Positions 1 through 64,000 of a DNA stretch of 64,000 nucleotides are shown piece after piece. Each line of letters starts with the position of its first letter. The stretch's first letter is position 1. The stretch spans positions 186,001 to 250,000 of the forward strand of contig NZ_JABTCG010000001.1 of the NCBI RefSeq assembly GCF_014610845.1, in the 5' to 3' direction. Source of the stretch: Maribacter arenosus. Its GTDB lineage: Bacteria; Bacteroidota; Bacteroidia; Flavobacteriales; Flavobacteriaceae. The position numbers were made by a program, and so were the translations under genes. Below the pieces are notes generated by a model. The model was not told where the DNA came from. It made no database searches and worked only from the letters and a program-made list of their open reading frames with translations.

Positions 1-81
1 GATTTTAAAATTTTTCATAGCTAAATAATTTTGGGCCTTAAAAAGAATAGCCCGGGTTATATCCTTTTGACTTGATTTTTC

Positions 82-155
82 GGCGATGGTTTAATCTAAT
101 AGAAATGGCTTATTAAAATGAACACTTTATTTTTTGTGTTTATTCAACCATCGCC
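82..155. repeat. Nested inverted repeat, possible three-way-junction structure
   Basis: Perfect 10-bp arms GGCGATGGTT (82-91) and AACCATCGCC (146-155) enclose a second stem of nine pairs (117-125 with 136-144, one G-T pair, T-rich 10-nt loop) and a possible short third stem (92-95 with 112-115). I do not recognise it as a known riboswitch or terminator. It may be an RNA element, a protein-binding dyad or a remnant of a repeat family. The pairing is seen; any function is unknown. Confidence 0.4.
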
Positions 156-392
156 CCCATTATGTTATGATCGATCATTAATTCATGAAATCTAAGTCAT
201 ATATCGACTTTCTTACTTTTGAATTTGTCTCTGGCCAATTGCATACCAATTAACTTTTTGCCGAAAACCAGTTTGTTGCGATGATTGTTTTTATGGAAGA
301 TATTTTGAATTTGGGAGTATTAAGGATAAATCATTGTTGAAAATTATACAATAAGTGGGATTAAGGATGGCAGCAATACCAATGATGCATGT

Positions 393-400
393 TATATTTG
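393..400 (+). promoter_or_regulatory. Candidate -7 promoter element for the epimerase operon
   Basis: TATATTTG matches the Bacteroidota -7 consensus TAnnTTTG exactly and lies 40 bp before the epimerase ATG. No clear -33 TTG is seen at the usual spacing, so an activator may be needed or this may be a chance match in AT-rich DNA. Confidence 0.4.
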
Positions 401-439
401 TTTAAATATGTTAAACGACCCTTATCAAACCAATAAATT

Positions 440-1621
440 ATGAACTGTCTAAAACGCAGTACCTTGCCTTTATTTATCATTTGTATGGCCATTCCTCTCC
501 TGCATTGTAAAGAAGTAACTAAAAAAGAAAAATTGACTGAACCCATGGAAAATGAATCAAAAATCACCATTAAAAAAAATAACTATGGAACGACTACTGA
601 TGGTACTCTAGTTGACCTTTTTACAATGAGGAACAACCATGGTATGAAAGTCGATATCATCACTTATGGGGGTCGGATCACCAAATTATCCGTTCCGGAC
701 AAAAACGGAAAATCGAGCAATGTTGTTTTAGGCTTCGACAATTTAGGGCAATATGAAAAGGATAATCCATATTTTGGGGCGTTGGTCGGGCGGTATGGGA
801 ATAGAATTGCAAATGCCAAGTTTTCATTGAATGGCACTGAATATGGTCTTGCCGCTAACAATGGGCCAAATAATTTACATGGAGGTATTAAAGGGTTCGA
901 TAAAGTGGTTTGGAATGTAGAGGAGGTAAAGGAAGGGAATACCGCTTTATTAAAGCTAAGCTATTTAAGCAAGGATATGGAAGAAGGTTTTCCTGGGAAC
1001 CTTATCACCCATGTAACGTATACGCTAACCGATGACAATACCTTGCAAGTACAATACGAAGCCACCACCGATAAACCAACCATCGTGAATCTTACACAGC
1101 ATTCCTATTTCAATCTAACGGGTGATTTCTCTAAAACCATATTGGACCATGAACTTACCATGAAGGCAAACCACTTGGTTCCTGTGAATGATAAGCTGAT
1201 CCCGACCGGCGATTTTATTGACGTCGCTGGGACTCCATTTGATTTTAGATCAGCAAAAGTGATAGGGCAAGAAATTGATGCCGATAATGCGCAAATCAAA
1301 AAAGGGGGCGGATATGATCATTGTTGGGTATTGAACGATCAAAATTCGGGTCTAAGAATAGTGGCAACTTTATATGATTTCAATTCTGGAAGAATAATGG
1401 AAGTTGCCACAACTGAACCCGGTATTCAATTTTATACCGGAAATTTCTTGGATGGAACACTCCCTATCCCTGGAGGGGGAACGTACGCCAAAAGAAGTGG
1501 ACTTTGTTTAGAGACGCAGCATTATCCTGATACTCCAAACCAGCCCAACTTTCCATCAGTTACATTAAATCCAGGAGAAAAATATTTCACAACGACTTCA
1601 TTCACCTTTACCACCAAATAA
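440..1621 (+). CDS. galM: Aldose 1-epimerase (galactose mutarotase), lipoprotein
   Basis: Interconverts the alpha and beta anomers of aldoses such as galactose or glucose. The 393-residue protein starts with a hydrophobic stretch ending in a lipobox-like LLHC at about residues 20-23, so it is probably a lipid-anchored periplasmic mutarotase. The rest is a full GalM domain: conserved GRYGNRIANAKF, NNGPNNLHGG, the catalytic-type TQHSYFNL and GYDHCWVL segments, and a C-terminal LETQHYPDTPN motif carrying the general-base Glu region. It lies 9 nt before the SSS symporter, suggesting that sugar is mutarotated in the periplasm before uptake. Identification is secure; the sugar is not known. Confidence 0.95.
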   Translation: MNCLKRSTLPLFIICMAIPLLHCKEVTKKEKLTEPMENESKITIKKNNYGTTTDGTLVDLFTMRNNHGMKVDIITYGGRITKLSVPDKNGKSSNVVLGFDNLGQYEKDNPYFGALVGRYGNRIANAKFSLNGTEYGLAANNGPNNLHGGIKGFDKVVWNVEEVKEGNTALLKLSYLSKDMEEGFPGNLITHVTYTLTDDNTLQVQYEATTDKPTIVNLTQHSYFNLTGDFSKTILDHELTMKANHLVPVNDKLIPTGDFIDVAGTPFDFRSAKVIGQEIDADNAQIKKGGGYDHCWVLNDQNSGLRIVATLYDFNSGRIMEVATTEPGIQFYTGNFLDGTLPIPGGGTYAKRSGLCLETQHYPDTPNQPNFPSVTLNPGEKYFTTTSFTFTTK

Positions 1622-1630
1622 ACCAATTTT

Positions 1631-3250
1631 ATGAAAATATTGGATACGTTCGATTGGATCAGTATTGCCTTATATTTTTTATTGCTATTGGGTATTGCAG
1701 TATGGGTCATACGAAAGAAAAAAGAAAACACCGAGGATTATTTTTTAGCAGGTAGAAATATTGGATGGTTCGTTGTTGGAGCCTCCATTTTCGCCTCCAA
1801 TATTGGTTCTGAACATGTCGTTGGGCTTGCAGGTACGGGTGCAAGTGATAAATTGCCATTATTGATTTATGAAATCCAGGCTTGGGTTGTTTTGATCCTA
1901 GGGTGGGTCTTTTTACCTTTTTATGCCCGCAGTGGTGTTTTTACCATGCCCGAATTCTTGGAGAAACGATTCGACGCAAGATCTCGTTGGGTGCTTTCCA
2001 TTTTTTCGATAGCGGCCTATGTATTAACGAAAATTTCGGTAACCATATATGCTGGGGGAGTAGTGGTTTCAGCACTTTTGGGAATCGATTTTTGGACAGG
2101 TGCAATCGCAACTGTAATCCTAACAGGCATTTACACCGTGTTGGGCGGAATGCGGGCCGTGGTATATACCGAAACCTTGCAAGCTGTTCTATTAATTTTG
2201 GGCGCAACGGTTTTGACCTTTATAGGACTTGATAAGGTGGGAGGATGGGAGAGTATGACTAAAACTTTGACCCCTGAATATTTTAATATGTGGAGACCTG
2301 CCACAGATCCTGATTTTCCGTGGCCTTCACTATTGATTACGAGTACGATTGTCGGAATTTGGTATTGGTGTACGGACCAATACATTGTACAACGTGCATT
2401 GACTGCCAAGAATATAAAAGAGGGACGCCGAGGAACGATTTTTGGGGCCGTATTAAAATTATTGCCCGTATTTCTATTTCTAATACCCGGAATCATTACA
2501 CTTACCTTGAAAATGAGAGGTGAATTGCATTGGGATTCGCCAGATGAGGCCTTTCCTATATTGATGAGTAATTTGTTACCTTCAGGACTACGCGGCTTGG
2601 TAGCAGCAGGACTATTAGCTGCCCTAATGAGCTCTTTGGCCTCTGTTTTCAATTCCTGTTCCACTCTTTTTACCGTGGACATTTACAAAAAGCTTAAACC
2701 GAATACACCAGAAAAAAAATTGGTCCGAACGGGACAAGTGGCCACTGTTATTGTGGTTGTTATCGGAATTATATGGATTCCGATCATGGCCAATATCTCA
2801 GGTGTGCTTTACGAATACTTACAAAGTGTACAAGCCTATATCGCACCTCCGATAACGGCCGTGTTTTTGATGGGTATATTCCATAAAAGAGTGAATGCTA
2901 CTGGTGCCTTTGCGACATTAGTCATGGGTATCGTTATAGCGTTTTTCAGGATTACCCTTGAATTGATAAAAGGGAATTTTGACCCCAACAGTTTCTTATA
3001 TAAATTGGGCGACATGAACTTTTTAAGTTTTGGAGCATGGTTTTTCTTGTTCTGTATTCTTTTCATCATTGTTGTTAGTTTATTGTCACCGGCACCTTCC
3101 AGGGAAAAGGTGGTCAACTTAACCTTCGGGACCATTACGGCAGAAGAAAAATTAAAAAACAAGAATAGTTATAATTGGGTTGATATTTCTATCTCAATTA
3201 TAATCATTATCATCGTAATTGGTGTTATGGTATTTTTTAATGGAAATTAG
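1631..3250 (+). CDS. SSS-family sodium/sugar symporter
   Basis: Inner-membrane sodium:solute symporter of the SGLT type (539 residues, about 14 hydrophobic segments). Family hallmarks seen include the N-terminal EDYFLAGR motif (about residues 35-42), a GSEHVVGLAG segment at about 60-70 typical of the sugar branch, and the WYWCTDQYIVQRAL segment near the middle. It follows the epimerase by 9 nt and is followed, after 127 nt, by a TonB-dependent receptor, giving a path from outer membrane to cytoplasm. Galactose or a related monosaccharide is a reasonable guess from the neighbour, but the substrate is not shown by the sequence. Confidence 0.92.
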   Translation: MKILDTFDWISIALYFLLLLGIAVWVIRKKKENTEDYFLAGRNIGWFVVGASIFASNIGSEHVVGLAGTGASDKLPLLIYEIQAWVVLILGWVFLPFYARSGVFTMPEFLEKRFDARSRWVLSIFSIAAYVLTKISVTIYAGGVVVSALLGIDFWTGAIATVILTGIYTVLGGMRAVVYTETLQAVLLILGATVLTFIGLDKVGGWESMTKTLTPEYFNMWRPATDPDFPWPSLLITSTIVGIWYWCTDQYIVQRALTAKNIKEGRRGTIFGAVLKLLPVFLFLIPGIITLTLKMRGELHWDSPDEAFPILMSNLLPSGLRGLVAAGLLAALMSSLASVFNSCSTLFTVDIYKKLKPNTPEKKLVRTGQVATVIVVVIGIIWIPIMANISGVLYEYLQSVQAYIAPPITAVFLMGIFHKRVNATGAFATLVMGIVIAFFRITLELIKGNFDPNSFLYKLGDMNFLSFGAWFFLFCILFIIVVSLLSPAPSREKVVNLTFGTITAEEKLKNKNSYNWVDISISIIIIIIVIGVMVFFNGN

Positions 3251-3377
3251 GCAAGGCTCCTAGTCTTATGCCTATATCGATACCCTTAAACGCTTTAGAT
3301 TTTTACATCAATAAGAAGGCGGGAGATATTGTGAATAACAGTATTATGGTATCTTTGGCCCTAAAGAAAATAGATAA

Positions 3378-6194
3378 ATGCCTAAGGTTTTAATTCCTTT
3401 CCTGTTTTTTACTTTCCTTTTTTTCCATGCTCAGATTATTGGTCAATCAAGCATTGGGGGGGGACTTAAAAATAATTTGGGAGAGCCATTCGAAGGGGCC
3501 CATATTAGCCTTGAACCGGGCAATTTTACAACAATCTCCGATAAAGAAGGTAGATTCGAAATAATAAACTTGGACCCGGGGGAATACGTATTGGTCATTT
3601 CCTATTTGGGTGCTAAGTCCCATTCTGTAAATGTAGATCTTAAAGAACGCGATGTTTTCTTGGACATTATTTTAAAGGATGATGTCTTGGCTTTACAGTC
3701 GGTGGTGGTGACTGGCACTTTTGAACCTCGGAATATCCTTACGTCCGGTACAGCCATCACCTCTTTGGGACCTATTGAATTAAGTCAAATCTTTCCTCGG
3801 GGTACAGCTGACCTATTGCAAGCCCTCCCCGGTACATATACAGATCCCTCGGCCGGAGAGGTTTTTACCAAGACCTATTCGCGGGGTATATCCGCATCCG
3901 CAGAGGATGACATGGGGTGGTATTATATTTCGCTTCAAGAAGATGGATTACCGGTAAGTTTGGTACAACACTCATATTATGGGCCAGATATTTTTCATCG
4001 AATTGACCTTTACACCGAAAGGGTAGAGGCCCTACGAGGGGGTAGTGCGTCGATTACGGCCCTCAATGCTCCGGGAGGTATATACAATTTTATCTCAAAG
4101 GGACCTAGTGACATACTTTATGGGGAATTTCGGCTTCAAGGAGGACTGCAAGGCGATAATAATCCTTTATTCCGTATCGATGGTACGATTGGTGGACCTT
4201 TGGAAAAGAACTGGTTTTTTAATGTGGGTGGACATTATCGTTTGGATCAAGGTGCTAGAAATACCGATTTTACATACAGTAAAGGCGGTCAAATTAGATT
4301 CAATGTCCTGAAAAAACATCAAAAAGGATTTGTTAAATTCTATGGAAAACTACTTGACGATTTTACGAATCGATATACCGGAGTGGCCGCGACCCATTGG
4401 AATAAACCTTCAGCGGCCTTTGGTCAGGATTTTAACAACACCGCCTTGCTAATGCCTGCGTTCTCCGCAAATGTTCCCGATGGCAGAAGATTGCCCCAAG
4501 GCGCAACGAACCATTTTGACCCTTCCCAAGGGGTACATGCCCAGGATAAAGCCTTTGGATTAGATATCTTTCAAAATTTAGGTGAGGATTGGACGGTAAG
4601 ATTTAATCTGAAATATTCCCATAAGAATGCCAATTGGCAGACTGCCATCAGCAACGCGTTTGTCTCGTTGAACGATCCATTGGCCTATTTCATAACCGGA
4701 GCCCAGTTTCCAATTGGTGAGGTGGTTTTTAAGGATGCGGCATTAGGAACGGAGTTGGCCCGTTTGGACAATAGCGGAATTCTAACCGGAGAACCTTTCC
4801 AGTATCTAGGAACAAGGACATTGCCCTACGATGCGATAATGGGAACAGCCTCATGGTTGAAACAGAACAGGTCAGATGAATGGATGAATCAATTGACCAT
4901 TAGAAAATCCAGCGAGAAACACGACTTGACCTTTGGTCTGGGTGCAGGGCTTTCAAATACGTCACTTTTTACCCAGGGCAGCTTTGGTTTTGTGACCTAT
5001 GAACCCAATCCTCGCATGTTGCGTGTAACCCTCGAAAACCCGGGCCAACCTGTAATTGCCTTATCAGATTCAAACGGATTAAGTAACTACGGAGGGTTAT
5101 TTTTTGATAATGCCAGGGCCGATGTAACCCAAGTAGCGTTTTTTGCTAATGACCGTTGGAAATTGAACGATCGTTTACATCTGGATATAGGATGGCGTTA
5201 CGAAACTATTGACCATAAAGGAAGCAAAGATCGGGCGGCCCCATTTTTAAGGGATGGCGGCTATGATGGCGACCCAACTACCGAATATGATAATGGGATT
5301 TTAATGCCGACCGGGGAACGTGATGACTTTGATTTTATGTACAACTACCTTTCCTATTCTACGGCACTGAATTATGGAGTCAATGATCAGACCAGTTTTT
5401 TTACCCGCTTCTCCTCAGGGAATAAAGCACCGGAATTAAACTATTACTTCAACAATTTTTCAGGAGTACCTATTAATCGGAAAGGGGAAGTCCAGAAAAT
5501 AAAACAAGTTGAACTGGGAAGTAAATATCATAGCGATCGATTTTCGGCCATGACCACCGTATTTTGGAGTCAGTTAAAGAACGTTGGAATTACCGATTTT
5601 CAATTTGATGCCGAACAGGGTAGTGTGTTTTATGCCCCAGTACAGTTTAATGATTCACGTACTTTCGGAATTGAATGGGAAAGTGCTTATAAACCGCTGT
5701 CCTATTTGACATTTAATTTCAACGCAACCCTTCAGCACGCCAAAGCTACAAAATGGACCGTATATGAGTCTGCTGGTTCATTAGGAACCGAGGACGACAC
5801 GATACAGGATTATTCTGGAAATACACTGGCTTTTAACCCAAATGTAATGTTCAATTTAGGGATTGATTATTCTAAGGATAAATGGAGCGGTATCTTTAAA
5901 TGGCAATTTATGGGCTCACGGGAAGGTAATATCGCAAATGCATTTCAATTACCACCCTATAGCATATTTAATGCAGGATGTGGTTTTAAATTCAGCCAAA
6001 ACCTGTCGGTCAATCTGGTAGTTACCAATCTTTTCAATTCAGAAGGACTTGCGAATTTCTTTGGTCCCAATAGTTTCGGTGCTAGTGCCAACGATGCTAC
6101 TGTCGATTTTATCCAATCCAATCCGGATGCTAGCTTTGTGGTGGTTCCTGTATTGCCCAGAGGAACATTATTGAGCATGAATTATAAGTTTTAG
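3378..6194 (+). CDS. TonB-dependent receptor with carboxypeptidase-regulatory-like domain
   Basis: Outer-membrane active transporter of 938 residues. A signal peptide covers about residues 1-22 (ending IIGQ). An N-terminal beta-sandwich (CarboxypepD_reg-like, about 25-110) is followed by the plug domain, with SVVVTG as the usual plug-entry motif and LRGGSASITALNAPGG as the conserved plug segment. A long beta-barrel follows, ending in the terminal aromatic residue of LSMNYKF. No SusD partner is encoded beside it, so this is not a classical SusCD pair. The upstream epimerase and symporter suggest a sugar or sugar-conjugate substrate; iron complexes cannot be excluded from sequence alone. Confidence 0.93.
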   Translation: MPKVLIPFLFFTFLFFHAQIIGQSSIGGGLKNNLGEPFEGAHISLEPGNFTTISDKEGRFEIINLDPGEYVLVISYLGAKSHSVNVDLKERDVFLDIILKDDVLALQSVVVTGTFEPRNILTSGTAITSLGPIELSQIFPRGTADLLQALPGTYTDPSAGEVFTKTYSRGISASAEDDMGWYYISLQEDGLPVSLVQHSYYGPDIFHRIDLYTERVEALRGGSASITALNAPGGIYNFISKGPSDILYGEFRLQGGLQGDNNPLFRIDGTIGGPLEKNWFFNVGGHYRLDQGARNTDFTYSKGGQIRFNVLKKHQKGFVKFYGKLLDDFTNRYTGVAATHWNKPSAAFGQDFNNTALLMPAFSANVPDGRRLPQGATNHFDPSQGVHAQDKAFGLDIFQNLGEDWTVRFNLKYSHKNANWQTAISNAFVSLNDPLAYFITGAQFPIGEVVFKDAALGTELARLDNSGILTGEPFQYLGTRTLPYDAIMGTASWLKQNRSDEWMNQLTIRKSSEKHDLTFGLGAGLSNTSLFTQGSFGFVTYEPNPRMLRVTLENPGQPVIALSDSNGLSNYGGLFFDNARADVTQVAFFANDRWKLNDRLHLDIGWRYETIDHKGSKDRAAPFLRDGGYDGDPTTEYDNGILMPTGERDDFDFMYNYLSYSTALNYGVNDQTSFFTRFSSGNKAPELNYYFNNFSGVPINRKGEVQKIKQVELGSKYHSDRFSAMTTVFWSQLKNVGITDFQFDAEQGSVFYAPVQFNDSRTFGIEWESAYKPLSYLTFNFNATLQHAKATKWTVYESAGSLGTEDDTIQDYSGNTLAFNPNVMFNLGIDYSKDKWSGIFKWQFMGSREGNIANAFQLPPYSIFNAGCGFKFSQNLSVNLVVTNLFNSEGLANFFGPNSFGASANDATVDFIQSNPDASFVVVPVLPRGTLLSMNYKF

Positions 6195-6327
6195 GACCAT
6201 GAGTATAGTTGTTAAACCGGAGGACTTTTTAGGCGTGTTATCCTAGATTATCTGCTATTCTCTATTATCCCAGTATCTGGTATCTACCCGTATTTGTAAG
6301 AGACCGTTTTGAAACAATTTTGGAACA

Positions 6328-7593
6328 TCAATATTCTGTTGAGGGTAACATTTCTTCATGGGGAATATTTTTAACCCTATTTTTTTTTACCCAAAACCAA
6401 AGAATACTAAAAAGTACTACCAAAAGCGCGGGAAAGGCGATCATTATCTTTAAGGTTTCTTGACCTACAGCCAAATCTAATGGATCACCCGATAGTCCCA
6501 TGATTGTAGCTTTTTCCCTAGCAGCATCTATCCATATGCCAAAAACGGGTTGCATATTTGCAGTTAAAAACATGCCAATGGCCCCAACGACCGACATTCC
6601 CAATGCCCCACTTTTCGGAATTTTTTCTGCCACAAAACCAATCATATTAGGCCAAAAATAGCACAGTCCGATCGCAAAAATTGCCGCAGATACATAGACT
6701 AGGGCTCCAATTTGTGTGCTTAATAAGAACATGCCTAGGGTCGCGAAAATAGCTGAAGCAAGTAAGACCCCTGTTTGGTCGAATTTATCCACAAATTCCC
6801 CACCAAAATAGCGTCCAAATGCCATAATGCCTGATATCAATGCCATAATGACCATACCATTGGCGCCACTTTTATCCAAAACCAATCGAACCCACTGCAT
6901 TGGAACAAATTCTGTGGAAGCCGTCAGGGCCATACAAATGGCGATATATATAAAAAGGGGAGTGGCCATACCCTTCAAATTGCCTTTTAAGGTTTTTGCC
7001 TCTTGTAAGCTTGGTTTTGGAAAAACCTGTCCGTAAAAGAAAAAAGCGTAGAGTATTGTCGGTACAAGTATGATCCAAATTTGTGCTTGCCAACCCATAT
7101 TTAATTGGGTCATGAAATAACTTAGTAAACTGCCCAGAACAATTCCCCCAGGAAACCACATGTGGAATCTGTTTAATAAGGTGCTCATCTTTTTACCGGT
7201 TGCGCTATCTGAAATCATTGGATTACATGCAGCCTCGGTACAACCATTTCCCAATCCAATAAGAAGGGTTGAGAACATAAGACCCCAATATCCCGCCGAA
7301 TAAATGGTCAATATAATGCCCATTGTGTGGGCTATGAAGGCAAATTGCATAATTTTTTTTGGTCCAATAGAATGATAGGTAAGACCACCGATTATCATAG
7401 CAATGGGAAATCCGAAAAACCACATGGAATTTATCTCACCCAATTGCTTAGCCGTTAATTCAAAGGCCTCCCCTAAGTCTGGCAATATCCCTGCTCGAAG
7501 GCTAAAAGAAAAGGCAGTGGTAATCAATGCTAGGCAACTACCGTAAAACAGTCTATTGGTATTGGGTGTGGTTTGGTTCTTGGATTCTTTCAT
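6328..7593 (-). CDS. MFS transporter, sugar-type (FucP-like)
   Basis: A 421-residue, 12-helix major facilitator protein. The N-terminal segment with FSLRAGILPDLGEAF and LNRFHMWFPGGIVLG resembles the FucP/NagP/GluP group of sugar:proton symporters common in Bacteroidota. The C-terminus is short and charged. It is encoded convergently to the TonB receptor and has no gene partner on its own strand within 500 bp. Its location next to the epimerase, symporter and receptor supports a sugar substrate; the exact sugar is unknown. Confidence 0.85.
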   Translation of the reverse strand: MKESKNQTTPNTNRLFYGSCLALITTAFSFSLRAGILPDLGEAFELTAKQLGEINSMWFFGFPIAMIIGGLTYHSIGPKKIMQFAFIAHTMGIILTIYSAGYWGLMFSTLLIGLGNGCTEAACNPMISDSATGKKMSTLLNRFHMWFPGGIVLGSLLSYFMTQLNMGWQAQIWIILVPTILYAFFFYGQVFPKPSLQEAKTLKGNLKGMATPLFIYIAICMALTASTEFVPMQWVRLVLDKSGANGMVIMALISGIMAFGRYFGGEFVDKFDQTGVLLASAIFATLGMFLLSTQIGALVYVSAAIFAIGLCYFWPNMIGFVAEKIPKSGALGMSVVGAIGMFLTANMQPVFGIWIDAAREKATIMGLSGDPLDLAVGQETLKIMIAFPALLVVLFSILWFWVKKNRVKNIPHEEMLPSTEY

Positions 7594-7724
7594 GTGCAGG
7601 GTTGTTTTATACTATGGATAGTAAGATGTGCCCAAACATTTAATGCGTTGTCTCCTAATATAATAATATTATCGATGCCGTATTGAAATCGCTATATAAA
7701 ATAGATTCTCACTTTGCTCATAAT

Positions 7725-7829
7725 AGATTATCGAGTGTTAAGGAAGATTGGGTTTGCTCCCCATAATGAACAATAATTGGGTCGCTGGTGAAATGCTCCC
7801 TACTGGATTACCTTCCTTAAATATAATCT
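7725..7829. repeat. Extended imperfect inverted repeat
   Basis: The left arm (7725-7746) carries AGATTAT, six unpaired bases, then TTAAGGAAG. The right arm (7812-7829) carries CTTCCTTAA, two unpaired bases, then ATAATCT. Sixteen bases pair across a 65-nt loop that itself contains two GGG...CCC mini-hairpins. It could be a small non-autonomous mobile element, a long operator dyad or a structured RNA. No target-site duplication is obvious. Confidence 0.4.
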
Positions 7830-8051
7830 GTCTTGTGGATAACCTCAAATTACAAAGGAAAATTGGTCCTTATACTTGTCGGTAGTCCGAATAACCCTGA
7901 TAACGTCGTAAGAACCACAAAAACAAAGGCTTAGTTCTAAAAATCCCTTGAATTAAAAGGGGGTTGAGTATGCTGGAATCAGGTTTGGCCATCAAGAATT
8001 CATTGTCAATAGTTTTTAATAAGTATCATCCCCTAAAACAATAAAAAAAGG

Positions 8052-8059
8052 TAGATTTG
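8052..8059 (+). promoter_or_regulatory. Candidate -7 promoter element for transketolase
   Basis: TAGATTTG matches TAnnTTTG exactly and lies about 70 bp before the transketolase ATG, leaving a leader of roughly 55-60 nt. No clear -33 TTG is seen at the ideal distance. Confidence 0.4.
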
Positions 8060-8121
8060 TGTCAATTTTTAACGTAAGATTGAATATAAAACTGAACTGA
8101 TAATTCTTAGAAAAGCATCAC

Positions 8122-10158
8122 ATGAACAAAGAAATTAATCTGCAATCGGCAGATAATATTAGGGCTTTGGCAGTAGCAATGGTTGAAAAGGCAAATTCAG
8201 GACACCCTGGAGGCCCAATGGGTGGTGCCGATTTTATGCACATTTTATATTCAGAGTTTTTTAATTTCGATCCAAGTGACATGACATGGCCATTTAGGGA
8301 TCGCTTCTTCATGGATGCAGGCCATTTGTCCACTTTGATGTATGCACAATATTATCTCTTGGGCAATTATAGCAAAGATGATGTTTCGAATTTCAGACAA
8401 TGGGGCTCAATTACCCCAGGCCACCCGGAAGTGGATGTTGAAAGAGGTATTGAAAATACATCAGGACCTTTGGGACAGGGACATACCATGGGTATTGGCG
8501 CTGCCATAGCCGCTAAATTCTTACAGGCACGTTTTGGGGATTGGATGAACCATAAAATTTATGGCTTTATTTCGGATGGTGGCGTACAAGAGGAGATTTC
8601 TCAAGGTGCGGGCCGAATTGCAGGACATTTGGGTCTTAATAATTTTATAATGTTCTATGACTCCAATGACGTTCAATTATCAACGATGACCGAAGCGGTT
8701 ACCACCGAGGATACCGCAATGAAATATAAGGCTTGGGGTTGGAAGGTGATAAATATCGATGGGCATGATCATGATGCCATAAGAAAGGCATTGACAGAAG
8801 CGAATGCTGAGTCAGAAAGACCTACCTTGATCATCGGTAAAACCATCATGGGCAAAGGTTGTGTAACAGCCGATGGAAGTATTTACGAGGGCCATTGTGA
8901 ACTGCATGGACAACCGATAGGGCATACAGGTGCCGATTATGAAAAGACCTTGATAAATTTGGGGACCGATCCTAAAAATCCTTTTGAAATTCATTCTGAA
9001 GTAAAAGAATTTTATAAAGGTATCTTGGCAAAAAAGAAATCGGATGCGAGTACCAAAAAGAACGTGATCAATGCCTGGCGTAAAGAAAATAAGAATTTGG
9101 CCGATAAGCTGGACGCTTTCCTTTCTGGCAAATTACCAGCATTGGATTTTGAGACGATTACGCATAAAGATGGGCTGGCTTCTAGGGTAGCCTCTTCGAA
9201 TGTATTGGCTTATCTGGCAGAGAAAGTAGAAAATATGATCGTATCCTCTGCGGATTTGTCCAATAGTGATAAAACGGATGGTTTCTTAAAGAAATCGCAT
9301 GCATTGAAAAAAGGGGATTTCTCAGGGGCATTTTTGCAAGCTGGGGTTGCGGAATTGACCATGGCATCCTTGGCGAACGGAATTGCATTGCATGGCGGTA
9401 TTATCCCCGTTGTAGCGACCTTCTTTGTGTTCTCGGATTACATGAAACCTGCAATCAGGCTAAGTTGTATCCAAGAATTGCCTGTTAAATTCGTTTGGAC
9501 CCATGATGCCTTCAGGGTAGGGGAAGATGGTCCAACACACCAACCTGTGGAACAGGAAGCCCAAATACGATTGTTGGAAAAATTAAAAAACCATAGTGGT
9601 AATCCTAGTTTTGTGGCATTGCGTCCCGCTGACTCCCAAGAGACAAGTGTAGCATGGAAAATGGCGATGGAAAACACTAAAACCCCAACAGGTTTGATAC
9701 TTTCCAGACAAGGGATCAAAGATGTGCCCTCTCAATCGGGATCTCGATATTCGGACGCCTTAAATGCTGAAAAAGGCGGATATTTGGTGAAGGAAACACC
9801 AAACCCTGATGTTGTTTTGGTTGCCAATGGTTCCGAAGTTTCTACATTGGTAGAGGCAGCAGCATTATTGGAGGAAAGAAAGAATTTAAAGATCAATATC
9901 GCCTCAATTCCTTCAGAGGGTATTTTCAGACAGCAGTCAAGAAAATATCAAACTAGCGTTATTCCCGATAACAAACCCGTATTTGGTTTAACGGCGGGGT
10001 TGCCGATAAGCCTAGAGGCTTTGGTAGGACAAAAAGGAACTGTTTTTGGACTTGATCATTTTGGGTATTCCGCACCGGCAAAGGTTTTGGATGAAAAATT
10101 CGGATTCACCGGGGAAAAGGTATATAACGAAGTATTGAATTTCTTAAATAGAAAATAA
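8122..10158 (+). CDS. tkt: Transketolase
   Basis: Thiamine-diphosphate enzyme of the non-oxidative pentose phosphate pathway, moving two-carbon units between ketoses and aldoses in the cytoplasm. The chain is a full-length single polypeptide of 678 residues. The N-terminal PP domain shows GHPGGPMG, the GHLSTLMYAQ segment, TSGPLGQG, and the ThDP-binding GDGG-like stretch SDGGVQEE. The Pyr domain has the VATFFVFSDYMKPAIRLS block and TH(D)AFRVGEDGPTHQPVE, typical of transketolase. It is monocistronic and followed by a clear terminator. Identification is secure. Confidence 0.97.
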   Translation: MNKEINLQSADNIRALAVAMVEKANSGHPGGPMGGADFMHILYSEFFNFDPSDMTWPFRDRFFMDAGHLSTLMYAQYYLLGNYSKDDVSNFRQWGSITPGHPEVDVERGIENTSGPLGQGHTMGIGAAIAAKFLQARFGDWMNHKIYGFISDGGVQEEISQGAGRIAGHLGLNNFIMFYDSNDVQLSTMTEAVTTEDTAMKYKAWGWKVINIDGHDHDAIRKALTEANAESERPTLIIGKTIMGKGCVTADGSIYEGHCELHGQPIGHTGADYEKTLINLGTDPKNPFEIHSEVKEFYKGILAKKKSDASTKKNVINAWRKENKNLADKLDAFLSGKLPALDFETITHKDGLASRVASSNVLAYLAEKVENMIVSSADLSNSDKTDGFLKKSHALKKGDFSGAFLQAGVAELTMASLANGIALHGGIIPVVATFFVFSDYMKPAIRLSCIQELPVKFVWTHDAFRVGEDGPTHQPVEQEAQIRLLEKLKNHSGNPSFVALRPADSQETSVAWKMAMENTKTPTGLILSRQGIKDVPSQSGSRYSDALNAEKGGYLVKETPNPDVVLVANGSEVSTLVEAAALLEERKNLKINIASIPSEGIFRQQSRKYQTSVIPDNKPVFGLTAGLPISLEALVGQKGTVFGLDHFGYSAPAKVLDEKFGFTGEKVYNEVLNFLNRK

Positions 10159-10175
10159 AAGTTTTAAAACATTTG

Positions 10176-10214
10176 AAAAGGGATTTGTCTGACAAGGGGC
10201 AATTCCCTTTTTTT
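10176..10214 (+). terminator. Rho-independent terminator after transketolase
   Basis: AAAAGGGA (10176-10183) pairs with TCCCTTTT (10204-10211), with an inner TTGTC/GACAA stem, followed by a T run to 10214. It lies 18 bp after the transketolase stop codon. Confidence 0.75.
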
Positions 10215-10325
10215 ATTCCTAAATAGCGCATCCTTATCATTTTCCACCTTCAATAATTTTCAATTTGATATTTTAAAGTATATTCAGGCAGAGAAAATAG
10301 CCGTTACTAAAGTTTTACTACTTCT

Positions 10326-11165
10326 ATGGATACATTCATTGATTTTTTTGCCAATCTAACAAGTCTTCAAAAGTTGATTTGGATTATTGGTATGATGACT
10401 ATTTTTTGGATACTTGAAGGGGCATATCCCCTAAGAAAATTTGATTACAAAAAATGGGAGCATGCCAAGGCCAATCTAATTTTGCTCATAACGACGATTA
10501 TAATTAATGTTTTTTTTGGACTTGCGACAGTCGGAATATTCAATTGGTTGGAACAAAGTCAATTTGGATTGTTGAATTTGGTAGAATTACCAGTGTGGGT
10601 AGAAATGTTGTTCGCAATTATGTTGTTGGACTTCCTAGCGCAATACGTAGTACATTATTTGCTACATAAAGTTAAGTTCATGTGGCGTTTCCATATGGTG
10701 CATCATAGTGATACCCATGTCGATGTGACTTCTGGCACACGGCATCATCCGATAGACTTTATAATGAGGGAGACCTTTGCGCTGATTGCCATTCTCATTG
10801 CCGGATTACCTTTGGCGTATTATATACTGTATCGTATTTTGACCATTCTCTTCACGTACTTTTCCCATGCCAATATTCGCTTGCCAATTTGGTTGGATAA
10901 AACGATCAGTTTAGTGTTTATTTCACCCAATACCCATAAGTTCCATCATCATTTTGAAATGCCATGGACAGATACCAATTATGGTAATATATTCTCCCTT
11001 TGGGACAGGGCTTTCGGAACCTTTATTTATGATGACCCCTATGACATTGTTTATGGTTTGGATATCTTGGATAAGGAAAAATCAGATGATATCTTATACC
11101 AATTAAAAGTACCCTTTACCTATAAAAAAAGTAATTTGGATTCCTTTGATATATCGAAGGATTAA
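10326..11165 (+). CDS. Sterol desaturase / fatty acid hydroxylase family protein
   Basis: Integral membrane di-iron oxygenase of 279 residues. After four or so hydrophobic segments the histidine clusters expected for the family are present: HYLLH, then FHMVHHSD about ten residues later, HHP, and a late HKFHHHFEM. These ligands hold the two irons that hydroxylate or desaturate an acyl or sterol chain. In Bacteroidota such genes may act on membrane lipids or carotenoids; the substrate cannot be read here. It stands alone, between transketolase and an oxidoreductase, with intergenic gaps of about 100-170 bp. Confidence 0.88.
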   Translation: MDTFIDFFANLTSLQKLIWIIGMMTIFWILEGAYPLRKFDYKKWEHAKANLILLITTIIINVFFGLATVGIFNWLEQSQFGLLNLVELPVWVEMLFAIMLLDFLAQYVVHYLLHKVKFMWRFHMVHHSDTHVDVTSGTRHHPIDFIMRETFALIAILIAGLPLAYYILYRILTILFTYFSHANIRLPIWLDKTISLVFISPNTHKFHHHFEMPWTDTNYGNIFSLWDRAFGTFIYDDPYDIVYGLDILDKEKSDDILYQLKVPFTYKKSNLDSFDISKD

Positions 11166-11264
11166 TAGTAAAAAACAGGCCAATATGTTTAATTTAAAGC
11201 ATTTTATGATTAATTTCATCGATGCTTTTAAATTCATTTCCTACGGTTTAATTAAATCAACATT

Positions 11265-12611
11265 ATGAAACAATCAAGTGATCAAAACAGTGAAGTATCA
11301 AACCCCAATAATTCGAGAAGATCTTTTGTTAAAAATACGGCCCTACTTTCTGGAGCCATGGTTTTACCAACTTTTCAAATGGATGCCATGGTGAATGTTT
11401 TCAATGAAAAGAAATTAAAAATAGCCGTGGTAGGTTGTGGTGGTCGGGGAACAGGCGCGGCGGTTCAAGCATTGAGAGCGGACGAAAATGTAGAATTGGT
11501 CGCAATGGCCGACGCCTTTGAAGATAGATTGAAAGATAGTCTTATGAACATTTCCAAAGAAATGGGCGAGACCAAGAAAGTAAATGTCAAATCTGAACAT
11601 CAATTTGTTGGTTTTGACGGCGCTAAAAAGGCAATGGATATGGCAGATGTGGTCATTTTAGCCACACCTCCTGGTTTTAGACCTGAACACTTCGAATATG
11701 CCATAGACAACGGCAAGCATGTTTTTATGGAAAAACCCGTGGCCACTGATGTTCCTGGGGTTCGTAAGGTATTGGCCGCAGCAAAAAAAGCAAAAGAGAA
11801 TAAATTGAATGTTGTAGTTGGTCTTCAAAGACATTACCAAACAAATTACCTTGCTGCTTTGGATCAATTAAAGCAAGATAAAATTGGAAAGATAGTTTCC
11901 GGACAGGTGTATTGGAACAGTGCCGGGGTTTGGGTACGTGAAAGACAACCAGGTCAATCTGAATTGGAATACCAAATGCGGAACTGGTACTACTTTAATT
12001 GGTTATGCGGTGATCATATCCTAGAGCAACATATTCACAATATCGATGTTGCCAACTGGTTTATAGGGGAAACGCCAATCTCTGCACAAGGTATGGGAGG
12101 AAGACAGGTAAGGACAGGTAAGGATCATGGCGAGATATTTGACCATCACTTTGTAGAATATACTTATCCAAGTGGAGCGGTGGTTGCAAGCCAGTGCAGG
12201 CATCAACCAGATACGATGCGACGTGTATCGGAATTCTTCCAAGGAACGAAAGGAACGGTCTCCACTGCAGGGGATAATGTAGAAATGAAAGATTGGGAGG
12301 GTAATTCCCTTTTTGAACATCGTGGCAAGGATGACCCCAACCCGTATCAAGTTGAGCATGATAAGTTGTTCGCATCAATAAGAAATGGAGGCGTCATTAG
12401 TGATGGTGAACAAGGGGCTAATAGTACCATGAGTGCAATCATTGGTCGTATGGCTACGTATTCCGGACAGATTATTACATGGGATGAAGCTATGAAATCA
12501 CAATTGAAATTGGTCCCAGACGGATTGACCTGGGATTCTCCAGCACCCGTACAGCCTAATGCCGATGGTTGGTATAACATACCCATACCAGGGAAGACCG
12601 TTGTTATGTAA
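11265..12611 (+). CDS. Gfo/Idh/MocA-family oxidoreductase with Tat-type signal
   Basis: NAD(P)-dependent oxidoreductase of 448 residues. The N-terminus has a twin-arginine motif (NSRRSFVKN, about residues 17-25) and a hydrophobic segment, so it is predicted to be exported folded with its cofactor. The Rossmann motif GCGGRGTGAA lies at about residue 57, and MEKPVATD is the family EKP motif around 150. A Gfo/Idh/MocA C-terminal domain follows. It is 16 nt upstream of a lipoprotein sulfatase, suggesting joint periplasmic work on sulfated or modified sugars. The substrate is unknown. Confidence 0.9.
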   Translation: MKQSSDQNSEVSNPNNSRRSFVKNTALLSGAMVLPTFQMDAMVNVFNEKKLKIAVVGCGGRGTGAAVQALRADENVELVAMADAFEDRLKDSLMNISKEMGETKKVNVKSEHQFVGFDGAKKAMDMADVVILATPPGFRPEHFEYAIDNGKHVFMEKPVATDVPGVRKVLAAAKKAKENKLNVVVGLQRHYQTNYLAALDQLKQDKIGKIVSGQVYWNSAGVWVRERQPGQSELEYQMRNWYYFNWLCGDHILEQHIHNIDVANWFIGETPISAQGMGGRQVRTGKDHGEIFDHHFVEYTYPSGAVVASQCRHQPDTMRRVSEFFQGTKGTVSTAGDNVEMKDWEGNSLFEHRGKDDPNPYQVEHDKLFASIRNGGVISDGEQGANSTMSAIIGRMATYSGQIITWDEAMKSQLKLVPDGLTWDSPAPVQPNADGWYNIPIPGKTVVM

Positions 12612-12627
12612 AGTGAAACATTATTTT

Positions 12628-14199
12628 ATGAGTTATAATAAGATGCGATTGTCCCTGCTTTTGGTGGGGACAATTCTTTTTTCGTGTAAGGATAAAACAT
12701 ACGAGCCCTTAAAAAACAAAAACGAGAGACCCAATATCATTTATATTTTGGCGGATGATTTAGGGTATGCAGAGGTTGGCGCTTATGGACAGGAAAAAAT
12801 TGAAACGCCTAATATCGATGCCTTGGCACAAAACGGGATGCTCTTTACACAACATTATTCCAGTGCTCCTGTTTGTGCCCCTGCCCGTTATATGTTGATG
12901 ACAGGAAAGCACGCCGGCCATGCATATATTCGAAGTAATTCCGAATGGAAAGAACGAGGGGATGTTTGGGACTATCGCGCTATGGCGAAAGATTCAACCC
13001 TGGAAGGTCAAGGCCCAATGCCGACAAATACCATTACCATGGCAAAAAGATTACAAGACGTTGGGTATACAACCGGAATGGTCGGGAAATGGGGGCTTGG
13101 GGCCCCGCATACGCACTCTATTCCCAATGAAATGGGATTCGACTTTTTCTTTGGTTACAATTGTCAACGGCAGGCGCATACCTATTATCCTTTGTTCTTG
13201 TATAAAAACAAAAAGAGGGTACATTTGGCGAATGATACCGTTGCTCCGAACACCAAATTGCCTAAAGGTACCGACCCTAATGACCCTAAGAATTATGCTT
13301 CTTTTTCCCTAAAGGACTATGCTCCGGATTTGATGTTCAAGGAACTCACAAAGTTTGTGGATAGTAATAAAGACCAACCTTTCTTTCTTTATTGGGCAAC
13401 CCCTATACCTCATGTCGCACTACAGGCACCCCAAAAATGGGTGGACTATTACAAACAGAAATTTGGTGGGGAAAATCCCTATTTGGGTGAAATGGGATAT
13501 TTTCCTCATCAAAACCCTAGAGCGGCTTATGCAGCCATGGTATCTTACTTGGATGAAAATATTGGTAAACTGGTTCAGCAACTTAAGGACGAAGGAATAT
13601 ACGATAATACCCTGATAGTGTTTACTTCCGATAATGGCCCATCTTATGCCGGCGGTGCGGACCCCGAGTTTTTTGAGAGTGCAAAACCTTTCGAAGGGAA
13701 ATACGGGCGAGGCAAGGGTTATTTATATGAAGGGGGCATTCGAGTCCCAATGATCTCTTCATGGCCTGGGAAGATCAAACCGGGAACTAAAAGCGATTTG
13801 ATATCGGTACAGTACGATATGCTGGCCACTTTTTCAGAGGTTGCAGGATATGAATTGCCCCATGAGCAAGATGGCGTGAGTATATTACCCACTTTATTGT
13901 CTAAAGAAGGCCAAAAAGAACACGAATTTTTGTTTTGGGAGTTTCCAAGTTATGGCGGCCAAGTTGCCATTCGTATGGGCGATTGGAAAGTGGTTCGGCA
14001 ATATCTAATTGATGACAAGGAAGAAGCTACCATTGAATTGTACAATTTACGAACAGACCCTTTGGAAATGACTAACGTGGCCGAGCTTTATCCTGACATA
14101 CTCAAAAAAGCCGCACGTATTTTTAAAGAAGAACGAACTTCCCCTGAATTGGATATTTTCAAAATCCCCGCATTGGCCAATGGCTTATTCAATGATTAG
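12628..14199 (+). CDS. Type I sulfatase (arylsulfatase-like), lipoprotein
   Basis: Hydrolyses sulfate esters, likely from sulfated sugars. I place the start at ATG 12628 (or 12643), not further upstream inside the oxidoreductase gene, because this gives a lipoprotein signal peptide (LLLVGTILFSC, Cys20). The chain is 523 residues. The metal-binding ILADDLGYAEVG segment is near the N-terminus. The formylglycine signature C-x-P-x-R appears as VCAPAR with Cys83 as the residue to be oxidised, and FTSDNGP and GKWGLG are further family motifs. A Cys-type sulfatase needs a formylglycine-generating or anSME enzyme, which is not in this window. It is co-directional with the upstream oxidoreductase. Confidence 0.93.
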   Translation: MSYNKMRLSLLLVGTILFSCKDKTYEPLKNKNERPNIIYILADDLGYAEVGAYGQEKIETPNIDALAQNGMLFTQHYSSAPVCAPARYMLMTGKHAGHAYIRSNSEWKERGDVWDYRAMAKDSTLEGQGPMPTNTITMAKRLQDVGYTTGMVGKWGLGAPHTHSIPNEMGFDFFFGYNCQRQAHTYYPLFLYKNKKRVHLANDTVAPNTKLPKGTDPNDPKNYASFSLKDYAPDLMFKELTKFVDSNKDQPFFLYWATPIPHVALQAPQKWVDYYKQKFGGENPYLGEMGYFPHQNPRAAYAAMVSYLDENIGKLVQQLKDEGIYDNTLIVFTSDNGPSYAGGADPEFFESAKPFEGKYGRGKGYLYEGGIRVPMISSWPGKIKPGTKSDLISVQYDMLATFSEVAGYELPHEQDGVSILPTLLSKEGQKEHEFLFWEFPSYGGQVAIRMGDWKVVRQYLIDDKEEATIELYNLRTDPLEMTNVAELYPDILKKAARIFKEERTSPELDIFKIPALANGLFND

Positions 14200-14296
14200 A
14201 GGTATCAGTTACATAAAGGGTTAATTAATAGTAACCCAGCTTGTACCGCGTGGTTAGGAAAGACATATTGATTTATAAGTTTACCTTTAGGATTGC

Positions 14297-15400
14297 TTAT
14301 TTGTAGGGATATGGTTTATTGTATTCCAAGGCAGTGATTTCTAAATTCAACCAATCGAAATCCCCTTCCTTCAATCTCCACGTGACCTTGCATTTCGATG
14401 GGATTTTAATTCCGTCGAACACTTTTTGTTCTAACGCTTCAATATGCCAGATTTCCAATTTCGCATCTTCACCACCGCCATAATACCGTTTGGTTTCGAA
14501 GGAACGGAATTCCCCCTCCGAGGTAAAAGTAAAGAAACCGGAAACCCTTTTATCGTCAAGGGTAAGAATCGCTTTTGCCGAAGTTTCATCTATAGATTCC
14601 CAGGTCAGATGTTCATTTATGGCAGCAGAAGGAAACCAGCACATTTCCGCTAAATAACGCTGCATGCTAGCAGCATTTATTTTTTCATTCTTACCTTCAT
14701 TTACCACGGGAAATACACCGAACAATTTAATCAACATTTCTCCTTGGGCGTTTGTAAGTTTGTCACGGCCATACAAATACACAAGGGGTAGGGGATTTAC
14801 TTTGGTTACCCATACAAAAGAAGGGTCCTCACAATTGAAATATTGTTGGGCTGTAAAGGGCATCCATCTACCAGTAGGACTTGTTTTCATATCCCCTTTT
14901 TGTTTTAGGCGGACCGAAACTGATTTTGCGGTCTGAAATACCCCGGAAACAGTCAGCCATTTTTGAACTATGGAGGGCAAATGACTTAAATTTTTTATTG
15001 AAGGAACTACTGAGTCACTCAAATGTATGGTCTTAAAAATCATATTGGATTCTTTTAGGACCATTCGATTGAATTTATAATCAGCATGACTCGAAATAGT
15101 GCCTAAGAGAAGGATGAAATTAAAGATCGTTCCAAACTTTGCATCCTTCCAATAGATAATTACCAGCATCTGCGATAAGAGAATTGTTATAACCCCAACA
15201 ATTGGCCACCATTCCTTTTTAAAAATGAGCAGTAAAGCGGTCAATATAAAAAATAGTCCAACAAATAACCAAGCCAATCCAAAGGGTCTTGAAACAAACT
15301 GAATGGGACCGCTATCAAAAGATGGGTAAAAGGCCTTGGTATACCCCAAAAAGTGTATACAACCATGGGCAAGAAAAAGTACAATAAACAACGTCCTCAT
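14297..15400 (-). CDS. Polytopic membrane protein with C-terminal DUF6544-like domain
   Basis: 367 residues of unknown function. Residues 1-110 form about four transmembrane helices (starting FIVLFLAHGCIHFLGY). The remaining soluble part, with FNCEDPSFVW, MLIKLFGVFPVV and a motif around MQRYLAEMCWFPSA, resembles a family I know as DUF6544/DUF6920, but I cannot confirm this without a profile search. Its promoter region carries a TGAT-N4-ATCA box at the exact spacing seen in the stress regulon, so it is probably co-regulated with the ribosome hibernation and universal stress genes on the other side of the same intergenic region. Confidence 0.75.
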   Translation of the reverse strand: MRTLFIVLFLAHGCIHFLGYTKAFYPSFDSGPIQFVSRPFGLAWLFVGLFFILTALLLIFKKEWWPIVGVITILLSQMLVIIYWKDAKFGTIFNFILLLGTISSHADYKFNRMVLKESNMIFKTIHLSDSVVPSIKNLSHLPSIVQKWLTVSGVFQTAKSVSVRLKQKGDMKTSPTGRWMPFTAQQYFNCEDPSFVWVTKVNPLPLVYLYGRDKLTNAQGEMLIKLFGVFPVVNEGKNEKINAASMQRYLAEMCWFPSAAINEHLTWESIDETSAKAILTLDDKRVSGFFTFTSEGEFRSFETKRYYGGGEDAKLEIWHIEALEQKVFDGIKIPSKCKVTWRLKEGDFDWLNLEITALEYNKPYPYK

Positions 15401-15433
15401 TGATCCAATAACAATTTAATCCAATATATGGAG

Positions 15434-15476
15434 TTAAACTATTAAAGAGAGAACCCAGAACCAATGATGAATATCA
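15434..15476 (-). promoter_or_regulatory. FNR/CRP-like box plus -7 element (site 1)
   Basis: Minus-strand promoter of the gene at 14297-15400. The box occupies 15465-15476 (TGATGAATATCA on the plus strand; TGAT-N4-ATCA) and the -7-like TAGTTTAA reads leftward from 15441. Twenty-three bases separate the two, as at the other sites. The -7 match is weaker here (TA and TT conserved). Confidence 0.5.
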
Positions 15477-15559
15477 GTTAATATCAAAAAATCTGTAAAA
15501 TTAAAAACCTTGAAATTCAGCACTAAATCCATCACACCTTATAATTTATTTTCGAGTAA

Positions 15560-15602
15560 TGATATTTGTCATGGTTTCATTTTAGTAAAGGGTATAGCTT
15601 TA
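15560..15602 (+). promoter_or_regulatory. FNR/CRP-like box plus -7 element (site 2)
   Basis: Box TGATATTTGTCA at 15560-15571 and -7 element TAGCTTTA at 15595-15602, separated by 23 bases, 26 nt before the ribosome hibernation factor ATG. The box extends to ATGA-N6-TCAT. Confidence 0.7.
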
Positions 15603-15627
15603 TGTAAACCTTAAAACCATATAAACT

Positions 15628-15927
15628 ATGACAATCGACATTCAATACGTTCAAATGCCCACAAGTGAAGCCATGAATGAACTAATGAACACTAAACTAA
15701 ATCGACTTGCTGCCAAATATGAATGGATAATAAGGGCTCAAGTGTATTTTAAACAAGAAAACGATCCGACTGGGAAAGGTAAAATTTGTGAGATGGAACT
15801 CAGTGCTCCCGGACCAAGGATATTCGCAAGTTCAAATGAGGATGATTTTGAGAAAGCCGCTGCCAAGACCATCAAAGATCTGGAAAAACAGTTGAGCAAA
15901 AGAAAATCCATAATGAACAAACATTAA
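15628..15927 (+). CDS. hpf: Short ribosome hibernation promoting factor (HPF/RaiA family)
   Basis: A 99-residue HPF/YfiA-type protein that would bind the decoding region of the 30S subunit and silence ribosomes in non-growing cells. The fold is recognisable from MTIDIQYVQMPTSEAMNELMNTKL, the conserved central strand RAQVYFKQEND, the acidic EMELSAPGPRIFASS segment and the amphipathic C-terminal helix DFEKAAAKTIKDLEKQL. It lacks the long-HPF dimerisation tail. It is the first gene behind site 2 and lies 33 nt before a universal stress protein, linking translation arrest to the stress island. Confidence 0.88.
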   Translation: MTIDIQYVQMPTSEAMNELMNTKLNRLAAKYEWIIRAQVYFKQENDPTGKGKICEMELSAPGPRIFASSNEDDFEKAAAKTIKDLEKQLSKRKSIMNKH

Positions 15928-15960
15928 GACCCATTTGAAGAACCATAAACAAAGAATCCC

Positions 15961-16803
15961 ATGAATAAAATATTAGTACCGGTAGATTTTTCAGAATTTT
16001 CGGAAAATGCATTGGAAGTTGCCGCCCAACTGGCCAAAAGGTTCAATGCAAATTTGATATTATTACATATGCTGGGTCTTTCAGAGGCTATTTTAACTAA
16101 AAATGAAGCCCAGGAATTTATGGAGGCCCAATATTACATGAAACTAACAAAGAAAAGATTCAATGAATTCCTGGACAAGCCATATCTGGATGGAATCAAC
16201 GTTTCTGAAATCGTACAGAATTATAAGGATTTCCATGAAATAAACAATATCGTAAAAGAACAGGGAATTGACCTAGTGGTAATGGGATCCCATGGTGTCA
16301 GTGGTTTGAGCGGATTGTTCGTTGGTTCTAATACGGAAAAGGTAATTCGGACCTGCACCGTTCCCGTACTTGTAATAAAAAAGAGAAGTAAGGATTTTAA
16401 TATCAAAAAGGCCGTCTACGCCAGTGATTTTGAGGTTGAACATATAGAGGTCTTCAATAAGGCCATGAAATTCTTCAATCTATTGGATGCCGAGGTGCAT
16501 AAAGTATACATTAATCGACCCAATCAATATTTTAAAAGTTCTAAAGAAATCAATGCACAAATAGCGCTTTTTATGCGTACGGCCCATCATGGGGAAACAG
16601 GGTACAAGGATAATGTCCAAATTTTGAACGATTACAGTATAGAGGAGGGCATATACAATTATGCCGAAAAAATAAATGCGGATATTATTGCGCTGCCCAC
16701 CCAGGGAAGAAAGGGATTAGCGCACTTTTTTAAAGGAAGCATAGGTGAAGATATTGCCAACCGGGCAAAATTACCTGTTATCACTTTCAAGATAAAAAAC
16801 TAG
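15961..16803 (+). CDS. Universal stress protein, tandem USP domains
   Basis: 280 residues with two USP folds (about 1-140 and 150-280). The first starts with ILVPVDFSEFSENAL and carries the nucleotide-binding pattern G-x2-G-x9-G-S in GSHGVSGLSGLFVGSN. The second also retains most of it (PTQGRKGLAHFFKGS, first Gly replaced by Pro), unlike the four USPs further along the island. Co-transcribed with the hibernation factor and convergent with the next gene (4-bp overlap). Function is probably ATP-dependent stress signalling; partner unknown. Confidence 0.92.
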   Translation: MNKILVPVDFSEFSENALEVAAQLAKRFNANLILLHMLGLSEAILTKNEAQEFMEAQYYMKLTKKRFNEFLDKPYLDGINVSEIVQNYKDFHEINNIVKEQGIDLVVMGSHGVSGLSGLFVGSNTEKVIRTCTVPVLVIKKRSKDFNIKKAVYASDFEVEHIEVFNKAMKFFNLLDAEVHKVYINRPNQYFKSSKEINAQIALFMRTAHHGETGYKDNVQILNDYSIEEGIYNYAEKINADIIALPTQGRKGLAHFFKGSIGEDIANRAKLPVITFKIKN

Positions 16804-17204
16804 GATTGAAAAAGTATCCTTAGTTTAGCCAGAATGACCAGTTCTGACTTGTTCTTTTTGGCAGTGGAAATGGCTATGGATTGCGCTGTGTCCCATAGAA
16901 GCTTTTTTAGCTCGAGTGAAAAGAGGGTCTGGTTTTCGAGATAATAGTTACGGAATGCACTATAACAGGTATCACTATCGGTACCGGTCTTTTGCATTTC
17001 GGAAAAGGCCTTCTGTATTTCCAAAGGACCACTTATGTCTAATTCCTTTAAAGAAACCGATCCCTGCTTCCAATTTTCGGATACTTCGGTTTTTAAAGCT
17101 ATGATTTCTCTCTTATCGATTTTCTTATCGGCCATGGCGATGGCATAAAAAAGTTGTCCAATACGATAATGTAGTTTTTCGTTGTTATTTTCCATGCTTA
17201 CCAT
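16800..17204 (-). CDS. Small TerB-like helical protein
   Basis: 134 residues, predicted all-helical. The start QLFYAIAMADKKIDKREI resembles the TerB/DUF533 tellurite-resistance fold, in which an acidic metal-binding motif follows a short helix; the match is by eye and tentative. Translation could begin at 17204 or at the second ATG, 17195. The divergent region to the ROK gene carries site 3, whose -7 element (TATACTTA) points toward this gene, so it is a candidate member of the stress regulon. Biochemical role unknown. Confidence 0.65.
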   Translation of the reverse strand: MVSMENNNEKLHYRIGQLFYAIAMADKKIDKREIIALKTEVSENWKQGSVSLKELDISGPLEIQKAFSEMQKTGTDSDTCYSAFRNYYLENQTLFSLELKKLLWDTAQSIAISTAKKNKSELVILAKLRILFQS

Positions 17205-17234
17205 ACTTCATTAAAAAATTGTTCTACGGGATGT

Positions 17235-17308
17235 TAAGTATAGCTCTAAATTTTGAAATGTAGGATGATTTGTGTCAGTTTAATTCTCAATTTTTTTTGA
17301 GTCATTTG
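17235..17308. promoter_or_regulatory. FNR/CRP-like box between divergent genes (site 3)
   Basis: Box TGATTTGTGTCA at 17266-17277. On the minus strand TATACTTA (17242-17235) sits at the 23-base spacing and would serve the TerB-like gene. On the plus strand the same spacing reaches GTCATTTG (17301-17308), a poor match, while a better TAAATTTA lies at 17312-17319, eight bases before the ROK ATG and thus probably not its promoter. Confidence 0.5.
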
Positions 17309-17326
17309 TCGTAAATTTATAAGTGT

Positions 17327-18277
17327 ATGGATACGGTTTTGGCAATAGATATTGGAGGAACATTCACTAAGATCGGCATTGTCGATACTCAAGGAAAAAT
17401 ACTTGCTTCCAAAGTTTTTGGCACAAAATCAAAAGAACCTTTTGAGACCTACTTGAAGGAGTTGATACCCAACCTACATCAATTATTGGCTACCTTGGAT
17501 TCCCCAACAAAACCTTTGGCCGTGGGTATAGGGGCACCTAATGCCAATTCGATAACAGGTCACATAGAGAATCCGCCCAATTTAAACTGGGGCAAGGAAA
17601 TTCCCATTGTAAAATCAATTGCCACGGCGTTGAAATTGCCGGTGTATATAGCTAATGATGCCAATGCGGCGGCATTGGGGGAATTGCGGTTTGGTATGGC
17701 CAAAGGCATGCGAAATTTTGTGGTTCTGACCTTGGGTACCGGGCTGGGTAGTGGCATTGTCGTTAACGGTAACCTCTTATTGGGCGAACATGCCCAGGCA
17801 GGTGAGATCGGTCATGTAAATGTAGATCCCAATGGCAGATATTGTAATTGTGGTTTAAGAGGATGTTTGGAAACCTATGCTTCGGTTACCGGTATAAAGC
17901 GAACGGTTTTTGAGTTGATCGCCGAAATGCGCGAAGATTCCCCATTGCGCAGAATCAGTTTTGAGGACCTTACAGGGGAATTAATTGCCAATGCTGCGCT
18001 CGATGGTGATCCATTGGCCTTAAGGGCGTTTAGCATCACTGCTGAGATTTTAGGTAGTAAAATGGCCGATACGGTTGCTCATTTAGACCCTGAGGCCTTT
18101 ATTTTGTCAGGTGGTCTAAGTAAAGCCGGGGATGTTCTATTACTACCCGTTATTGCGAGTATGGAGAAGAACCTTTTTGTGTCCTACAAAGGTAAGATAA
18201 AGGTATATCTATCCGATGCTCCCCGTAATGCGGCCATATTGGGACCTGCAGCTTTGGCCTGGTCGAATATTTCGTAA
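17327..18277 (+). CDS. ROK-family sugar kinase (glucokinase-like)
   Basis: Cytoplasmic ATP-dependent hexokinase of 316 residues. The phosphate-binding loop DIGGTFTKIGIVD is at residue 8, the catalytic Asp is in the IANDANAAALGE motif (about Asp111), GTGLGSGIVVNG follows, and the ROK zinc motif is intact (Cys173, Cys175 and Cys180 in YCNCGLRGCLE). Glucose is the usual substrate but N-acetylglucosamine or mannose kinases look alike. It is divergent from the TerB-like gene over site 3, so its expression may also respond to the stress regulator, which would feed glycolysis under energy limitation. Confidence 0.9.
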   Translation: MDTVLAIDIGGTFTKIGIVDTQGKILASKVFGTKSKEPFETYLKELIPNLHQLLATLDSPTKPLAVGIGAPNANSITGHIENPPNLNWGKEIPIVKSIATALKLPVYIANDANAAALGELRFGMAKGMRNFVVLTLGTGLGSGIVVNGNLLLGEHAQAGEIGHVNVDPNGRYCNCGLRGCLETYASVTGIKRTVFELIAEMREDSPLRRISFEDLTGELIANAALDGDPLALRAFSITAEILGSKMADTVAHLDPEAFILSGGLSKAGDVLLLPVIASMEKNLFVSYKGKIKVYLSDAPRNAAILGPAALAWSNIS

Positions 18278-18280
18278 AAA

Positions 18281-18754
18281 TCAGCTCTCAAGTAAATGCT
18301 CAAGGCTTTCGCTATCCACGATATGTTCGGTGATCGCAAATACTTGTTTTCTATTTTCCCTGACGGTCTTATAGAATTTGGCGATATCGTCTTCAAGCCC
18401 TTGGTGTTCCTCACGGAATAATCTAGAATCGTGTTTGAATGGATCTTGAATGGTCTGGGCAATATGGGTAATATGTTCGTCCACTCTTCGGAGAAGTTGG
18501 TCACTTGTTTTCTTATCTTCTAAAATACCCTGACCTATCGATTTTACAGCATCGAGATTCTCCTTTTTTGTTATCCATATAAAATATTTGTTCAACAATT
18601 TATGTAGAAAATGCAGGTCTTGTTTGTAGAACGTTAGGTCAGATTTCCAATGTTTGGTCAAAACATATAATTCATCCCAATCAGTCTGTTGTATAAAAGA
18701 GCCTTTGGGTCTCGTTCTATAATTTTCCATAAGCTTGAAATATAAATTCAACAT
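18281..18754 (-). CDS. Small helical protein, stress-island paralog A
   Basis: 157 residues, all-helical with coiled-coil character, no known domain recognised. It shares with the genes at 23162, 33843 and 35344 an N-terminal motif W/L-x-S-(D/E)-L-x(4-6)-(D/E)-L-x-F-L-x2-LL-x2-Y (here WKSDLTFYKQDLHFLHKLL), a second helix with DQLLRRVDEH, and a C-terminal helix with a (K)xxVFxI pattern. Translation may begin at 18754 or at the second Met (18730). It is the first gene behind site 4. The function is unknown; a small protein-interaction or hibernation role is a guess from context. Confidence 0.8.
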   Translation of the reverse strand: MLNLYFKLMENYRTRPKGSFIQQTDWDELYVLTKHWKSDLTFYKQDLHFLHKLLNKYFIWITKKENLDAVKSIGQGILEDKKTSDQLLRRVDEHITHIAQTIQDPFKHDSRLFREEHQGLEDDIAKFYKTVRENRKQVFAITEHIVDSESLEHLLES

Positions 18755-18767
18755 TTACGACGTTCAT

Positions 18768-18810
18768 TAAAGTTACCTTTAACCTAACGCAATTAATATG
18801 ACTTATATCA
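18768..18810 (-). promoter_or_regulatory. FNR/CRP-like box plus -7 element (site 4)
   Basis: On the minus strand the box TGATATAAGTCA (18810-18799) is followed after 23 bases by TAACTTTA (18775-18768), just upstream of paralog A. The outer bases extend the dyad to ATGA-N6-TCAT. Confidence 0.7.
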
Positions 18811-18832
18811 TAGTACGGATTTTGATATTGAG

Positions 18833-19516
18833 CTATTGGCTAATAATAGTACCGTCGCCCATTTCAATGATACGGTCGGTTTTTTCGGCAAAATCGTGAT
18901 CATGGGTCACTACCAATAAGGAAAGATTTCGCTCTACGGAAAGATTCTTGAAGATGTTCATCACATTTTGGGCATTATGGCTATCCAAATTGCCTGTGGG
19001 TTCATCGCCCATAATTATGGCCGGATCATTAATTAAGGCCCTTGCTATGGCAACACGTTGTTTTTGTCCTCCCGAAATTCGGGAAGCCAATTTGTTGGCT
19101 TGCTCCTGAATATCGAGAAGTTTTAACTTTTCCATCGCGTCATATTCAATTTCTTCAAAAGATTTCAGCCCTAGTTTTTTAGCTGGTAGCATCACATTTT
19201 CAAGCACTGTGAATTCAGAAAGTAGGTAGTGAAATTGAAAAACGAAGCCAATATTGCTATTCCTGATTTTGGCCAATTCTTCATGATGTTTGCCGGAAAC
19301 CAATTCGCCGTTTAAGAACAGTTCCCCTTCATAATCGGTATCCATGGTAGATAGGATATATAATAAAGTGGATTTACCACAGCCCGATTTACCCATTATA
19401 GACACAAATTCACCATGTTTTATACTAAAATTAATATCCTTTAGAACATGAAAAAGGACAGGTTCCCGAAAATATTTATTGATGTTCCTTGCCTCTAAGA
19501 TGGTATTGTTCCCCAT
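18833..19516 (-). CDS. ABC transporter ATP-binding protein (LolD/MacB type)
   Basis: 227-residue ATPase with Walker A GKSGCGKST (about 42-50), Q-loop FQFHYLL, signature SGGQKQRVAIARA and Walker B IIMGDEPTG, as in the MacB/LolD/FtsE group that powers mechanotransmission rather than transport through the membrane core. It is the last gene of a leftward set: adaptor (20778-21863), permease (19519-20781) and this ATPase, which form a complete MacAB-like export system. Only 2 nt separate it from the permease gene. Confidence 0.93.
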   Translation of the reverse strand: MGNNTILEARNINKYFREPVLFHVLKDINFSIKHGEFVSIMGKSGCGKSTLLYILSTMDTDYEGELFLNGELVSGKHHEELAKIRNSNIGFVFQFHYLLSEFTVLENVMLPAKKLGLKSFEEIEYDAMEKLKLLDIQEQANKLASRISGGQKQRVAIARALINDPAIIMGDEPTGNLDSHNAQNVMNIFKNLSVERNLSLLVVTHDHDFAEKTDRIIEMGDGTIISQ

Positions 19517-19518
19517 GG

Positions 19519-20781
19519 TTATTGTCCTCTGATTATTTCTACCGGGTCAATTTTCCTTGCTTTTCTAGAGGGCAGGTAACCTGCCAGGAATGTTGAGATC
19601 ATCGCAAAAGAGATTCCTATAACATAATACCAAACACTATAGTTTACAGGATATGTTTTAATGGTGGGTAGCGCTTCTGTCTCAAAGGGCAAAGTATCTA
19701 TTACCGACGATATGGAATAGCCAACCACTAAGCCTAAAATACCTCCAAAAAGACCTATAAGAATAGCTTGACTGATAAAAATATACTGTACATCTTTGCC
19801 CGAAAAACCGGTAGCCTTTAAAATGGCAATGTCATTCATTTTCTCATAAATCATCATATTGAGAATATTATAGATGCCAAACCCGGCAACGATCAATAAG
19901 GTAATTGATACGGCATAGGTGATAAGGTTTCTTATGGATGTACCCGTTTCGAATTGTGCATTAGCCGTTTTGATATCCACGGCCGTAAGGTTGAACTGAT
20001 TTTCGATATTCCGTGCCATTGGAACCGCTTTTTCGATATCGAATAATTTAACATTAATGTCGGTGAAATAGTTCTTTGGCTCCCCTAATATTTTTTGCAC
20101 TGTTTTAAGGGATGCAAAACTCTGGATATTGTCAATGTCGGCCAGGCCACTTTGGTAAATACCTACGATCTTTAAAGGGAACAGGTCGCCACGAACGGTA
20201 CTGATCTGAACAGTATTTCCGATATCAAGGGACATCTTTTCAGCAACCCCGGAACCTATTAAGATCCCGTTTTCATAATTGTTCAAAGCCTCTGGACTTC
20301 CCTTGACCACATAATCCCCAAAATTGAAAAGGCGTACTTCCTCCAAAACATCAATACCCACAAGATTGCCCCCTAATTCGATAGAACCGGATATATAGAA
20401 TATCTGTGATTTCAGTTGGGGGATTGCACCTTTTACATCCGGATTTTTTCTTAATTCCTGGATCAAGGGCAGGGCATTATGAATTTTGGCCTGGGTTAAT
20501 TTTGGTTTTACCGAATGTACAAGCTTGAAACTATTTTCCCATTTATCATATAGATCTAAGGGTTGCCGTTCAGAAGGTTTTATCTCGTTATAAATATGAA
20601 CATGAGGAGTACGGTTTAAAATAAGTCCGTCTAAAAGACCGTTCAGGCCTGTCATAAAGCTAACAAGGATTATGAAAGTGCCAATTCCAAATGTGACCCC
20701 CAATGCGGCAATACTAGATTGTTTTATTCGGGATAGCAAGTGTGTTTTTGAAATACTCAATATGACCTTCCAATTGATCAT
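19519..20781 (-). CDS. MacB/FtsX-type ABC transporter permease
   Basis: 420 residues with one N-terminal helix (about 20-45), a large periplasmic MacB-PCD-like domain (about 46-280) and three C-terminal helices in an FtsX core, ending with LAGYLPSRKARKIDPVEIIRG, the family signature at the cytosolic end. It probably exports a small molecule, peptide or lipoprotein together with the adaptor upstream (4-bp gene overlap) and the ATPase downstream. Substrate unknown. Confidence 0.92.
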   Translation of the reverse strand: MINWKVILSISKTHLLSRIKQSSIAALGVTFGIGTFIILVSFMTGLNGLLDGLILNRTPHVHIYNEIKPSERQPLDLYDKWENSFKLVHSVKPKLTQAKIHNALPLIQELRKNPDVKGAIPQLKSQIFYISGSIELGGNLVGIDVLEEVRLFNFGDYVVKGSPEALNNYENGILIGSGVAEKMSLDIGNTVQISTVRGDLFPLKIVGIYQSGLADIDNIQSFASLKTVQKILGEPKNYFTDINVKLFDIEKAVPMARNIENQFNLTAVDIKTANAQFETGTSIRNLITYAVSITLLIVAGFGIYNILNMMIYEKMNDIAILKATGFSGKDVQYIFISQAILIGLFGGILGLVVGYSISSVIDTLPFETEALPTIKTYPVNYSVWYYVIGISFAMISTFLAGYLPSRKARKIDPVEIIRGQ

Positions 20782-21863
20782 TGTTTAGGTTTAATGATAT
20801 CAGTGTGCTCATCTATGCCCGAAAGTATTTCAACTTCCGTTAGGTTTTTGGATCCAATCTCAACGTTGACCGGACCGTCTTGGGTTTTTACGGTATGGTT
20901 GTCGATTAAGTATTCCAAGGGTATGGTCAGGGTATTTTCCTTTTCGGAAACAATGATATTGGCTTCACCGGCCAATCCGGGGAATAGTACTTCAGGAGCT
21001 GTTTCAAAAACAGCTTCTACCTTAAAAGTCTGGGAACGCTCATCTTTTTTAGGGTATATCTTATGTACTCGTCCCTCAAAGACTTCCTCGGGGTATGCAT
21101 CCAAGTTGACGATTACCTTTTGATACGGCTTTAACTTTACGATATCTACCTCGTCGACCAATAATTCAATTAAAAAATCATCCAAACTTCCAACACTGGC
21201 TAAGGGTTCCATAGTGGTCACTATTTCCCCAATATTTTTGTATATCGCATATACTCGTCCATTTATCTTACTTGTTATAGTGAATTCATTCGTGCTAACA
21301 ATGGCCGCTTGGTACGTGTTTTCGGCTTTTACTACCTTGTTTCTAAGCTCATCTTTGGTTCGTTCATAGTTGTTTTGAAGTACATTAAGATTGTTCAATG
21401 AAAGTTCATAGTTTAATTTCTTGATATCGTATTCTGCCTTTGAACCAATTTCTTGTTGCCATAAACGTTCCTGCCGCTTAAAATTTATAGAGTCGTTCTG
21501 TAGTTTTAATTTTGCTGTGTGTATTTCCTCGCGCAACCCTTCTAGAACAGCCGCGCTACCTTTGTAAGCTTCACGGGCATCCTGAAGGTTTATTTTGGTA
21601 TTTTCCCTGTTTAATTCAGGTGTTTTGTTATATATCTGAAAAAGCGGACTACCCTTAACGACACTATCACCTTCGTTCACGAACACTTTGTCTAAAATAC
21701 CTGCAACGGAGGAATATACGGCATATAAACTATCTGGCTGTACAAGGGCTGATGCGTATACGGATGCTACTAAAGTCTTTTTTTCAGGTTTTATTCTTAT
21801 CGTATCCTTACCGCAGGACAGAAGAAGTAAAACTAGTAAAAGGCTTAGCACTCTGTGCGCCAT
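20778..21863 (-). CDS. Periplasmic adaptor (HlyD/MacA-like membrane fusion protein), lipoprotein
   Basis: 361 residues from the chosen ATG at 21863. That start gives a clean lipoprotein signal (LLLVLLLLSCGKD), whereas the longer frame adds eleven odd residues in front. A first lipoyl half-motif (VAGILDKVFVNEGDSVVKGSPLF) is followed by a long coiled-coil hairpin (about 90-185), the second lipoyl half (ITSKINGRVYAIYKNIGEIV) and a beta-barrel domain. It joins the inner-membrane permease to an outer-membrane channel, for which no gene is present here. It follows cbpM by 55 nt. Confidence 0.9.
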   Translation of the reverse strand: MAHRVLSLLLVLLLLSCGKDTIRIKPEKKTLVASVYASALVQPDSLYAVYSSVAGILDKVFVNEGDSVVKGSPLFQIYNKTPELNRENTKINLQDAREAYKGSAAVLEGLREEIHTAKLKLQNDSINFKRQERLWQQEIGSKAEYDIKKLNYELSLNNLNVLQNNYERTKDELRNKVVKAENTYQAAIVSTNEFTITSKINGRVYAIYKNIGEIVTTMEPLASVGSLDDFLIELLVDEVDIVKLKPYQKVIVNLDAYPEEVFEGRVHKIYPKKDERSQTFKVEAVFETAPEVLFPGLAGEANIIVSEKENTLTIPLEYLIDNHTVKTQDGPVNVEIGSKNLTEVEILSGIDEHTDIIKPKQ

Positions 21864-21918
21864 AATAAAGGTCTTAAGATTAAAAATATTGAACAATGGA
21901 AGTCAATACGAACTTAAA

Positions 21919-22212
21919 TCATTCATAAAACCGCAATTTATTCCTAAGGGAAATATTTTCTTTATGCATAAATTCAATTCGGTCTAATAATTCACTAATT
22001 ACTGCGATACCTTCTAGATTAATGTTAAGGTCGGCATGTAGACGTAATATTTTCTCAACATTTGGGAGTTCTTCATATAGGATGTATTCTTCGTTTTCTT
22101 TTGTAATTACCTCGATCAACCCAAATTCATATAACTCGATGATGAATTGGGTGTTAATCCCATGACTGAAGCAAAAATCCTTGACCGCTATATAGTTAAA
22201 TTGTTCCATCAT
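21919..22212 (-). CDS. cbpM: Chaperone modulator CbpM
   Basis: 97-residue MerR-like helical protein that binds the J-domain of CbpA and restrains it. Seen: an N-terminal winged-helix-like region ([15 protein letters not shown]), then LYEFGLIEV and a C-terminal helix pair with [22 protein letters not shown], the conserved LRLHxDLxxNLxGxxxxxxLL pattern of CbpM. Its start overlaps the end of cbpA by 4 bp, indicating translational coupling and a fixed inhibitor-to-chaperone ratio. Confidence 0.88.
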
Positions 22213-23108
22213 TTGCCCTTATTTATATTGGCCAATTGTTTAAAGAGTTCTTTTTCTTTTGAAGATAAATGGGTAGGCATCTTAACGGCATAGGTAATGA
22301 ACAGATCTCCAAATTGCCCTTCTTTTTTATAGACCGGGAATCCTTTCGATTTCAATTTTACCATAGTTCCGTTTTGCGTCTCGGGTTTAACGTTCAGTTT
22401 CACCTTCCCATCAAAGGTGTCAACGGTGATCTCCCCACCCAAAACTGCGGTATATAGATCTATTTCCACAGTACGGTGTAGATTATTGCCATCCCTTTTA
22501 AAAGGGGTGTTGTTCTCGATAGCGAAGGTGATAAATAAATCACCCTTAGGACCTCCATTGCGTCCAGGACCTCCATGCCCTTTTATTTTTATGGTTTGCC
22601 CATTTTCAATACCGGCTGGTATGGTGATGCGTATATTCTTTCCATTTACAGTTAATGTCCGTTTATGGGTCGAATATACATCCTTCAATTGCAATTGAAG
22701 TTCAGCATTATAGTCTTGCCCCCTATACTTTACTTGCCTACCACGTGTGAATCCCCCTGAAGACCTACCACCGAACATGGACTCAAAAAAGTCGGAAAAA
22801 TCGTGTTCCCCAAATCCACCAGAGGTTTGGTATTGGTAGCCTCGTTGTTGTTGTGCTTTCTTCGCTTTTTCTATTTCTTCTGCATGTTGCCAGTCTTTCC
22901 CGTACTCATCGTACTTTTTTCTATTATCGGCATTGCCCAACACTTCATGGGCTTCGTTGATCTGTTTAAACCTTCGTTCTGCTTCTGGATCATTTGGGTT
23001 GACATCCGGATGATATTTTCGGGCAAGTTTGCGATACGCTTTTTTTACCTCACTTTGTGAAGCCTTTTTAGAAATACCCAATACATTATAATAGTCAATG
23101 TAGTCCAT
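22209..23108 (-). CDS. cbpA: Curved-DNA-binding/J-domain co-chaperone CbpA
   Basis: 299 residues. The J-domain (1-70) contains the DnaK-stimulating HPD in [12 protein letters not shown], followed by a Gly/Phe-rich linker ([22 protein letters not shown]) and the two C-terminal substrate domains. There are no zinc-finger CxxCxGxG repeats, which separates CbpA from DnaJ. In Escherichia coli CbpA is a stationary-phase and low-phosphate protein. Here it lies 53 nt downstream of paralog B, whose promoter has site 5, so it is likely part of the stress regulon. Confidence 0.92.
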
Positions 23109-23161
23109 TTTCAGCGTTCACTTTATACTGTTCGAAGTTTGGTATTAAGAAGATTGTTGAT

Positions 23162-23614
23162 TTACGCTTGAAAAACAAGATCATTATTATCCTTATTCAT
23201 TTGGATAACTTCGTTCGCAATGTTCAAGATTTCTTTTTTGACCGTTTTACAGTCTTTCATGATCGATGATTTGCATTTTTCAATCCAAGTTTGTTCCTTC
23301 TGTAGAGAAGTCGGATCGTAATCCAAAGCGCCATTCATAATATCAACCAACAATTGATGTTGATCTTCCACTCTTTTTTTTAGACGTCCACAATTATAGC
23401 AAAGGTCTTGGAAACGCATAAGGCTTTCGCGAACCTCATCCAAATTTTCAGTATGCACGATCTCATCAAAATAACGATCTAAAAGTTGTTGTAAAAAACT
23501 TAATTCCTTATTATTCAATGCCAATTCTGATTTTAAATCCTCACATTCCTGAATATACTTTTGATAAGTCCCCAAAGGGTTCAATTTATCCGGATTAGAT
23601 TTTACTTTTCCCAT
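23162..23614 (-). CDS. Small helical protein, stress-island paralog B
   Basis: 150 residues from the start I choose, ATG 23614. The frame is open up to an ATG at 23650, but the -7 element lies at 23639-23632, so that codon would be upstream of the transcript. All-helical, with the shared motif LKSELALNNKELSFLQQLL near the N-terminus, ENLDEVRESL (compare ENLDAVKSIG in paralog A) and KKRVEDQHQLLVDI. Cysteines in LCYNCGRL and at two later positions are not shared by the other paralogs. It heads the apparent operon with cbpA, cbpM and the ABC exporter. Function unknown. Confidence 0.78.
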   Translation of the reverse strand: MGKVKSNPDKLNPLGTYQKYIQECEDLKSELALNNKELSFLQQLLDRYFDEIVHTENLDEVRESLMRFQDLCYNCGRLKKRVEDQHQLLVDIMNGALDYDPTSLQKEQTWIEKCKSSIMKDCKTVKKEILNIANEVIQMNKDNNDLVFQA

Positions 23615-23631
23615 GATAAGATGATTTTTAA

Positions 23632-23705
23632 TAAAATTACCGTAATGCATTTTTTCAGAATATGATTTTTATCATAACACTGGAAGTAGGATCAAATTAT
23701 CTTAC
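23632..23705. promoter_or_regulatory. FNR/CRP-like box serving divergent genes (site 5)
   Basis: The dyad TATGAT-TTTT-ATCATA spans 23661-23676 (core 23663-23674) and is a perfect 6-bp inverted repeat. Leftward, TAATTTTA (23639-23632) is at the 23-base spacing and precedes paralog B. Rightward, TATCTTAC (23698-23705) is at the same spacing before the sensor kinase, with a 70-nt leader. This implies possible autoregulation of the kinase/regulator pair. Confidence 0.7.
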
Positions 23706-23774
23706 TTTTATATATTCATAACATTCCTTTTTTGGTCTCAAAACGTATGGAAATTTGAAACAACGCCAGTAAGA

Positions 23775-25019
23775 ATGAAGGTTTTTGCCGAAAACAACTA
23801 TATTTTTAACTTGCTCTCTGAAGCAGTATCTGAAGGGATATTAGTGGTTGATAAAGATCATATTATCGTAGCGACCAATAATAATGCAGATCAAATGTTC
23901 GGTTATGATAACCACGAACTTATAGGGCAACGAGTGGATATTTTGGTGCCCGAACCACATAGTAAAAACCACGGTCAACATGTAGACAAGTTTTTCGAAA
24001 CCAATAAGTCAGGTAAAATGATGGTGGATCGTCTGCTGTACGGCCTTCGAAAGAATAATGAGAAATTCCCCGTAAAAATAGACCTATATCCATTCGTTTT
24101 TCATGGTATCGATTACGTATTCGCCCTGATTTTCGATAAGACCGAGATCAGCAAAAGGGATTTGCAGATAAAAGAGCTAAACGAACATCTCGAGAAAAAA
24201 ATAAAGACCCGTACTTTAGAGCTTAGGGAAACGGTAGCCATGCTACAAAAAGAGATCAAAAGAAGGAAAGATGCCGAAAAGACGATAAAATTAGCACTTC
24301 AGCGCGAGCGTGAACTCAGTGAATTGAAGACAAAATTCTTATCTTTAGTCTCCCATGAATTCAAGACACCATTAAGTGGGATCCTTACTTCTGCCACATT
24401 AGTGGGCAAGTATAAGGAAGCTTCCGATCAAGAAAGACGCGATAAGCATTTAACGACGATTATAGCGGAGGTTAGACATTTGAACAGTATCCTAACCGAT
24501 TTTCTTTCTATCGAAAGGCTTGAAAAAGGAAAGGAAATCTATAATTTCACCAAATTTTCGTTGAGTAAAGTGGTTAACGAGGTGGTCTATAACGCCAATA
24601 TGCTATTAAAAAACGGGCAACAGATCAATTATCCACACAATATAGATGAGGTTGTCATTTATCAAGATGAGAAAATCGTTACCCTTATACTAACCAATTT
24701 ACTCTATAATTCCATAAAATACTCTCCGGAGGATTCTGAAATCGATATTACTTTTGAAGTTGGACAGGCGGGTATGGTTTTGAAGATAAAAGATCACGGG
24801 ATTGGTATTCCCGAAAAGGACCAAAAGCATATTTTTGAACGATACTTCAGGGCGGAAAATGCCCTTTTGAACCAAGGGACGGGTATTGGTCTAAATATCA
24901 TAAAGGACCATATCAATAACCTTGATGGAAAGATTTATTTTAAGAGCAAGGAGAATGAGGGAACAATATTCACTGTGGAACTACCAATAGATAATCGAAT
25001 CCTTTTAGGGTTAAAATAG
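23775..25019 (+). CDS. Soluble PAS-domain histidine kinase (FixL-like organisation)
   Basis: 414 residues without transmembrane segments. A PAS domain (about 8-125) is followed by a coiled-coil linker (about 125-185), HisKA with His194 in LVSHEFKTPL, and a HATPase_c domain with N box NLLYNSIKYSP and G boxes KDHGIGI and GTGIGLNI. In the PAS domain, VPEPHSKNH places His66 where FixL has its haem-ligand His, and Arg86 follows exactly 20 residues later, like FixL Arg220. Both positions also occur in non-haem PAS domains, so haem binding is a hypothesis. The next gene encodes its probable regulator 3 nt downstream, and site 5 lies in its promoter. Confidence 0.92.
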   Translation: MKVFAENNYIFNLLSEAVSEGILVVDKDHIIVATNNNADQMFGYDNHELIGQRVDILVPEPHSKNHGQHVDKFFETNKSGKMMVDRLLYGLRKNNEKFPVKIDLYPFVFHGIDYVFALIFDKTEISKRDLQIKELNEHLEKKIKTRTLELRETVAMLQKEIKRRKDAEKTIKLALQRERELSELKTKFLSLVSHEFKTPLSGILTSATLVGKYKEASDQERRDKHLTTIIAEVRHLNSILTDFLSIERLEKGKEIYNFTKFSLSKVVNEVVYNANMLLKNGQQINYPHNIDEVVIYQDEKIVTLILTNLLYNSIKYSPEDSEIDITFEVGQAGMVLKIKDHGIGIPEKDQKHIFERYFRAENALLNQGTGIGLNIIKDHINNLDGKIYFKSKENEGTIFTVELPIDNRILLGLK

Positions 25020-25022
25020 CGA

Positions 25023-26078
25023 ATGATGAGTAAAGTTTTATTGATAGAAGATGATTCCATACTACGGGAAAATACAGCCGAGCTTTTAGGGTTATCCGAT
25101 TATGATGTGATAACCGCTTCCAATGGTCTCAAGGGGGTTGAGGTCGCAAAACAAGCCTTGCCCGATGTGATCATCTGTGATATTATGATGCCCGAATTGG
25201 ACGGTTATGCGGTATTACAACAATTAGGCGATGATCCTTCAACAAAACACATACCGTTCATATTCTTATCGGCCAAAACAGAGCGCAAAGATATCCGTAA
25301 AGGAATGAACCTTGGGGCTGATGATTATTTGACCAAACCTTTTGAGGAATCTGAACTTATTAGCGCCATAGAAAGCAGATTGGCCAGGGCCGCTATTTTG
25401 AGGGAAATTAATAGTTCGGAAAGTGGAAATGCCAATCAAACCGGATTAGGCATACGTACTATCCATGATTTCAAGAATTATCTGGACGATAATGGTCAAG
25501 AATTTGAATTCACCCAAGGACAAGAAATCTATCGTGAAGGAAGCAATGTTCATATGGTCTATTTGATAACAAAGGGTATTGTAAAGACCCATAAATTGGA
25601 TGAAAATGGCAAGGAATTGATTACTTCGATCTATTATGAGGATGAGTTCTTCGGATTTTCATCACTTACGGCCCATGAAATCTATGAAGAATATGCCACG
25701 GCCATGGAAGATACCAAACTTGTTGGGGTAAGTAAAGATAAATTAAGAACCGTATTAGAAGAAAACCACGAGCTTGCCATAGAGTTAATGCATGTTTTGG
25801 CTAAAAACCTCACAGAGGCAAAAAAACAGTTACTTGAAATGGCCTATGGCTCTGTACGTAAGAAAACGGCCAGTACCTTGTTGAAATTCGCCAATAAACT
25901 GGAACAGGATAAGCAGGGGAACATACATATTTTACGTAGTGATTTGGCAAACGTAGCCGGTATGGCCACTGAAACATTGATCCGTACCCTTTCTAGCTTT
26001 AAAAAAGAAGGTCTTATTGCTATGGAAGATCATAAAATAAGAATATTGGATCAAGAAACCTTAAGCCGTACCTATTGA
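25023..26078 (+). CDS. Response regulator fused to CRP/FNR-type DNA-binding module
   Basis: 351 residues: receiver (about 3-122, phosphoacceptor Asp53 in IICDIMMPELDG, switch Lys105), a cyclic-nucleotide-binding-like beta-roll (about 150-265) and a winged helix of the HTH_Crp class (about 275-345). The roll has FFGFSSL instead of the cAMP-binding FGE...RxA motif, and there is no FNR-type cysteine cluster, so phosphorylation is the likely signal. In the recognition helix (MATETLIRTLSSF), Glu317 and Arg321 hold the E-x3-R pair that reads TGA half-sites in CRP and FNR, matching the TGAY-N4-RTCA boxes of this island. Cotranscribed with the PAS kinase. Confidence 0.93.
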   Translation: MMSKVLLIEDDSILRENTAELLGLSDYDVITASNGLKGVEVAKQALPDVIICDIMMPELDGYAVLQQLGDDPSTKHIPFIFLSAKTERKDIRKGMNLGADDYLTKPFEESELISAIESRLARAAILREINSSESGNANQTGLGIRTIHDFKNYLDDNGQEFEFTQGQEIYREGSNVHMVYLITKGIVKTHKLDENGKELITSIYYEDEFFGFSSLTAHEIYEEYATAMEDTKLVGVSKDKLRTVLEENHELAIELMHVLAKNLTEAKKQLLEMAYGSVRKKTASTLLKFANKLEQDKQGNIHILRSDLANVAGMATETLIRTLSSFKKEGLIAMEDHKIRILDQETLSRTY

Positions 26079-26103
26079 GCATCTTTAATAAAGTATTTGA
26101 ACA

Positions 26104-26146
26104 TGATCGTAATCATTTACTAGCTAGGGACAAAGCAGTAAATTTA
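26104..26146 (+). promoter_or_regulatory. FNR/CRP-like box plus -7 element (site 6)
   Basis: Box TGATCGTAATCA at 26104-26115, then 23 bases, then TAAATTTA at 26139-26146, 27 nt before the universal stress protein start. The box is within 30 bp of the end of the regulator gene. Confidence 0.7.
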
Positions 26147-26172
26147 TCGCCATAATCAAAATCAACCTAACG

Positions 26173-27012
26173 ATGATGCATATTTTAGTCCCTACCGATT
26201 TTTCAGAAAATGCCTGGAATGCCCTAAAATATGGGGTGAATTTATATAAGGATATTGAGTGTACGTTCCACCTACTTCACATTAACCCGATTCCGGCCTA
26301 TTCGGCTGCAGGGACCTCAGTAAAGGTTTCTTCAAGGATGGTGAAGGAAAATGTCCTGGGCAGCAATAAAGTTAGCTTTGATCAATTATTAATGCGGGTC
26401 GATAAAATCATTCCGAGCAAGAAACATCGGTTTACAACCATTTCCTCCCATAATTTTTTTGTGGAATCTATAAAACGCCATGTAGAGAACAAAAAGATAG
26501 ATTTGATCATTATGGGAACGAAAGGCGCTTCGGGTTTAAAGGAAGTTACTATGGGAAGTAATACCGGGGATGTCCTTACAAAGGTAAAATGTCCGTTACT
26601 GGCCGTACCTGAGAATACCGTTTACAAAATACCAAAGGAAATAGCTTTTCCTACCGACTACCATTTGAGCTACGATTTAAAAGTACTTGACACTCTTATT
26701 AATATGGCCAACATGTACAAATCAAATTTACGCGTTTTACATATTTCTAAAAAGGGGGAAAGCTTGAGTGATGTACAGATGGAAAATAAGGAATTTTTAA
26801 AGGATTATTTACAAGATGTCGATCATAGTTTCCATTCGCTGACGGGGTCCGACCTTGAAACAGCAGTACAGTGTTTCACCGAATCAAGGGATATAGATAT
26901 GATCGCTATGGTCGCCAAAAACCTTAATTTCTTTCAACGAATACTCTTTAGACCCAAGGTAGAACAGATAAGTTACCATACGGATATTCCCTTTTTGGTA
27001 CTTCATGAGTAA
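26173..27012 (+). CDS. Universal stress protein, second domain degenerate
   Basis: 279 residues, two USP-like halves. The first (ILVPTDFSENAWNAL) has the ATP motif in GTKGASGLKEVTMGSN. The second (about 150-279) keeps the USP strand pattern (MVAKNLNFFQRILFRPKVEQISYHTDIPFLVL) but has lost the G-x2-G-x9-G(S/T) residues. It is transcribed alone behind site 6, right after the response regulator gene, and ends 12 nt from the convergent thioredoxin gene. Start is ATG 26173 or 26176. Confidence 0.9.
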   Translation: MMHILVPTDFSENAWNALKYGVNLYKDIECTFHLLHINPIPAYSAAGTSVKVSSRMVKENVLGSNKVSFDQLLMRVDKIIPSKKHRFTTISSHNFFVESIKRHVENKKIDLIIMGTKGASGLKEVTMGSNTGDVLTKVKCPLLAVPENTVYKIPKEIAFPTDYHLSYDLKVLDTLINMANMYKSNLRVLHISKKGESLSDVQMENKEFLKDYLQDVDHSFHSLTGSDLETAVQCFTESRDIDMIAMVAKNLNFFQRILFRPKVEQISYHTDIPFLVLHE

Positions 27013-27023
27013 CAACTTCTATT

Positions 27024-27323
27024 TCAGTTTTGGGATTGAATAATTTGAATGATTTCCCCTTTTTGAAGCACACCGGATTGTCGCCAAACCTGTTTGCCGT
27101 TTTTAAATAAGAGCATCGTAGGCACTCCACGAACTTGGTATTTTGCGGCAATTGATGGGTTTTTGTCCACATCGATTTTTACGATTTTAACCCCATCGCC
27201 CATATCGTTCTTCACTTCTTTGAGAATTGGTGCCAGCATTTTGCAAGGACCACACCAGTCGGCGAAAAAATCGACCAGAACCGGGGTTTCCGAGTTAATG
27301 ATTTTATTGAAACTACTTTTCAT
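27024..27323 (-). CDS. trxA: Thioredoxin
   Basis: 99-residue thioredoxin with the active site WCGPCK (in FFADWCGPCKMLAPIL), the cis-Pro segment RGVPTMLLF and a C-terminal helix. It reduces protein disulfides and would be recharged by the thioredoxin reductase encoded at 39088-40053. I choose ATG 27323; the upstream extension to 27347 (MRGKFVKT) is not part of the usual fold and overlaps the promoter region. It is divergent from a universal stress gene over site 7, which places a redox protein under the stress regulator. Confidence 0.92.
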   Translation of the reverse strand: MKSSFNKIINSETPVLVDFFADWCGPCKMLAPILKEVKNDMGDGVKIVKIDVDKNPSIAAKYQVRGVPTMLLFKNGKQVWRQSGVLQKGEIIQIIQSQN

Positions 27324-27343
27324 GGTTTTAACGAATTTGCCTC

Positions 27344-27417
27344 GCAAATTAGCAAAATACCAAGACTTCTAAACTGACCAATATCATGGTTTATAATATT
27401 GATGAAAGCTAACTTTG
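27344..27417. promoter_or_regulatory. FNR/CRP-like box between thioredoxin and USP operon (site 7)
   Basis: Box TGACCAATATCA at 27375-27386. Rightward, TAACTTTG (27410-27417), a perfect TAnnTTTG, sits at the 23-base spacing and serves the USP operon. Leftward, TAATTTGC (27351-27344) is at the same distance from the dyad and precedes thioredoxin; it is a weaker match. Confidence 0.72.
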
Positions 27418-27440
27418 ATAAAACGCGTAAATCATTTAAC

Positions 27441-28286
27441 ATGAGAAAGATTTTGGTTCCAACGGATTTTTCAGACAATGCCTTCAATGCCTTAAAATAT
27501 GCTTGTCATGTCTTCAAGTATGAGAAAAGTGAAATCTTTGTCATGCATGCCTATGCCGATGAGGTCTACCAAAAGGACAGACTCACGAAAAGAAGCCTTT
27601 TGGACGAATTAAAGGAAAAAACATTCAGAAAATCGGAGGAACGATTAAAAACGGTTTTAAAGGACATAAAACACCTTTATCCCAATCCACAACATAAGTA
27701 CAGATCAATATCCGCCTTCGGTACCCTGATCGATGAGGTGAATGACCTTGTTAACCAAGAAAATATGGATGTTGTTGTTATGGCCACAAGGGGAGAGACC
27801 AATGATCGAAGCCTAACCTTCGGAAGTAATACGTTACAAGTCTTAAAGTATATAAGTTGTCCGGTACTGGCCATACCGGAGGGCTATGCCTATCATGCCC
27901 CCAAAGAAGTGCTATTTCCCACCAATTATTTGGCGCCCTATAAAAGGCGTGAATTAAAATTACTTTGTGAAATGTCGGGTTCGTTTAGATCCACTATCCA
28001 TATGTTGTATATCGATCCTATTAAAAAGCTTACCCTACGACAAGAAGACAACCAGCAATTTCTTAGGGATTGCCTTCCAAAGGCCAAATTAGTATTTGAG
28101 ACCACCCAGGAAAAAGATAAGACCGTTGCTATTACCAAATACATTTTACATAAAGATATTGATATGTTGGTTTTGGTGAATTCGAGACACTCATTCCTTG
28201 AGGATATGTTGTCACAATCTACGTTGGATAAGATTGGACTTCACGTCAAGATTCCATTTCTGGTCTTGCAGAATTTGTTTAGATAA
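27441..28286 (+). CDS. Universal stress protein, second domain degenerate
   Basis: 281 residues from ATG 27441. The frame is open from an ATG at 27399, but the -7 element at 27410-27417 lies downstream of that codon, and MRKILVPTDFSDNAF is the normal family start. The first domain has ATRGETNDRSLTFGSN (first Gly of the nucleotide motif replaced by Ala). The second carries the shared tail VNSRHSFLEDML instead of an ATP site. First gene of a three-USP operon with 17- and 2-nt gaps. Confidence 0.9.
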   Translation: MRKILVPTDFSDNAFNALKYACHVFKYEKSEIFVMHAYADEVYQKDRLTKRSLLDELKEKTFRKSEERLKTVLKDIKHLYPNPQHKYRSISAFGTLIDEVNDLVNQENMDVVVMATRGETNDRSLTFGSNTLQVLKYISCPVLAIPEGYAYHAPKEVLFPTNYLAPYKRRELKLLCEMSGSFRSTIHMLYIDPIKKLTLRQEDNQQFLRDCLPKAKLVFETTQEKDKTVAITKYILHKDIDMLVLVNSRHSFLEDMLSQSTLDKIGLHVKIPFLVLQNLFR

Positions 28287-28303
28287 CTAAAAAAAGTCGA
28301 ACA

Positions 28304-29152
28304 ATGAAACGTATAATCTTACCCACCGATTTTTCAAAAAATGCCTATAACGCCATTAGTTATGCCCTAAAATTGTTTAAGGAGATCGAATGTACTTTCT
28401 ACCTATTGAACACGTATACACCAGCTATTTATCAGGCCGAGTACGTATTGCATAGTCCTGGACAGATCGGTCTCGGCGATATCTATCAGGAAAACTCCTT
28501 AACACAATTGAATAGTTTGAAAAATAAATTGATATCGGAGTTTAAGAATAAAAAACACACTTTTATGGTACATTCCGCTTTTAACATCCTGATAGATGAA
28601 ATAGTGGAAACCTCCAAAAAAGAACATGCCGATTTAGTGGTAATGGGTACACAAGGGGCGACAGGGGCCAAAGAGATTTTTATTGGAACCAATACGGTGC
28701 ATGTGATAAAAAAAGGGTGTTGTCCTGTTTTGGCCATTCCTACCGGTTTTAATTACGAACCCCCAAAAGCAATCTTATTCCCGACAGACTTTGAAATCGA
28801 GTACCAAAAAGAACAAATGCAAGAGCTTTTAGACCTGGCAGAACATCACGAATCAAAAATCGAGATAATACATGTGTCATCGGGATACGACCTAACAAGT
28901 TCCCAATTAAAACACAAAGCTAAATTAAAAGGAATATTGGGTGGGATTGCACATCTTTTCCATGAGTTGCCCAATCAGGAAGTGATTACAGCCATAAATA
29001 CGTTTCAACAGAATAAGAAAATCGACATATTGGTCATGATCCAAAATCGCCATTCTTTTCTAGAACGATTGTTTATCGAACCTGTGATCAAAAAGTTAGG
29101 TTTTCATGAAACCATTCCATTTATGGTAATTCCACCACATCAAAATAATTGA
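28304..29152 (+). CDS. Universal stress protein, second domain degenerate
   Basis: 282 residues. The N-terminal half has an intact nucleotide motif, GTQGATGAKEIFIGTN. The C-terminal half has IQNRHSFLERLFIEPVIKKL in the place of the motif, nearly the same as in the following gene, showing recent duplication between these two. Middle gene of the USP operon behind site 7, and 2 nt before the next start codon. Confidence 0.9.
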   Translation: MKRIILPTDFSKNAYNAISYALKLFKEIECTFYLLNTYTPAIYQAEYVLHSPGQIGLGDIYQENSLTQLNSLKNKLISEFKNKKHTFMVHSAFNILIDEIVETSKKEHADLVVMGTQGATGAKEIFIGTNTVHVIKKGCCPVLAIPTGFNYEPPKAILFPTDFEIEYQKEQMQELLDLAEHHESKIEIIHVSSGYDLTSSQLKHKAKLKGILGGIAHLFHELPNQEVITAINTFQQNKKIDILVMIQNRHSFLERLFIEPVIKKLGFHETIPFMVIPPHQNN

Positions 29153-29154
29153 AT

Positions 29155-30009
29155 ATGCAAAATATTCTAATACCAACAGATTTTTCGAATGATGCGTATA
29201 ATGCCCTTTTTTATGCATCAAGACTTTTTAAGTCCAAAACCTGTAATTTTTATCTTTTAAATGCCTATAGTGAGAGAACGCCATTACTTAGCAGGAATGT
29301 TGACAAAAGCAATGGGTATCGTAAAGGTTTACTTGAACAACTTAACGACGAATCGTGCGAAGAACTGAAACGAACTTTCCACAGAATCAATTTAGACCAT
29401 AAGTGTCCCAATCATAGGTACAAAATGATTCCGGTTAAAATGGATCTGACCGAAGCTATTTCAAATGCGATCGACGAGTACAATATTGATCTTGTCCTCA
29501 TGGGAAATAAAGGTAAATCTAGTGGTTTAGGGGTATATTTGGGTAGTTCTACCACCAAGACCATGGCATCTATAACAAAGTGTCCCATTATGGCCGTTCC
29601 CATGAACGCCGATTTTAAGATTCCTTATGAAATGGCTTTTGCCACTGATTACAGAAGGCATTATGATGCACAAGTGCTCAAGCCTTTAAAAGAAATGGCA
29701 ACCCATTGTGGATCCGCCATACGAGTGGTACATATCAATGAAGAAAAAAGATTAACCCATCTACAGGAGAGTAATCTTAAAACCTTGAGGGCGTATTTAG
29801 AACCCATAGATAATTCATTGCACTGGATGCCGAATTTTACGAGCAAAACAAAGGCCATACAAGTTTTTTTAAATGAACTTGGCATAGAAATGCTCGTTAT
29901 GATCAATTATGAGCATAGTTTTTTAGAACGCTTATTGAATGAACCCGTAATAAAAAAGTTGGCCTTTGATATTGATATTCCGTTTATGGTAATTCCTAGT
30001 ACCACTTGA
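29155..30009 (+). CDS. Universal stress protein, second domain degenerate
   Basis: 284 residues from ATG 29155; a TTG six bases upstream would overlap the previous stop and is less likely. The first domain has GNKGKSSGLGVYLGSS, an intact nucleotide pattern. The second has INYEHSFLERLLNEPVIKKL, the degenerate form shared with its neighbours. Last gene of the USP operon; the next gene starts about 140 bp downstream without a recognisable box. Confidence 0.9.
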   Translation: MQNILIPTDFSNDAYNALFYASRLFKSKTCNFYLLNAYSERTPLLSRNVDKSNGYRKGLLEQLNDESCEELKRTFHRINLDHKCPNHRYKMIPVKMDLTEAISNAIDEYNIDLVLMGNKGKSSGLGVYLGSSTTKTMASITKCPIMAVPMNADFKIPYEMAFATDYRRHYDAQVLKPLKEMATHCGSAIRVVHINEEKRLTHLQESNLKTLRAYLEPIDNSLHWMPNFTSKTKAIQVFLNELGIEMLVMINYEHSFLERLLNEPVIKKLAFDIDIPFMVIPSTT

Positions 30010-30150
30010 CGAAATTGTAAACCCTGTTATTCGAAGAGTAATTGAGAATAGCCAATATGAATAGGAATGTTTAATTCACTAACAAAGTTAAAAGGTTAAA
30101 CAATTTTATTTTTTGCTTACCCATCGAAATAATTAAAAAGATATAAACGC

Positions 30151-30558
30151 ATGAAGAATAGTGGAGTTTGGCTCGATAAGGAAAAGGCGCATATTGTAAC
30201 GCTCGTCAAAGAATCCGAATCCTTTGAAACCTTGTTTTCAAATATTGAAACTTTTAGGCCATTTGGTGGCTCGGGTACGAAGTCAGCCAAATGGGGTCCG
30301 CAGGATGTCGTTCAGGACAGTAAGTTTTTAGAGCGCGAGAAGCACCAATTTAAAGCATATTTCAAGAACTTGGCAGAAGCCATAAAAACTGCGGATAACA
30401 TCGCCCTTTTTGGTCCGGCTGAAACGGCGGCAAAGTTTAAAAAGGAATTGGATACAAACTATCCGCAATTAGCTGCCAAGGTTAAGATCGTAAGCAAGGC
30501 GGATAGTATGACCGACAACCAAATAAGGAAATTGGTTCGGGAGTACTTCAGAAATTAA
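30151..30558 (+). CDS. Small protein, possible eRF1-like (baeRF) fold
   Basis: 135 residues, unknown function. The N-terminus KNSGVWLDKEKAHIVTL and the C-terminal part NIALFGPAETAAKFKKEL...LVREYF resemble small bacterial proteins related to the archaeo-eukaryotic release factor and host-attachment (baeRF) group, judged by eye only. If right, it may act on stalled or idle ribosomes, which would suit the island's hibernation theme. It is 18 nt before an MscS channel gene. No FNR-like box is seen upstream. Confidence 0.6.
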   Translation: MKNSGVWLDKEKAHIVTLVKESESFETLFSNIETFRPFGGSGTKSAKWGPQDVVQDSKFLEREKHQFKAYFKNLAEAIKTADNIALFGPAETAAKFKKELDTNYPQLAAKVKIVSKADSMTDNQIRKLVREYFRN

Positions 30559-30576
30559 TTCTGAAAATAAACTGGT

Positions 30577-31473
30577 ATGCAACGATTAGATGATTTATTA
30601 AAGGATCCCTTAGTGCTTCAAGGACTGCAGTTGTTGATTTGGCTGGTCATTATCATCTTAGGAATAGGATTTCTCAGGAGATTGGCCAAGAATCGAATCG
30701 AAAACATAAGTATTAGGTATAAGGCACAAAAAGGTATCGAGATTATCGGATATATCCTTATTGCAATATTGTTATTAGTGACATTTACTTTAGATAGTGT
30801 AAGGGACTATACGATTATTATCGGACTTTTTACAGCTGGACTCACTTTTACCCTGCAAGAATTGATTTTAAGTATTGCAGGTTCTTTTTATATTTTTTTC
30901 TTGAGGGTCTATAAACCTGGTGACCGTATTGAGATGAACAATATTAAGGGTGATGTAATCGACATTGATAGTATTTATACGACGATTATGGAAATAGGGG
31001 AATGGGTGAACAGCGATAATTATTCGGGTAGGATCATAAAAATCAGTAATGCATTTGTTTTCAAAGGGCCCATTAAGAACTATTCAATGGACTTCCCTTT
31101 TGTATGGGACGAACTCAACATTCTTATAACTTATGACTCCGATCTTGAATTGGCGAAGAAGACAATTATGGATGGGGCTACAGAATTATTATCCGACTAT
31201 ACGAATGAATCCAAAACGAACTGGGCTAAAATGGTGCAACGCTATTATATAGAAGATGCGAAAATAGACCCATCGTTGGCCATAAGTTTAACCGATAATT
31301 GGATTGTACTTAATCTAAGGTACATTACCGACTATAAATTGAGAAGGAGTGTAAAACATAGATTGTTTGAAAAAATAGAACGCTCGATTAAGTTGACCAA
31401 GGGCAAGGTTAAAATAGCCTCTACCACCTTGCAATTGCTTAAAATCCCTGAAGTTGAAGTGCATGTAAAGTAG
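30577..31473 (+). CDS. Small-conductance mechanosensitive channel (MscS family)
   Basis: 298 residues with three transmembrane helices: about 15-35, 55-75 and 83-110. The third is the pore helix, TAGLTFTLQELILSIAGSFYIFF. It is followed by the beta domain opening KPGDRIEMNNIKGDVIDIDSIYTTI and an alpha/beta cytosolic cage. It would release solutes on osmotic downshift. The gene lies between the small eRF1-like gene and the ATP-cone nuclease, a combination whose meaning is not clear. Confidence 0.9.
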   Translation: MQRLDDLLKDPLVLQGLQLLIWLVIIILGIGFLRRLAKNRIENISIRYKAQKGIEIIGYILIAILLLVTFTLDSVRDYTIIIGLFTAGLTFTLQELILSIAGSFYIFFLRVYKPGDRIEMNNIKGDVIDIDSIYTTIMEIGEWVNSDNYSGRIIKISNAFVFKGPIKNYSMDFPFVWDELNILITYDSDLELAKKTIMDGATELLSDYTNESKTNWAKMVQRYYIEDAKIDPSLAISLTDNWIVLNLRYITDYKLRRSVKHRLFEKIERSIKLTKGKVKIASTTLQLLKIPEVEVHVK

Positions 31474-31551
31474 GACTATTGTTGCTTACAACCGCGTGTC
31501 AACGACAATTGATATAGGCTGGTTCTTAGCCAGTTCAGAAACTGAAATTTT

Positions 31552-32397
31552 ATGAAAGAACAAAAAGCAATTGAGATCATTAAATCTTCTGGTGACAAAG
31601 TTCGGTTTTCGTTAACGAAATTAAGAAAGTCATTGCAGCGGAGCGGAGCGGATGAAGCTTTGGTAGCTCAAATCGTGAATCAAGTAAGGGACGAGCTTTA
31701 TCAAGGCATATCAACCCGCGAAATATATAATCGGGCCTTTGCTCTATTAAAGAAGAAAAAAGCGGTCTTTGCTTCTAAATACAAATTGAAAAAAGCAATT
31801 TACGAATTGGGCCCCACGGGCTTCCCTTTTGAGAAATTCGTTGCGGCTATCTTGCTATATTCGGGCTACACCACTGAGGTGGGCAAGATAATTCAAGGCC
31901 ATTGCGTAACCCATGAGGTAGATGTGTTCGCTAAGAAAAATGGATTGGTAGCTGTTATTGAATGTAAATTCCATAGTGAGGAAGGGCGCAATTGCAACGT
32001 TAAAATCCCCTTGTATATCCATTCGAGATATGAGGATATAAAAAAACACTGGAACCGGAAAAGAAATGATAACCATACATTAGATAAAGGTTGGGTGGTA
32101 ACAAACACCCGCTTTACAGAAGATGCCATTGCTTATGGCAAATGTGTAGATTTGTATTTATTAAGTTGGGATGTACCCGAAGGCGACGGGTTAAAAGACC
32201 GAATCGATAGACTTGGACTATATCCCATTACCGTTTCTACGCTGTTGAGCAAGCGGGAGAAGCAGTTTTTGTTGAGTCGGGATATTGTACTATGTCGTCA
32301 ATTGTTGAATGATCATTTTTTTCTTGACCATTTGGAAATCCAAGAACCACGAAAAGAAAAAATAATGAAAGAACTTCGCCAATTATGTAATTGTTGA
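31552..32397 (+). CDS. ATP-cone domain fused to an Mrr-like PD-(D/E)xK nuclease
   Basis: 281 residues. Residues 3-85 form an ATP-cone, the nucleotide sensor of ribonucleotide reductases and NrdR (IEIIKSSGDKVRFSLTKLRKSL). Residues 90-200 carry a restriction-endonuclease core: Glu94 in FPFEKFVAAIL, Asp124 in HEVDVFA and Glu137-x-Lys139 in AVIECKF, i.e. a complete set of metal-binding and catalytic residues. The tail (about 205-281) is helical and unassigned. ATP or dATP binding could gate DNA or RNA cleavage. It is followed after 7 nt by a beta-CASP nuclease gene, suggesting joint nucleic acid processing. Confidence 0.85.
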   Translation: MKEQKAIEIIKSSGDKVRFSLTKLRKSLQRSGADEALVAQIVNQVRDELYQGISTREIYNRAFALLKKKKAVFASKYKLKKAIYELGPTGFPFEKFVAAILLYSGYTTEVGKIIQGHCVTHEVDVFAKKNGLVAVIECKFHSEEGRNCNVKIPLYIHSRYEDIKKHWNRKRNDNHTLDKGWVVTNTRFTEDAIAYGKCVDLYLLSWDVPEGDGLKDRIDRLGLYPITVSTLLSKREKQFLLSRDIVLCRQLLNDHFFLDHLEIQEPRKEKIMKELRQLCNC

Positions 32398-32404
32398 CCT
32401 CCTC

Positions 32405-33775
32405 ATGGATACGATAAAAGTCACATTTTTAGGAGCTTCGGGAACAGTAACGGGATCTAAATTCTATTTGGAAACACCAGAACTTAACCTAATGGTCGAT
32501 TGCGGTATGTTCCAAGGCTTGAAAGAGCTTAGGGAAATGAACTGGGTACCCTTGCCTGTGGATGTCAAAAATTTGGATTTTATTTTACTCACGCACGGGC
32601 ATTTAGATCATACAGGGTATTTGCCCAGATTACTACAGCAAGGTTTTCATGGGCAAATTTTAGGAACTTCACCCACATTGGCCATAACCTCGATCATTCT
32701 AAAGGACAGTGCCAAGATCCATGAAGAAGAGGCCGAAAAAGCTAATAGGGAAGGGTATTCAAAGCATAAACCTGCGCTTCCTTTCTTTACCCTTGAAGAT
32801 GCGGAAAAGACCACTGCACTTTTTTCTTCCATTGAAAATATGGAGTGGGTGACACTTTCACCAAATATAAAATTCAGAACGAAATACAATGGCCATATTA
32901 TAGGTGCTACATTCATAGAGTTGGATATTTTAAGGAAACGCTTTGTGTTTTCGGGTGATGTTGGTCGAGAAGAAGATGTATTGTTGGCACCTCCAGAACG
33001 ACCGGAATGGGCAGATTACCTATTTATCGAGAGTACCTATGGCAATAAAAACCACCCTAAAGAAGATGTCGAGGGTATATTGACGCAGTTGGTAAAAAAG
33101 ACCATCAATCAAAGGGGAACCTTGATTGTTCCTTCATTCGCTGTTGAACGATTACAGTCATTGATGTATCAATTGTGGATGCTTTATAAAAAGAACAAAA
33201 TTCCAAATATCCCTATATTTATTGATAGTCCAATGGGCAATAATGTATTATCGGTCTTTGAACAGTTTCCCGAATGGCATAAGCTTTCCCTAAAAGAATA
33301 CCATGCAATGTGTAAGCATATGACCATCATTAGTTCTTACAAGGAAACCTGGGAAACCATTGATGATCCTCGGCCAAAAATCGTAATCGCCGGAAGTGGA
33401 ATGGTAACCGGGGGTCGGGTACTTACTTACCTGAAGCAGTTGATAGATGTTGAAAGTACCACAGTGTTATTGGTGGGATATCAAGCTGAGGGAACCCGGG
33501 GCAAACAACTATTGGAAGGAGCGTTCGAATTGAAACTTTTTGGAAAGTACTACCCTGTAAAGGCTAAGATAATGCACCTCGAAAGCCTATCGGCCCATGC
33601 AGACCAAAGTGGATTACTACATTGGTTGTCAGGATTGAAAAATATTCCCGAAAGGGTGTTTTTGGTCCATGGCGAGCCAACGGCTTTAGATGCGTTTAGA
33701 AGTAAACTAATTTATAATTTAAAATGGAATGTGCATATTCCCAAGTTGTATGAGACCATTGAACTAATGGTCTGA
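32405..33775 (+). CDS. MBL-fold beta-CASP ribonuclease (YSH1-like)
   Basis: 456 residues. A metallo-beta-lactamase core shows HGHLDH (His64, His66, Asp68, His69) and the VFSGDVGRE motif, followed by a beta-CASP domain and the RNA-specific C-terminal GSGMVTGGR and SAHADQ motifs. These are zinc-dependent endo- or exo-nucleases of the CPSF-73/RNase J superfamily. The single polypeptide is shorter than RNase J and lacks its long C-terminal domain. It is cotranscribed with the ATP-cone nuclease. RNA is the probable substrate. Confidence 0.92.
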   Translation: MDTIKVTFLGASGTVTGSKFYLETPELNLMVDCGMFQGLKELREMNWVPLPVDVKNLDFILLTHGHLDHTGYLPRLLQQGFHGQILGTSPTLAITSIILKDSAKIHEEEAEKANREGYSKHKPALPFFTLEDAEKTTALFSSIENMEWVTLSPNIKFRTKYNGHIIGATFIELDILRKRFVFSGDVGREEDVLLAPPERPEWADYLFIESTYGNKNHPKEDVEGILTQLVKKTINQRGTLIVPSFAVERLQSLMYQLWMLYKKNKIPNIPIFIDSPMGNNVLSVFEQFPEWHKLSLKEYHAMCKHMTIISSYKETWETIDDPRPKIVIAGSGMVTGGRVLTYLKQLIDVESTTVLLVGYQAEGTRGKQLLEGAFELKLFGKYYPVKAKIMHLESLSAHADQSGLLHWLSGLKNIPERVFLVHGEPTALDAFRSKLIYNLKWNVHIPKLYETIELMV

Positions 33776-33783
33776 TCACTGGC

Positions 33784-33826
33784 TGATTTATGTCATTGTT
33801 ATGTTGATGTGCCCTTTGTAATTTTA
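33784..33826 (+). promoter_or_regulatory. FNR/CRP-like box plus -7 element (site 8)
   Basis: Box TGATTTATGTCA at 33784-33795 begins 9 nt after the nuclease stop codon. After 23 bases comes TAATTTTA (33819-33826), 16 nt before the ATG of paralog C. Confidence 0.7.
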
Positions 33827-33842
33827 CATAAACTCAAATACC

Positions 33843-34277
33843 ATGACTTCCCACAAAAAGTTGACAAAAGAGGTTCAAACATCAAAGATGACCGAAATGT
33901 ACAGGGAGTACCAGAATTGGAAATCCCATTTACAACTCGTTTATGACGAACTAACCTTTATCGAACATTTACTAAATTCGTATGTGTTTGAACCAAATAC
34001 ACCAAATTTGTTTGAACGCTTGCAAGACTACCAGGCACGGATAAAAAAAACAAGGGCCAAAAGGGAAATGGTTTGCAAGATGATTTTAAGCCATGAAAGG
34101 AATATTGGCGGAATGATCGAATGTACAGATACGGCATGCGATAATTTTTATAATCAAAAACATGAAAAACTTAAAGCCGAAACCGTAAGTTTCATGGAAG
34201 ATTTTAAAATCCTTAAATCGGAAATATTCGAATATGCAGGAGGGATCTTAAAAAAACGTAAACCCAGTACAAAATAA
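33843..34277 (+). CDS. Small helical protein, stress-island paralog C
   Basis: 144 residues, predicted helical throughout. Shared family motif NWKSHLQLVYDELTFIEHLL at residues 22-41. A basic central helix follows (QARIKKTRAKREMVCKMILSHERNIGGMIE), then a C-terminal helix FMEDFKILKSEIFEYAG. The N-terminus lacks any signal peptide, so it is cytoplasmic. It is monocistronic behind site 8 and convergent with the LytTR regulator gene. No function can be assigned. Confidence 0.8.
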   Translation: MTSHKKLTKEVQTSKMTEMYREYQNWKSHLQLVYDELTFIEHLLNSYVFEPNTPNLFERLQDYQARIKKTRAKREMVCKMILSHERNIGGMIECTDTACDNFYNQKHEKLKAETVSFMEDFKILKSEIFEYAGGILKKRKPSTK

Positions 34278-34294
34278 ACAAGGCTATATTGCCA

Positions 34295-34999
34295 TTACAA
34301 GGGAATCAGTCTATTTTCCAATTCTTCCTTATAAGACCTACTCATAGGTAACTTTGTGCCGAAGACTTCAACTTTGGTGCTACTCCAATTGTCTATTTTG
34401 GTCACATTCACAATAAAAGATCTGTGAATTCTAATGAACTTTGTAGAGGGTATCTGCTCTAAGAATGCTTTCATGGTCGATAGTACCATAAAATCACCTT
34501 CTGTAGTAACTATATTAATATAATCACCCATAGCTTCGATCCAAAGAATAGAATGAAGAAATATCCTTTTCTTTTGAAGATCCGTAGTTACCGTAATAAA
34601 TTCTTGATTGGCCTTATGTTTAGTTAATTGTTTTTGTTTCCTGATCGCACGCTCTATGGCCATTGCAAAACGGGCTTTATCAATCGGTTTTTGCAGGTAA
34701 TCGGTAATGTTGTTATAATCAAAAGCTTTTAATGCATAGTCGCTTTTATCCGAAATTAGTATGATTTGAGGAGGTTCTTCCAAAGCATCAAGTAAGTCAA
34801 AACCATTGACCACAGGCATTTCAATATCCAAGAGGATTAAATCGACCTTGTTTTTTCGGATAGCGTTTAAAGCCAGGATACCATTTGCATAATCGCCCAA
34901 AACATTCAGATGGGTGTGCTTTTTGGCCAATTTTGTGATTACTGCCCGTTGGGTTTCAGAATCTTCGACAACAACGGTATTCAAGGTTTTAGTATTCAT
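34295..34999 (-). CDS. LytTR-type response regulator
   Basis: 234 residues: receiver (about 5-122, Asp58 in LILLDIEMPVVNG, switch Lys in LQKPIDK) and a LytTR DNA-binding domain (about 140-234) with FIRIHRSFIVNV and MSRSYKEEL motifs. Such regulators bind paired direct repeats of about 9 bp. The partner kinase (usually HPK7/LytS type) is not adjacent. Upstream is the inverted repeat TGACA-N7-TGTCA (35047-35063), about 50 bp before the start codon, which might be its own operator or another factor's. Confidence 0.9.
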   Translation of the reverse strand: MNTKTLNTVVVEDSETQRAVITKLAKKHTHLNVLGDYANGILALNAIRKNKVDLILLDIEMPVVNGFDLLDALEEPPQIILISDKSDYALKAFDYNNITDYLQKPIDKARFAMAIERAIRKQKQLTKHKANQEFITVTTDLQKKRIFLHSILWIEAMGDYINIVTTEGDFMVLSTMKAFLEQIPSTKFIRIHRSFIVNVTKIDNWSSTKVEVFGTKLPMSRSYKEELENRLIPL

Positions 35000-35343
35000 C
35001 CGTGAATTCTTTATCGTTTCGTATCATAGAAAGTTGTAGAAAACCATGACATCGTAATTGTCAATAATGAGCCATGGCAAACCCCAAGATTATTATTGGC
35101 CATGAACAAAAATAAGGATACTAAATTTATTCTTCCCTAAAATATGTACAATTCACGAGGTACTTGATAAATATATACTCCTACAAACTCCCCTACAAAA
35201 CATACAAGTCGTTTTTGCGACTGATTTAAATCATTTATATAAATCGATAAAAAGGATACCTTGTGAAGAGGAGTTAGGGGGCTTCAAAAAAGGCCAAACC
35301 TAGCATAAAGTAGTTTCGTTAATTTTAATCAATATTCTCGAAA
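35000..35343. other. Intergenic region between LytTR gene and paralog D
   Basis: 344 bp without a credible gene. It holds an inverted repeat TGACA (35047-35051)/TGTCA (35059-35063) near the LytTR gene and the regulon site 9 at 35222-35264. About 80 nt of leader separate site 9 from the next ATG, longer than at most other sites. Confidence 0.6.
35222..35264 (+). promoter_or_regulatory. FNR/CRP-like box plus -7 element (site 9)
   Basis: Box TGATTTAAATCA (35222-35233) is a perfect 12-bp palindrome. TACCTTGT at 35257-35264 lies at the 23-base spacing; TA and TT match, TTTG does not fully. It serves the paralog D, lipoprotein and D-lactate dehydrogenase operon. Confidence 0.6.
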
Positions 35344-35787
35344 ATGAAAACTAAAAAGCAGATTTACAGGTATTTAGAGTGGAAAAGTCCAGAAGAAATG
35401 CACCAAACTTCATTGGAGTGGATTTCAGAATTGAAATTCGTTAGGGACGAGCAATTGTTTCTTAACGATTTAGTAAGGTCGTATACGCTGCAAATTACAG
35501 GTTTGGGCTTGCTTGACGAAAGTAGGAAGTTAATCACTGCTATCTCGAATTCGGAATCTGAGGCCGATCAACTTTTGAAGAAGGTCCAGGTACATGAAAA
35601 CCAATTATCGATTATGATCGATGATGTTGATCAGCCCAAAATGGAAAAAGCATATACGGAAACCCATAGGGATATGATCTTTGCCATTGATACTTATTTG
35701 GCCGATTATCGAAAATTAAAGGGTAGTCTATTCCAAATGATTTCAAAGGTCATGAAAAAAGATAAACAAAAAAGACTTCTTAACTGA
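35344..35787 (+). CDS. Small helical protein, stress-island paralog D
   Basis: 147 residues, helical. The family motif appears as EWISELKFVRDEQLFLNDLV (residues 25-44), followed by ADQLLKKVQVHENQLSIMIDD (like DQLLRRVDEH in paralog A) and a C-terminal YRKLKGSLFQMISKVMKK. It starts an operon with a lipoprotein (22-nt gap) and D-lactate dehydrogenase. No known domain recognised; role unknown. Confidence 0.8.
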   Translation: MKTKKQIYRYLEWKSPEEMHQTSLEWISELKFVRDEQLFLNDLVRSYTLQITGLGLLDESRKLITAISNSESEADQLLKKVQVHENQLSIMIDDVDQPKMEKAYTETHRDMIFAIDTYLADYRKLKGSLFQMISKVMKKDKQKRLLN

Positions 35788-35809
35788 AGCCTTACCTAAA
35801 ATTAGAATC

Positions 35810-36472
35810 ATGAAGAAGATTGGTTTAACAGCAATTACAGCGTTACTAATACTGGGTTGTTCATCAGCAGAATTGGTAGAAAATTGGAAGAATCCTGATA
35901 TTGTGCTATTCGATGCCAGCAAAGTATTAATTGTAGGAATGACCCATAATGAAGAGGCCCGAGCGAAATATGAAACCAAATTGCGAGACCAATTTGAATT
36001 ACGGGATGTAGAGGCTGTGCGCAGCATTGATGTCTTTGATGTCGAATTTACCTCTTCAGAACGTTCAGAACAGGAGTTGGCCGATGTTGAGCAGCAGTTG
36101 TTGGACAAGGATTTCGACGCTATCTTATTCACTAAGATAATCGGGATAGAGAACGTTGAAAGCCATAGAAGGTTATTGAACAACCTTGACCGATACAATC
36201 AAGGTTTTGACGATGACTACATGAGCAATCAGAACATTTATTTTGAGTCGGGAGACCATGAAGTCTTTACTATTTATCATGCTGAAACTTCGTTATACTG
36301 CATCTGTCCCGGGAAGGAACGGAATTTGATTTGGCGGGGGTCAATCGACATCACAGACCCAGTGGATATTGAAAAAACGATCGATGACTATATAGAGTTG
36401 GTCATTATGGCCATGGAAGATCAAGATCTTATTTTCAGAAAAGAAATTACAAATGAAGTTACTGGTCTTTAG
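35810..36472 (+). CDS. Putative lipoprotein of unknown function
   Basis: 220 residues with a lipobox (TALLILGCSS, Cys17). The mature part opens ENWKNPD and contains a beta/alpha domain with KVLIVGMTHNEEARAKYE and DFDAILFTKIIG, resembling DUF4136-like proteins by eye; this is uncertain. It is preceded by paralog D and its last 20 bp overlap the start of the D-lactate dehydrogenase gene in another frame, a sign of translational coupling. Probably periplasmic or outer-membrane-anchored. Confidence 0.7.
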   Translation: MKKIGLTAITALLILGCSSAELVENWKNPDIVLFDASKVLIVGMTHNEEARAKYETKLRDQFELRDVEAVRSIDVFDVEFTSSERSEQELADVEQQLLDKDFDAILFTKIIGIENVESHRRLLNNLDRYNQGFDDDYMSNQNIYFESGDHEVFTIYHAETSLYCICPGKERNLIWRGSIDITDPVDIEKTIDDYIELVIMAMEDQDLIFRKEITNEVTGL

Positions 36473-37460
36473 TGCGAGGGATTTTGAGATTCCGTTTCTC
36501 AAAAAAGCGAACAATTCACGACATAAGGTCGAGTATATTCCAGATGAACTAGATTCGAACACTGCGATAAAAGCGATGGGCTTTAAGGCCATAAGCATAT
36601 CGTCCGGGGATGATGCTTGTTTGAACGTAATCGAAAAATTAAGGGATTTGGGAGTGAAGTATATCTCATTACGCTCAGCGGGGTATAACAACATACAGAT
36701 TAAGGCTGCTAAACGATTTGGACTCAAGGTAGCCAATGCACCTGATTATTCGCCCCATGCCATTGCCGAACATGCTGTTGCCCTATTATTGACCCTAAAC
36801 CGTAAAACTCACATTGCTGATCGTCAGGTACACCATTTTAATTTTGAACAAAAAAAATTATTGGGTAATGATTTGGTCGGAAAGACCATAGCTATAGTTG
36901 GCACAGGACGCATAGGGTCGGTTATGGTTAGGATAATGCATGGGTTTGGGTGCAATATCCTGGCTCACGACATACAACCCAATCAAGATTTGGTGTCCAG
37001 ATATGGTATTGAATATGTAGGTTTGGAACAAGTATATCGACAAGCCGATATTATCAGCTTGCACCTTCCCTTGACGCCAGAAACACATTATATGATAAAT
37101 GCGGCGGCGTTTGAGCAGATGAAACCGAACGTATTCCTCGTGAATACAGCAAGGGGCGCCATAATAGATACAAAGGCACTGATCCAAGCTTTAAAGAAGA
37201 AAAAGATTGCCTACTATGCGGCTGACGTCTATGAAAAGGAAAAGGGATTGTTTTTTAAGGATAATTCACCCACTGGAATTCAGGATGACAACCTAAAGGC
37301 CCTTCTTTCATTCCCCAATGTATTAATTACCCCGCATCAGGCGTATGTCACAAAAGAAGCGCTTAATAATATTGCCCAAATAACGTTTGATAATTTGGAT
37401 TGTTGGGAGCAAGGCAGGCCCTGTAAAAATGAATTGGGATATGAAACCTTAGTATTATAA
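36453..37460 (+). CDS. ldhA: D-2-hydroxyacid dehydrogenase (D-lactate dehydrogenase type)
   Basis: Reduces pyruvate to D-lactate with NADH, regenerating NAD+ when respiration is limited. The 335 residues include the Rossmann motif VGTGRIG (about 149-155), catalytic Arg234 in TARGAIID, Glu263 in DVYEKEKGLFF and His295 in TPHQAYVT, the set of fermentative D-LDH. SLRSAGYNN near residue 72 is also typical of that branch. Translationally overlapped with the upstream lipoprotein and transcribed from site 9, which fits a low-oxygen programme. Substrate preference is by family, not tested. Confidence 0.9.
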   Translation: MKLLVFSARDFEIPFLKKANNSRHKVEYIPDELDSNTAIKAMGFKAISISSGDDACLNVIEKLRDLGVKYISLRSAGYNNIQIKAAKRFGLKVANAPDYSPHAIAEHAVALLLTLNRKTHIADRQVHHFNFEQKKLLGNDLVGKTIAIVGTGRIGSVMVRIMHGFGCNILAHDIQPNQDLVSRYGIEYVGLEQVYRQADIISLHLPLTPETHYMINAAAFEQMKPNVFLVNTARGAIIDTKALIQALKKKKIAYYAADVYEKEKGLFFKDNSPTGIQDDNLKALLSFPNVLITPHQAYVTKEALNNIAQITFDNLDCWEQGRPCKNELGYETLVL

Positions 37461-38894
37461 TAACGGACTGAAGATTTTGGCAAAACCTTCCTTAAGCTTG
37501 TCTAAATAAGGTCTGTTTTTAAATGTTTCGTAATCCACGGGAATACTTTGTTCTATTGTGGTTAAGAATTCCTTTTTCAATAGTTGTGCTGTTTTGGAAT
37601 CATACACGATAGCATTTACTTCATAATTCTGTTCAAAGCTTCTAATGTCCATATTGGCCGTTCCTATAGAAACAATACTGTCATCGGAAACAATGACCTT
37701 GCTATGTAAAAATCCTTCGGGATATTGGTAGATTTTGACGCCTGCTAGTAAAAAAGATTCAAAATAAGATCGTACGCTCCATTTTACCAAAACACTATCC
37801 GCCTTGGCGGAAACCAAAAGTCGAACATCCACGCCACTATTGGCGGCTACTTCCAAAGCCCTAAGAATAGCGGTCCCGGGAATTATATAGGGATTTGTGA
37901 TATAAATATACTTTTCTGCATTATTGATCAAGGCAAAATAGGTTTGTCCGATCGGAGAAAAGTAATCGTCTGGTCCCCCATAAACGATTTGTACAATCTG
38001 GTCACCAACCCTTTTTTTCAATTTAGGCAGTTCATGTTTTAATTCGGAATCATCTCCCGAGACCAAAAACCAATCGATTGAAAAAACAGCTTGTAGGTCC
38101 AAAACTGCTGCTCCTCTCAACTGTAAATGCATGTCGTACCATTTTCCTAGGACCAAGTCACCTTTCAAATATTTATCCGAGATATTTATGCCCCCTGTAA
38201 AGGCCACCTTACCGTCTACAATGATAATCTTTCGATGGTTCCTATAGTTGATTGAAGCTAAAAACCGCCCGAACTTAAAGGGCAGGAACGGATAGACTTC
38301 TACGCCGACCGACTTTAATTTCGAGATATAATTTTTACTTAAGGAATAACTGCCCACTCCATCGTAAATGATCTTGACTTTGACGCCATTTTTTACTTTT
38401 TTTTCGAACAAGGCAAATAGGCGATCGGCCAGTTGGCCTTCTTCAAAAATGTAGTAGAGAAGATAGATGTATTTGTCCGCTGCTTCAAGGGATTCGAAAA
38501 TGGCATCAAAAGTAGCCTTGCCATCTTTTAGGATGGTTACCTCATTGTTATCGGTAGGTTCAAAACCACTACTCTTTTCAATAAGATGGGCCATTTTGAT
38601 CAACCCATTGGATTCTAAACTTAAATATTTCTCGACGCCATCATTCTGCTTAATTTTCTTTAAGTAGTTGGCAATTGCCGCATCTTCCCGTAAATCTTTC
38701 CAAGAATACTTTCTTCGATTCCTTCCAATCATCCAATAAAGGAGGATGCCACCTATTGGTATGGTGAAAATTGTTAAAAGCCACGCCAGTGTTTTTGCAG
38801 GTTTAATGCCATTGACCAATAAACTGATTACCATTCCTATGGCAATAAGAAGGTATATTATCAAGGCAATTATCCAATACATATCGGGATTCAT
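37455..38894 (-). CDS. cls: Cardiolipin synthase (phospholipase D family)
   Basis: Membrane enzyme joining two phosphatidylglycerols into cardiolipin. 479 residues: two N-terminal transmembrane helices (about 5-27, 37-57), then two HKD motifs, HRKIIIVDGKVAFTGG near 220 and HSKVIVSDDSIVSIGTAN near 395, each H-x-K-x4-D. Its end overlaps the D-lactate dehydrogenase end by 6 bp (convergent). Upstream, around 38939-38950, there is a one-mismatch version of the FNR-like box with 1 nt altered spacing, so regulon membership is only possible, not shown. Confidence 0.93.
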   Translation of the reverse strand: MNPDMYWIIALIIYLLIAIGMVISLLVNGIKPAKTLAWLLTIFTIPIGGILLYWMIGRNRRKYSWKDLREDAAIANYLKKIKQNDGVEKYLSLESNGLIKMAHLIEKSSGFEPTDNNEVTILKDGKATFDAIFESLEAADKYIYLLYYIFEEGQLADRLFALFEKKVKNGVKVKIIYDGVGSYSLSKNYISKLKSVGVEVYPFLPFKFGRFLASINYRNHRKIIIVDGKVAFTGGINISDKYLKGDLVLGKWYDMHLQLRGAAVLDLQAVFSIDWFLVSGDDSELKHELPKLKKRVGDQIVQIVYGGPDDYFSPIGQTYFALINNAEKYIYITNPYIIPGTAILRALEVAANSGVDVRLLVSAKADSVLVKWSVRSYFESFLLAGVKIYQYPEGFLHSKVIVSDDSIVSIGTANMDIRSFEQNYEVNAIVYDSKTAQLLKKEFLTTIEQSIPVDYETFKNRPYLDKLKEGFAKIFSPLL

Positions 38895-39049
38895 GGAATT
38901 TCATCCTAAAAATACATAAAACATGGATATTTCAATCATTATACATATCATAAGGACTCTAAAACTGGCTTATTTCTGTAGGCTTGTGCTATAGGTTTGT
39001 GCGCAATAACTTTTGATAACTTTAGCTGTAAGGTTTTTTACAAAAACCC

Positions 39050-39057
39050 TACTTTTG
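39050..39057 (+). promoter_or_regulatory. Candidate -7 promoter element for thioredoxin reductase
   Basis: TACTTTTG fits TAnnTTTG exactly, 31 bp before the ATG. A second, less perfect TAACTTTA lies at 39017-39024 with a TTTG 17 nt before it. Either may be used. Confidence 0.35.
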
Positions 39058-39087
39058 TTGTATTAATCCTATTAGAAGAATTTGAAT

Positions 39088-40053
39088 ATGTCTGAGAAAG
39101 TAGAACAAGTAAAAACGCTTATTATTGGATCGGGCCCAGCGGGGTATACGGCCGCCATTTATGCTGCCCGCGCCGACCTTAAACCCGTACTTTATACAGG
39201 TATGGAACCTGGTGGACAATTGACGACGACAACAGAAGTTGATAATTTTCCCGGATATCCTGAAGGTATCGATGGCCCTACCATGATGATACAATTGCAA
39301 CAACAAGCCGAACGTTTTGGCACCGATGTTCGTATAGGAATGGTCACCGCGGTTGAATTGAGTAAGGAAGTAGGAGGGATCCATAAGGTAACTGTGGATA
39401 GCGGTAAGACTATCGAGGCCCAAACTATTATAATTTCAACAGGGGCAACGGCCAAATATTTAAATATCCCCAGTGAACAACGTTTGAGAGGTGGGGGTGT
39501 ATCTGCATGTGCGGTTTGTGATGGTTTTTTCTATAAAGGTCAAGATGTGGCAATCGTAGGTGGTGGTGATACCGCTGCTGAAGAGGCTTCCTATTTGGCG
39601 AATATTTGTAATAAGGTGACCATGTTGATCCGAAAAGATTATATGAGAGCTTCAAAAGCGATGCAACATCGGGTGAACAGTCTGCCAAATTTAGAAGTCC
39701 GATATAACACAGAGGTCGATGAAGTTCTGGGAGACCAAGTGGTTGAAGGTCTTAGGATGGTGAACAACCAAACTAATGAAAAAGAAGAAATTGCCATAAC
39801 CGGACTTTTTATTGCCATTGGCCATAAACCGAATACTGAAATTTTCAAGGGACAAATTGACATGGATGAAACCGGTTACATTATAACCAAAGGAAAGTCT
39901 ACCAAGACCAATTTGCCTGGGGTTTTTGCCTCTGGTGATGCACAGGATAAAGAGTATAGGCAGGCAGTTACCGCTGCAGGCACAGGATGTATGGCCGCTT
40001 TGGATGCCGAAAGGTATTTAGCTACGGTTGAATCTCCCAAGGAAGTAGTTTAG
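39088..40053 (+). CDS. trxB: Thioredoxin reductase
   Basis: FAD/NADPH enzyme that reduces thioredoxin, here likely the protein encoded at 27024-27323. 321 residues from ATG 39088 (a TTG at 39082 is in frame but less likely). FAD-binding GSGPAGYTAAIYAAR at about 15, redox-active CAVC (Cys141, Cys144), NADPH-binding GGGDTAAEEASYLA, and the final GVFASGDAQDKEYRQAVTAAGTG. Monocistronic with a strong terminator. Confidence 0.96.
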   Translation: MSEKVEQVKTLIIGSGPAGYTAAIYAARADLKPVLYTGMEPGGQLTTTTEVDNFPGYPEGIDGPTMMIQLQQQAERFGTDVRIGMVTAVELSKEVGGIHKVTVDSGKTIEAQTIIISTGATAKYLNIPSEQRLRGGGVSACAVCDGFFYKGQDVAIVGGGDTAAEEASYLANICNKVTMLIRKDYMRASKAMQHRVNSLPNLEVRYNTEVDEVLGDQVVEGLRMVNNQTNEKEEIAITGLFIAIGHKPNTEIFKGQIDMDETGYIITKGKSTKTNLPGVFASGDAQDKEYRQAVTAAGTGCMAALDAERYLATVESPKEVV

Positions 40054-40070
40054 TAACAAAGAAATTGTAT

Positions 40071-40108
40071 AAAAAAACCGTCCTAAATATCATTAGGACG
40101 GTTTTTTT
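40071..40108 (+). terminator. Rho-independent terminator, probably bidirectional
   Basis: AAAACCGTCCTA pairs with TAGGACGGTTTT around an AATATCAT loop and is flanked by A and T runs, so it can end trxB transcripts and also those of the convergent gene at 40123-40593. Confidence 0.85.
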
Positions 40109-40122
40109 ATGTGCGGAAAGTA

Positions 40123-40593
40123 TTAATCGATTCTGATGTAGTTTTCAGAAAAAATTCTATTTCCTTCTCCATCTGTATTAATCTGACTATACCTATCATC
40201 TTCTAACCATAGTTCAAATACAAAGGTGCGCACAGAATCTTCTCCTGTCAACATACCCTCATCGCCATATTCTATTATTTCTATTAATTCGGTATCTGTT
40301 AACTTATAGGTTCCGTAACCAAACTTCCCTACTACATCATTACCATCTGCATCCTTAGTGTCCTCTGCTGTCGTGCGGGACCACATAACCTTACCGTTGT
40401 AATACATCTTAACCTGTCTGTAACCCACATCGGTAGGTAGGGTGTCAACAATATTCTGCCCATCGAAGTTATAAAAGCTTTGAAGCTCCCAGGTGCCTTC
40501 TATAGTGTGCATTGTATCTGGTTTTGAAGAGGTAATTCCAATCGCTGAGATTAAAATCAACATTAAGAAAACCAAGCCAAGTAATTTTTTCAT
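40123..40593 (-). CDS. Exported lipocalin-like protein of unknown function
   Basis: 156 residues. A hydrophobic N-terminal segment (LLGLVFLMLILISAIGIT, about 3-22) predicts export or a membrane anchor; there is no lipobox Cys. The rest, with IEGTWELQSFYNFDG and a series of beta strands, resembles a small lipocalin-like or DUF4488-like beta-barrel of the kind common in Bacteroidota; the match is by eye. Monocistronic; no context clue to function. Confidence 0.65.
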   Translation of the reverse strand: MKKLLGLVFLMLILISAIGITSSKPDTMHTIEGTWELQSFYNFDGQNIVDTLPTDVGYRQVKMYYNGKVMWSRTTAEDTKDADGNDVVGKFGYGTYKLTDTELIEIIEYGDEGMLTGEDSVRTFVFELWLEDDRYSQINTDGEGNRIFSENYIRID

Positions 40594-40707
40594 AGTGGTA
40601 TATTTTAGGAATTAAATAATCAATAAAAGTTACAAATAAATGTGTTAAAAACATAATATTAAATATCAATAATGTTTTATGTATTTATTAAATAGGGCAA
40701 AACAAGC

Positions 40708-41760
40708 CTACTTTTGAATGAATGAATTCAAGCAATCGCATAAGGTATCGATATCTTTTTCGGTATGATGGCTACTTAGAACGATACGACTCATCATTTC
40801 AGAACTTTCATCAGGGTAATTGAAGTTGGTAAGTATGAAACCATTTTTGTCAAGATAATTGACTAGTTGGGGGGACATAAATGAATAAGTCGGATGTTCT
40901 TTGATACGGTTGAAAAAATCGATGTGCGTTACCGATTTTTCAAAGTAATCCATCTTGTTTCCTAGTTTTATTCTTTTTGAACTATAAATATGTTGGGCTT
41001 CGATGAATGTAGCCATACCGGAAGGTGCTGCAGGACTCGCACCTCCAAAAAATGAGGTCTCACCAAGCTGTCCTATGCGTTTACTTGAACCCAAAACAGC
41101 CCCGGCCTGAATACCGTATGACTTACCTAATGAACAGCAAACAATTAATTCTTTTGCATTGAATTTTTGCAATGTTTTATAGACTCCCTCCCCTTTAGTC
41201 CCAATAATACCAATCCCATGTGAATCATCGACAACCAAAATAAGTTGATCTAAAGGTAGATTTTTAAGTCCCTTGAATTCAGGATAATTGCATTCTTTGA
41301 AATCTATGGAATCCATGAATACAACAGGCAAAACTTTATCATCCTGTCTTAGATGTTCTTTGATAGCTTGGTTTAATTCGGAAAACGTTGAAAAAGGTTT
41401 GTTATAATTGTTATATAATGCAGCATGGGTGTTAGGTGCATAAAACAATTTGTATTCCGGTTTATTAAAATTCTGGGCAATGAACTGCCCGGCCAAATAC
41501 CCTGAGGATAAGGTAAGTGCAGTGTCGCTTCCCACTATTTCAGCTAATAAGGATTCGGCCTTTTCATAAATGGAAATCCGTACATTCGATTTTCTTGAGG
41601 CCCCGTAGTTCGTGCCATATTTCCTAATGTTGGAAATAAATAGATTCTGGAATTCAACATCGTTTTGCAATCCTAGATAAGCGGTCCCACCGAAATAAAG
41701 ATATTTCTTGTCTTTTATTTTAATCTCACGTCCCGGAAAACCATCGATATAATATGCCAT
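40708..41760 (-). CDS. PLP-dependent aminotransferase class I/II (AONS-like fold)
   Basis: 350 residues of the alpha-oxoamine synthase/aminotransferase fold. Seen are YLGLQND near the N-terminus, the cofactor-binding DDSHGIGIIG and the PLP lysine in CSLGKSYGIQAG. It is somewhat shorter than 8-amino-7-oxononanoate synthase (about 385), and no biotin genes lie near. Its start overlaps the stop of the dipeptide epimerase gene by 1 nt (TAATG), so it probably acts with that enzyme in recycling murein-derived amino acids. The exact reaction is not known. Confidence 0.85.
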   Translation of the reverse strand: MAYYIDGFPGREIKIKDKKYLYFGGTAYLGLQNDVEFQNLFISNIRKYGTNYGASRKSNVRISIYEKAESLLAEIVGSDTALTLSSGYLAGQFIAQNFNKPEYKLFYAPNTHAALYNNYNKPFSTFSELNQAIKEHLRQDDKVLPVVFMDSIDFKECNYPEFKGLKNLPLDQLILVVDDSHGIGIIGTKGEGVYKTLQKFNAKELIVCCSLGKSYGIQAGAVLGSSKRIGQLGETSFFGGASPAAPSGMATFIEAQHIYSSKRIKLGNKMDYFEKSVTHIDFFNRIKEHPTYSFMSPQLVNYLDKNGFILTNFNYPDESSEMMSRIVLSSHHTEKDIDTLCDCLNSFIQK

Positions 41761-42770
41761 TATTTTAGGGTTATACCACTTCCTCCCAATGCCGGGTATT
41801 CCAGAGTGCCATCTTCATGAATATGAATGCCTTCTGCAATATCCTCCTTTAGGAGCATGGCACCATCCATATCAACATAATCCAATTGGGGAGCCAACTG
41901 GGCAATTGCAGAAATTCCGACTGTGGACTCCGTCATACACCCCACCATGACCTGGAGCCCTAATGATTTCGCCTCCTTGATCATTCGCAATGCGGGAGTC
42001 AAACCCCCACATTTGGTAAGTTTTATATTGATACCGTTAAAGTATAGTGCACATTTTTCAACATCGGATTCGACGATACAACTTTCATCGGCAATGACGG
42101 GTAAAATACAATCATGGGCAACCTTTTCCATACCCTCCCAATCATCTGCTTTTAGGGGTTGTTCCAAAAACTCAACACCCAGATCCTTGAGTTCTGGTGC
42201 ATTGGCAATAGTTTCCTTGGCCGACCATGCACAATTGGCATCTATTCTAAAAATGGCTTGGGTATGTTTACGTAATTCCCTAATAATGGGCAGGTCATTT
42301 TCGGTCCCTAATTTAATCTTGTAAATGGGCCATGGTCTTTCTTCCATTTTGGCCACCATTGTAGGGGTATCGGCCAACCCAATGGTATAGTTGGTGGTAG
42401 GGTAGTGGTCTAACGTTGTTCCCCAAATTTCATAAAGTGGTTTGCCCAACAATTTACCATATAGGTCGTGTGATGCCAAATCTAGCGCACAGATAGTAAA
42501 ATTAGTTAGTCCTTTTTGGACAAGGAATCGATGGAATGTTTCGGGGATGGTAAAATCAAAGGTTTCAATTTCTGTGGTAATGGCTTTAATCTCATTGATC
42601 ATACTTTCTACAGTGATTCCGTAGTAGGGATTTGAAGTGGCCTCCCCGTAACCCGTTTGTCCGTTCAAGGAGAGACTTACAATTAAGGTATCCTGAAAAT
42701 CATGCGATTCCCTGGATATACTAAAGGTATGTTTCAAGGCTAAGGTATATTTTTTTAAGCGTAACTGCAT
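41760..42770 (-). CDS. Dipeptide epimerase (L-Ala-D/L-Glu epimerase type)
   Basis: Enolase-superfamily enzyme of 336 residues epimerising the second residue of dipeptides such as L-Ala-D-Glu from peptidoglycan turnover. The catalytic pair Lys-x-Lys is in YKIKLGTEND, metal ligands are in FRIDANCAW, FLEQPL and ADESC, and the opposite-face Lys is in NIKLTKCGG. The C-terminal GCMTESTVGISA is typical of this branch. Other dipeptide specificities are possible. Translationally coupled to the aminotransferase downstream. Confidence 0.9.
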   Translation of the reverse strand: MQLRLKKYTLALKHTFSISRESHDFQDTLIVSLSLNGQTGYGEATSNPYYGITVESMINEIKAITTEIETFDFTIPETFHRFLVQKGLTNFTICALDLASHDLYGKLLGKPLYEIWGTTLDHYPTTNYTIGLADTPTMVAKMEERPWPIYKIKLGTENDLPIIRELRKHTQAIFRIDANCAWSAKETIANAPELKDLGVEFLEQPLKADDWEGMEKVAHDCILPVIADESCIVESDVEKCALYFNGINIKLTKCGGLTPALRMIKEAKSLGLQVMVGCMTESTVGISAIAQLAPQLDYVDMDGAMLLKEDIAEGIHIHEDGTLEYPALGGSGITLK

Positions 42771-42820
42771 GCTCTGATTGTTTGTACGAATATAGCTAAA
42801 CCCCGGATTATTAAAATGTA

Positions 42821-42847
42821 AAAACCACCGAAATTTCGGTGGTTTTT
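42821..42847 (-). terminator. Rho-independent terminator, probably bidirectional
   Basis: AAAACCACCGAAA and TTTCGGTGGTTTT form a near-perfect hairpin with flanking A and T runs. It lies between the dipeptide epimerase promoter region and the end of the head-GIN gene and would end the leftward head-GIN transcript. Confidence 0.8.
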
Positions 42848-42874
42848 ACTTTGTTTTATTTTTGGGATAACTAT

Positions 42875-43606
42875 TTAGTTTTTATGTACACTTCCCGATA
42901 CCGATTTCTTTTTCGTGACCTTGGCTTCACCGGAATATGAAATATTGCCGCCACTACTGGCATCGGCCGTTAAGTCATCGGAAACATTCACGGATACATT
43001 GCCTCCGCTGCTGGCGTCGGCACGACAAACTTTTGACATCAATTTTTTGGCATTGATATTCGCACCCGAGCTGGCATCGACATATACGGTTTGGGCATCA
43101 CCAGAAAGACTCAGATTAGCACCACTACTGGCGTCTATATCAACTTCATTTACATCCATTTCTATATTGATGTTGGCGCCACTGCTGGCGTCTATTTCCA
43201 ATTTATCGGACGTAACCCTGTTTTCAGTGCTTAAATGGGCTCCACTGGAACTCTTTAAACCAGTGATTTCGGGTAAGGTTACGAATATTTTCTTTGTAGC
43301 CCTACCTATATTCTCCTCGGCATGTATGCGTAATCTATCATTTTTGATATCGGTAGCAATTAGGTCTATGATGTTCTCATCCGCCTCAACGGTTATTTCG
43401 AAATCCTTGCCTTCTGTTACATAGACATCCAGACCTTCCGATGCCGAAACGACTGTAAACTCCCCTGTTATCTCCCTGGTTTCAGAAGTAACATTTCCAT
43501 TCCCTTTTTTGCCACTTCCGAAGTCTCCGAAGTTGATGTCAAATCCACAGGAAGTTAGGAATAGGGACAAAATCAATGCGATTGTAATTCTTACTAGTGT
43601 TGTCAT
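42875..43606 (-). CDS. Head-GIN (DUF2807) domain lipoprotein with repeated DASSGAN motifs
   Basis: 243 residues from ATG 43606, which gives a lipoprotein signal (ALILSLFLTSCGFD); the longer frame adds eleven residues in front. The mature protein has a short Gly-rich linker (GSGKKGNGN) and a right-handed beta-helix-like domain. In it the motif (V/I)DASSGAN(I/L) recurs every 16-18 residues, with variants SSGAHL, DASSGGNV and DASSGGNI. Found beside PspC/PadR genes in many Bacteroidota; thought to be an adhesion- or envelope-related domain, but the function is not known. It is the last gene of the PadR/PspC set, after a 135-bp gap. Confidence 0.88.
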   Translation of the reverse strand: MTTLVRITIALILSLFLTSCGFDINFGDFGSGKKGNGNVTSETREITGEFTVVSASEGLDVYVTEGKDFEITVEADENIIDLIATDIKNDRLRIHAEENIGRATKKIFVTLPEITGLKSSSGAHLSTENRVTSDKLEIDASSGANINIEMDVNEVDIDASSGANLSLSGDAQTVYVDASSGANINAKKLMSKVCRADASSGGNVSVNVSDDLTADASSGGNISYSGEAKVTKKKSVSGSVHKN

Positions 43607-43741
43607 GATTGTTTTTTTAGGTTTACCCATAAAGGGCAATATGATTGTTGTTAATTGATGAATAAACTTCGTATTTATTTTAAGGTTAATCTATAATAAT
43701 CGACCCAGTTGTCAAATCTTGTTACCGAACTGTAATACGGC

Positions 43742-45565
43742 CTAACTGTCTTTGTTCTTGATGACCACCCCATCCTCGTCGATATTCATTTTAAGGCCTT
43801 CACCTTGGTCGTTCAAATCGATGTTCAAGACCTCCCCGTCGTTACGATCATCGGCCTTTATCTTAACCCCATCTTCATTGATTTTCATTTTGAACGAATC
43901 CCCATTATCCTTAATGTCGATATCGATGCCCTTCTCATTGATGATTATACGGTCCTTGCCTTCTTCTTCAATAATCTCAGGGCAATCTTGACATTTTAGT
44001 TCGCCATCAGCTCCCATCGTCCATATATGATCAGGAACATCACACCGGCCCATATCCTGGTCGTTACTGAAGCTAATTGGAAGACAGTGATTGGTTTCAT
44101 TGGCAAACAGTATAGTTTTCCCTTCCGGAACATATAGTGTAATCCAGACTTCTTGATCCCTGAACTTATTTCGCATTGATGTGGTGAGGAAATCATCAAA
44201 GACGATTGAATTTCCTTCCACCGCATAAGCATATTCAATATTTTTGGCTATTTCCTTGGCTTCATTGAACGAGCTACCATTGGCATCCTTACGTATTTTG
44301 ATACGAACAATACTGTCTTTCGATTTTTTCAGGGAAAGACGAACATCATCGGACACCAAGATTTCCTCTCCATCATCGGTCGAAGTGACCATAACCCCAT
44401 CAATAGCCATATTTCTTCTTTTCTCGAAATATTCCGATGAATGCATACCGATCTGGAGGGTGTCATTAGGCACTTCGAAATTTATGGACTGCTCTACGGT
44501 AATACTATCGGAATATGCGTGTGCGGCAGCTTGGCGAAGTCCTAAGACCACTAAGGTAACCAATGAGATCAACCAAAGACCCAATAAGGAGAACTTAGCG
44601 ATATTACCAATAGATTTTAGGTTGTTCACTAAAATTTTAAGGCCTAGGTAGAGAACGAAAAAGAACGGGATACCTACCACAAAGAAGGCCAATAAGGAAA
44701 CAATCCATACAGGGGCACTCGTTGAGTTTACCATATTGTAAAAATCTATCCCAGGTATATGGATCACATCCAAGATACCAACTGTGAAAAGACCTACAAA
44801 TAAGCCTATCAAAGTGCCTGCACCTATTAAGATCAATAAAATACCTATGAATTTCCCTATAACTTTAAAGAGGAACATAATGATGTCGCCAATGGTGTCA
44901 AAAAAAGTTTTGCTACTGCTTTTGACCTTGTTTCCCACTTTTTCATAGTCCACACTTTTAACCCTATCAGCAACGTCATCAAACCCTTCTTTCACTTTAC
45001 GTTCTATGTTGCTGATATTCACGGGCTTTCCCGTCATATCCAATTTTTGGGAGGTTGTAACTGCTTCGGGTACCAGGATCCAAAGTAAGATGTAAGCGAT
45101 GAAACCGAATCCGGTGGTTACTGCTAAAAGAATGAATATGAGGCGAATCCATAGGGCATCTAGGCCTAGATAGTGTTCTAATCCGGCACAGACCCCACCG
45201 ATGTATTTATGCTCCATATCACGATATAGTTTTTTAACTCTACCTGAGGTAGTACTTGAGGCTTTGGATTTGCTTATCGGCTCGTCCTCAAAAATCTCCT
45301 CATCGATCATATAATCCTCTGGCTGTCCCATAACCGCAATAATCGCATCCACTTCTTTAAGTGTAATGACCTGGCGTTCATTTTCCAATTTTTCATAGAA
45401 AAGTTCGGCAATCCTGGCTTCGATATCGGCTTGTATTTCATCACTGCCCGGGGTATTGGCGAATGAACGTTTAATAGCTTCCAAATATCGGCGCATTTTG
45501 TTGTACGCTTCTTCATCCATATGAAAAAGCCTATTTGCGAGATTTATGTTTACTGTCTTGTTCAT
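43742..45565 (-). CDS. PspC-domain membrane protein
   Basis: 607 residues. The N-terminal region (about 1-90) is a helical HAAS-like domain with VITLKEVDAIIAVMGQPEDY. The PspC domain (about 108-170) has LYRDMEHKYIGGVCAGLEHYLGLDALWIRL followed by a helix. Three more helices follow around 230-350. The C-terminal half is soluble, with a repeating IDIKDNGDSFKMKINEDGVKI pattern that may be periplasmic. It overlaps neither neighbour but starts 2 nt after the PadR gene, which probably controls it. Likely senses or buffers envelope stress. Confidence 0.88.
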   Translation of the reverse strand: MNKTVNINLANRLFHMDEEAYNKMRRYLEAIKRSFANTPGSDEIQADIEARIAELFYEKLENERQVITLKEVDAIIAVMGQPEDYMIDEEIFEDEPISKSKASSTTSGRVKKLYRDMEHKYIGGVCAGLEHYLGLDALWIRLIFILLAVTTGFGFIAYILLWILVPEAVTTSQKLDMTGKPVNISNIERKVKEGFDDVADRVKSVDYEKVGNKVKSSSKTFFDTIGDIIMFLFKVIGKFIGILLILIGAGTLIGLFVGLFTVGILDVIHIPGIDFYNMVNSTSAPVWIVSLLAFFVVGIPFFFVLYLGLKILVNNLKSIGNIAKFSLLGLWLISLVTLVVLGLRQAAAHAYSDSITVEQSINFEVPNDTLQIGMHSSEYFEKRRNMAIDGVMVTSTDDGEEILVSDDVRLSLKKSKDSIVRIKIRKDANGSSFNEAKEIAKNIEYAYAVEGNSIVFDDFLTTSMRNKFRDQEVWITLYVPEGKTILFANETNHCLPISFSNDQDMGRCDVPDHIWTMGADGELKCQDCPEIIEEEGKDRIIINEKGIDIDIKDNGDSFKMKINEDGVKIKADDRNDGEVLNIDLNDQGEGLKMNIDEDGVVIKNKDS

Positions 45566-45567
45566 TA

Positions 45568-45903
45568 TTATTTGTTTTTTTTGTTGGTTACCACATTTGT
45601 GGCCATTCTTAATTCGTCCCAGGTAGTGTCGAGTTCCTTAAGGAACAATTTTCCCGTTTCGGTCAAGGTATAGTATTTTCTTGGAGGTCCGGAAGTTGAC
45701 TCTTCCCAACGATAATTGAGTAAGCCAGCATTCTTTAACCTTGTCAGAAGAGGATAAATAGTACCCTCAACGACCAGCATCTTAGCGTCTTTCAGGGTGC
45801 TTAGAATTTCGGAAGCATATTTGTCCTTTCCGTTAAGAATGGATAGTATGCAGTATTCCAAAACCCCCTTGCGCATTTGTGCTTTTGTGTTTTCTACATT
45901 CAT
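45568..45903 (-). CDS. PadR-family transcriptional regulator
   Basis: 111-residue winged-helix repressor. RKGVLEYCILSILNGKDKYASEILSTL is the recognisable start, VVEGTIYPLLTRLKNAGLL the recognition-helix region, and SGPPRKYYTLTETGKLFL the wing. It is followed after 2 nt by the PspC gene, the commonest arrangement of this pair in Bacteroidota. It likely represses its own operon; the inducing signal is not known. Confidence 0.92.
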   Translation of the reverse strand: MNVENTKAQMRKGVLEYCILSILNGKDKYASEILSTLKDAKMLVVEGTIYPLLTRLKNAGLLNYRWEESTSGPPRKYYTLTETGKLFLKELDTTWDELRMATNVVTNKKNK

Positions 45904-46088
45904 AATTTCATGATTCTATTAATTTAACTGTTCGCATAGTGCCGATGTTCATTTCGGCAATTTTCCTGTCCTAGACCCTATTCAATTCGCGACATTTGAT
46001 TAGGATGTACTGAAACAGGTTCAGGACAGGTTTTGATTGATGATTAAACTCCTACTTACTTTTTTTGGTACATCTTCTTCTTTATATT

Positions 46089-46544
46089 TTAATGTAGACT
46101 AATGATCCTACTCATTTGCCATTTGTTATCCTGATGGGTCCATACCCCAATAAATTTGCTAGGTTTTGGTATGGCGTCGGGTTCATGATTATTGTTGAAT
46201 TTATGAAGCCCTAACGCCACGGCACCATATCCTTTTATCTCATGCACTTCAAAGCTGCCTTCTACCAAAACACGGGTTACTTTGTTACAAATGTTTTTTT
46301 CTATACTCTCCAGAATTTCTTGCTTGGATGTGGCCAACCCTCCTTGATCATGATAGAATTCAATGTCTTCGGCCAAAATATCAGCTTGTGTATTCATATC
46401 GCAAGTATTGTAGGCCGTGAAATAGGTGGAGTCCATCGCTTTCAAAGTTTTGTATAGTTCAGAATCTTTGGATACCTGCGCCATTGACGGATTCATCGTT
46501 ACGACCAAACCCACAAAAAGTAATATGTTCCTGAATATTTTCAT
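46089..46544 (-). CDS. Exported NTF2-like (DUF4440/SnoaL) protein
   Basis: 151 residues with a signal peptide (about 1-22, ending SMAQ). The fold is a cone-shaped alpha+beta barrel: LKAMDSTYFTAYNTCDMNTQADILAEDIEFYHDQGG is the helix-strand start of DUF4440 proteins, and FIGVWTHQDNKWQMSRIISLH is the usual final strand pair. Such proteins often have ligand-binding or enzymatic pockets; the substrate is unknown. Starts at the stop of the DUF4870 gene (1-nt overlap), so the two are coupled. Confidence 0.8.
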   Translation of the reverse strand: MKIFRNILLFVGLVVTMNPSMAQVSKDSELYKTLKAMDSTYFTAYNTCDMNTQADILAEDIEFYHDQGGLATSKQEILESIEKNICNKVTRVLVEGSFEVHEIKGYGAVALGLHKFNNNHEPDAIPKPSKFIGVWTHQDNKWQMSRIISLH

Positions 46545-47026
46545 TATTTGATGAATTTAATAGTGAAAGGATAGCTAAAAGTCTGTCTCTCATTGGTTCG
46601 TATGGTGGCTAAAATGGTATACACCACATTTACGATAAAAAGTCCGCCTTGTAATAGTCCGGCAATACCTATTGGAAAAATCCAAAATCCGAAAGGAAAA
46701 TCATCAAAATCAAAATCGATATTAAAATTGTTATATCGATTCAGACCACTTAATCCAAAATGGCCGTGTTCAAAAATTTCCGGGATAAACCCAAGAAAGA
46801 AAGGAATGCTTACAATTCCCAAGATGATGGAATATAGGAGTATGCTAATTTGAAAGTTCAACGCTTGCTTTCCATTATAATCGACAAACTCATATTCTTT
46901 TTTATTAGCCGTCCATAAAACCAATGGAATTATGAAATTACCAAACGGAATAAAGAACTTACTAAAGGTCGAAGCATGAATGATTGCCGATAAATTTCGC
47001 TCGTGTTTTGATAAGGTGTCTGTCAT
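46544..47026 (-). CDS. DUF4870-domain membrane protein
   Basis: 160 residues with about three transmembrane helices. The start IIHASTFSKFFIPFGNFIIPLVLW and the motif FVDYNGKQALNFQISILLY are the recognised DUF4870 pattern. A Phe/Asp-rich loop (YNNFNIDFDFDDFPFGF) is unusual. DUF4870 genes often accompany PspC and PadR genes in this phylum, as here. Function unknown. Confidence 0.85.
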   Translation of the reverse strand: MTDTLSKHERNLSAIIHASTFSKFFIPFGNFIIPLVLWTANKKEYEFVDYNGKQALNFQISILLYSIILGIVSIPFFLGFIPEIFEHGHFGLSGLNRYNNFNIDFDFDDFPFGFWIFPIGIAGLLQGGLFIVNVVYTILATIRTNERQTFSYPFTIKFIK

Positions 47027-47159
47027 GGCCTATTAATTTCTTATACAAATATATATCTAAAAGAAGGTACTATGCAACACATAGTACTAATTATTAACAT
47101 ATATTTAACATTTAATACATCAACTATTTTACCTACTTTTAGGGAAATTTATAAGGTTT

Positions 47160-47615
47160 ATGGGCACTTCCGTACGAAAATTCAATACGTTCACTTTTTT
47201 CAAATTACCATCGGCATGGTGGTGTGGGGTACGATTAAAGTATATAGATAACCATAAAGCCATCGTTACAGTTCGCCATAAATGGTTCAATCAGAATCCT
47301 TTTAAGTCCATGTTTTGGGCTGTTCAGGGTATGGCTGCGGAGTTTAGTACCGGAACCATGGTCATCGATCAAATCAAAGCTAGTGGTAAGAACATCTCTA
47401 TGCTGGTTTTGAACAATACCGCCAATTTTTCAAAAAAAGCAACAGGCAAGATTACCTTCACCTGTGAAGATGGTCATTTAATAAAAAATGCTATTGACCA
47501 AACCATCGAAACTGGTGAAGGGCAAACGATCTGGATGAAATCGGTTGGGGTTAATGAAGATGGGGTAGTGGTTTCGACCTTTAGATTTGAATGGACGATT
47601 AAGTTGAAGGGATAA
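47160..47615 (+). CDS. DUF4442-domain protein (hot-dog fold)
   Basis: 151 residues. LPSAWWCGVRLKYIDNHKAIVTVRHKW and NPFKSMFWAVQGMAAEFSTG resemble the DUF4442 hot-dog fold thioesterase relatives. The lack of a clear catalytic Asp or Glu in the usual place means activity is uncertain. Divergent from the DUF4870 gene over 133 bp; followed after 114 bp by the AIM24 gene on the same strand. Confidence 0.8.
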   Translation: MGTSVRKFNTFTFFKLPSAWWCGVRLKYIDNHKAIVTVRHKWFNQNPFKSMFWAVQGMAAEFSTGTMVIDQIKASGKNISMLVLNNTANFSKKATGKITFTCEDGHLIKNAIDQTIETGEGQTIWMKSVGVNEDGVVVSTFRFEWTIKLKG

Positions 47616-47729
47616 GACTAACGGGAGAAGCTCTTATCGAGATGGGACTATCATAGGTGAAACAATTAATAATGTAACAATTACTTCGAATTTTCAACTA
47701 ATAATCAAAAACCATAAACTAGTTAAGAA

Positions 47730-48527
47730 ATGAATGCACACGAAATAGATTATCAAATTTACGGGGAAGAAATGCAGTATGTTGAAATTGAACTCGATCC
47801 ACAAGAGGCTGTTGTAGCCGAAGCCGGCAGTTTTATGATGATGGATTCCGACATAAAGATGGATACCATTTTTGGGGATGGATCCAATAAAGACAATAGC
47901 GTATTGGGCAAGATATTCTCCGCCGGGAAACGTATATTGACTGGGGAAGGCCTTTTTATGACCGCTTTTATGAATATGGGCCAAGGCAAGAAGCAGGTAA
48001 GTTTTGCCTCGCCTTATCCCGGGAAAATTTTACCCATTGATCTTTCTGAAAAAGATGGGAAATTCATATGCCAGAAAGATGCTTTCCTCTGTGCGGCCAA
48101 AGGGGTTTCCGTAGGCATTGAATTCTCAAAGAAATTAGGTAGGGGATTGTTCGGAGGAGAGGGCTTTATCATGCAAAAGCTCGAAGGTGACGGCTTGGCC
48201 TTCGTACACGCCGGTGGAACCTTGGCAGAAAAAGTCTTGGCCCCTGGTGAAGTCCTTAAGGTCGATACCGGATGTATTGTAGGCTTTACCAAAGATGTGG
48301 ATTATGATATTGAGTTTGTGGGGGGTATTAAAAATACGGTCTTTGGTGGAGAAGGATTATTTTTCGCAACCCTTCGAGGCCCGGGAACGGTTTACATACA
48401 GTCTTTGCCTTTCAGTAGGCTCGCTGGCAGGGTGTTGGCATCGATACCCAGAGGGGGCAAGGATAAGGGCGAAGGCAGTATTTTAGGAACTTTGGGTGAT
48501 ATTGTAGGGGGTGACAATCGGTTTTAG
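47730..48527 (+). CDS. AIM24/TIGR00266-family protein
   Basis: 265 residues, cytoplasmic beta-rich protein. It shows MQYVEIELDPQEAVVAEAGSFMMM near the N-terminus, SFASPYPGKILPIDLS, and the repeated Gly-rich strand motifs (LGRGLFGGEGFIMQKL, NTVFGGEGLFFATLRGPGTVYIQSLP) that define the AIM24 family. Known in bacteria and mitochondria; molecular function not established. Single gene with no obvious operon partner. Confidence 0.92.
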   Translation: MNAHEIDYQIYGEEMQYVEIELDPQEAVVAEAGSFMMMDSDIKMDTIFGDGSNKDNSVLGKIFSAGKRILTGEGLFMTAFMNMGQGKKQVSFASPYPGKILPIDLSEKDGKFICQKDAFLCAAKGVSVGIEFSKKLGRGLFGGEGFIMQKLEGDGLAFVHAGGTLAEKVLAPGEVLKVDTGCIVGFTKDVDYDIEFVGGIKNTVFGGEGLFFATLRGPGTVYIQSLPFSRLAGRVLASIPRGGKDKGEGSILGTLGDIVGGDNRF

Positions 48528-48674
48528 CCCAATTCTAAATCTCGTTTTTATCCGTGTTCTAGGTTTATATTAATAGTGTACACAACGAAAGAGGCTGTCT
48601 ATAAGGTCAAAACAATCCGTTATTATTAACGAAATGAATTAATACCTTGCATGCTTCCCAATAGTTAGTCTATT

Positions 48675-48702
48675 GCCTGCCCTCCCGACTGGCGGGTAAG
48701 GC
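48675..48702. repeat. Imperfect GC-rich palindrome (REP-like)
   Basis: A GC-rich dyad with GCCTGCCC at 48675-48682 and GGGTAAGGC at 48694-48702 flanking CCCGACTGGC stands out from the AT-rich flank. It resembles short GC-rich palindromic repeats (CTGCC-CGCCAGTCGGG-type) I know from flavobacterial genomes. Only one copy is seen in the window, in the 229-bp gap between two convergent genes. Confidence 0.5.
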
Positions 48703-48755
48703 TTCGTTTATTGAAAGGTCGTACGCCAGGGTTTTTTAAACGCTCCCCTTTTTTA

Positions 48756-50327
48756 CTACTTTAGTTCATCGGATGCCCGAAGTAACTGGGCACTCAAATC
48801 TGGAGTGTCCATATTCTTGTCCAACGGAAACATTGGACGTTTAATATGTTGGTATCCCAATCGCTCCAAATCCTGATCAACCCCACCTGGCGTCAACGCC
48901 ATGATCCAGTCGCCACGCATTTCATAGAGCTCTGGAACGAGATAACCAATTTTTACAACGACAAGGTCGGTTTCTTTCGGATTTAAATTCAAATCGGTGA
49001 AATCGGCTGTATGATGGTAGGGTTTTCTTTTTTTGGTAACGATAACATGTATGCTACCTATTTGCACCACCGCTTCAACCTCTGCATCTCGGTCACCTTC
49101 CTTAATTGCCGTAATAGTACCTGTTAGTTTTAGAGGAGGGGCAAAACGATCATCAACAATGGCTCCTGCCATCGCAGAAACTTTCCCGCCTACACCTACC
49201 TTTAATGCTTCTTCGATTAATTCTGGGCCAGGAATCGATGCATAGATCAAAGAAGGACCTTTTTCCGATTTAAACTCAGGACGGGATAAGAGTTCACGGA
49301 GTGTCCATGTCACATCACCTGCACCCCCAGCGGTCGGATTGTCTCCCATATCACTTATGATAAAAGGTTTTTTCTCACTTTTAAAGGCCTTTTTCAAACT
49401 CTCTTCTAAAGTGGCCACGGGTGCCACGAATTCAAATTCATTACGTACCTCCCAAAAAGCTTTCGCCAATTGTTCCGCTCCTGAGGTTACTTGGGCCTTA
49501 TCGTCACCAGTTACCATTACCACGGCGTGGTTTCGGGCCTCATCGGCCCAGGCATAACCGATCCAAATGGCTGCGTCGATGACTCCTTCCTGTGCTTCTA
49601 TGGAAGGTATCTGGGCATAAAGACTTTTACCAGGTTCTATACGCGTACTTGTTTTTTCTCCAGGTAATAGAATCGGAACAGGTATCCAAGCCTTGTACTT
49701 AGGCTTACCTTTCCCATTTTCCAATCGGTCCAATAAATTGGTAATCGCTCTGGCCTTTGATTCCAACGCATCTTCATGGGGGGCCATACGATAGCAGGTA
49801 ATTAAATCGCTATGTTCGGCCAAGGTCTTCGATACGTTTCCATGTAAATCCATTGATGTGGAAATCAATACTTTAGGACCAATAACTTCTCGAATACGTT
49901 TAATAAGGTCACCTTCTGCATCTTCTAATCCCACAACACTCATTGCACCATGGATATCAAAAAACAAACCGTCATACGGCCCATTTTCTTTGAGCATTTT
50001 CAAGGTTTTATCGACCATACTCTCATAAGCCTCCCTTGTTACTATTCCGCCTGGCAATGCTTTGCCCAATAGTGTTGGCACCCAATCGGCCCTTTTGCGA
50101 ATTTCGGTGCCTTCATCAAAAAATGGATAACGACCGAAAATGGAGTCACCAATCCGGGCATGAAAGGCTTCTTCATTGGTCTGGGCAGGTGAGAAGGTAC
50201 TCGATTCAATACCCAAACCGGCAATGGCCACGCGGGGTAGCTTGTTTTCATCTTTCCCTTTGGTATCAGGTTTACAATTGAGGACAAGAACTATTAAAAA
50301 CAGGAGGAATAGGTTAGATTTTTTCAC
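48756..50327 (-). CDS. M81-family metallopeptidase (MlrC-like), lipoprotein
   Basis: 523 residues. The start codon is GTG at 50327. It begins with a signal peptide and lipobox (LFLIVLVLNCKPD, Cys18), so it is exported and anchored, unlike cytoplasmic MlrC. The catalytic region has AGLGIESSTFSP, DGLFFDIHGAM and MDLHGNVS, plus YRMAPHEDALE and ISDMGDNPTAGGAGD, all MlrC-like. The family includes the microcystin linear-peptide hydrolase; the true substrates in this phylum are unknown. Monocistronic. Confidence 0.88.
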   Translation of the reverse strand: MKKSNLFLLFLIVLVLNCKPDTKGKDENKLPRVAIAGLGIESSTFSPAQTNEEAFHARIGDSIFGRYPFFDEGTEIRKRADWVPTLLGKALPGGIVTREAYESMVDKTLKMLKENGPYDGLFFDIHGAMSVVGLEDAEGDLIKRIREVIGPKVLISTSMDLHGNVSKTLAEHSDLITCYRMAPHEDALESKARAITNLLDRLENGKGKPKYKAWIPVPILLPGEKTSTRIEPGKSLYAQIPSIEAQEGVIDAAIWIGYAWADEARNHAVVMVTGDDKAQVTSGAEQLAKAFWEVRNEFEFVAPVATLEESLKKAFKSEKKPFIISDMGDNPTAGGAGDVTWTLRELLSRPEFKSEKGPSLIYASIPGPELIEEALKVGVGGKVSAMAGAIVDDRFAPPLKLTGTITAIKEGDRDAEVEAVVQIGSIHVIVTKKRKPYHHTADFTDLNLNPKETDLVVVKIGYLVPELYEMRGDWIMALTPGGVDQDLERLGYQHIKRPMFPLDKNMDTPDLSAQLLRASDELK

Positions 50328-50644
50328 GGTTTTGATTATTTAAGATCCAGTTTACATCCCTTGGAAAATTAGCGCGGTGATGTACCTAAAATCGCTTGGG
50401 TTTTAGGAGTCTAAAAGTAGTATTTAATTTTCATTTTCAAAGATCGATATTGATTTCTTTCTTTGCCGATGTACCGGAGAAATCCTATCTTCGGGCACTG
50501 TAGAGCATCCAGGAGACGTTGGGTGCATGAATAGTTACCCAATTTTATTTGCAAAACGGGTCATTAACGCACTTACGTTTGTAAAAGTCACTGGAATTAT
50601 CAGTTTTATCGTAAAGATCAGTACTAATTAAAATTCAAATTACC
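50328..50644. other. Intergenic region upstream of the Nudix gene
   Basis: 317 bp without a credible gene. It separates divergent genes and holds a small dyad TTGGGT/ACCCAA around 50520-50540 and a -7 element TACGTTTG at 50574-50581. A TTTG lies 22 nt before that element, which would make a near-complete promoter for the Nudix gene. Confidence 0.5.
50574..50581 (+). promoter_or_regulatory. Candidate promoter for the Nudix hydrolase
   Basis: TACGTTTG matches TAnnTTTG exactly; TTTG at 50548-50551 may be the -33 element at slightly long spacing. Leader of about 85 nt before ATG 50669. Confidence 0.45.
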
Positions 50645-50668
50645 TTGAAAAAAGGCAATATAAAGAAT

Positions 50669-51229
50669 ATGAAAACCGAGTTATTATCCGATAACTGGTA
50701 TACATTGAATAAAATCACATTTGACTACCAAAAAGAAGATGGAAGTTGGGAAACGCAAGTACGAGAGGCTTATGATAGGGGTAATGGGGCAGCGATTCTT
50801 CTCTATAATAAAAATAAAGGAAATGTTGTGTTAACCCGACAATTTCGAATGCCGACCTATATTAATGGCAATGAGGACGGCATGATGATCGAAGTTTGTG
50901 CTGGTCTACTGGATGGGGACCATCCTGAGGAATGCATTAAAAAAGAGGTGGAGGAAGAAACGGGCTACTTGGTTGACAACGTCAAAAAGATATTCCAGAT
51001 TTATATGTCTCCCGGATCCGTTACCGAAATACTATATCTCTTCGTGGCCAAGTATGAAGATAAGATGAAGGTAAGCGAAGGTGGGGGTGCAGAGGAAGAA
51101 AGTGAAAACATCGAAGTTCTTGAACTTTCATTTGAACGGGCTTTGAAAATGATCAAATCTGGCGAAATTAAGGATGCCAAGACGATTATTTTATTGCAAT
51201 ATGCAGCCCTAGAGGGGTTGCTCAATTAG
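50669..51229 (+). CDS. Nudix hydrolase (GDP-mannose/ADP-ribose type)
   Basis: 186 residues from ATG 50669 (a TTG 24 nt upstream is in frame but unlikely). It hydrolyses nucleoside diphosphates linked to another moiety. The Nudix box G-x5-E-x7-REUxEExGU appears as GLLDGDHPEECIKKEVEEETGY with Lys in place of the Arg of REU. Residues ELLSDNWYTLNKITFDY at the N-terminus are typical of NudK-type GDP-mannose pyrophosphatases. Single gene; housecleaning or GDP-mannose turnover is likely. Confidence 0.85.
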   Translation: MKTELLSDNWYTLNKITFDYQKEDGSWETQVREAYDRGNGAAILLYNKNKGNVVLTRQFRMPTYINGNEDGMMIEVCAGLLDGDHPEECIKKEVEEETGYLVDNVKKIFQIYMSPGSVTEILYLFVAKYEDKMKVSEGGGAEEESENIEVLELSFERALKMIKSGEIKDAKTIILLQYAALEGLLN

Positions 51230-51285
51230 CGTCATGGCATCATCGTACTGTGATTACAAAGATGTCACTCCGTGTCATGACAATT

Positions 51286-52554
51286 TCAATAGGAATCCCG
51301 TATTTCCTCGAAAATGGTCTGCATGCGTTGTTTGATTTGGGAGGGGTTTTCCATAAAATGATTGTTCATAAAACTAAAAATCAAAATTTTACCCGATTTT
51401 GTCAATAAGTAACCACTTAAACAATGATTGTTACTTAAGCTTCCTGTTTTTGCATAAAGATAGGGTTCTGGATTACCTGAATACCAATCTTCCAGTGTAC
51501 CCGAGACACCTCCGATAGGAAAAAACTGAAACAATCGTTCTTTTGGAATTTCAACATAGAGCTTATATAAAACATGTACCATCGACTCTGGGGTAAACAA
51601 ATTATATCGCGAAAGGCCAGACCCATCTACCCATCTTGGCGGTTGTTTTAAATCGGACAAGTGATTATCAAGTACAAACCGACGCGCATTTGCACTATTC
51701 AAGGAATCGGAGAGGGTAGAGGAAGCCAAAAATAATAGTTGTTCGGCGAGGAAATTATCACTCACTTCCATCATTCTTTTGTAGATGGTATCCGAGGGTA
51801 TGCCATATAAGACCTTGAGGCTGTCAACAGGTATTTTATTGGTGCGATGTATTTTCCTTTGCAGGGATTTTTCCAATAATTCCTTGGTAAGACTACTGTC
51901 TACGATAAATGGAATTTCCAGGGTGTCCTTTTTTGAAGTATCAAAATAAAAACGATTCTTATTTTTATCACGATTTAAGGCATAAGAGATGGGAATAATG
52001 CTGTCCTTGAAATATTCCGGATGCACTTTTAGGGTATCGCCATTTTCAATGGTCAGAACATTTCCATAAAGTGGAAAACCGTTGCGCTCAGGGGAATAGT
52101 AATATTGATAATCGTCCCAGGACCAGCCTGGACCAAGCTTTTCATCCTTAAAGTTATTCGTATAGAGTGCAATATTGGCATATTTTTTTATAAAATGGAG
52201 AGCGGTACTATCCTTTAGGTAAGGATGTAAAGTAGAAGGGTCGCCAGTACCCTGGATATACAGGGTGTCTCCTGTAAATGAATATTTGAGCGTGGGAATA
52301 CGGTCGGGCAACAACTTCAATGCTGTATAAAGGGTAAATATCTTGGTGTTACTGGCGGGGATAAAATATTTAGAGCTATTACTTTTGTATAAAGTATCCT
52401 TGGTTGCTGCATCAATCAATAAAATTCCGGTAAACTGATTTTTGTAGAAAGCGGTTTCGATTCGGGCATCAATTTTCTTGGCTAGATGTCTTCGAGCACT
52501 GGAACATCCTGTAAATAAGAAAGTTAGTAAAAGTAAAACAACGATTTTTTTCAT
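51286..52554 (-). CDS. dacB: D-alanyl-D-alanine carboxypeptidase (PBP4/S13), lipoprotein
   Basis: 422 residues. Lipobox FLFTGCSS (Cys17). Penicillin-binding catalytic motifs: SxxK as SNTK (Ser68, Lys71), SxN as SDN in MEVSDNFLAEQL, and KTG in YAKTGSLSNN near the C-terminus. It trims the terminal D-Ala of peptidoglycan stem peptides and may be an endopeptidase as well. It is somewhat shorter than E. coli PBP4, lacking much of the inserted domain. Divergent from the small gene at 52702. Confidence 0.92.
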   Translation of the reverse strand: MKKIVVLLLLTFLFTGCSSARRHLAKKIDARIETAFYKNQFTGILLIDAATKDTLYKSNSSKYFIPASNTKIFTLYTALKLLPDRIPTLKYSFTGDTLYIQGTGDPSTLHPYLKDSTALHFIKKYANIALYTNNFKDEKLGPGWSWDDYQYYYSPERNGFPLYGNVLTIENGDTLKVHPEYFKDSIIPISYALNRDKNKNRFYFDTSKKDTLEIPFIVDSSLTKELLEKSLQRKIHRTNKIPVDSLKVLYGIPSDTIYKRMMEVSDNFLAEQLLFLASSTLSDSLNSANARRFVLDNHLSDLKQPPRWVDGSGLSRYNLFTPESMVHVLYKLYVEIPKERLFQFFPIGGVSGTLEDWYSGNPEPYLYAKTGSLSNNHCLSGYLLTKSGKILIFSFMNNHFMENPSQIKQRMQTIFEEIRDSY

Positions 52555-52659
52555 AAATTCAACTTGAAAATTACCAATTTCTTTATTCCTTTGCTATTTT
52601 AACAACAAATTATTGAATATTTAACGATAGATGGACAATATTTTTTCTGCATTTTTAGT

Positions 52660-52667
52660 TAACTTTG
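52660..52667 (+). promoter_or_regulatory. Promoter -7 element of the small 65-residue gene
   Basis: TAACTTTG matches TAnnTTTG exactly, 35 bp before the ATG. No clear -33 TTG is seen. Confidence 0.5.
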
Positions 52668-52701
52668 ATAATACAACAACTAATTAAAACATTTTTGGGA
52701 T

Positions 52702-52899
52702 ATGGCTAGAGCTATGCTTGAGTACACCAAAACGGTACTTAAAAAAGTTAGTTTTGACACAAAGCTCTTTTGTAAGGAGCTTAAAAAGGCAGTACAAAGA
52801 CTACTGCCGGCCGAAATAGAAGAACTGAAGTACTGGGTATTACAGTTTATTACCGATAAGCCGCAACTACAAGAAAGTCTTGTTTATTTAAAAGCCTAA
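52702..52899 (+). CDS. Small conserved-looking protein of unknown function
   Basis: 65 residues, basic, mainly helical: MLEYTKTVLKKVSFDTKLF, FCKELKKAVQRLLPAEIEELKYW and a C-terminal QFITDKPQLQESLVYLKA. It has its own exact -7 element and a strong terminator, which supports a real, highly expressed gene. I have the impression of similar short proteins in flavobacterial genomes but cannot confirm this. No domain or function recognised. Confidence 0.75.
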   Translation: MARAMLEYTKTVLKKVSFDTKLFCKELKKAVQRLLPAEIEELKYWVLQFITDKPQLQESLVYLKA

Positions 52900-52904
52900 T
52901 ATAG

Positions 52905-52930
52905 AACCACTCGAAAGAGTGGTTTTTTTT
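52905..52930 (+). terminator. Rho-independent terminator after the small gene
   Basis: AACCACTC (52905-52912), GAAA loop, GAGTGGTT (52917-52924) and a run of eight T. A GNRA-type loop makes it very stable. Confidence 0.88.
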
Positions 52931-53004
52931 GATACCATAGGCCAGAATCACAATTGTCCCGTATATTATTTCATATCCGGTGCATAATCTGTTGTACATT
53001 GTAA

Positions 53005-53400
53005 ATGAAGTATATTCTCCCATTTTTGTTCCTACTCCTTTTTGGCTGTGCTGATGATGATTTGATAGACAAGGAAATCAATCACGATATTATAGGAATG
53101 TGGCAATTGGAAGCTACCAAAATCAGCCCAGGTGGAATTGTGGATTGGACCTTATTGGATAATGGGGAAGTCTACGATTTCAGGAATGATGGTACCTTTG
53201 AACTATCAAAGTGGGAAGGATGTAAATCCCCTGTTTTAGGTACATTTGCGGTAACCGAGGAAAGGCTCTATTTGAGATTCTCCTGTAATTCCGAGCTCAT
53301 CGAACCCATTTACCGCATATCTTTTGATGGTAAAAAACTGATATTGGGATTTATAGGTTGCATCGAGGAATGCTCCTATCGTTTTAAACCTTTGAATTGA
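53005..53400 (+). CDS. Small lipoprotein, lipocalin-like
   Basis: 131 residues with a lipobox (LFLLLFGCADD, Cys15). The mature part, IIGMWQLEATKISPGG ... FDGKKLILGFIGCIEECSYRFKPL, looks like an eight-stranded lipocalin-like barrel of the DUF5004 or META kind common in Bacteroidota. Two extra Cys (in GCIEEC) could form a disulfide. It abuts the convergent oxyR gene end. No function known. Confidence 0.7.
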   Translation: MKYILPFLFLLLFGCADDDLIDKEINHDIIGMWQLEATKISPGGIVDWTLLDNGEVYDFRNDGTFELSKWEGCKSPVLGTFAVTEERLYLRFSCNSELIEPIYRISFDGKKLILGFIGCIEECSYRFKPLN

Positions 53401-54342
53401 TTACTGTTTGCTGATCGGACTAATGATCTTCACGTCCTGAAAGGCTATGGCTCCTCTTACAATTCCTGAAATCACGTCTTTCAACGCTTCGGTAATCTGA
53501 ATTTTCAACTCACTCTTATGGTAGATCAAACTTACTTCGCGGGCCGGTGAAGGTGGGTTGAAATGTTTGAGGTATTTCTTTTTGTTTTCGTCCAATTCAA
53601 GTGTATTCAGAAAAGGCAATAAGGTCATGCCAAGGCCTTCATTCGATAAATTTATCAAGGTCTCAAAACTACCGCTCTGTAATTGAAAATGTTCTTCCCC
53701 ATAATTTTTGGTGGAGTTGCATATGTTTATTACCCCATCCCTAAAACAATGTCCATCTTTCAAAAGCAGTATATCCGTTATATCCAAATCACCCGGGTCA
53801 AGATGGGAAGCACCTGACAATCTATGGTTTGTGGGAACATAGCCAACAAAGGGCTCATAGTATAGAGGTCGTTCCTTTATAAATTCAATTTCCAAGGGCG
53901 TGGCGGCTATTCCTGCATCTAAATGCCCGTCTTGGATATTTCGAATAAGATTTTCCGTGTTTTGTTCCTTAATGATCAGATTCACCTTAGGGTATTTCCT
54001 TATAAACGTTTTTAGGAACATGGGTAAAAGCGTCGGCATAATCGTGGGTATTATACCTAAGGTATAGTCGCCCCCAATAAAGCCTTTTTCCTGATCTACG
54101 ATATCCTTGATCCTTTCCGCCTCATTTACAATATTCTTTGCCTGTGCCACAATTTTTTTTCCGACTTCCGTAATGGCGATCGGTTTTTTGCTACGGTCGA
54201 AAATCAAGATATCCAATTCATCTTCAAGTTTTTGGACTTGCATGCTTAAGGTAGGCTGAGTAACAAAGCTTTTTTGGGCGGCCTGGGTAAAGTTTTTATG
54301 TTCGGCAACAGCTAAAACATACTGTAATTGGGTAATGGTCAT
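53401..54342 (-). CDS. oxyR: Peroxide-sensing LysR-type regulator OxyR
   Basis: 313 residues. Winged helix-turn-helix at 1-60 (FTQAAQKSFVTQPTLSMQVQKLE) and a LysR effector domain. The redox pair is exactly at E. coli numbering: Cys199 in LKDGHCFRDG and Cys208 in INICNS, nine residues apart, with the HCxRD motif. This identifies OxyR. Divergent from dps, its classical target, over 99 bp holding a 27-bp inverted repeat. It likely activates dps and represses itself. Confidence 0.95.
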   Translation of the reverse strand: MTITQLQYVLAVAEHKNFTQAAQKSFVTQPTLSMQVQKLEDELDILIFDRSKKPIAITEVGKKIVAQAKNIVNEAERIKDIVDQEKGFIGGDYTLGIIPTIMPTLLPMFLKTFIRKYPKVNLIIKEQNTENLIRNIQDGHLDAGIAATPLEIEFIKERPLYYEPFVGYVPTNHRLSGASHLDPGDLDITDILLLKDGHCFRDGVINICNSTKNYGEEHFQLQSGSFETLINLSNEGLGMTLLPFLNTLELDENKKKYLKHFNPPSPAREVSLIYHKSELKIQITEALKDVISGIVRGAIAFQDVKIISPISKQ

Positions 54343-54345
54343 GGA

Positions 54346-54372
54346 TTATAATTTCAGTCTATAAAATTATAA
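54346..54372. promoter_or_regulatory. Inverted repeat, candidate OxyR operator between oxyR and dps
   Basis: TTATAATTT (54346-54354) and AAATTATAA (54364-54372) form a perfect 9-bp inverted repeat with 9-nt spacer, centred about 17 bp upstream of the oxyR start. LysR-type regulators bind such dyads in oxyR promoters; a matching -7 element TAACTTTA for dps lies at 54415-54422. OxyR binding is inference. Confidence 0.55.
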
Positions 54373-54414
54373 AAACTAACGATTAAAACTAGCCTCATGA
54401 GCTTTTATATTATC

Positions 54415-54422
54415 TAACTTTA
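54415..54422 (+). promoter_or_regulatory. Candidate -7 promoter element of dps
   Basis: TAACTTTA fits the TAnnTTTG consensus with one change, 20 bp before the dps start codon. The OxyR-type dyad lies about 50-60 bp further upstream, a good distance for activation. Confidence 0.45.
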
Positions 54423-54441
54423 TCTAAATAAAACAAATATT

Positions 54442-54921
54442 ATGTCATATAACAGTATAGGATTAAGTGCCGAAAAATCATTGGCCTTAAGCAACGATTT
54501 AAATGAGTTATTAGCCAATTTTCAACGATATTATCAAAATTTAAGGGGAATTCATTGGAATATTAAGGGGAAACGTTTTTTTGACCTTCATGTAAAATTT
54601 GAAGAGCTGTACACCGATGCGAATATAAAGGTTGATGAGATCGCTGAACGCATCCTTACTTTGGGTGGGGTACCCCTTCATACGTTCGAAGATTATATTG
54701 AGAATTCGAATGTTCCCGTAGGTAAGAACATTACCAAAGATGAAGATGCCATTCGTTTGATCGTTGATTCATTGACCCAATTATTGCTTATTGAACGGGG
54801 TATTTTGAACACTGCCGACGAGGCCGATGATGAAGGAACCAATTCCATGATGAGTGATTTTATTACGGAACAGGAGAAAACAGTTTGGATGATGAAAGCG
54901 TGGTTGGCAGAAGATATTTAG
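54442..54921 (+). CDS. dps: Dps-family ferritin-like DNA-protection protein
   Basis: 159 residues. It forms dodecameric shells that oxidise and store iron, using peroxide, and may bind DNA. Ferroxidase residues are intact: GIHWNIKGKRFFDLHVKFEELYTDA gives the His, Asp and Glu positions of the interface site, and VDEIAERILTLGG follows. The N-terminus SYNSIGLSAEKSLAL is short, with few Lys, so DNA binding may be weak. Divergent from oxyR; followed by a strong terminator. Confidence 0.95.
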   Translation: MSYNSIGLSAEKSLALSNDLNELLANFQRYYQNLRGIHWNIKGKRFFDLHVKFEELYTDANIKVDEIAERILTLGGVPLHTFEDYIENSNVPVGKNITKDEDAIRLIVDSLTQLLLIERGILNTADEADDEGTNSMMSDFITEQEKTVWMMKAWLAEDI

Positions 54922-54941
54922 AATCCAAGAATTATTTTATC

Positions 54942-54973
54942 AAAAAAAGGCTTCCTTTAAGGAAGCCTTTTTC
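54942..54973 (+). terminator. Rho-independent terminator after dps
   Basis: AAAAAGGCTTCCT pairs with AGGAAGCCTTTTT with a TTA loop and flanking A and T runs. It ends the dps transcript. Confidence 0.88.
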
Positions 54974-55164
54974 GATTTTGATAAATGGCAATACTTTAGA
55001 ATCGAATATTGAATTCGAGATTTTAACCCGCTAGGTTCAGCACATACATTTGGTACTATTCTCATCATGCAACAGTTCGGCACTATAAAACTACAACTGG
55101 GAAAATTGTATTGGCACAAGTCATTGAGGGATAACACTTTTGTTTTATCAAAAAATGAAATGTC

Positions 55165-57327
55165 ATGCTTAAACCATTATTCGTATCGATCACTTGTCTA
55201 TGCTCAGGTTTACTTATAGCCCAAACGACCATTTCGGGCACGGTCACGGACGATAAGGACAATCCGATCATGGGAGCCAATGTTTTTCTTGAAGGCACCT
55301 ATGACGGGGCCTCTAGTGATGTACAGGGAAATTTCGCATTTCAAACTTCGGAAAAGGGTACCCAAACTTTAGTGGTTTCCATGATTTCTTATGAAACACA
55401 TTATGAAGTGGGTGATGTTTCCTTGTTTAAAGATCTAACCATTAATATTAAAGAAACCATTAATCAATTGAAAGGAGTTACGCTAACGGCGGGTTCTTTT
55501 TCGGCTGGGGATAATTCCAAAGTGTCTGTCTTGAAGCCCCTGGATATCGTTACCACAGCCGGTGCCGCAGGTGATTTCGTGGCTGCACTGCAAACCTTGC
55601 CGGGTACATCAACGGTCAACGAGGACGGGAGGCTCTTCGTACGGGGAGGAACTGCTGGGGAGACGCAGGTATTTATAGATGGTCTAAGGGTCTTTCAACC
55701 TTTTAATGCCACGGTTAATAATATCCCAACAAGGGGTAGGTTCTCCCCCTTTTTATTTAAAGGGATAACCTTTAGTACAGGTGGGTATTCAGCAGAATAT
55801 GGTCAAGCCCTATCAAGTGTTTTGCTATTGAATACCACCGATGTTCCAGACCAGGAAAAGACCGATATCTCGGTGATGTCCGTTGGGGGCGGTGTTGGTC
55901 ATACCGAAATATGGGGAAATGAATCCCTAAGTATAAATACATCGTACTTCAATTTAGCGCCTTATCAGTCCTTAGTGCCGTCAAATCAGGATGTTCGATG
56001 GCGAAAGCCTTATGAATCGATCGCAGGGGAAGCCGTTTTTAGAAGTAAGGGAGAGAACAATATTTTCAAATTGTATAGTGGTTTTAACCTTAGTTCTATG
56101 GATATCGATCAAGAAGATATCAATTATAACGATTTGGTTCGATTTCGATTGAAAAACAATAATCTATATGTCAATTCGAACTACAAACATTTTCTGGCGA
56201 ATGAGTGGACGTTGGCCACGGGAGCAAGTATTTCCATGGATAAAAACAAGTTGTTTATCCTGTCGGATAAATTGGAAACCCACGAATTTGGGGGTCATCT
56301 CAAACTTAAAATGAAGAAGAATTTCAGTAGCCGTTTTCAATTGAATTTTGGGGCAGAGTATTTTAAATCATCTTATGACGATAGGTATACAGAAGCAAAC
56401 GGACTCGATTATATAAGTGAATACAAAAATAATCTGATAGCTGGCTTTACAGAAGCGGATGTTTTTTTCAGTAATCGGTTTGCGATGAAAGTGGGGGCAA
56501 GGGGTGAACGTTCGGATTTAAATCAAACCTATAATTTTGCCCCTCGGGTATCCTTGGCATACAAGAGTAGTGATAATGGACAGTTTTCTTTAGCCTATGG
56601 GAATTTTTATCAAGACCCTTCCATTTCTTACACAAAGTTCGACAATGAACTCCGTGCTGAAAAATCATCCCATTACATATTGAATTATCAGTATACCGGA
56701 GATGGAAAAACGTTTAGGGCAGAGGGGTATTACAAGGGTTATTCGAATTTGGTGAAATTTGATAGCGACGGGCCCCGTTTCGATTCCAACTACGATAATT
56801 CAGGAAATGGTTATGCCACGGGATTGGATGTTTTTTGGAGGGATAACAAGAACATCAAAAACCTGGACTATTGGATCTCCTATTCCTATCTCGATACAAA
56901 ACGGGATTATTTGAACTTCGAAGCAAAGGCGACACCCAATTTCGCACCCAATCACAATTTTTCTCTAGTTACCAAATATTGGGTAAACGATTGGCGTTCA
57001 CAAGTCGGTTTTTCCTACACCCATGCCTCTGGAAGGCCTTATGACAATCCGAATACCAAAAGATTTTTAGCAGAAAAAACAAAGTCATACAATAACCTTA
57101 GCATCAATTGGGCATATCTGATTTCGCCCCAAAAGATATTATACTGTTCAGTGACCAATGTATTGGGTTTTAATAATGTAAATGGGTATCAATATGCAGA
57201 TGTCCCAAATACCAATGGGGTTTTTAATAGAAGAACGATCCGCCCTTCGGCAGATACCTTTTTCTTTATCGGTTTCTTTTGGACGATTAGCACGGATAAA
57301 ACCAGTAACCAGCTGGATAATCTTTAA
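55165..57327 (+). CDS. TonB-dependent receptor with carboxypeptidase-regulatory-like domain
   Basis: 720 residues, shorter than the receptor at 3378. Signal peptide (about 1-20, ending LLIAQ), CarboxypepD_reg-like domain (TTISGTVTDDKDNPIMGANVFLEG), plug domain with LKGVTLTAGSF and GTAGETQVFIDGLRVFQPF, and a 22-strand-type barrel. No SusD gene beside it. Substrate unknown; iron or cobalamin complexes and small oligosaccharides are all possible. Monocistronic. Confidence 0.92.
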   Translation: MLKPLFVSITCLCSGLLIAQTTISGTVTDDKDNPIMGANVFLEGTYDGASSDVQGNFAFQTSEKGTQTLVVSMISYETHYEVGDVSLFKDLTINIKETINQLKGVTLTAGSFSAGDNSKVSVLKPLDIVTTAGAAGDFVAALQTLPGTSTVNEDGRLFVRGGTAGETQVFIDGLRVFQPFNATVNNIPTRGRFSPFLFKGITFSTGGYSAEYGQALSSVLLLNTTDVPDQEKTDISVMSVGGGVGHTEIWGNESLSINTSYFNLAPYQSLVPSNQDVRWRKPYESIAGEAVFRSKGENNIFKLYSGFNLSSMDIDQEDINYNDLVRFRLKNNNLYVNSNYKHFLANEWTLATGASISMDKNKLFILSDKLETHEFGGHLKLKMKKNFSSRFQLNFGAEYFKSSYDDRYTEANGLDYISEYKNNLIAGFTEADVFFSNRFAMKVGARGERSDLNQTYNFAPRVSLAYKSSDNGQFSLAYGNFYQDPSISYTKFDNELRAEKSSHYILNYQYTGDGKTFRAEGYYKGYSNLVKFDSDGPRFDSNYDNSGNGYATGLDVFWRDNKNIKNLDYWISYSYLDTKRDYLNFEAKATPNFAPNHNFSLVTKYWVNDWRSQVGFSYTHASGRPYDNPNTKRFLAEKTKSYNNLSINWAYLISPQKILYCSVTNVLGFNNVNGYQYADVPNTNGVFNRRTIRPSADTFFFIGFFWTISTDKTSNQLDNL

Positions 57328-57414
57328 CCAGCTTTATGCTTTAGATATCGGTTTTTTCCCTCTCAAACAAGTTGAATGATGCAAAAGGGAGCTTTAGTAG
57401 CGATTGGTTTTGGA

Positions 57415-57837
57415 TTATTGTTGCATTTTAAGATAATAGTCTGTTGAATGCTTGCCAGAACCAAAGAATACGAAAAATAGACAAACGATTAAGGCTACCG
57501 ATGCGAGTATTAGGTTGCTCATATTCATTTCCCCTAAGAAATTTACCAGTATTGCCCCAATCAAAATGGGTATTTGCGCTATTACGGCCCAACGTGTCAA
57601 TAAACCGATTACGATCAAAAAACCACCCACAAAATGGGCAGGAGCCACATAATGAATGATCAGCATGCCTCCTGGCATATTTTCAAATGGTTTTATTACT
57701 TCCGCCATTTGGGCATGGTTCGACATAAAATCGATTCCTTTGGCGAAAAGAAAGATGCCAAGGGCAACCCTAATCAAATCTATAAGATAGTACGAATGGG
57801 CATTTGCCCATTTATTCAGTGTTTTTACAGTTCCCAT
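57415..57837 (-). CDS. DoxX-family membrane protein
   Basis: 140 residues, four transmembrane helices. YYLIDLIRVALGIFLFAKGIDFM and HYVAPAHFVGGFLIVIGLLTRWA are the DoxX signature regions. Members are linked to redox or thiosulfate metabolism in other organisms, but the function here is unknown. Single gene convergent with the TonB receptor. Confidence 0.85.
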   Translation of the reverse strand: MGTVKTLNKWANAHSYYLIDLIRVALGIFLFAKGIDFMSNHAQMAEVIKPFENMPGGMLIIHYVAPAHFVGGFLIVIGLLTRWAVIAQIPILIGAILVNFLGEMNMSNLILASVALIVCLFFVFFGSGKHSTDYYLKMQQ

Positions 57838-58001
57838 AGCGATTATATTTTAGTGGACACTATAAGTTACTGATATTTAGGTAAATATAAAATATATTTT
57901 TATGAATTTTTTTCGATTCAATATTTTTATCGAATTAATATTCTATAATAGAGGTCTGAAGAAAACAATTCAGGTGTTGGCTTTCGCTTATCCGAATATA
58001 C

Positions 58002-59345
58002 CTATTTACCGATAGGCGCATTTTTAACTTCGTTATCCTGAACTATCAAACATAACAATCCGGCCAAGAACATAGATACACCACCGATAATCATGGCATA
58101 AATAGCATCGTTTTGAAAAAACGACTTCAACATAAAGCCCAATATTCCAGCAGCCACGATCTGTGGGATGACAATAAAGAAATTGAATACACCCATATAA
58201 TACCCCATTTTATTGGCAGGCAGAATACTGGAAAGCATGGCATAGGGCATTGAAAGTATACTCGCCCATGCAATACCAACCCCTATCATTGAAACCAAAA
58301 GCATATTGGGGTCGGTAATGAAGAAAATGGAAATGAGACCAATGCCTCCCATGAACAAAGCCATTAAATGGGTCATTCGTCTGCTCGTTCTTTTGGCTAT
58401 GACCGGAAGTAGAAAAGCCACTATGGCCGCAATACCATTATAGATGGCAAAACAGATGCCCACCCAGTCCGCACCTTCATTGTAAAGTGCCGAAGTGGTA
58501 TCAGAAGTGCCGTAAACATGGCTTGTAACCGCAGAGGTCGTGTAGATCCACATGGCAAATAGGGCAAACCATGAAAAGAATTGCACAAAGGCCAATTGTA
58601 CCATGGTTTTAGGCATTTTGAAAATACCTACAAATGATTCGGCCAATCCTGTAAAAACTCCCGTTTGTGCATTTTCCAGTTTAAGCTTTTCCAAATCATC
58701 TGGGGGGTATTCCTTTGTGTTGAAAACCGTCCACATAACAGCGCAGAAATAAGCAATTCCCCCAATGTAAAATGACCATTTTACTGCATCTGGTATACCA
58801 CCATCCGCTGCGATATTGGAAACACCAAACCAATTAGTCATTATATAGGGTAGGGCAGATGCGATTACGGCGCCTATGCCAATAAAGAAGCTCTGCATGG
58901 CAAAACCGCTGGTTCGTTGTTCATTGGGTAACATATCACCGACAAAAGCCCTGAAAGGTTCCATGCTAATATTGATGGAGGCATCCATTAACCAAAGCAT
59001 AATGACTGCCATCCACAATGCAGTTGAATTGGGCATGGCGAATAAGGCTATAGTTGCCAAAATGGCCCCAATGGCAAAGAAGGGTCTTCTACGGCCCCAT
59101 TTTTTATGCCAAGTTCGATCGCTATAATATCCGATGATGGGTTGTACCAAAAGCCCTGTAACTGGTGCCGCAAGCCATAAGATAGGAAGTTCGTCCTTGG
59201 AAGCCCCTAGGGTCTCGAAAATTCGACTCACATTAGCATTTTGTAGTGCAAAGCCAAATTGGATACCGAGAAAGCCGAAACTCATGTTCCAGATTTGCCA
59301 AAATGATAATCGAGGTTTTTGAGAGCCTATAGAAATTTGAGTCAT
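58002..59345 (-). CDS. MFS transporter, SLC45-like (sucrose/maltose type)
   Basis: 447 residues, 12 helices. The N-terminal IWNMSFGFLGIQFGFALQNANVSRIF and SDRTWHKKWGRRRPFFAIGAI (the RRxRPF loop) mark the GPH/SLC45 sucrose-proton symporter-like branch. It is preceded by the gene of an exported TIM-barrel protein about 180 bp upstream on the same strand, suggesting a sugar or sugar acid uptake unit. Substrate not proven. Confidence 0.85.
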   Translation of the reverse strand: MTQISIGSQKPRLSFWQIWNMSFGFLGIQFGFALQNANVSRIFETLGASKDELPILWLAAPVTGLLVQPIIGYYSDRTWHKKWGRRRPFFAIGAILATIALFAMPNSTALWMAVIMLWLMDASINISMEPFRAFVGDMLPNEQRTSGFAMQSFFIGIGAVIASALPYIMTNWFGVSNIAADGGIPDAVKWSFYIGGIAYFCAVMWTVFNTKEYPPDDLEKLKLENAQTGVFTGLAESFVGIFKMPKTMVQLAFVQFFSWFALFAMWIYTTSAVTSHVYGTSDTTSALYNEGADWVGICFAIYNGIAAIVAFLLPVIAKRTSRRMTHLMALFMGGIGLISIFFITDPNMLLVSMIGVGIAWASILSMPYAMLSSILPANKMGYYMGVFNFFIVIPQIVAAGILGFMLKSFFQNDAIYAMIIGGVSMFLAGLLCLIVQDNEVKNAPIGK

Positions 59346-59527
59346 GTGGTTGGTTTTTTGGTTTGTAACTCCTCTTAACTAAAATTAGTCAATTTTTATA
59401 ATGGGAATTTAAGTAAAAATCATTGTACTGTCCTTTAGAGCAATTAACGGTCATTATTTCTATTTCACGCTTTTTAATCTCGAACAAATCAGTAAACTAC
59501 GATAATATGATTGAGTAATGCCTTTAG

Positions 59528-60469
59528 CTAATCCAATGCCGACCAAACTCTTTCAATCAGTGCTTTGGTCGCTTTGACCCCTTCGGTTTCACTTAAGCGT
59601 TCCCCTTCATATTCAACACCAATATATCCTTTAAAATCGGATTTTTTGACCGTTTTCAATAGTTGTTTATAATCAATTATGGTTTCGTTCCCATCAGCGT
59701 CGAAATCATAGGATTTGGCACTAACCCCTTTGGCGTAGGGTAAAAACTCTTTTAAACCTTTATGGGGGTCATATACCTCGGTGCACTTGTTGCTCTGGGT
59801 GCTTCCCCATGCTGCATTTAAACACCAGTTCCCAAAATCGGGAAGGGTTCCCAAAAATGGATTATCAACCTTTTTAATAATATCTACCATGAATGCCGCA
59901 TTCGATGTATGTAATCCATGGTTTTCAACGATTACATTTATGCCCACTTTTTGACCATAGGAAGCGAGCTCGCCCAAACCTTCGACCAATGTTTTTGATA
60001 AGGTATCCATATCAGAATTGCCAAAAGCGTTTACGCGTATGGAATGACACTCCAACAGCTTGGCTGCGTTTATCCATTTATAATGGTTTTCGACCGCGGT
60101 TTTACGTTGCTTCTCCTTTGGGTTGCCCAAATCACCTTCGCTATCGACCATGATCAAAAGACTTTTTACACCTTCATCATCTGCCTTAGCTTTCAGTTGC
60201 ATCCAAAATTTATCGTGGTTGGATTGTTTTACATAAAACTGGTTTACATATTCAATAGCTTGAATTCCAAACGATTTAGACGCAATGGAAGCAAAGTTAT
60301 TGGGGTCAAGATCACCTTTGAAAAAGGCCCTGTTCAAAGACCATTGGGCCAAGGATATATTTGGTCCGGAATAAGGCGTCGCGCCAGGGGTAAAAGAGGA
60401 TAAAGGCAATATGGAAGCTGCTGTTGTTGCTAAGGCTGTTTTTTTGATAAATGATCTTCGGTTCGTCAT
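59528..60469 (-). CDS. Tat-exported sugar phosphate isomerase/epimerase-like TIM-barrel protein
   Basis: 313 residues of the AP endonuclease 2/hydroxypyruvate isomerase superfamily. The twin-arginine signal NRRSFIKKTALATTAASILPL occupies about 3-23. In the barrel, metal-binding residues sit in VIVENHGLHTSN, LGTLPDFGNWC, AKGVSAKSYDFDADGN and GYIGVEYEGE (Glu, Asp, His, Glu). It is probably periplasmic and acts on a small sugar derivative; the substrate is not known. Confidence 0.85.
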   Translation of the reverse strand: MTNRRSFIKKTALATTAASILPLSSFTPGATPYSGPNISLAQWSLNRAFFKGDLDPNNFASIASKSFGIQAIEYVNQFYVKQSNHDKFWMQLKAKADDEGVKSLLIMVDSEGDLGNPKEKQRKTAVENHYKWINAAKLLECHSIRVNAFGNSDMDTLSKTLVEGLGELASYGQKVGINVIVENHGLHTSNAAFMVDIIKKVDNPFLGTLPDFGNWCLNAAWGSTQSNKCTEVYDPHKGLKEFLPYAKGVSAKSYDFDADGNETIIDYKQLLKTVKKSDFKGYIGVEYEGERLSETEGVKATKALIERVWSALD

Positions 60470-60603
60470 GGGTATGTGAATTTATGTCTTCATGGAATTC
60501 AAATTTACTACTAAAATAACTGCCATTCAATGTTGTGTTCTAGTCTTTCTGTGCTTTTATTTTTAAATTCATGGTCGATTAGTAAAATGTTTAAAAATTT
60601 AAG

Positions 60604-61593
60604 ATGAAAGTATTATTCATAGGGGGTACTGGTAATATTAGTTCAGCATCAAGTCGATTAGCGATTAAAAAAGGCATAGACCTATATCATTTAAACCGAG
60701 GCAGTTCAAATGTCCAAATTAAAGGGGTAAAGACACTGCATGGCGATATCAAGAAACCCGAAAGCCTAACCGTTTTGAAAAAACATAATTGGGATGTTGT
60801 GGTCAACTGGATCGCTTTCACTCCAGAGGATATTGAAAAGGATATTTCTTTATTTAAAGGAAAGACTAGGCATTATATCTTTATAAGCTCGGCTTCATGC
60901 TACCAAACACCTCTAAACTATCCCATTATTACGGAATCCACCCCATTATGCAATAACCTTTGGGATTATTCCCAGAATAAGATACGATGTGAAGACCTTT
61001 TACAGCAAACCTATCGGGAAGAGGGTTTTCCAATCACCATTGTTCGGCCTTCTTTGACCTATGACACCGTTATACCTATAGCCATAGGGGGGTTCAACGA
61101 GTATACTACCGCGGATCGAATTCTAAAAGGAAAGGAAATTATCGTTCATGGTGATGGCACCTCGCTTTGGACCGTTACCCATTCCGATGACTTTGCAAAA
61201 GGTTTTGTAGGCTTGTTGGGTTTGACACAGGCCATAGGTCATTCATTTCATATTACCTCGGATGAAGTTTTAAGTTGGAATATGATTTATAGGATTTTAG
61301 CAGAGAGCTTAGGGCAAGAAGCCAAGATCGTGCATATCGCCTCCGATTTTATTTGTACGGTGGAGCCATCATTTACAGGGACATTATTGGCTGACAAGGC
61401 CGAAAGCGTTATTTTCGATAATACCAAAATAAAAACCTTTGTGCCCGATTTTAAGGCAACCATTCCATTTTCCCTAGGTATAAAAAGAACGTTGAAATGG
61501 TTGGATGAAAATCCTGAAAGCAAGTTTATCAACCCAGAAAGCACCGAAAAGATAGAACGTGTTTTGAACAAGTATCATTCAATATACGAATAG
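60604..61593 (+). CDS. NAD-dependent epimerase/dehydratase (extended SDR)
   Basis: 329 residues. The N-terminal Rossmann motif GGTGNISSASSRLA (extended SDR, TGxxGxx variant) is followed by DIKKPESL and a catalytic region with SSASCYQ. The usual Tyr-x3-Lys is seen as YSQNKIRCE (Tyr about 118). Acts on nucleotide sugars or related compounds in the cytoplasm. Divergent from the TIM-barrel gene over 134 bp and convergent with the paiB gene. Substrate unknown. Confidence 0.82.
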   Translation: MKVLFIGGTGNISSASSRLAIKKGIDLYHLNRGSSNVQIKGVKTLHGDIKKPESLTVLKKHNWDVVVNWIAFTPEDIEKDISLFKGKTRHYIFISSASCYQTPLNYPIITESTPLCNNLWDYSQNKIRCEDLLQQTYREEGFPITIVRPSLTYDTVIPIAIGGFNEYTTADRILKGKEIIVHGDGTSLWTVTHSDDFAKGFVGLLGLTQAIGHSFHITSDEVLSWNMIYRILAESLGQEAKIVHIASDFICTVEPSFTGTLLADKAESVIFDNTKIKTFVPDFKATIPFSLGIKRTLKWLDENPESKFINPESTEKIERVLNKYHSIYE

Positions 61594-61595
61594 TA

Positions 61596-62198
61596 CTATC
61601 CCTTCATAATTTTTGCTATTTCCTTTGAATTAGGGTTTTGTCGGCTTTCCAATTCTGAAATGATCTTGGGATGGTCATGCTCCCTGCCTTGGGAAAGTTT
61701 ATAGGCCGCTTGGATAGTGCCTATTGCGATTTGAAAACCGACTACCCCTTTTATTTGTCCAAGGGTCTTTTTAGAAAGACTATCCAATGAAATAGGGTCT
61801 TTTGAATGCGCTTCATATTTGTCGACCAATTTGTACATCGACTCTAAGACTTCTTTTTCACTCAAGATTTTTATTTTACCATAGACATGTACCGCAATAT
61901 AATTCCATGTAGGCACCTCTTCTTCTTTATACCAGGATGAGGAAATATAGCTATGGGGACCATTAAAAATACAGAGCACGTTATCGTTTTCCTTAAAATA
62001 TTGCCATTGGGGATTGGCCTTTGCGATATGACTCACTAAAATGTCATTTCCGTCTTCGTCTTCATCTAATTCCAGCGGAATGTGAGTAGCCCAAGGTTTT
62101 CCTTTTACTTGGTTTATCAAAATACCAAAGCTGTTTTTCTTAAGAAAGTCTTTTACCTCCTCGATATTCTCGTTTTTATATTTATGGGGTATGTACAT
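61596..62198 (-). CDS. paiB: PaiB-family FMN-binding protein
   Basis: 200 residues. Sequence features MYIPHKYKNENIEEVKDFLKKNSFGILI and WYKEEEVPTWNYIAVHVYGKI match the FMN-binding split-barrel PaiB family; SRQNPNSKEIAKIM is its usual C-terminus. PaiB was named as a negative regulator in Bacillus, but FMN binding suggests an oxidoreductase role. Its ATG overlaps the stop of the upstream hydrolase gene by 1 nt (TAATG), so the two are coupled. Confidence 0.88.
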   Translation of the reverse strand: MYIPHKYKNENIEEVKDFLKKNSFGILINQVKGKPWATHIPLELDEDEDGNDILVSHIAKANPQWQYFKENDNVLCIFNGPHSYISSSWYKEEEVPTWNYIAVHVYGKIKILSEKEVLESMYKLVDKYEAHSKDPISLDSLSKKTLGQIKGVVGFQIAIGTIQAAYKLSQGREHDHPKIISELESRQNPNSKEIAKIMKG

Positions 62199-63040
62199 TA
62201 TTCTTGTTTTTGTAGGCTAGCGAGTACCGGTAAATGATCTGAAATATGTTTATTATTCTCCATACGGTCATCAATATGAATATACGATAGTACTTTGAAA
62301 CTCTTGACAAAGATATAATCGATTCTTCGGTCTAATTTCATTTGGGCGTCAAAACCATTGAAAGTACCTTCTGGTCCATAAAAGCTTTTATGGGTAATGT
62401 CCTTGCCATCATCCAAATTCATTTTTATGTATTGGATAGGCGCTTCTTCGGGACCGAGATTTAAATCTCCCATGAGTACCACAGGATATTGCTTATCATT
62501 GATTTCCTTGATTTTCTCAAGGATCAATTGGGCTGAATTTTGCCTGGCCAGATTTCCAATATGATCAAAATGTGTGTTAAAAACATAAAACTTTTGTTGG
62601 TTTGAGACATCCTCAAAAAGGGTGTAGGTACAAATGCGCTCCATGGCAGCATCCCAGCCGACCGATACTTTTGCTGGAGTGGGGGAAAGCCAGAAGGTAG
62701 TACTTTGCAACACCTTTAATTTTGTATGGTCATAATGAATAGGCGAGTACTCTCCTTTTTGTCGCCCATCGTCGCGACCTACGCCCACATAGGAGTATTT
62801 CAAGAGTGCACTATCGATATACATCACTTGATGATGCAAGGCCTCTTGTGTACCGATAATCGTCGGGTTATAATGTTGAATCAATTTCAGCATACTTTCC
62901 TTGCGATCGTTCCAATTATTTACAGTATCATTAATGTTATCATACTTGATATTATAGGTCATTATTTTGAGGTCCTGACTTTGAACCCCTTGGGCGAACA
63001 TAAAAAGGAATACGAGTATACTTAGGTTTGATTTAAACAT
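62198..63040 (-). CDS. Exported endonuclease/exonuclease/phosphatase-family hydrolase
   Basis: 280 residues with a signal peptide (about 1-21, ending VQSQ). EEP-fold catalytic motifs: MTYNIKYDN, GTQEALHHQ (metal Glu), HFDH, MGDLNLG and HISDHLPV with the general-base Asp-His pair. Substrate may be a phosphodiester such as extracellular nucleic acid or a sphingomyelin or inositol-type lipid; nothing here decides. Upstream of and coupled to paiB. Confidence 0.9.
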   Translation of the reverse strand: MFKSNLSILVFLFMFAQGVQSQDLKIMTYNIKYDNINDTVNNWNDRKESMLKLIQHYNPTIIGTQEALHHQVMYIDSALLKYSYVGVGRDDGRQKGEYSPIHYDHTKLKVLQSTTFWLSPTPAKVSVGWDAAMERICTYTLFEDVSNQQKFYVFNTHFDHIGNLARQNSAQLILEKIKEINDKQYPVVLMGDLNLGPEEAPIQYIKMNLDDGKDITHKSFYGPEGTFNGFDAQMKLDRRIDYIFVKSFKVLSYIHIDDRMENNKHISDHLPVLASLQKQE

Positions 63041-63102
63041 GCGTACTTTTATTTTTTTGTAAATTAAACCACAAGATAATTATATATGGGCAAACCAAAA
63101 CT

Positions 63103-63483
63103 ATGAAAGGGTATTTGCATCAAATACATCCGGTGCTTCCGGTACGAAATGTGGTCGACGCATTGGATTTCTATGTAAACCGCCTTGGGTTTAAGATTGC
63201 CTTTGCTGATGATAGTAAGAAACCCACCTATGCTGGAATAATCCGTGATGGCATTGAAATACATTTGCAATGGCATGATGAAAAGGAATGGGAGGTCAAA
63301 AGTGATAGACCGATGCTCCGGATTGTTACCCAGAATATTGAGGCCCTTTATGAGGAATATTCCAAAAAAGATGTCTTCCAATCCCACACCCTTTTAAGGG
63401 AGACCGCTTGGGGCACTCGCGAGTTCGGTTTTTTCGACCCTGATAAAAATGGATTAACGTTTTATAGGGACAAAAAAGAATGA
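63103..63483 (+). CDS. Glyoxalase/bleomycin resistance-type dioxygenase-fold protein
   Basis: 126 residues of the vicinal-oxygen-chelate fold. IHPVLPVRNVVDALDFYVNRLGFKIAFADDSKK is the usual opening with the metal His, and GIEIHLQWHDEKEW and FFDPDKNGLTFY complete the metal site (His, His, Glu-like Asp). The role may be binding or modification of a small toxic compound. Divergent from the hydrolase gene over 62 bp. Confidence 0.85.
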   Translation: MKGYLHQIHPVLPVRNVVDALDFYVNRLGFKIAFADDSKKPTYAGIIRDGIEIHLQWHDEKEWEVKSDRPMLRIVTQNIEALYEEYSKKDVFQSHTLLRETAWGTREFGFFDPDKNGLTFYRDKKE

Positions 63484-63809
63484 CAAACAACTAACGAAGC
63501 CATAACCGAACTAAAATGTTTAAGAGTAATTAATAAGAACTCTTCGATCTAAGCCCAATCATAACTATGGCGTTCAATGGGAATTTTAACGTTTCAAAAG
63601 TTTTTTGGAGGCAAACGGTATTTATATTTTCAACCTAATCCCAATAGTGCTCTTCATTTACCTAACTTGGTTTTCAAGATTTACTTTGCTAATAGTATGT
63701 ATTAAGGTTTCTACCTTTTGGGAATCTTTGTGGTTTTGGTTGCAACTCGATATGAATATTGATCTAAATAGTTTAATCGCGCCAAGAACCGTTAATTGTG
63801 TTGACTTCA
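63484..63809. other. Intergenic region near the right edge
   Basis: 326 bp with nothing convincing. A frame of 74 codons at 63605-63829 on the plus strand has no family resemblance, starts poorly and runs into the better-supported minus-strand frame described next. Confidence 0.5.
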
Positions 63810-64000
63810 TTATTGAAATATCAGGTTAAATATAATTTGGTGTACTACCCAGGTTGTCAGTATTAGAAGGTAGGGTTGATATTTTTTACTATTTCTACGA
63901 TCATAATAAATCAGTCCAATTAGAATCAAATAGATTATTGCGTATTGTACATTTTGGGTTACAGTCTCTGACCAATCTAAAAAATGTGGCCCGATTCGAC
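63810..64000 (-). CDS. C-terminal part of a membrane protein, cut by the window edge
   Basis: On the minus strand the frame beginning at base 63998 is open for 62 codons and ends with TAA at 63812-63810. It reads as a membrane protein: a short soluble part (DWSETVTQNVQ), a first helix (YAIIYLILIGLIYY), a charged loop (DRRNSKK) and a second helix (YLLILTTWVVHQIIFNLIF). Its start lies outside the window. The alternating hydrophobic/charged pattern and TM composition argue for a real gene; the family is not recognised. Confidence 0.55.
   Translation of the reverse strand, partial: RIGPHFLDWSETVTQNVQYAIIYLILIGLIYYDRRNSKKYQPYLLILTTWVVHQIIFNLIFQ

Follow-up and report, generated by a model that had tools for sequence, protein, structure and literature searches.

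What do four small helical proteins, encoded near one another behind one kind of promoter box in the flavobacterium Maribacter arenosus, do for the cell? A first-pass annotation of the window (the whole stretch of 64,000 nucleotides that was analysed) had described them as divergent paralogues with a shared N-terminal pattern and no known domain, kept under one regulator, and had suggested protein sequestration, ribosome or DNA binding, or assembly of higher-order structures as their function. All four open reading frames are present where it had placed them, and we call them A to D.

18281-18754, minus strand: family member A; listed at 157 aa, 149 aa from the probable start at 18730
23162-23650, minus strand: family member B; listed at 162 aa, 150 aa from the probable start at 23614
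33843-34277, plus strand: family member C, 144 aa
35344-35787, plus strand: family member D, 147 aa; the D type was used for the first structure model

With the start given at 23650, B would begin ahead of its own -7 element, so the most likely start is 23614 (MGKVKSN...); a relative of B in locus L104 begins MGKLVSS..., which suggests the same position. Judging from several close relatives, A probably begins MENYRTRPKG....

Homology and conservation of the four proteins

A by itself, used as a query against its own genome, detected the other three at E values of 6e-6 to 2e-3 (D, 5.6e-6; B, 5.7e-5; C, 0.0024), which argues for one family rather than chance likeness. Profile searches of the genome could have shown four unrelated proteins; they found all four together, along with three further members on contig C12 (one of them at 162798-163238), so that the genome has at least seven clear copies. 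There were also weak matches on contig C20 (E 3.3e-5, first profile only) and contig C21 (E 2e-6, second profile only). By sequence, A, B, C and D are homologues. Types A to D were found again in other genera, which supports their being old paralogues. Among the 80 of 149 relatives retained from a search with D-type peptides, all came from Flavobacteriaceae, from genera taken for flavobacteria, or under broader Bacteroidota names. A W13 region and a KQKRLL-like end are typical of the D type. A long open frame of 738 aa was considered as a fusion containing the family, but a better profile did not recover the match and the frame was therefore not counted.

The N-terminal pattern proved real when we counted residues over 241 distinct members: W26 is present in 220, S28 in 188 and E or D at position 36 in 238, while K or R occupies position 126 in 239. 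B lacks W26 and F130. Positions 36 and 126 form a charge pair whose two residues vary in concert (EK in 215 members, DR in 14, ER in 6, DK in 2), and the charges at positions 80 and 114 swap (KE 37, RD 10, EK 10, DR 8). Net charge, calculated from K, R, D and E, ranges from -4 to +5, a near-neutral composition.

Two AlphaFold models (mean pLDDT 87.2 and 88.2, pTM 0.79 each) and covariation agree on a predicted antiparallel three-helix bundle. The best covarying pairs, H20-E85, E36-K126, K80-A114 and H84-H108, are consistent with helices 1 and 2 and helices 2 and 3 running antiparallel and helices 1 and 3 parallel. By covariation, the residues of a conserved core layer (H20, W26, H84, E85 and H108) all lie near one level of the bundle.

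The description of the family as having no known domain stands, in that no Pfam, NCBIfam or PADLOC model covers it. A to D gave no score above the curated cut-offs of Pfam and NCBIfam and no match to the PADLOC models of anti-phage defence at E 0.01, and no family matched more than 5 of 99 members at E 0.01. The S30AE domain of HPF and the Usp domain were absent from the matches of A to D even at E 10. Hemerythrin, ferritin and phasin models were likewise absent from the listed matches of A to D and from the 25 listed of the 29 families matched among the 99 members. Against sequences of solved structures, A had no relative (best E 0.27) and a D-led profile found coiled-coil-like matches only, the best of which (E 3e-4) has a name that suggests a designed coiled coil. 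Foldseek searches of the PDB with D and A returned no match at E 0.001; the best VIA Z for D, 12.7, is within the range of helical bundles without a true relative. Neither a gene fusion nor a fold match indicated a partner, and the titles and abstract openings in the literature searched gave no description of the family.

Promoter element, regulator and regulon

Each gene had been said to start directly after a regulatory site. A TGAYNNNNRTCA box, palindromic and of the TGA-N6-TCA type, does precede all four; D's box, 122 bp from the start codon, is not adjacent to its gene. The box centre lies 29 bp upstream of TAnnTT in every case, which bears out one kind of promoter common to the four genes.

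18799-18810, minus strand: box of A, TGATATAAGTCA, its centre 29 bp from the -7 element TAACTT (18770-18775)
23663-23674, both directions: box between B and the kinase gene, TGATTTTTATCA; one TAnnTT to each side (23634-23639 and 23698-23703), both 29 bp from the box centre
33784-33795, plus strand: box of C, TGATTTATGTCA; -7 element TAATTT at 33819-33824
35222-35233, plus strand: box of D, TGATTTAAATCA; -7 element TACCTT at 35257-35262

A and B are minus-strand genes, and the palindrome ahead of B also has a -7 element facing the divergent kinase gene.

Promoters activated by CRP/FNR proteins in the class II manner have their box centred at -41.5. The 29 bp between box centre and TAnnTT places the boxes here at the same position. 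According to the available text of PMC9723704, the TAnnTTTG element occupies -12 to -5. The spacing is sharp: of the 153 boxes ahead of family genes, 118 have TAnnTT at +29, and any other spacing accounts for about one box. A box lies within 300 bp upstream of 39 of 86 members, compared with 1.66 expected from shuffles, and the genome contains 97 elements of box plus TAnnTT versus 3 for the reversed pattern; the element at C12:163268-163308 precedes the C12 member given above. Across loci from the window's own bacterial family and from the D-type search, with near copies kept, 119 of 227 members have the full element upstream. Outside that bacterial family 0 of 20 have it, and a box within 200 bp at another spacing precedes 9 of the 20. 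In the loci of the 86 members, 260 of 932 other genes have the box as well; hence it marks a whole regulon, not the helical family alone. In our family-level sample 99 of 100 genomes have the element, and the 55 that lack the helical family have a median of 12 copies; because it is so widespread in these genomes, other regulators probably share it.

Two genes divergent from B encode the candidate sensor and regulator:

23775-25019, plus strand: PAS histidine kinase, FixL-like heme-PAS; His66 aligned with the FixL His
25023-26078, plus strand: response regulator with REC, cNMP_binding and HTH_Crp_2 domain matches; presumed activator

The PAS domain of the kinase matches FixL (E 1.9e-12) and DosP (E 1.5e-8), and the FixL His aligned with His66 is, we take it, the haem-ligating residue. 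Of 53 kinase rows, 14 are gapped at this His, and 38 of the 39 ungapped ones keep it; the Arg aligned with the FixL Arg is kept only in 29 of 44 ungapped kinase rows. Contig C12 carries a second REC-CRP gene. Retention of the paralogues together with the regulator was borne out in the phylum-level sample, where the regulator is present in 26 of 30 family-bearing genomes versus 17 of 266 others, and the family-level sample gave 34 of 45 versus 8 of 55, in tests that ignore shared ancestry. At the cut-off used, 11 of the 45 lack the regulator, and 8 of 42 regulator-bearing genomes in this sample lack the helical family. Outside the window's own bacterial family, 15 of 17 family-bearing genomes have the regulator. 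The two thus tend to share genomes in several bacterial families.

The same element precedes haem-copper oxidase subunit I, PFOR-type, PPDK and molybdopterin genes; the oxidase and PFOR-type assignments are less sure because the nearest open reading frames start 261 and 294 bp away. The FixL-like sensor and these oxidase and fermentation-type genes agree with the earlier hint of oxygen limitation. The element also precedes the HPF gene (15560) and USP genes (26104 and 27375), all in the same cluster as A to D.

15628-15927: HPF gene, S30AE domain present

A baeRF gene lies in a second cluster of the genome, and a family gene stands ahead of pta-ackA in locus L216. For members outside the window's own bacterial family, we scanned 18 of 114 neighbours and one more; of the 20 loci fetched, one (L212) had no member at the threshold used. 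No constant neighbour appeared among those scanned. Stress- or fermentation-type neighbours were Hsp20, a Usp-domain gene, PTA, acetate kinase, acetyl-CoA hydrolase and BrxC; the others were YkuD, two tRNA synthetases, KAS III, beta-lactamase-type, TauE and peptidase genes, and some had no match.

Candidate functions and known low-oxygen systems

Because of their homology, promoter, co-occurrence with the regulator and regulon genes, A to D look like dedicated low-oxygen effectors. When oxygen falls, the FixL-like kinase would activate the REC-CRP/FNR regulator, which would bind the TGAYNNNNRTCA boxes centred at -41.5 and act as a class II activator at promoters with the Bacteroidota -7 element. 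Promoters of this layout precede genes for the predicted three-helix bundles four times in the window and at least once on contig C12. Our best guess for the proteins themselves is partner binding by a helical scaffold: they might act in stoichiometric amounts as scaffolds or adaptors that hold or sequester clients, in a survival programme joint with USPs, HPF and DnaJ/Hsp20. The common bundle could serve as a frame, and differing tails, such as the W13 region and the KQKRLL-like end of the D type, could give each paralogue its own client. We rate this account as a whole at an even chance. Sequence, model and fold search singled out none of sequestration, ribosome or DNA binding, or higher-order assembly.

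The core layer could instead bind metal, haem or a proton, making the proteins low-oxygen responders to redox, metal or pH, or stores. Such a site is possible, since 200 of 241 members keep both H84 and H108 and the two tend to be lost jointly (Fisher 5e-11), H20 is coupled to E85 (141 of 241 members have both; Fisher 7e-24), and, of the 20 members from outside the window's own bacterial family, 6 have the complete H-W-H-E-H set; by covariation these residues all lie at about one bundle level. However, related rows may share states by descent, which these Fisher tests ignore, and replacement of the His pair by Gln-Gln (5 members) or Lys-Lys (2 members) would suit a buried hydrogen-bond layer just as well as a ligand site. 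Moreover, only D is complete: C has Tyr20, A has Tyr20 and no E85, and B lacks H20, W26, H84 and H108. We regard this alternative as unlikely. Its fuller form, in which the His-Trp-His layer with H20-E85 is the working site (for metal, haem or a proton/redox switch), paralogues tune or lose it stepwise and the family is a new class of low-oxygen effector, seems distinctly unlikely; copies that have the site may act in hetero-oligomers with copies that lack it.

Chaperone-like holdases guarding clients under oxygen and energy limitation would suit the dnaJ and MerR_2 genes that follow B on the same strand, the hsp20 genes adjoining members in loci L215 and L220, and a gene read by eye as ftsH that precedes the member at L009:10692. 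Such neighbours may merely belong to the same regulon, and with no holdase-specific feature in the sequences we think this role rather unlikely. Quite improbable is a role as hibernation factors on the ribosome or nucleoid, beside HPF; the clustering of HPF and USP genes behind the same element favours it, as do the baeRF-1 genes in conserved HPF neighbourhoods (available text of PMC6514570), but the near-neutral charge and the absence from A to D of any above-cut-off match to HPF or a nucleic-acid-binding family speak against it. By analogy with FixT, a feedback adaptor in rhizobia, the proteins could bind the kinase or regulator, given the palindrome that B shares with the divergent kinase gene and the co-occurrence of family and regulator; the genome's seven or more clear copies, and the presence of the family in genomes that lack the regulator, make this very improbable. 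That A to D are unrelated coiled-coil proteins, alike by composition, is suggested by weak matches scattered over coiled-coil families and structures and contradicted by mutual detection, the polar core, compensating charges and conserved gene order, and is scarcely credible.

Mycobacteria, rhizobia and pseudomonads have well-studied regulons for low oxygen and dormancy; those of Bacteroidota have, to our knowledge, received little study. The sharp promoter signature makes this one searchable across flavobacterial genomes, and it reveals an unnamed protein family that, across several families of the class, tends to be found where the regulator is. If the proteins are indeed partner- or cofactor-binding effectors, they would explain part of the survival of these bacteria without oxygen.

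Overall, the regulon resembles those of the FixLJ/FixK, FNR/Anr and DosR types in its FixL-homologous PAS kinase, CRP/FNR-type output, USPs, and a common kind of box ahead of haem-copper oxidase and fermentation-type genes. In contrast to those systems, the receiver and the CRP/FNR DNA-binding parts are in one protein and the promoter is built on the Bacteroidota -7 element. We know of no counterpart of the helical family in any of them. NmpRSTU of Myxococcus xanthus similarly places a USP and a cbb3 oxidase under two-component control, but through an NtrC-like regulator rather than a REC-CRP protein, and the available text (PMC11841059) contains no counterpart of the helical family. The baeRF-1 proteins share with A to D a place near the hibernation factor HPF in conserved neighbourhoods; according to the available text of PMC6514570, they have an RNase H fold core and a proposed link to the ribosome, whereas A to D are predicted to be three-helix bundles.

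A family of small helical proteins

The four open reading frames that the first-pass annotation had marked, here A to D, are present in the window, with a regulator and a kinase between them:

18281-18754 (-), A, small helical protein
23162-23650 (-), B, small helical protein
23775-25019 (+), PAS histidine kinase
25023-26078 (+), regulator REC-CRP
33843-34277 (+), C, small helical protein
35344-35787 (+), D, small helical protein

The four proteins had been described as relatives with no known domain, and both points hold. Searching the Maribacter arenosus genome with A retrieved D (E 5.6e-6), B (5.7e-5), C (0.0024) and a copy on contig C12 that is 47% identical to A. A seven-member profile found eight places in this genome at E ≤10 (the weakest, on contig C20, at 3.3e-5), and a wider profile found its seven strong places again, plus one on contig C21 at 2e-6. 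No Pfam or NCBIfam model reached its cut-off with A to D, none matched more than five of 99 relatives at E 0.01, and no PADLOC model matched the family. As judged from this retrieval and from the absence of matches in the three collections, A to D belong to a real family without a name.

AlphaFold models of D (99 input sequences) and A (56) were confident, with mean pLDDT values of 87.2 and 88.2 and a pTM of 0.79 for each. Both have three long helices, at 16-46, 57-93 and 98-146 in D, where the N-terminus is loose. Direct-coupling analysis of 241 distinct members (effective number 193), in which the model was not used, placed helices 2 and 3 antiparallel, with many top coupled pairs on a register with a sum near 192; other pairs set helices 1 and 2 antiparallel and 1 and 3 parallel. 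The predicted fold is thus supported by two methods. The four strongest pairs are H20-E85, E36-K126, K80-A114 and H84-H108. Pair 36/126 is EK in 215 of the 241 members and DR in 14, and charges at 80/114 are exchanged in both directions. By the coupling registers, W26, H84 and H108 lie at about the same level of the bundle. The core set H20, W26, H84, E85 and H108 is complete in D; Tyr stands at position 20 in both C and A, A also has Ile instead of E85, and B has lost the set. Fold searches with D and A returned nothing at E 0.001, and the VIA Z of 12.7 for D falls in the range given for helical bundles that lack a clear relative.

Members were assigned to types by best BLAST match to A to D. 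The tree, computed from 140 rows with few columns, left 58 of 137 inner branches open. In it, the 47 D-type rows and the 5 B-type rows were each separated from all others by a single branch (SH-aLRT 93 and 91), and clades united 39 of 43 C-type rows (97) and 11 of 13 A-type rows (91). Gene order, counted at 20 of 80 loci, is partly conserved around C and D: the labelled gene before C is a beta-CASP gene in 8/13, and that after D is a relative of the window's 220-aa gene in 16/20. The tree groups and partly kept gene order argue that A to D are old paralogues rather than recent copies. The 220-aa protein (35810-36472, directly behind D) has a lipoprotein-like start; like a 135-aa protein (30151-30558), it belongs to no Pfam family and was found again in the cluster in other genera.

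Box and promoter element

The palindromic box of the first-pass annotation, TGAYNNNNRTCA, is found no more than 300 bp from 39 of 86 members (1.66 expected from shuffles), and also at 260 of 932 other genes of the same loci. Among 241 distinct upstream stretches, 138 contain it (153 boxes in total). TAnnTT follows the box centre at exactly 29 bp in 118 of the 153, against a mean of 0.97 cases and a maximum of five at other spacings. A box had been claimed ahead of each of the four genes, and all four have it together with TAnnTT at 29 bp. Class II CRP/FNR activators bind at -41.5. PMC9723704 places the -7 element TAnnTTTG at -12 to -5 in a flavobacterium. With that placement and the 29-bp spacing, the box centre of the window genes is predicted at -41.5, matching the class II position, and this promoter layout, as read from the DNA, is well supported. 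The listed start of B was corrected because the ORF caller's ATG lies 5' of the -7 element. In the stretch 27346-27441, a palindrome at 27375-27386 has a correctly spaced -7 element on both strands, so that the USP gene listed from TTG 27399 would start at ATG 27441; in the opposite direction the palindrome faces a short ORF (27024-27347).

The full element, box plus TAnnTT, occurs 97 times in the genome, versus 3 for the reversed pattern. At loci from Flavobacteriaceae and from the D search, with near copies kept in, it precedes 7/7 B-type, 45/78 C-type, 53/108 D-type, 9/16 A-type and 5/18 other members. None of the 20 members outside Flavobacteriaceae has it; a box lies within 200 bp of nine of these, and three of the nine (L207, L208, L216) have two boxes ahead of the family gene, spaced by 22-23 bp, which suggests two regulator dimers side by side. 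The full element is not private to the helical family or the regulator: 99 of 100 sampled Flavobacteriaceae genomes have at least one, and the 55 genomes that lack the family have a median of 12.

Regulator, signal and distribution

The regulator combines REC, cNMP_binding and HTH_Crp_2 domains. The family and the regulator co-occur across genomes, with scoring limited to the top 13 or top 7 first-look candidates of each genome. Among the 100 Flavobacteriaceae, the family was found in 45 (wider profile, E 1e-4; 40 with the first profile at E 1e-3) and the full-length regulator in 42, leaving out G002, which matches the receiver part only. Both occur in 34, and the regulator in 8 of 55 genomes without the family (Fisher 8e-10, shared ancestry uncorrected). 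In 296 genomes of the phylum, M. arenosus among them, the family was found in 30, the regulator in 43 and both in 26 (Fisher 6e-22, shared ancestry uncorrected); outside Flavobacteriaceae, 15 of 17 genomes with the family have the regulator. Family copies correlate positively with the number of promoter elements (Spearman 0.56). A divergent subgroup (L088, L090, L091) lacks the box and has a second weak relative directly alongside; its genomes (G073, G039, G029) gave no hit to the regulator at the cut-off.

The PAS domain of the kinase matched FixL (E 1.9e-12) and DosP (E 1.5e-8). Its His66 aligns with a FixL His that we take to be the haem ligand, and 38 of 39 ungapped relatives keep a His there, while 14 of 53 rows have a gap at this position; an Arg aligned with a FixL Arg is kept in 29/44. 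Downstream genes were read at 30 of the 97 element sites as the nearest downstream ORF, a simple rule that counts one gene twice for four divergent pairs. Five genes scanned behind an element encode haem-copper oxidase subunit I (261 bp from element to ORF start), a pyruvate:ferredoxin-type oxidoreductase (294 bp), PPDK, a molybdopterin oxidoreductase and a rhodanese. Because the kinase has a FixL-like PAS domain and oxidase and oxidoreductase genes lie behind the element, the signal is likely low oxygen, and we infer that REC-CRP would induce transcription of the helical-family genes when oxygen is low.

Neighbours and possible function

Outside Flavobacteriaceae, family members adjoin stress and metabolic genes, and housekeeping genes as well:

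L216, member precedes pta and an acetate kinase gene
L215 and L220, member adjoins Hsp20
L224, member precedes an acetyl-CoA hydrolase/transferase gene
L218, member beside a PEP-synthase/PPDK-type gene (BLAST to a gene named by eye)
L209, member two genes away from the regulator

M. arenosus has a second stress cluster (C12:155000-200000; L008, L009, L040) with three further family members, a USP gene, a baeRF protein, a pyridoxamine-oxidase-like protein, numerous promoter elements and a second REC-CRP regulator (C12:195575, 44% identical). PEP synthase, FtsH and additional USPs were read there by eye.

For the proteins themselves, we favour a common scaffold for putative partner binding, with tails that differ by type; in 15 D-type rows, W13 is invariant and the end is KQKRLL-like. 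We rank lower the ideas that the His/Trp core holds a cofactor or proton site, that the proteins act as chaperones or bind ribosomes, and that they feed back on the kinase.

Behind B (18833-23108) lie a DnaJ-type gene and a MerR_2 gene, which resemble the CbpA-CbpM pair, and then, on the same strand, an ABC-exporter-like set recognized by eye. Overall, a solid case can be made for a new protein family that sits in a regulon of known kind.
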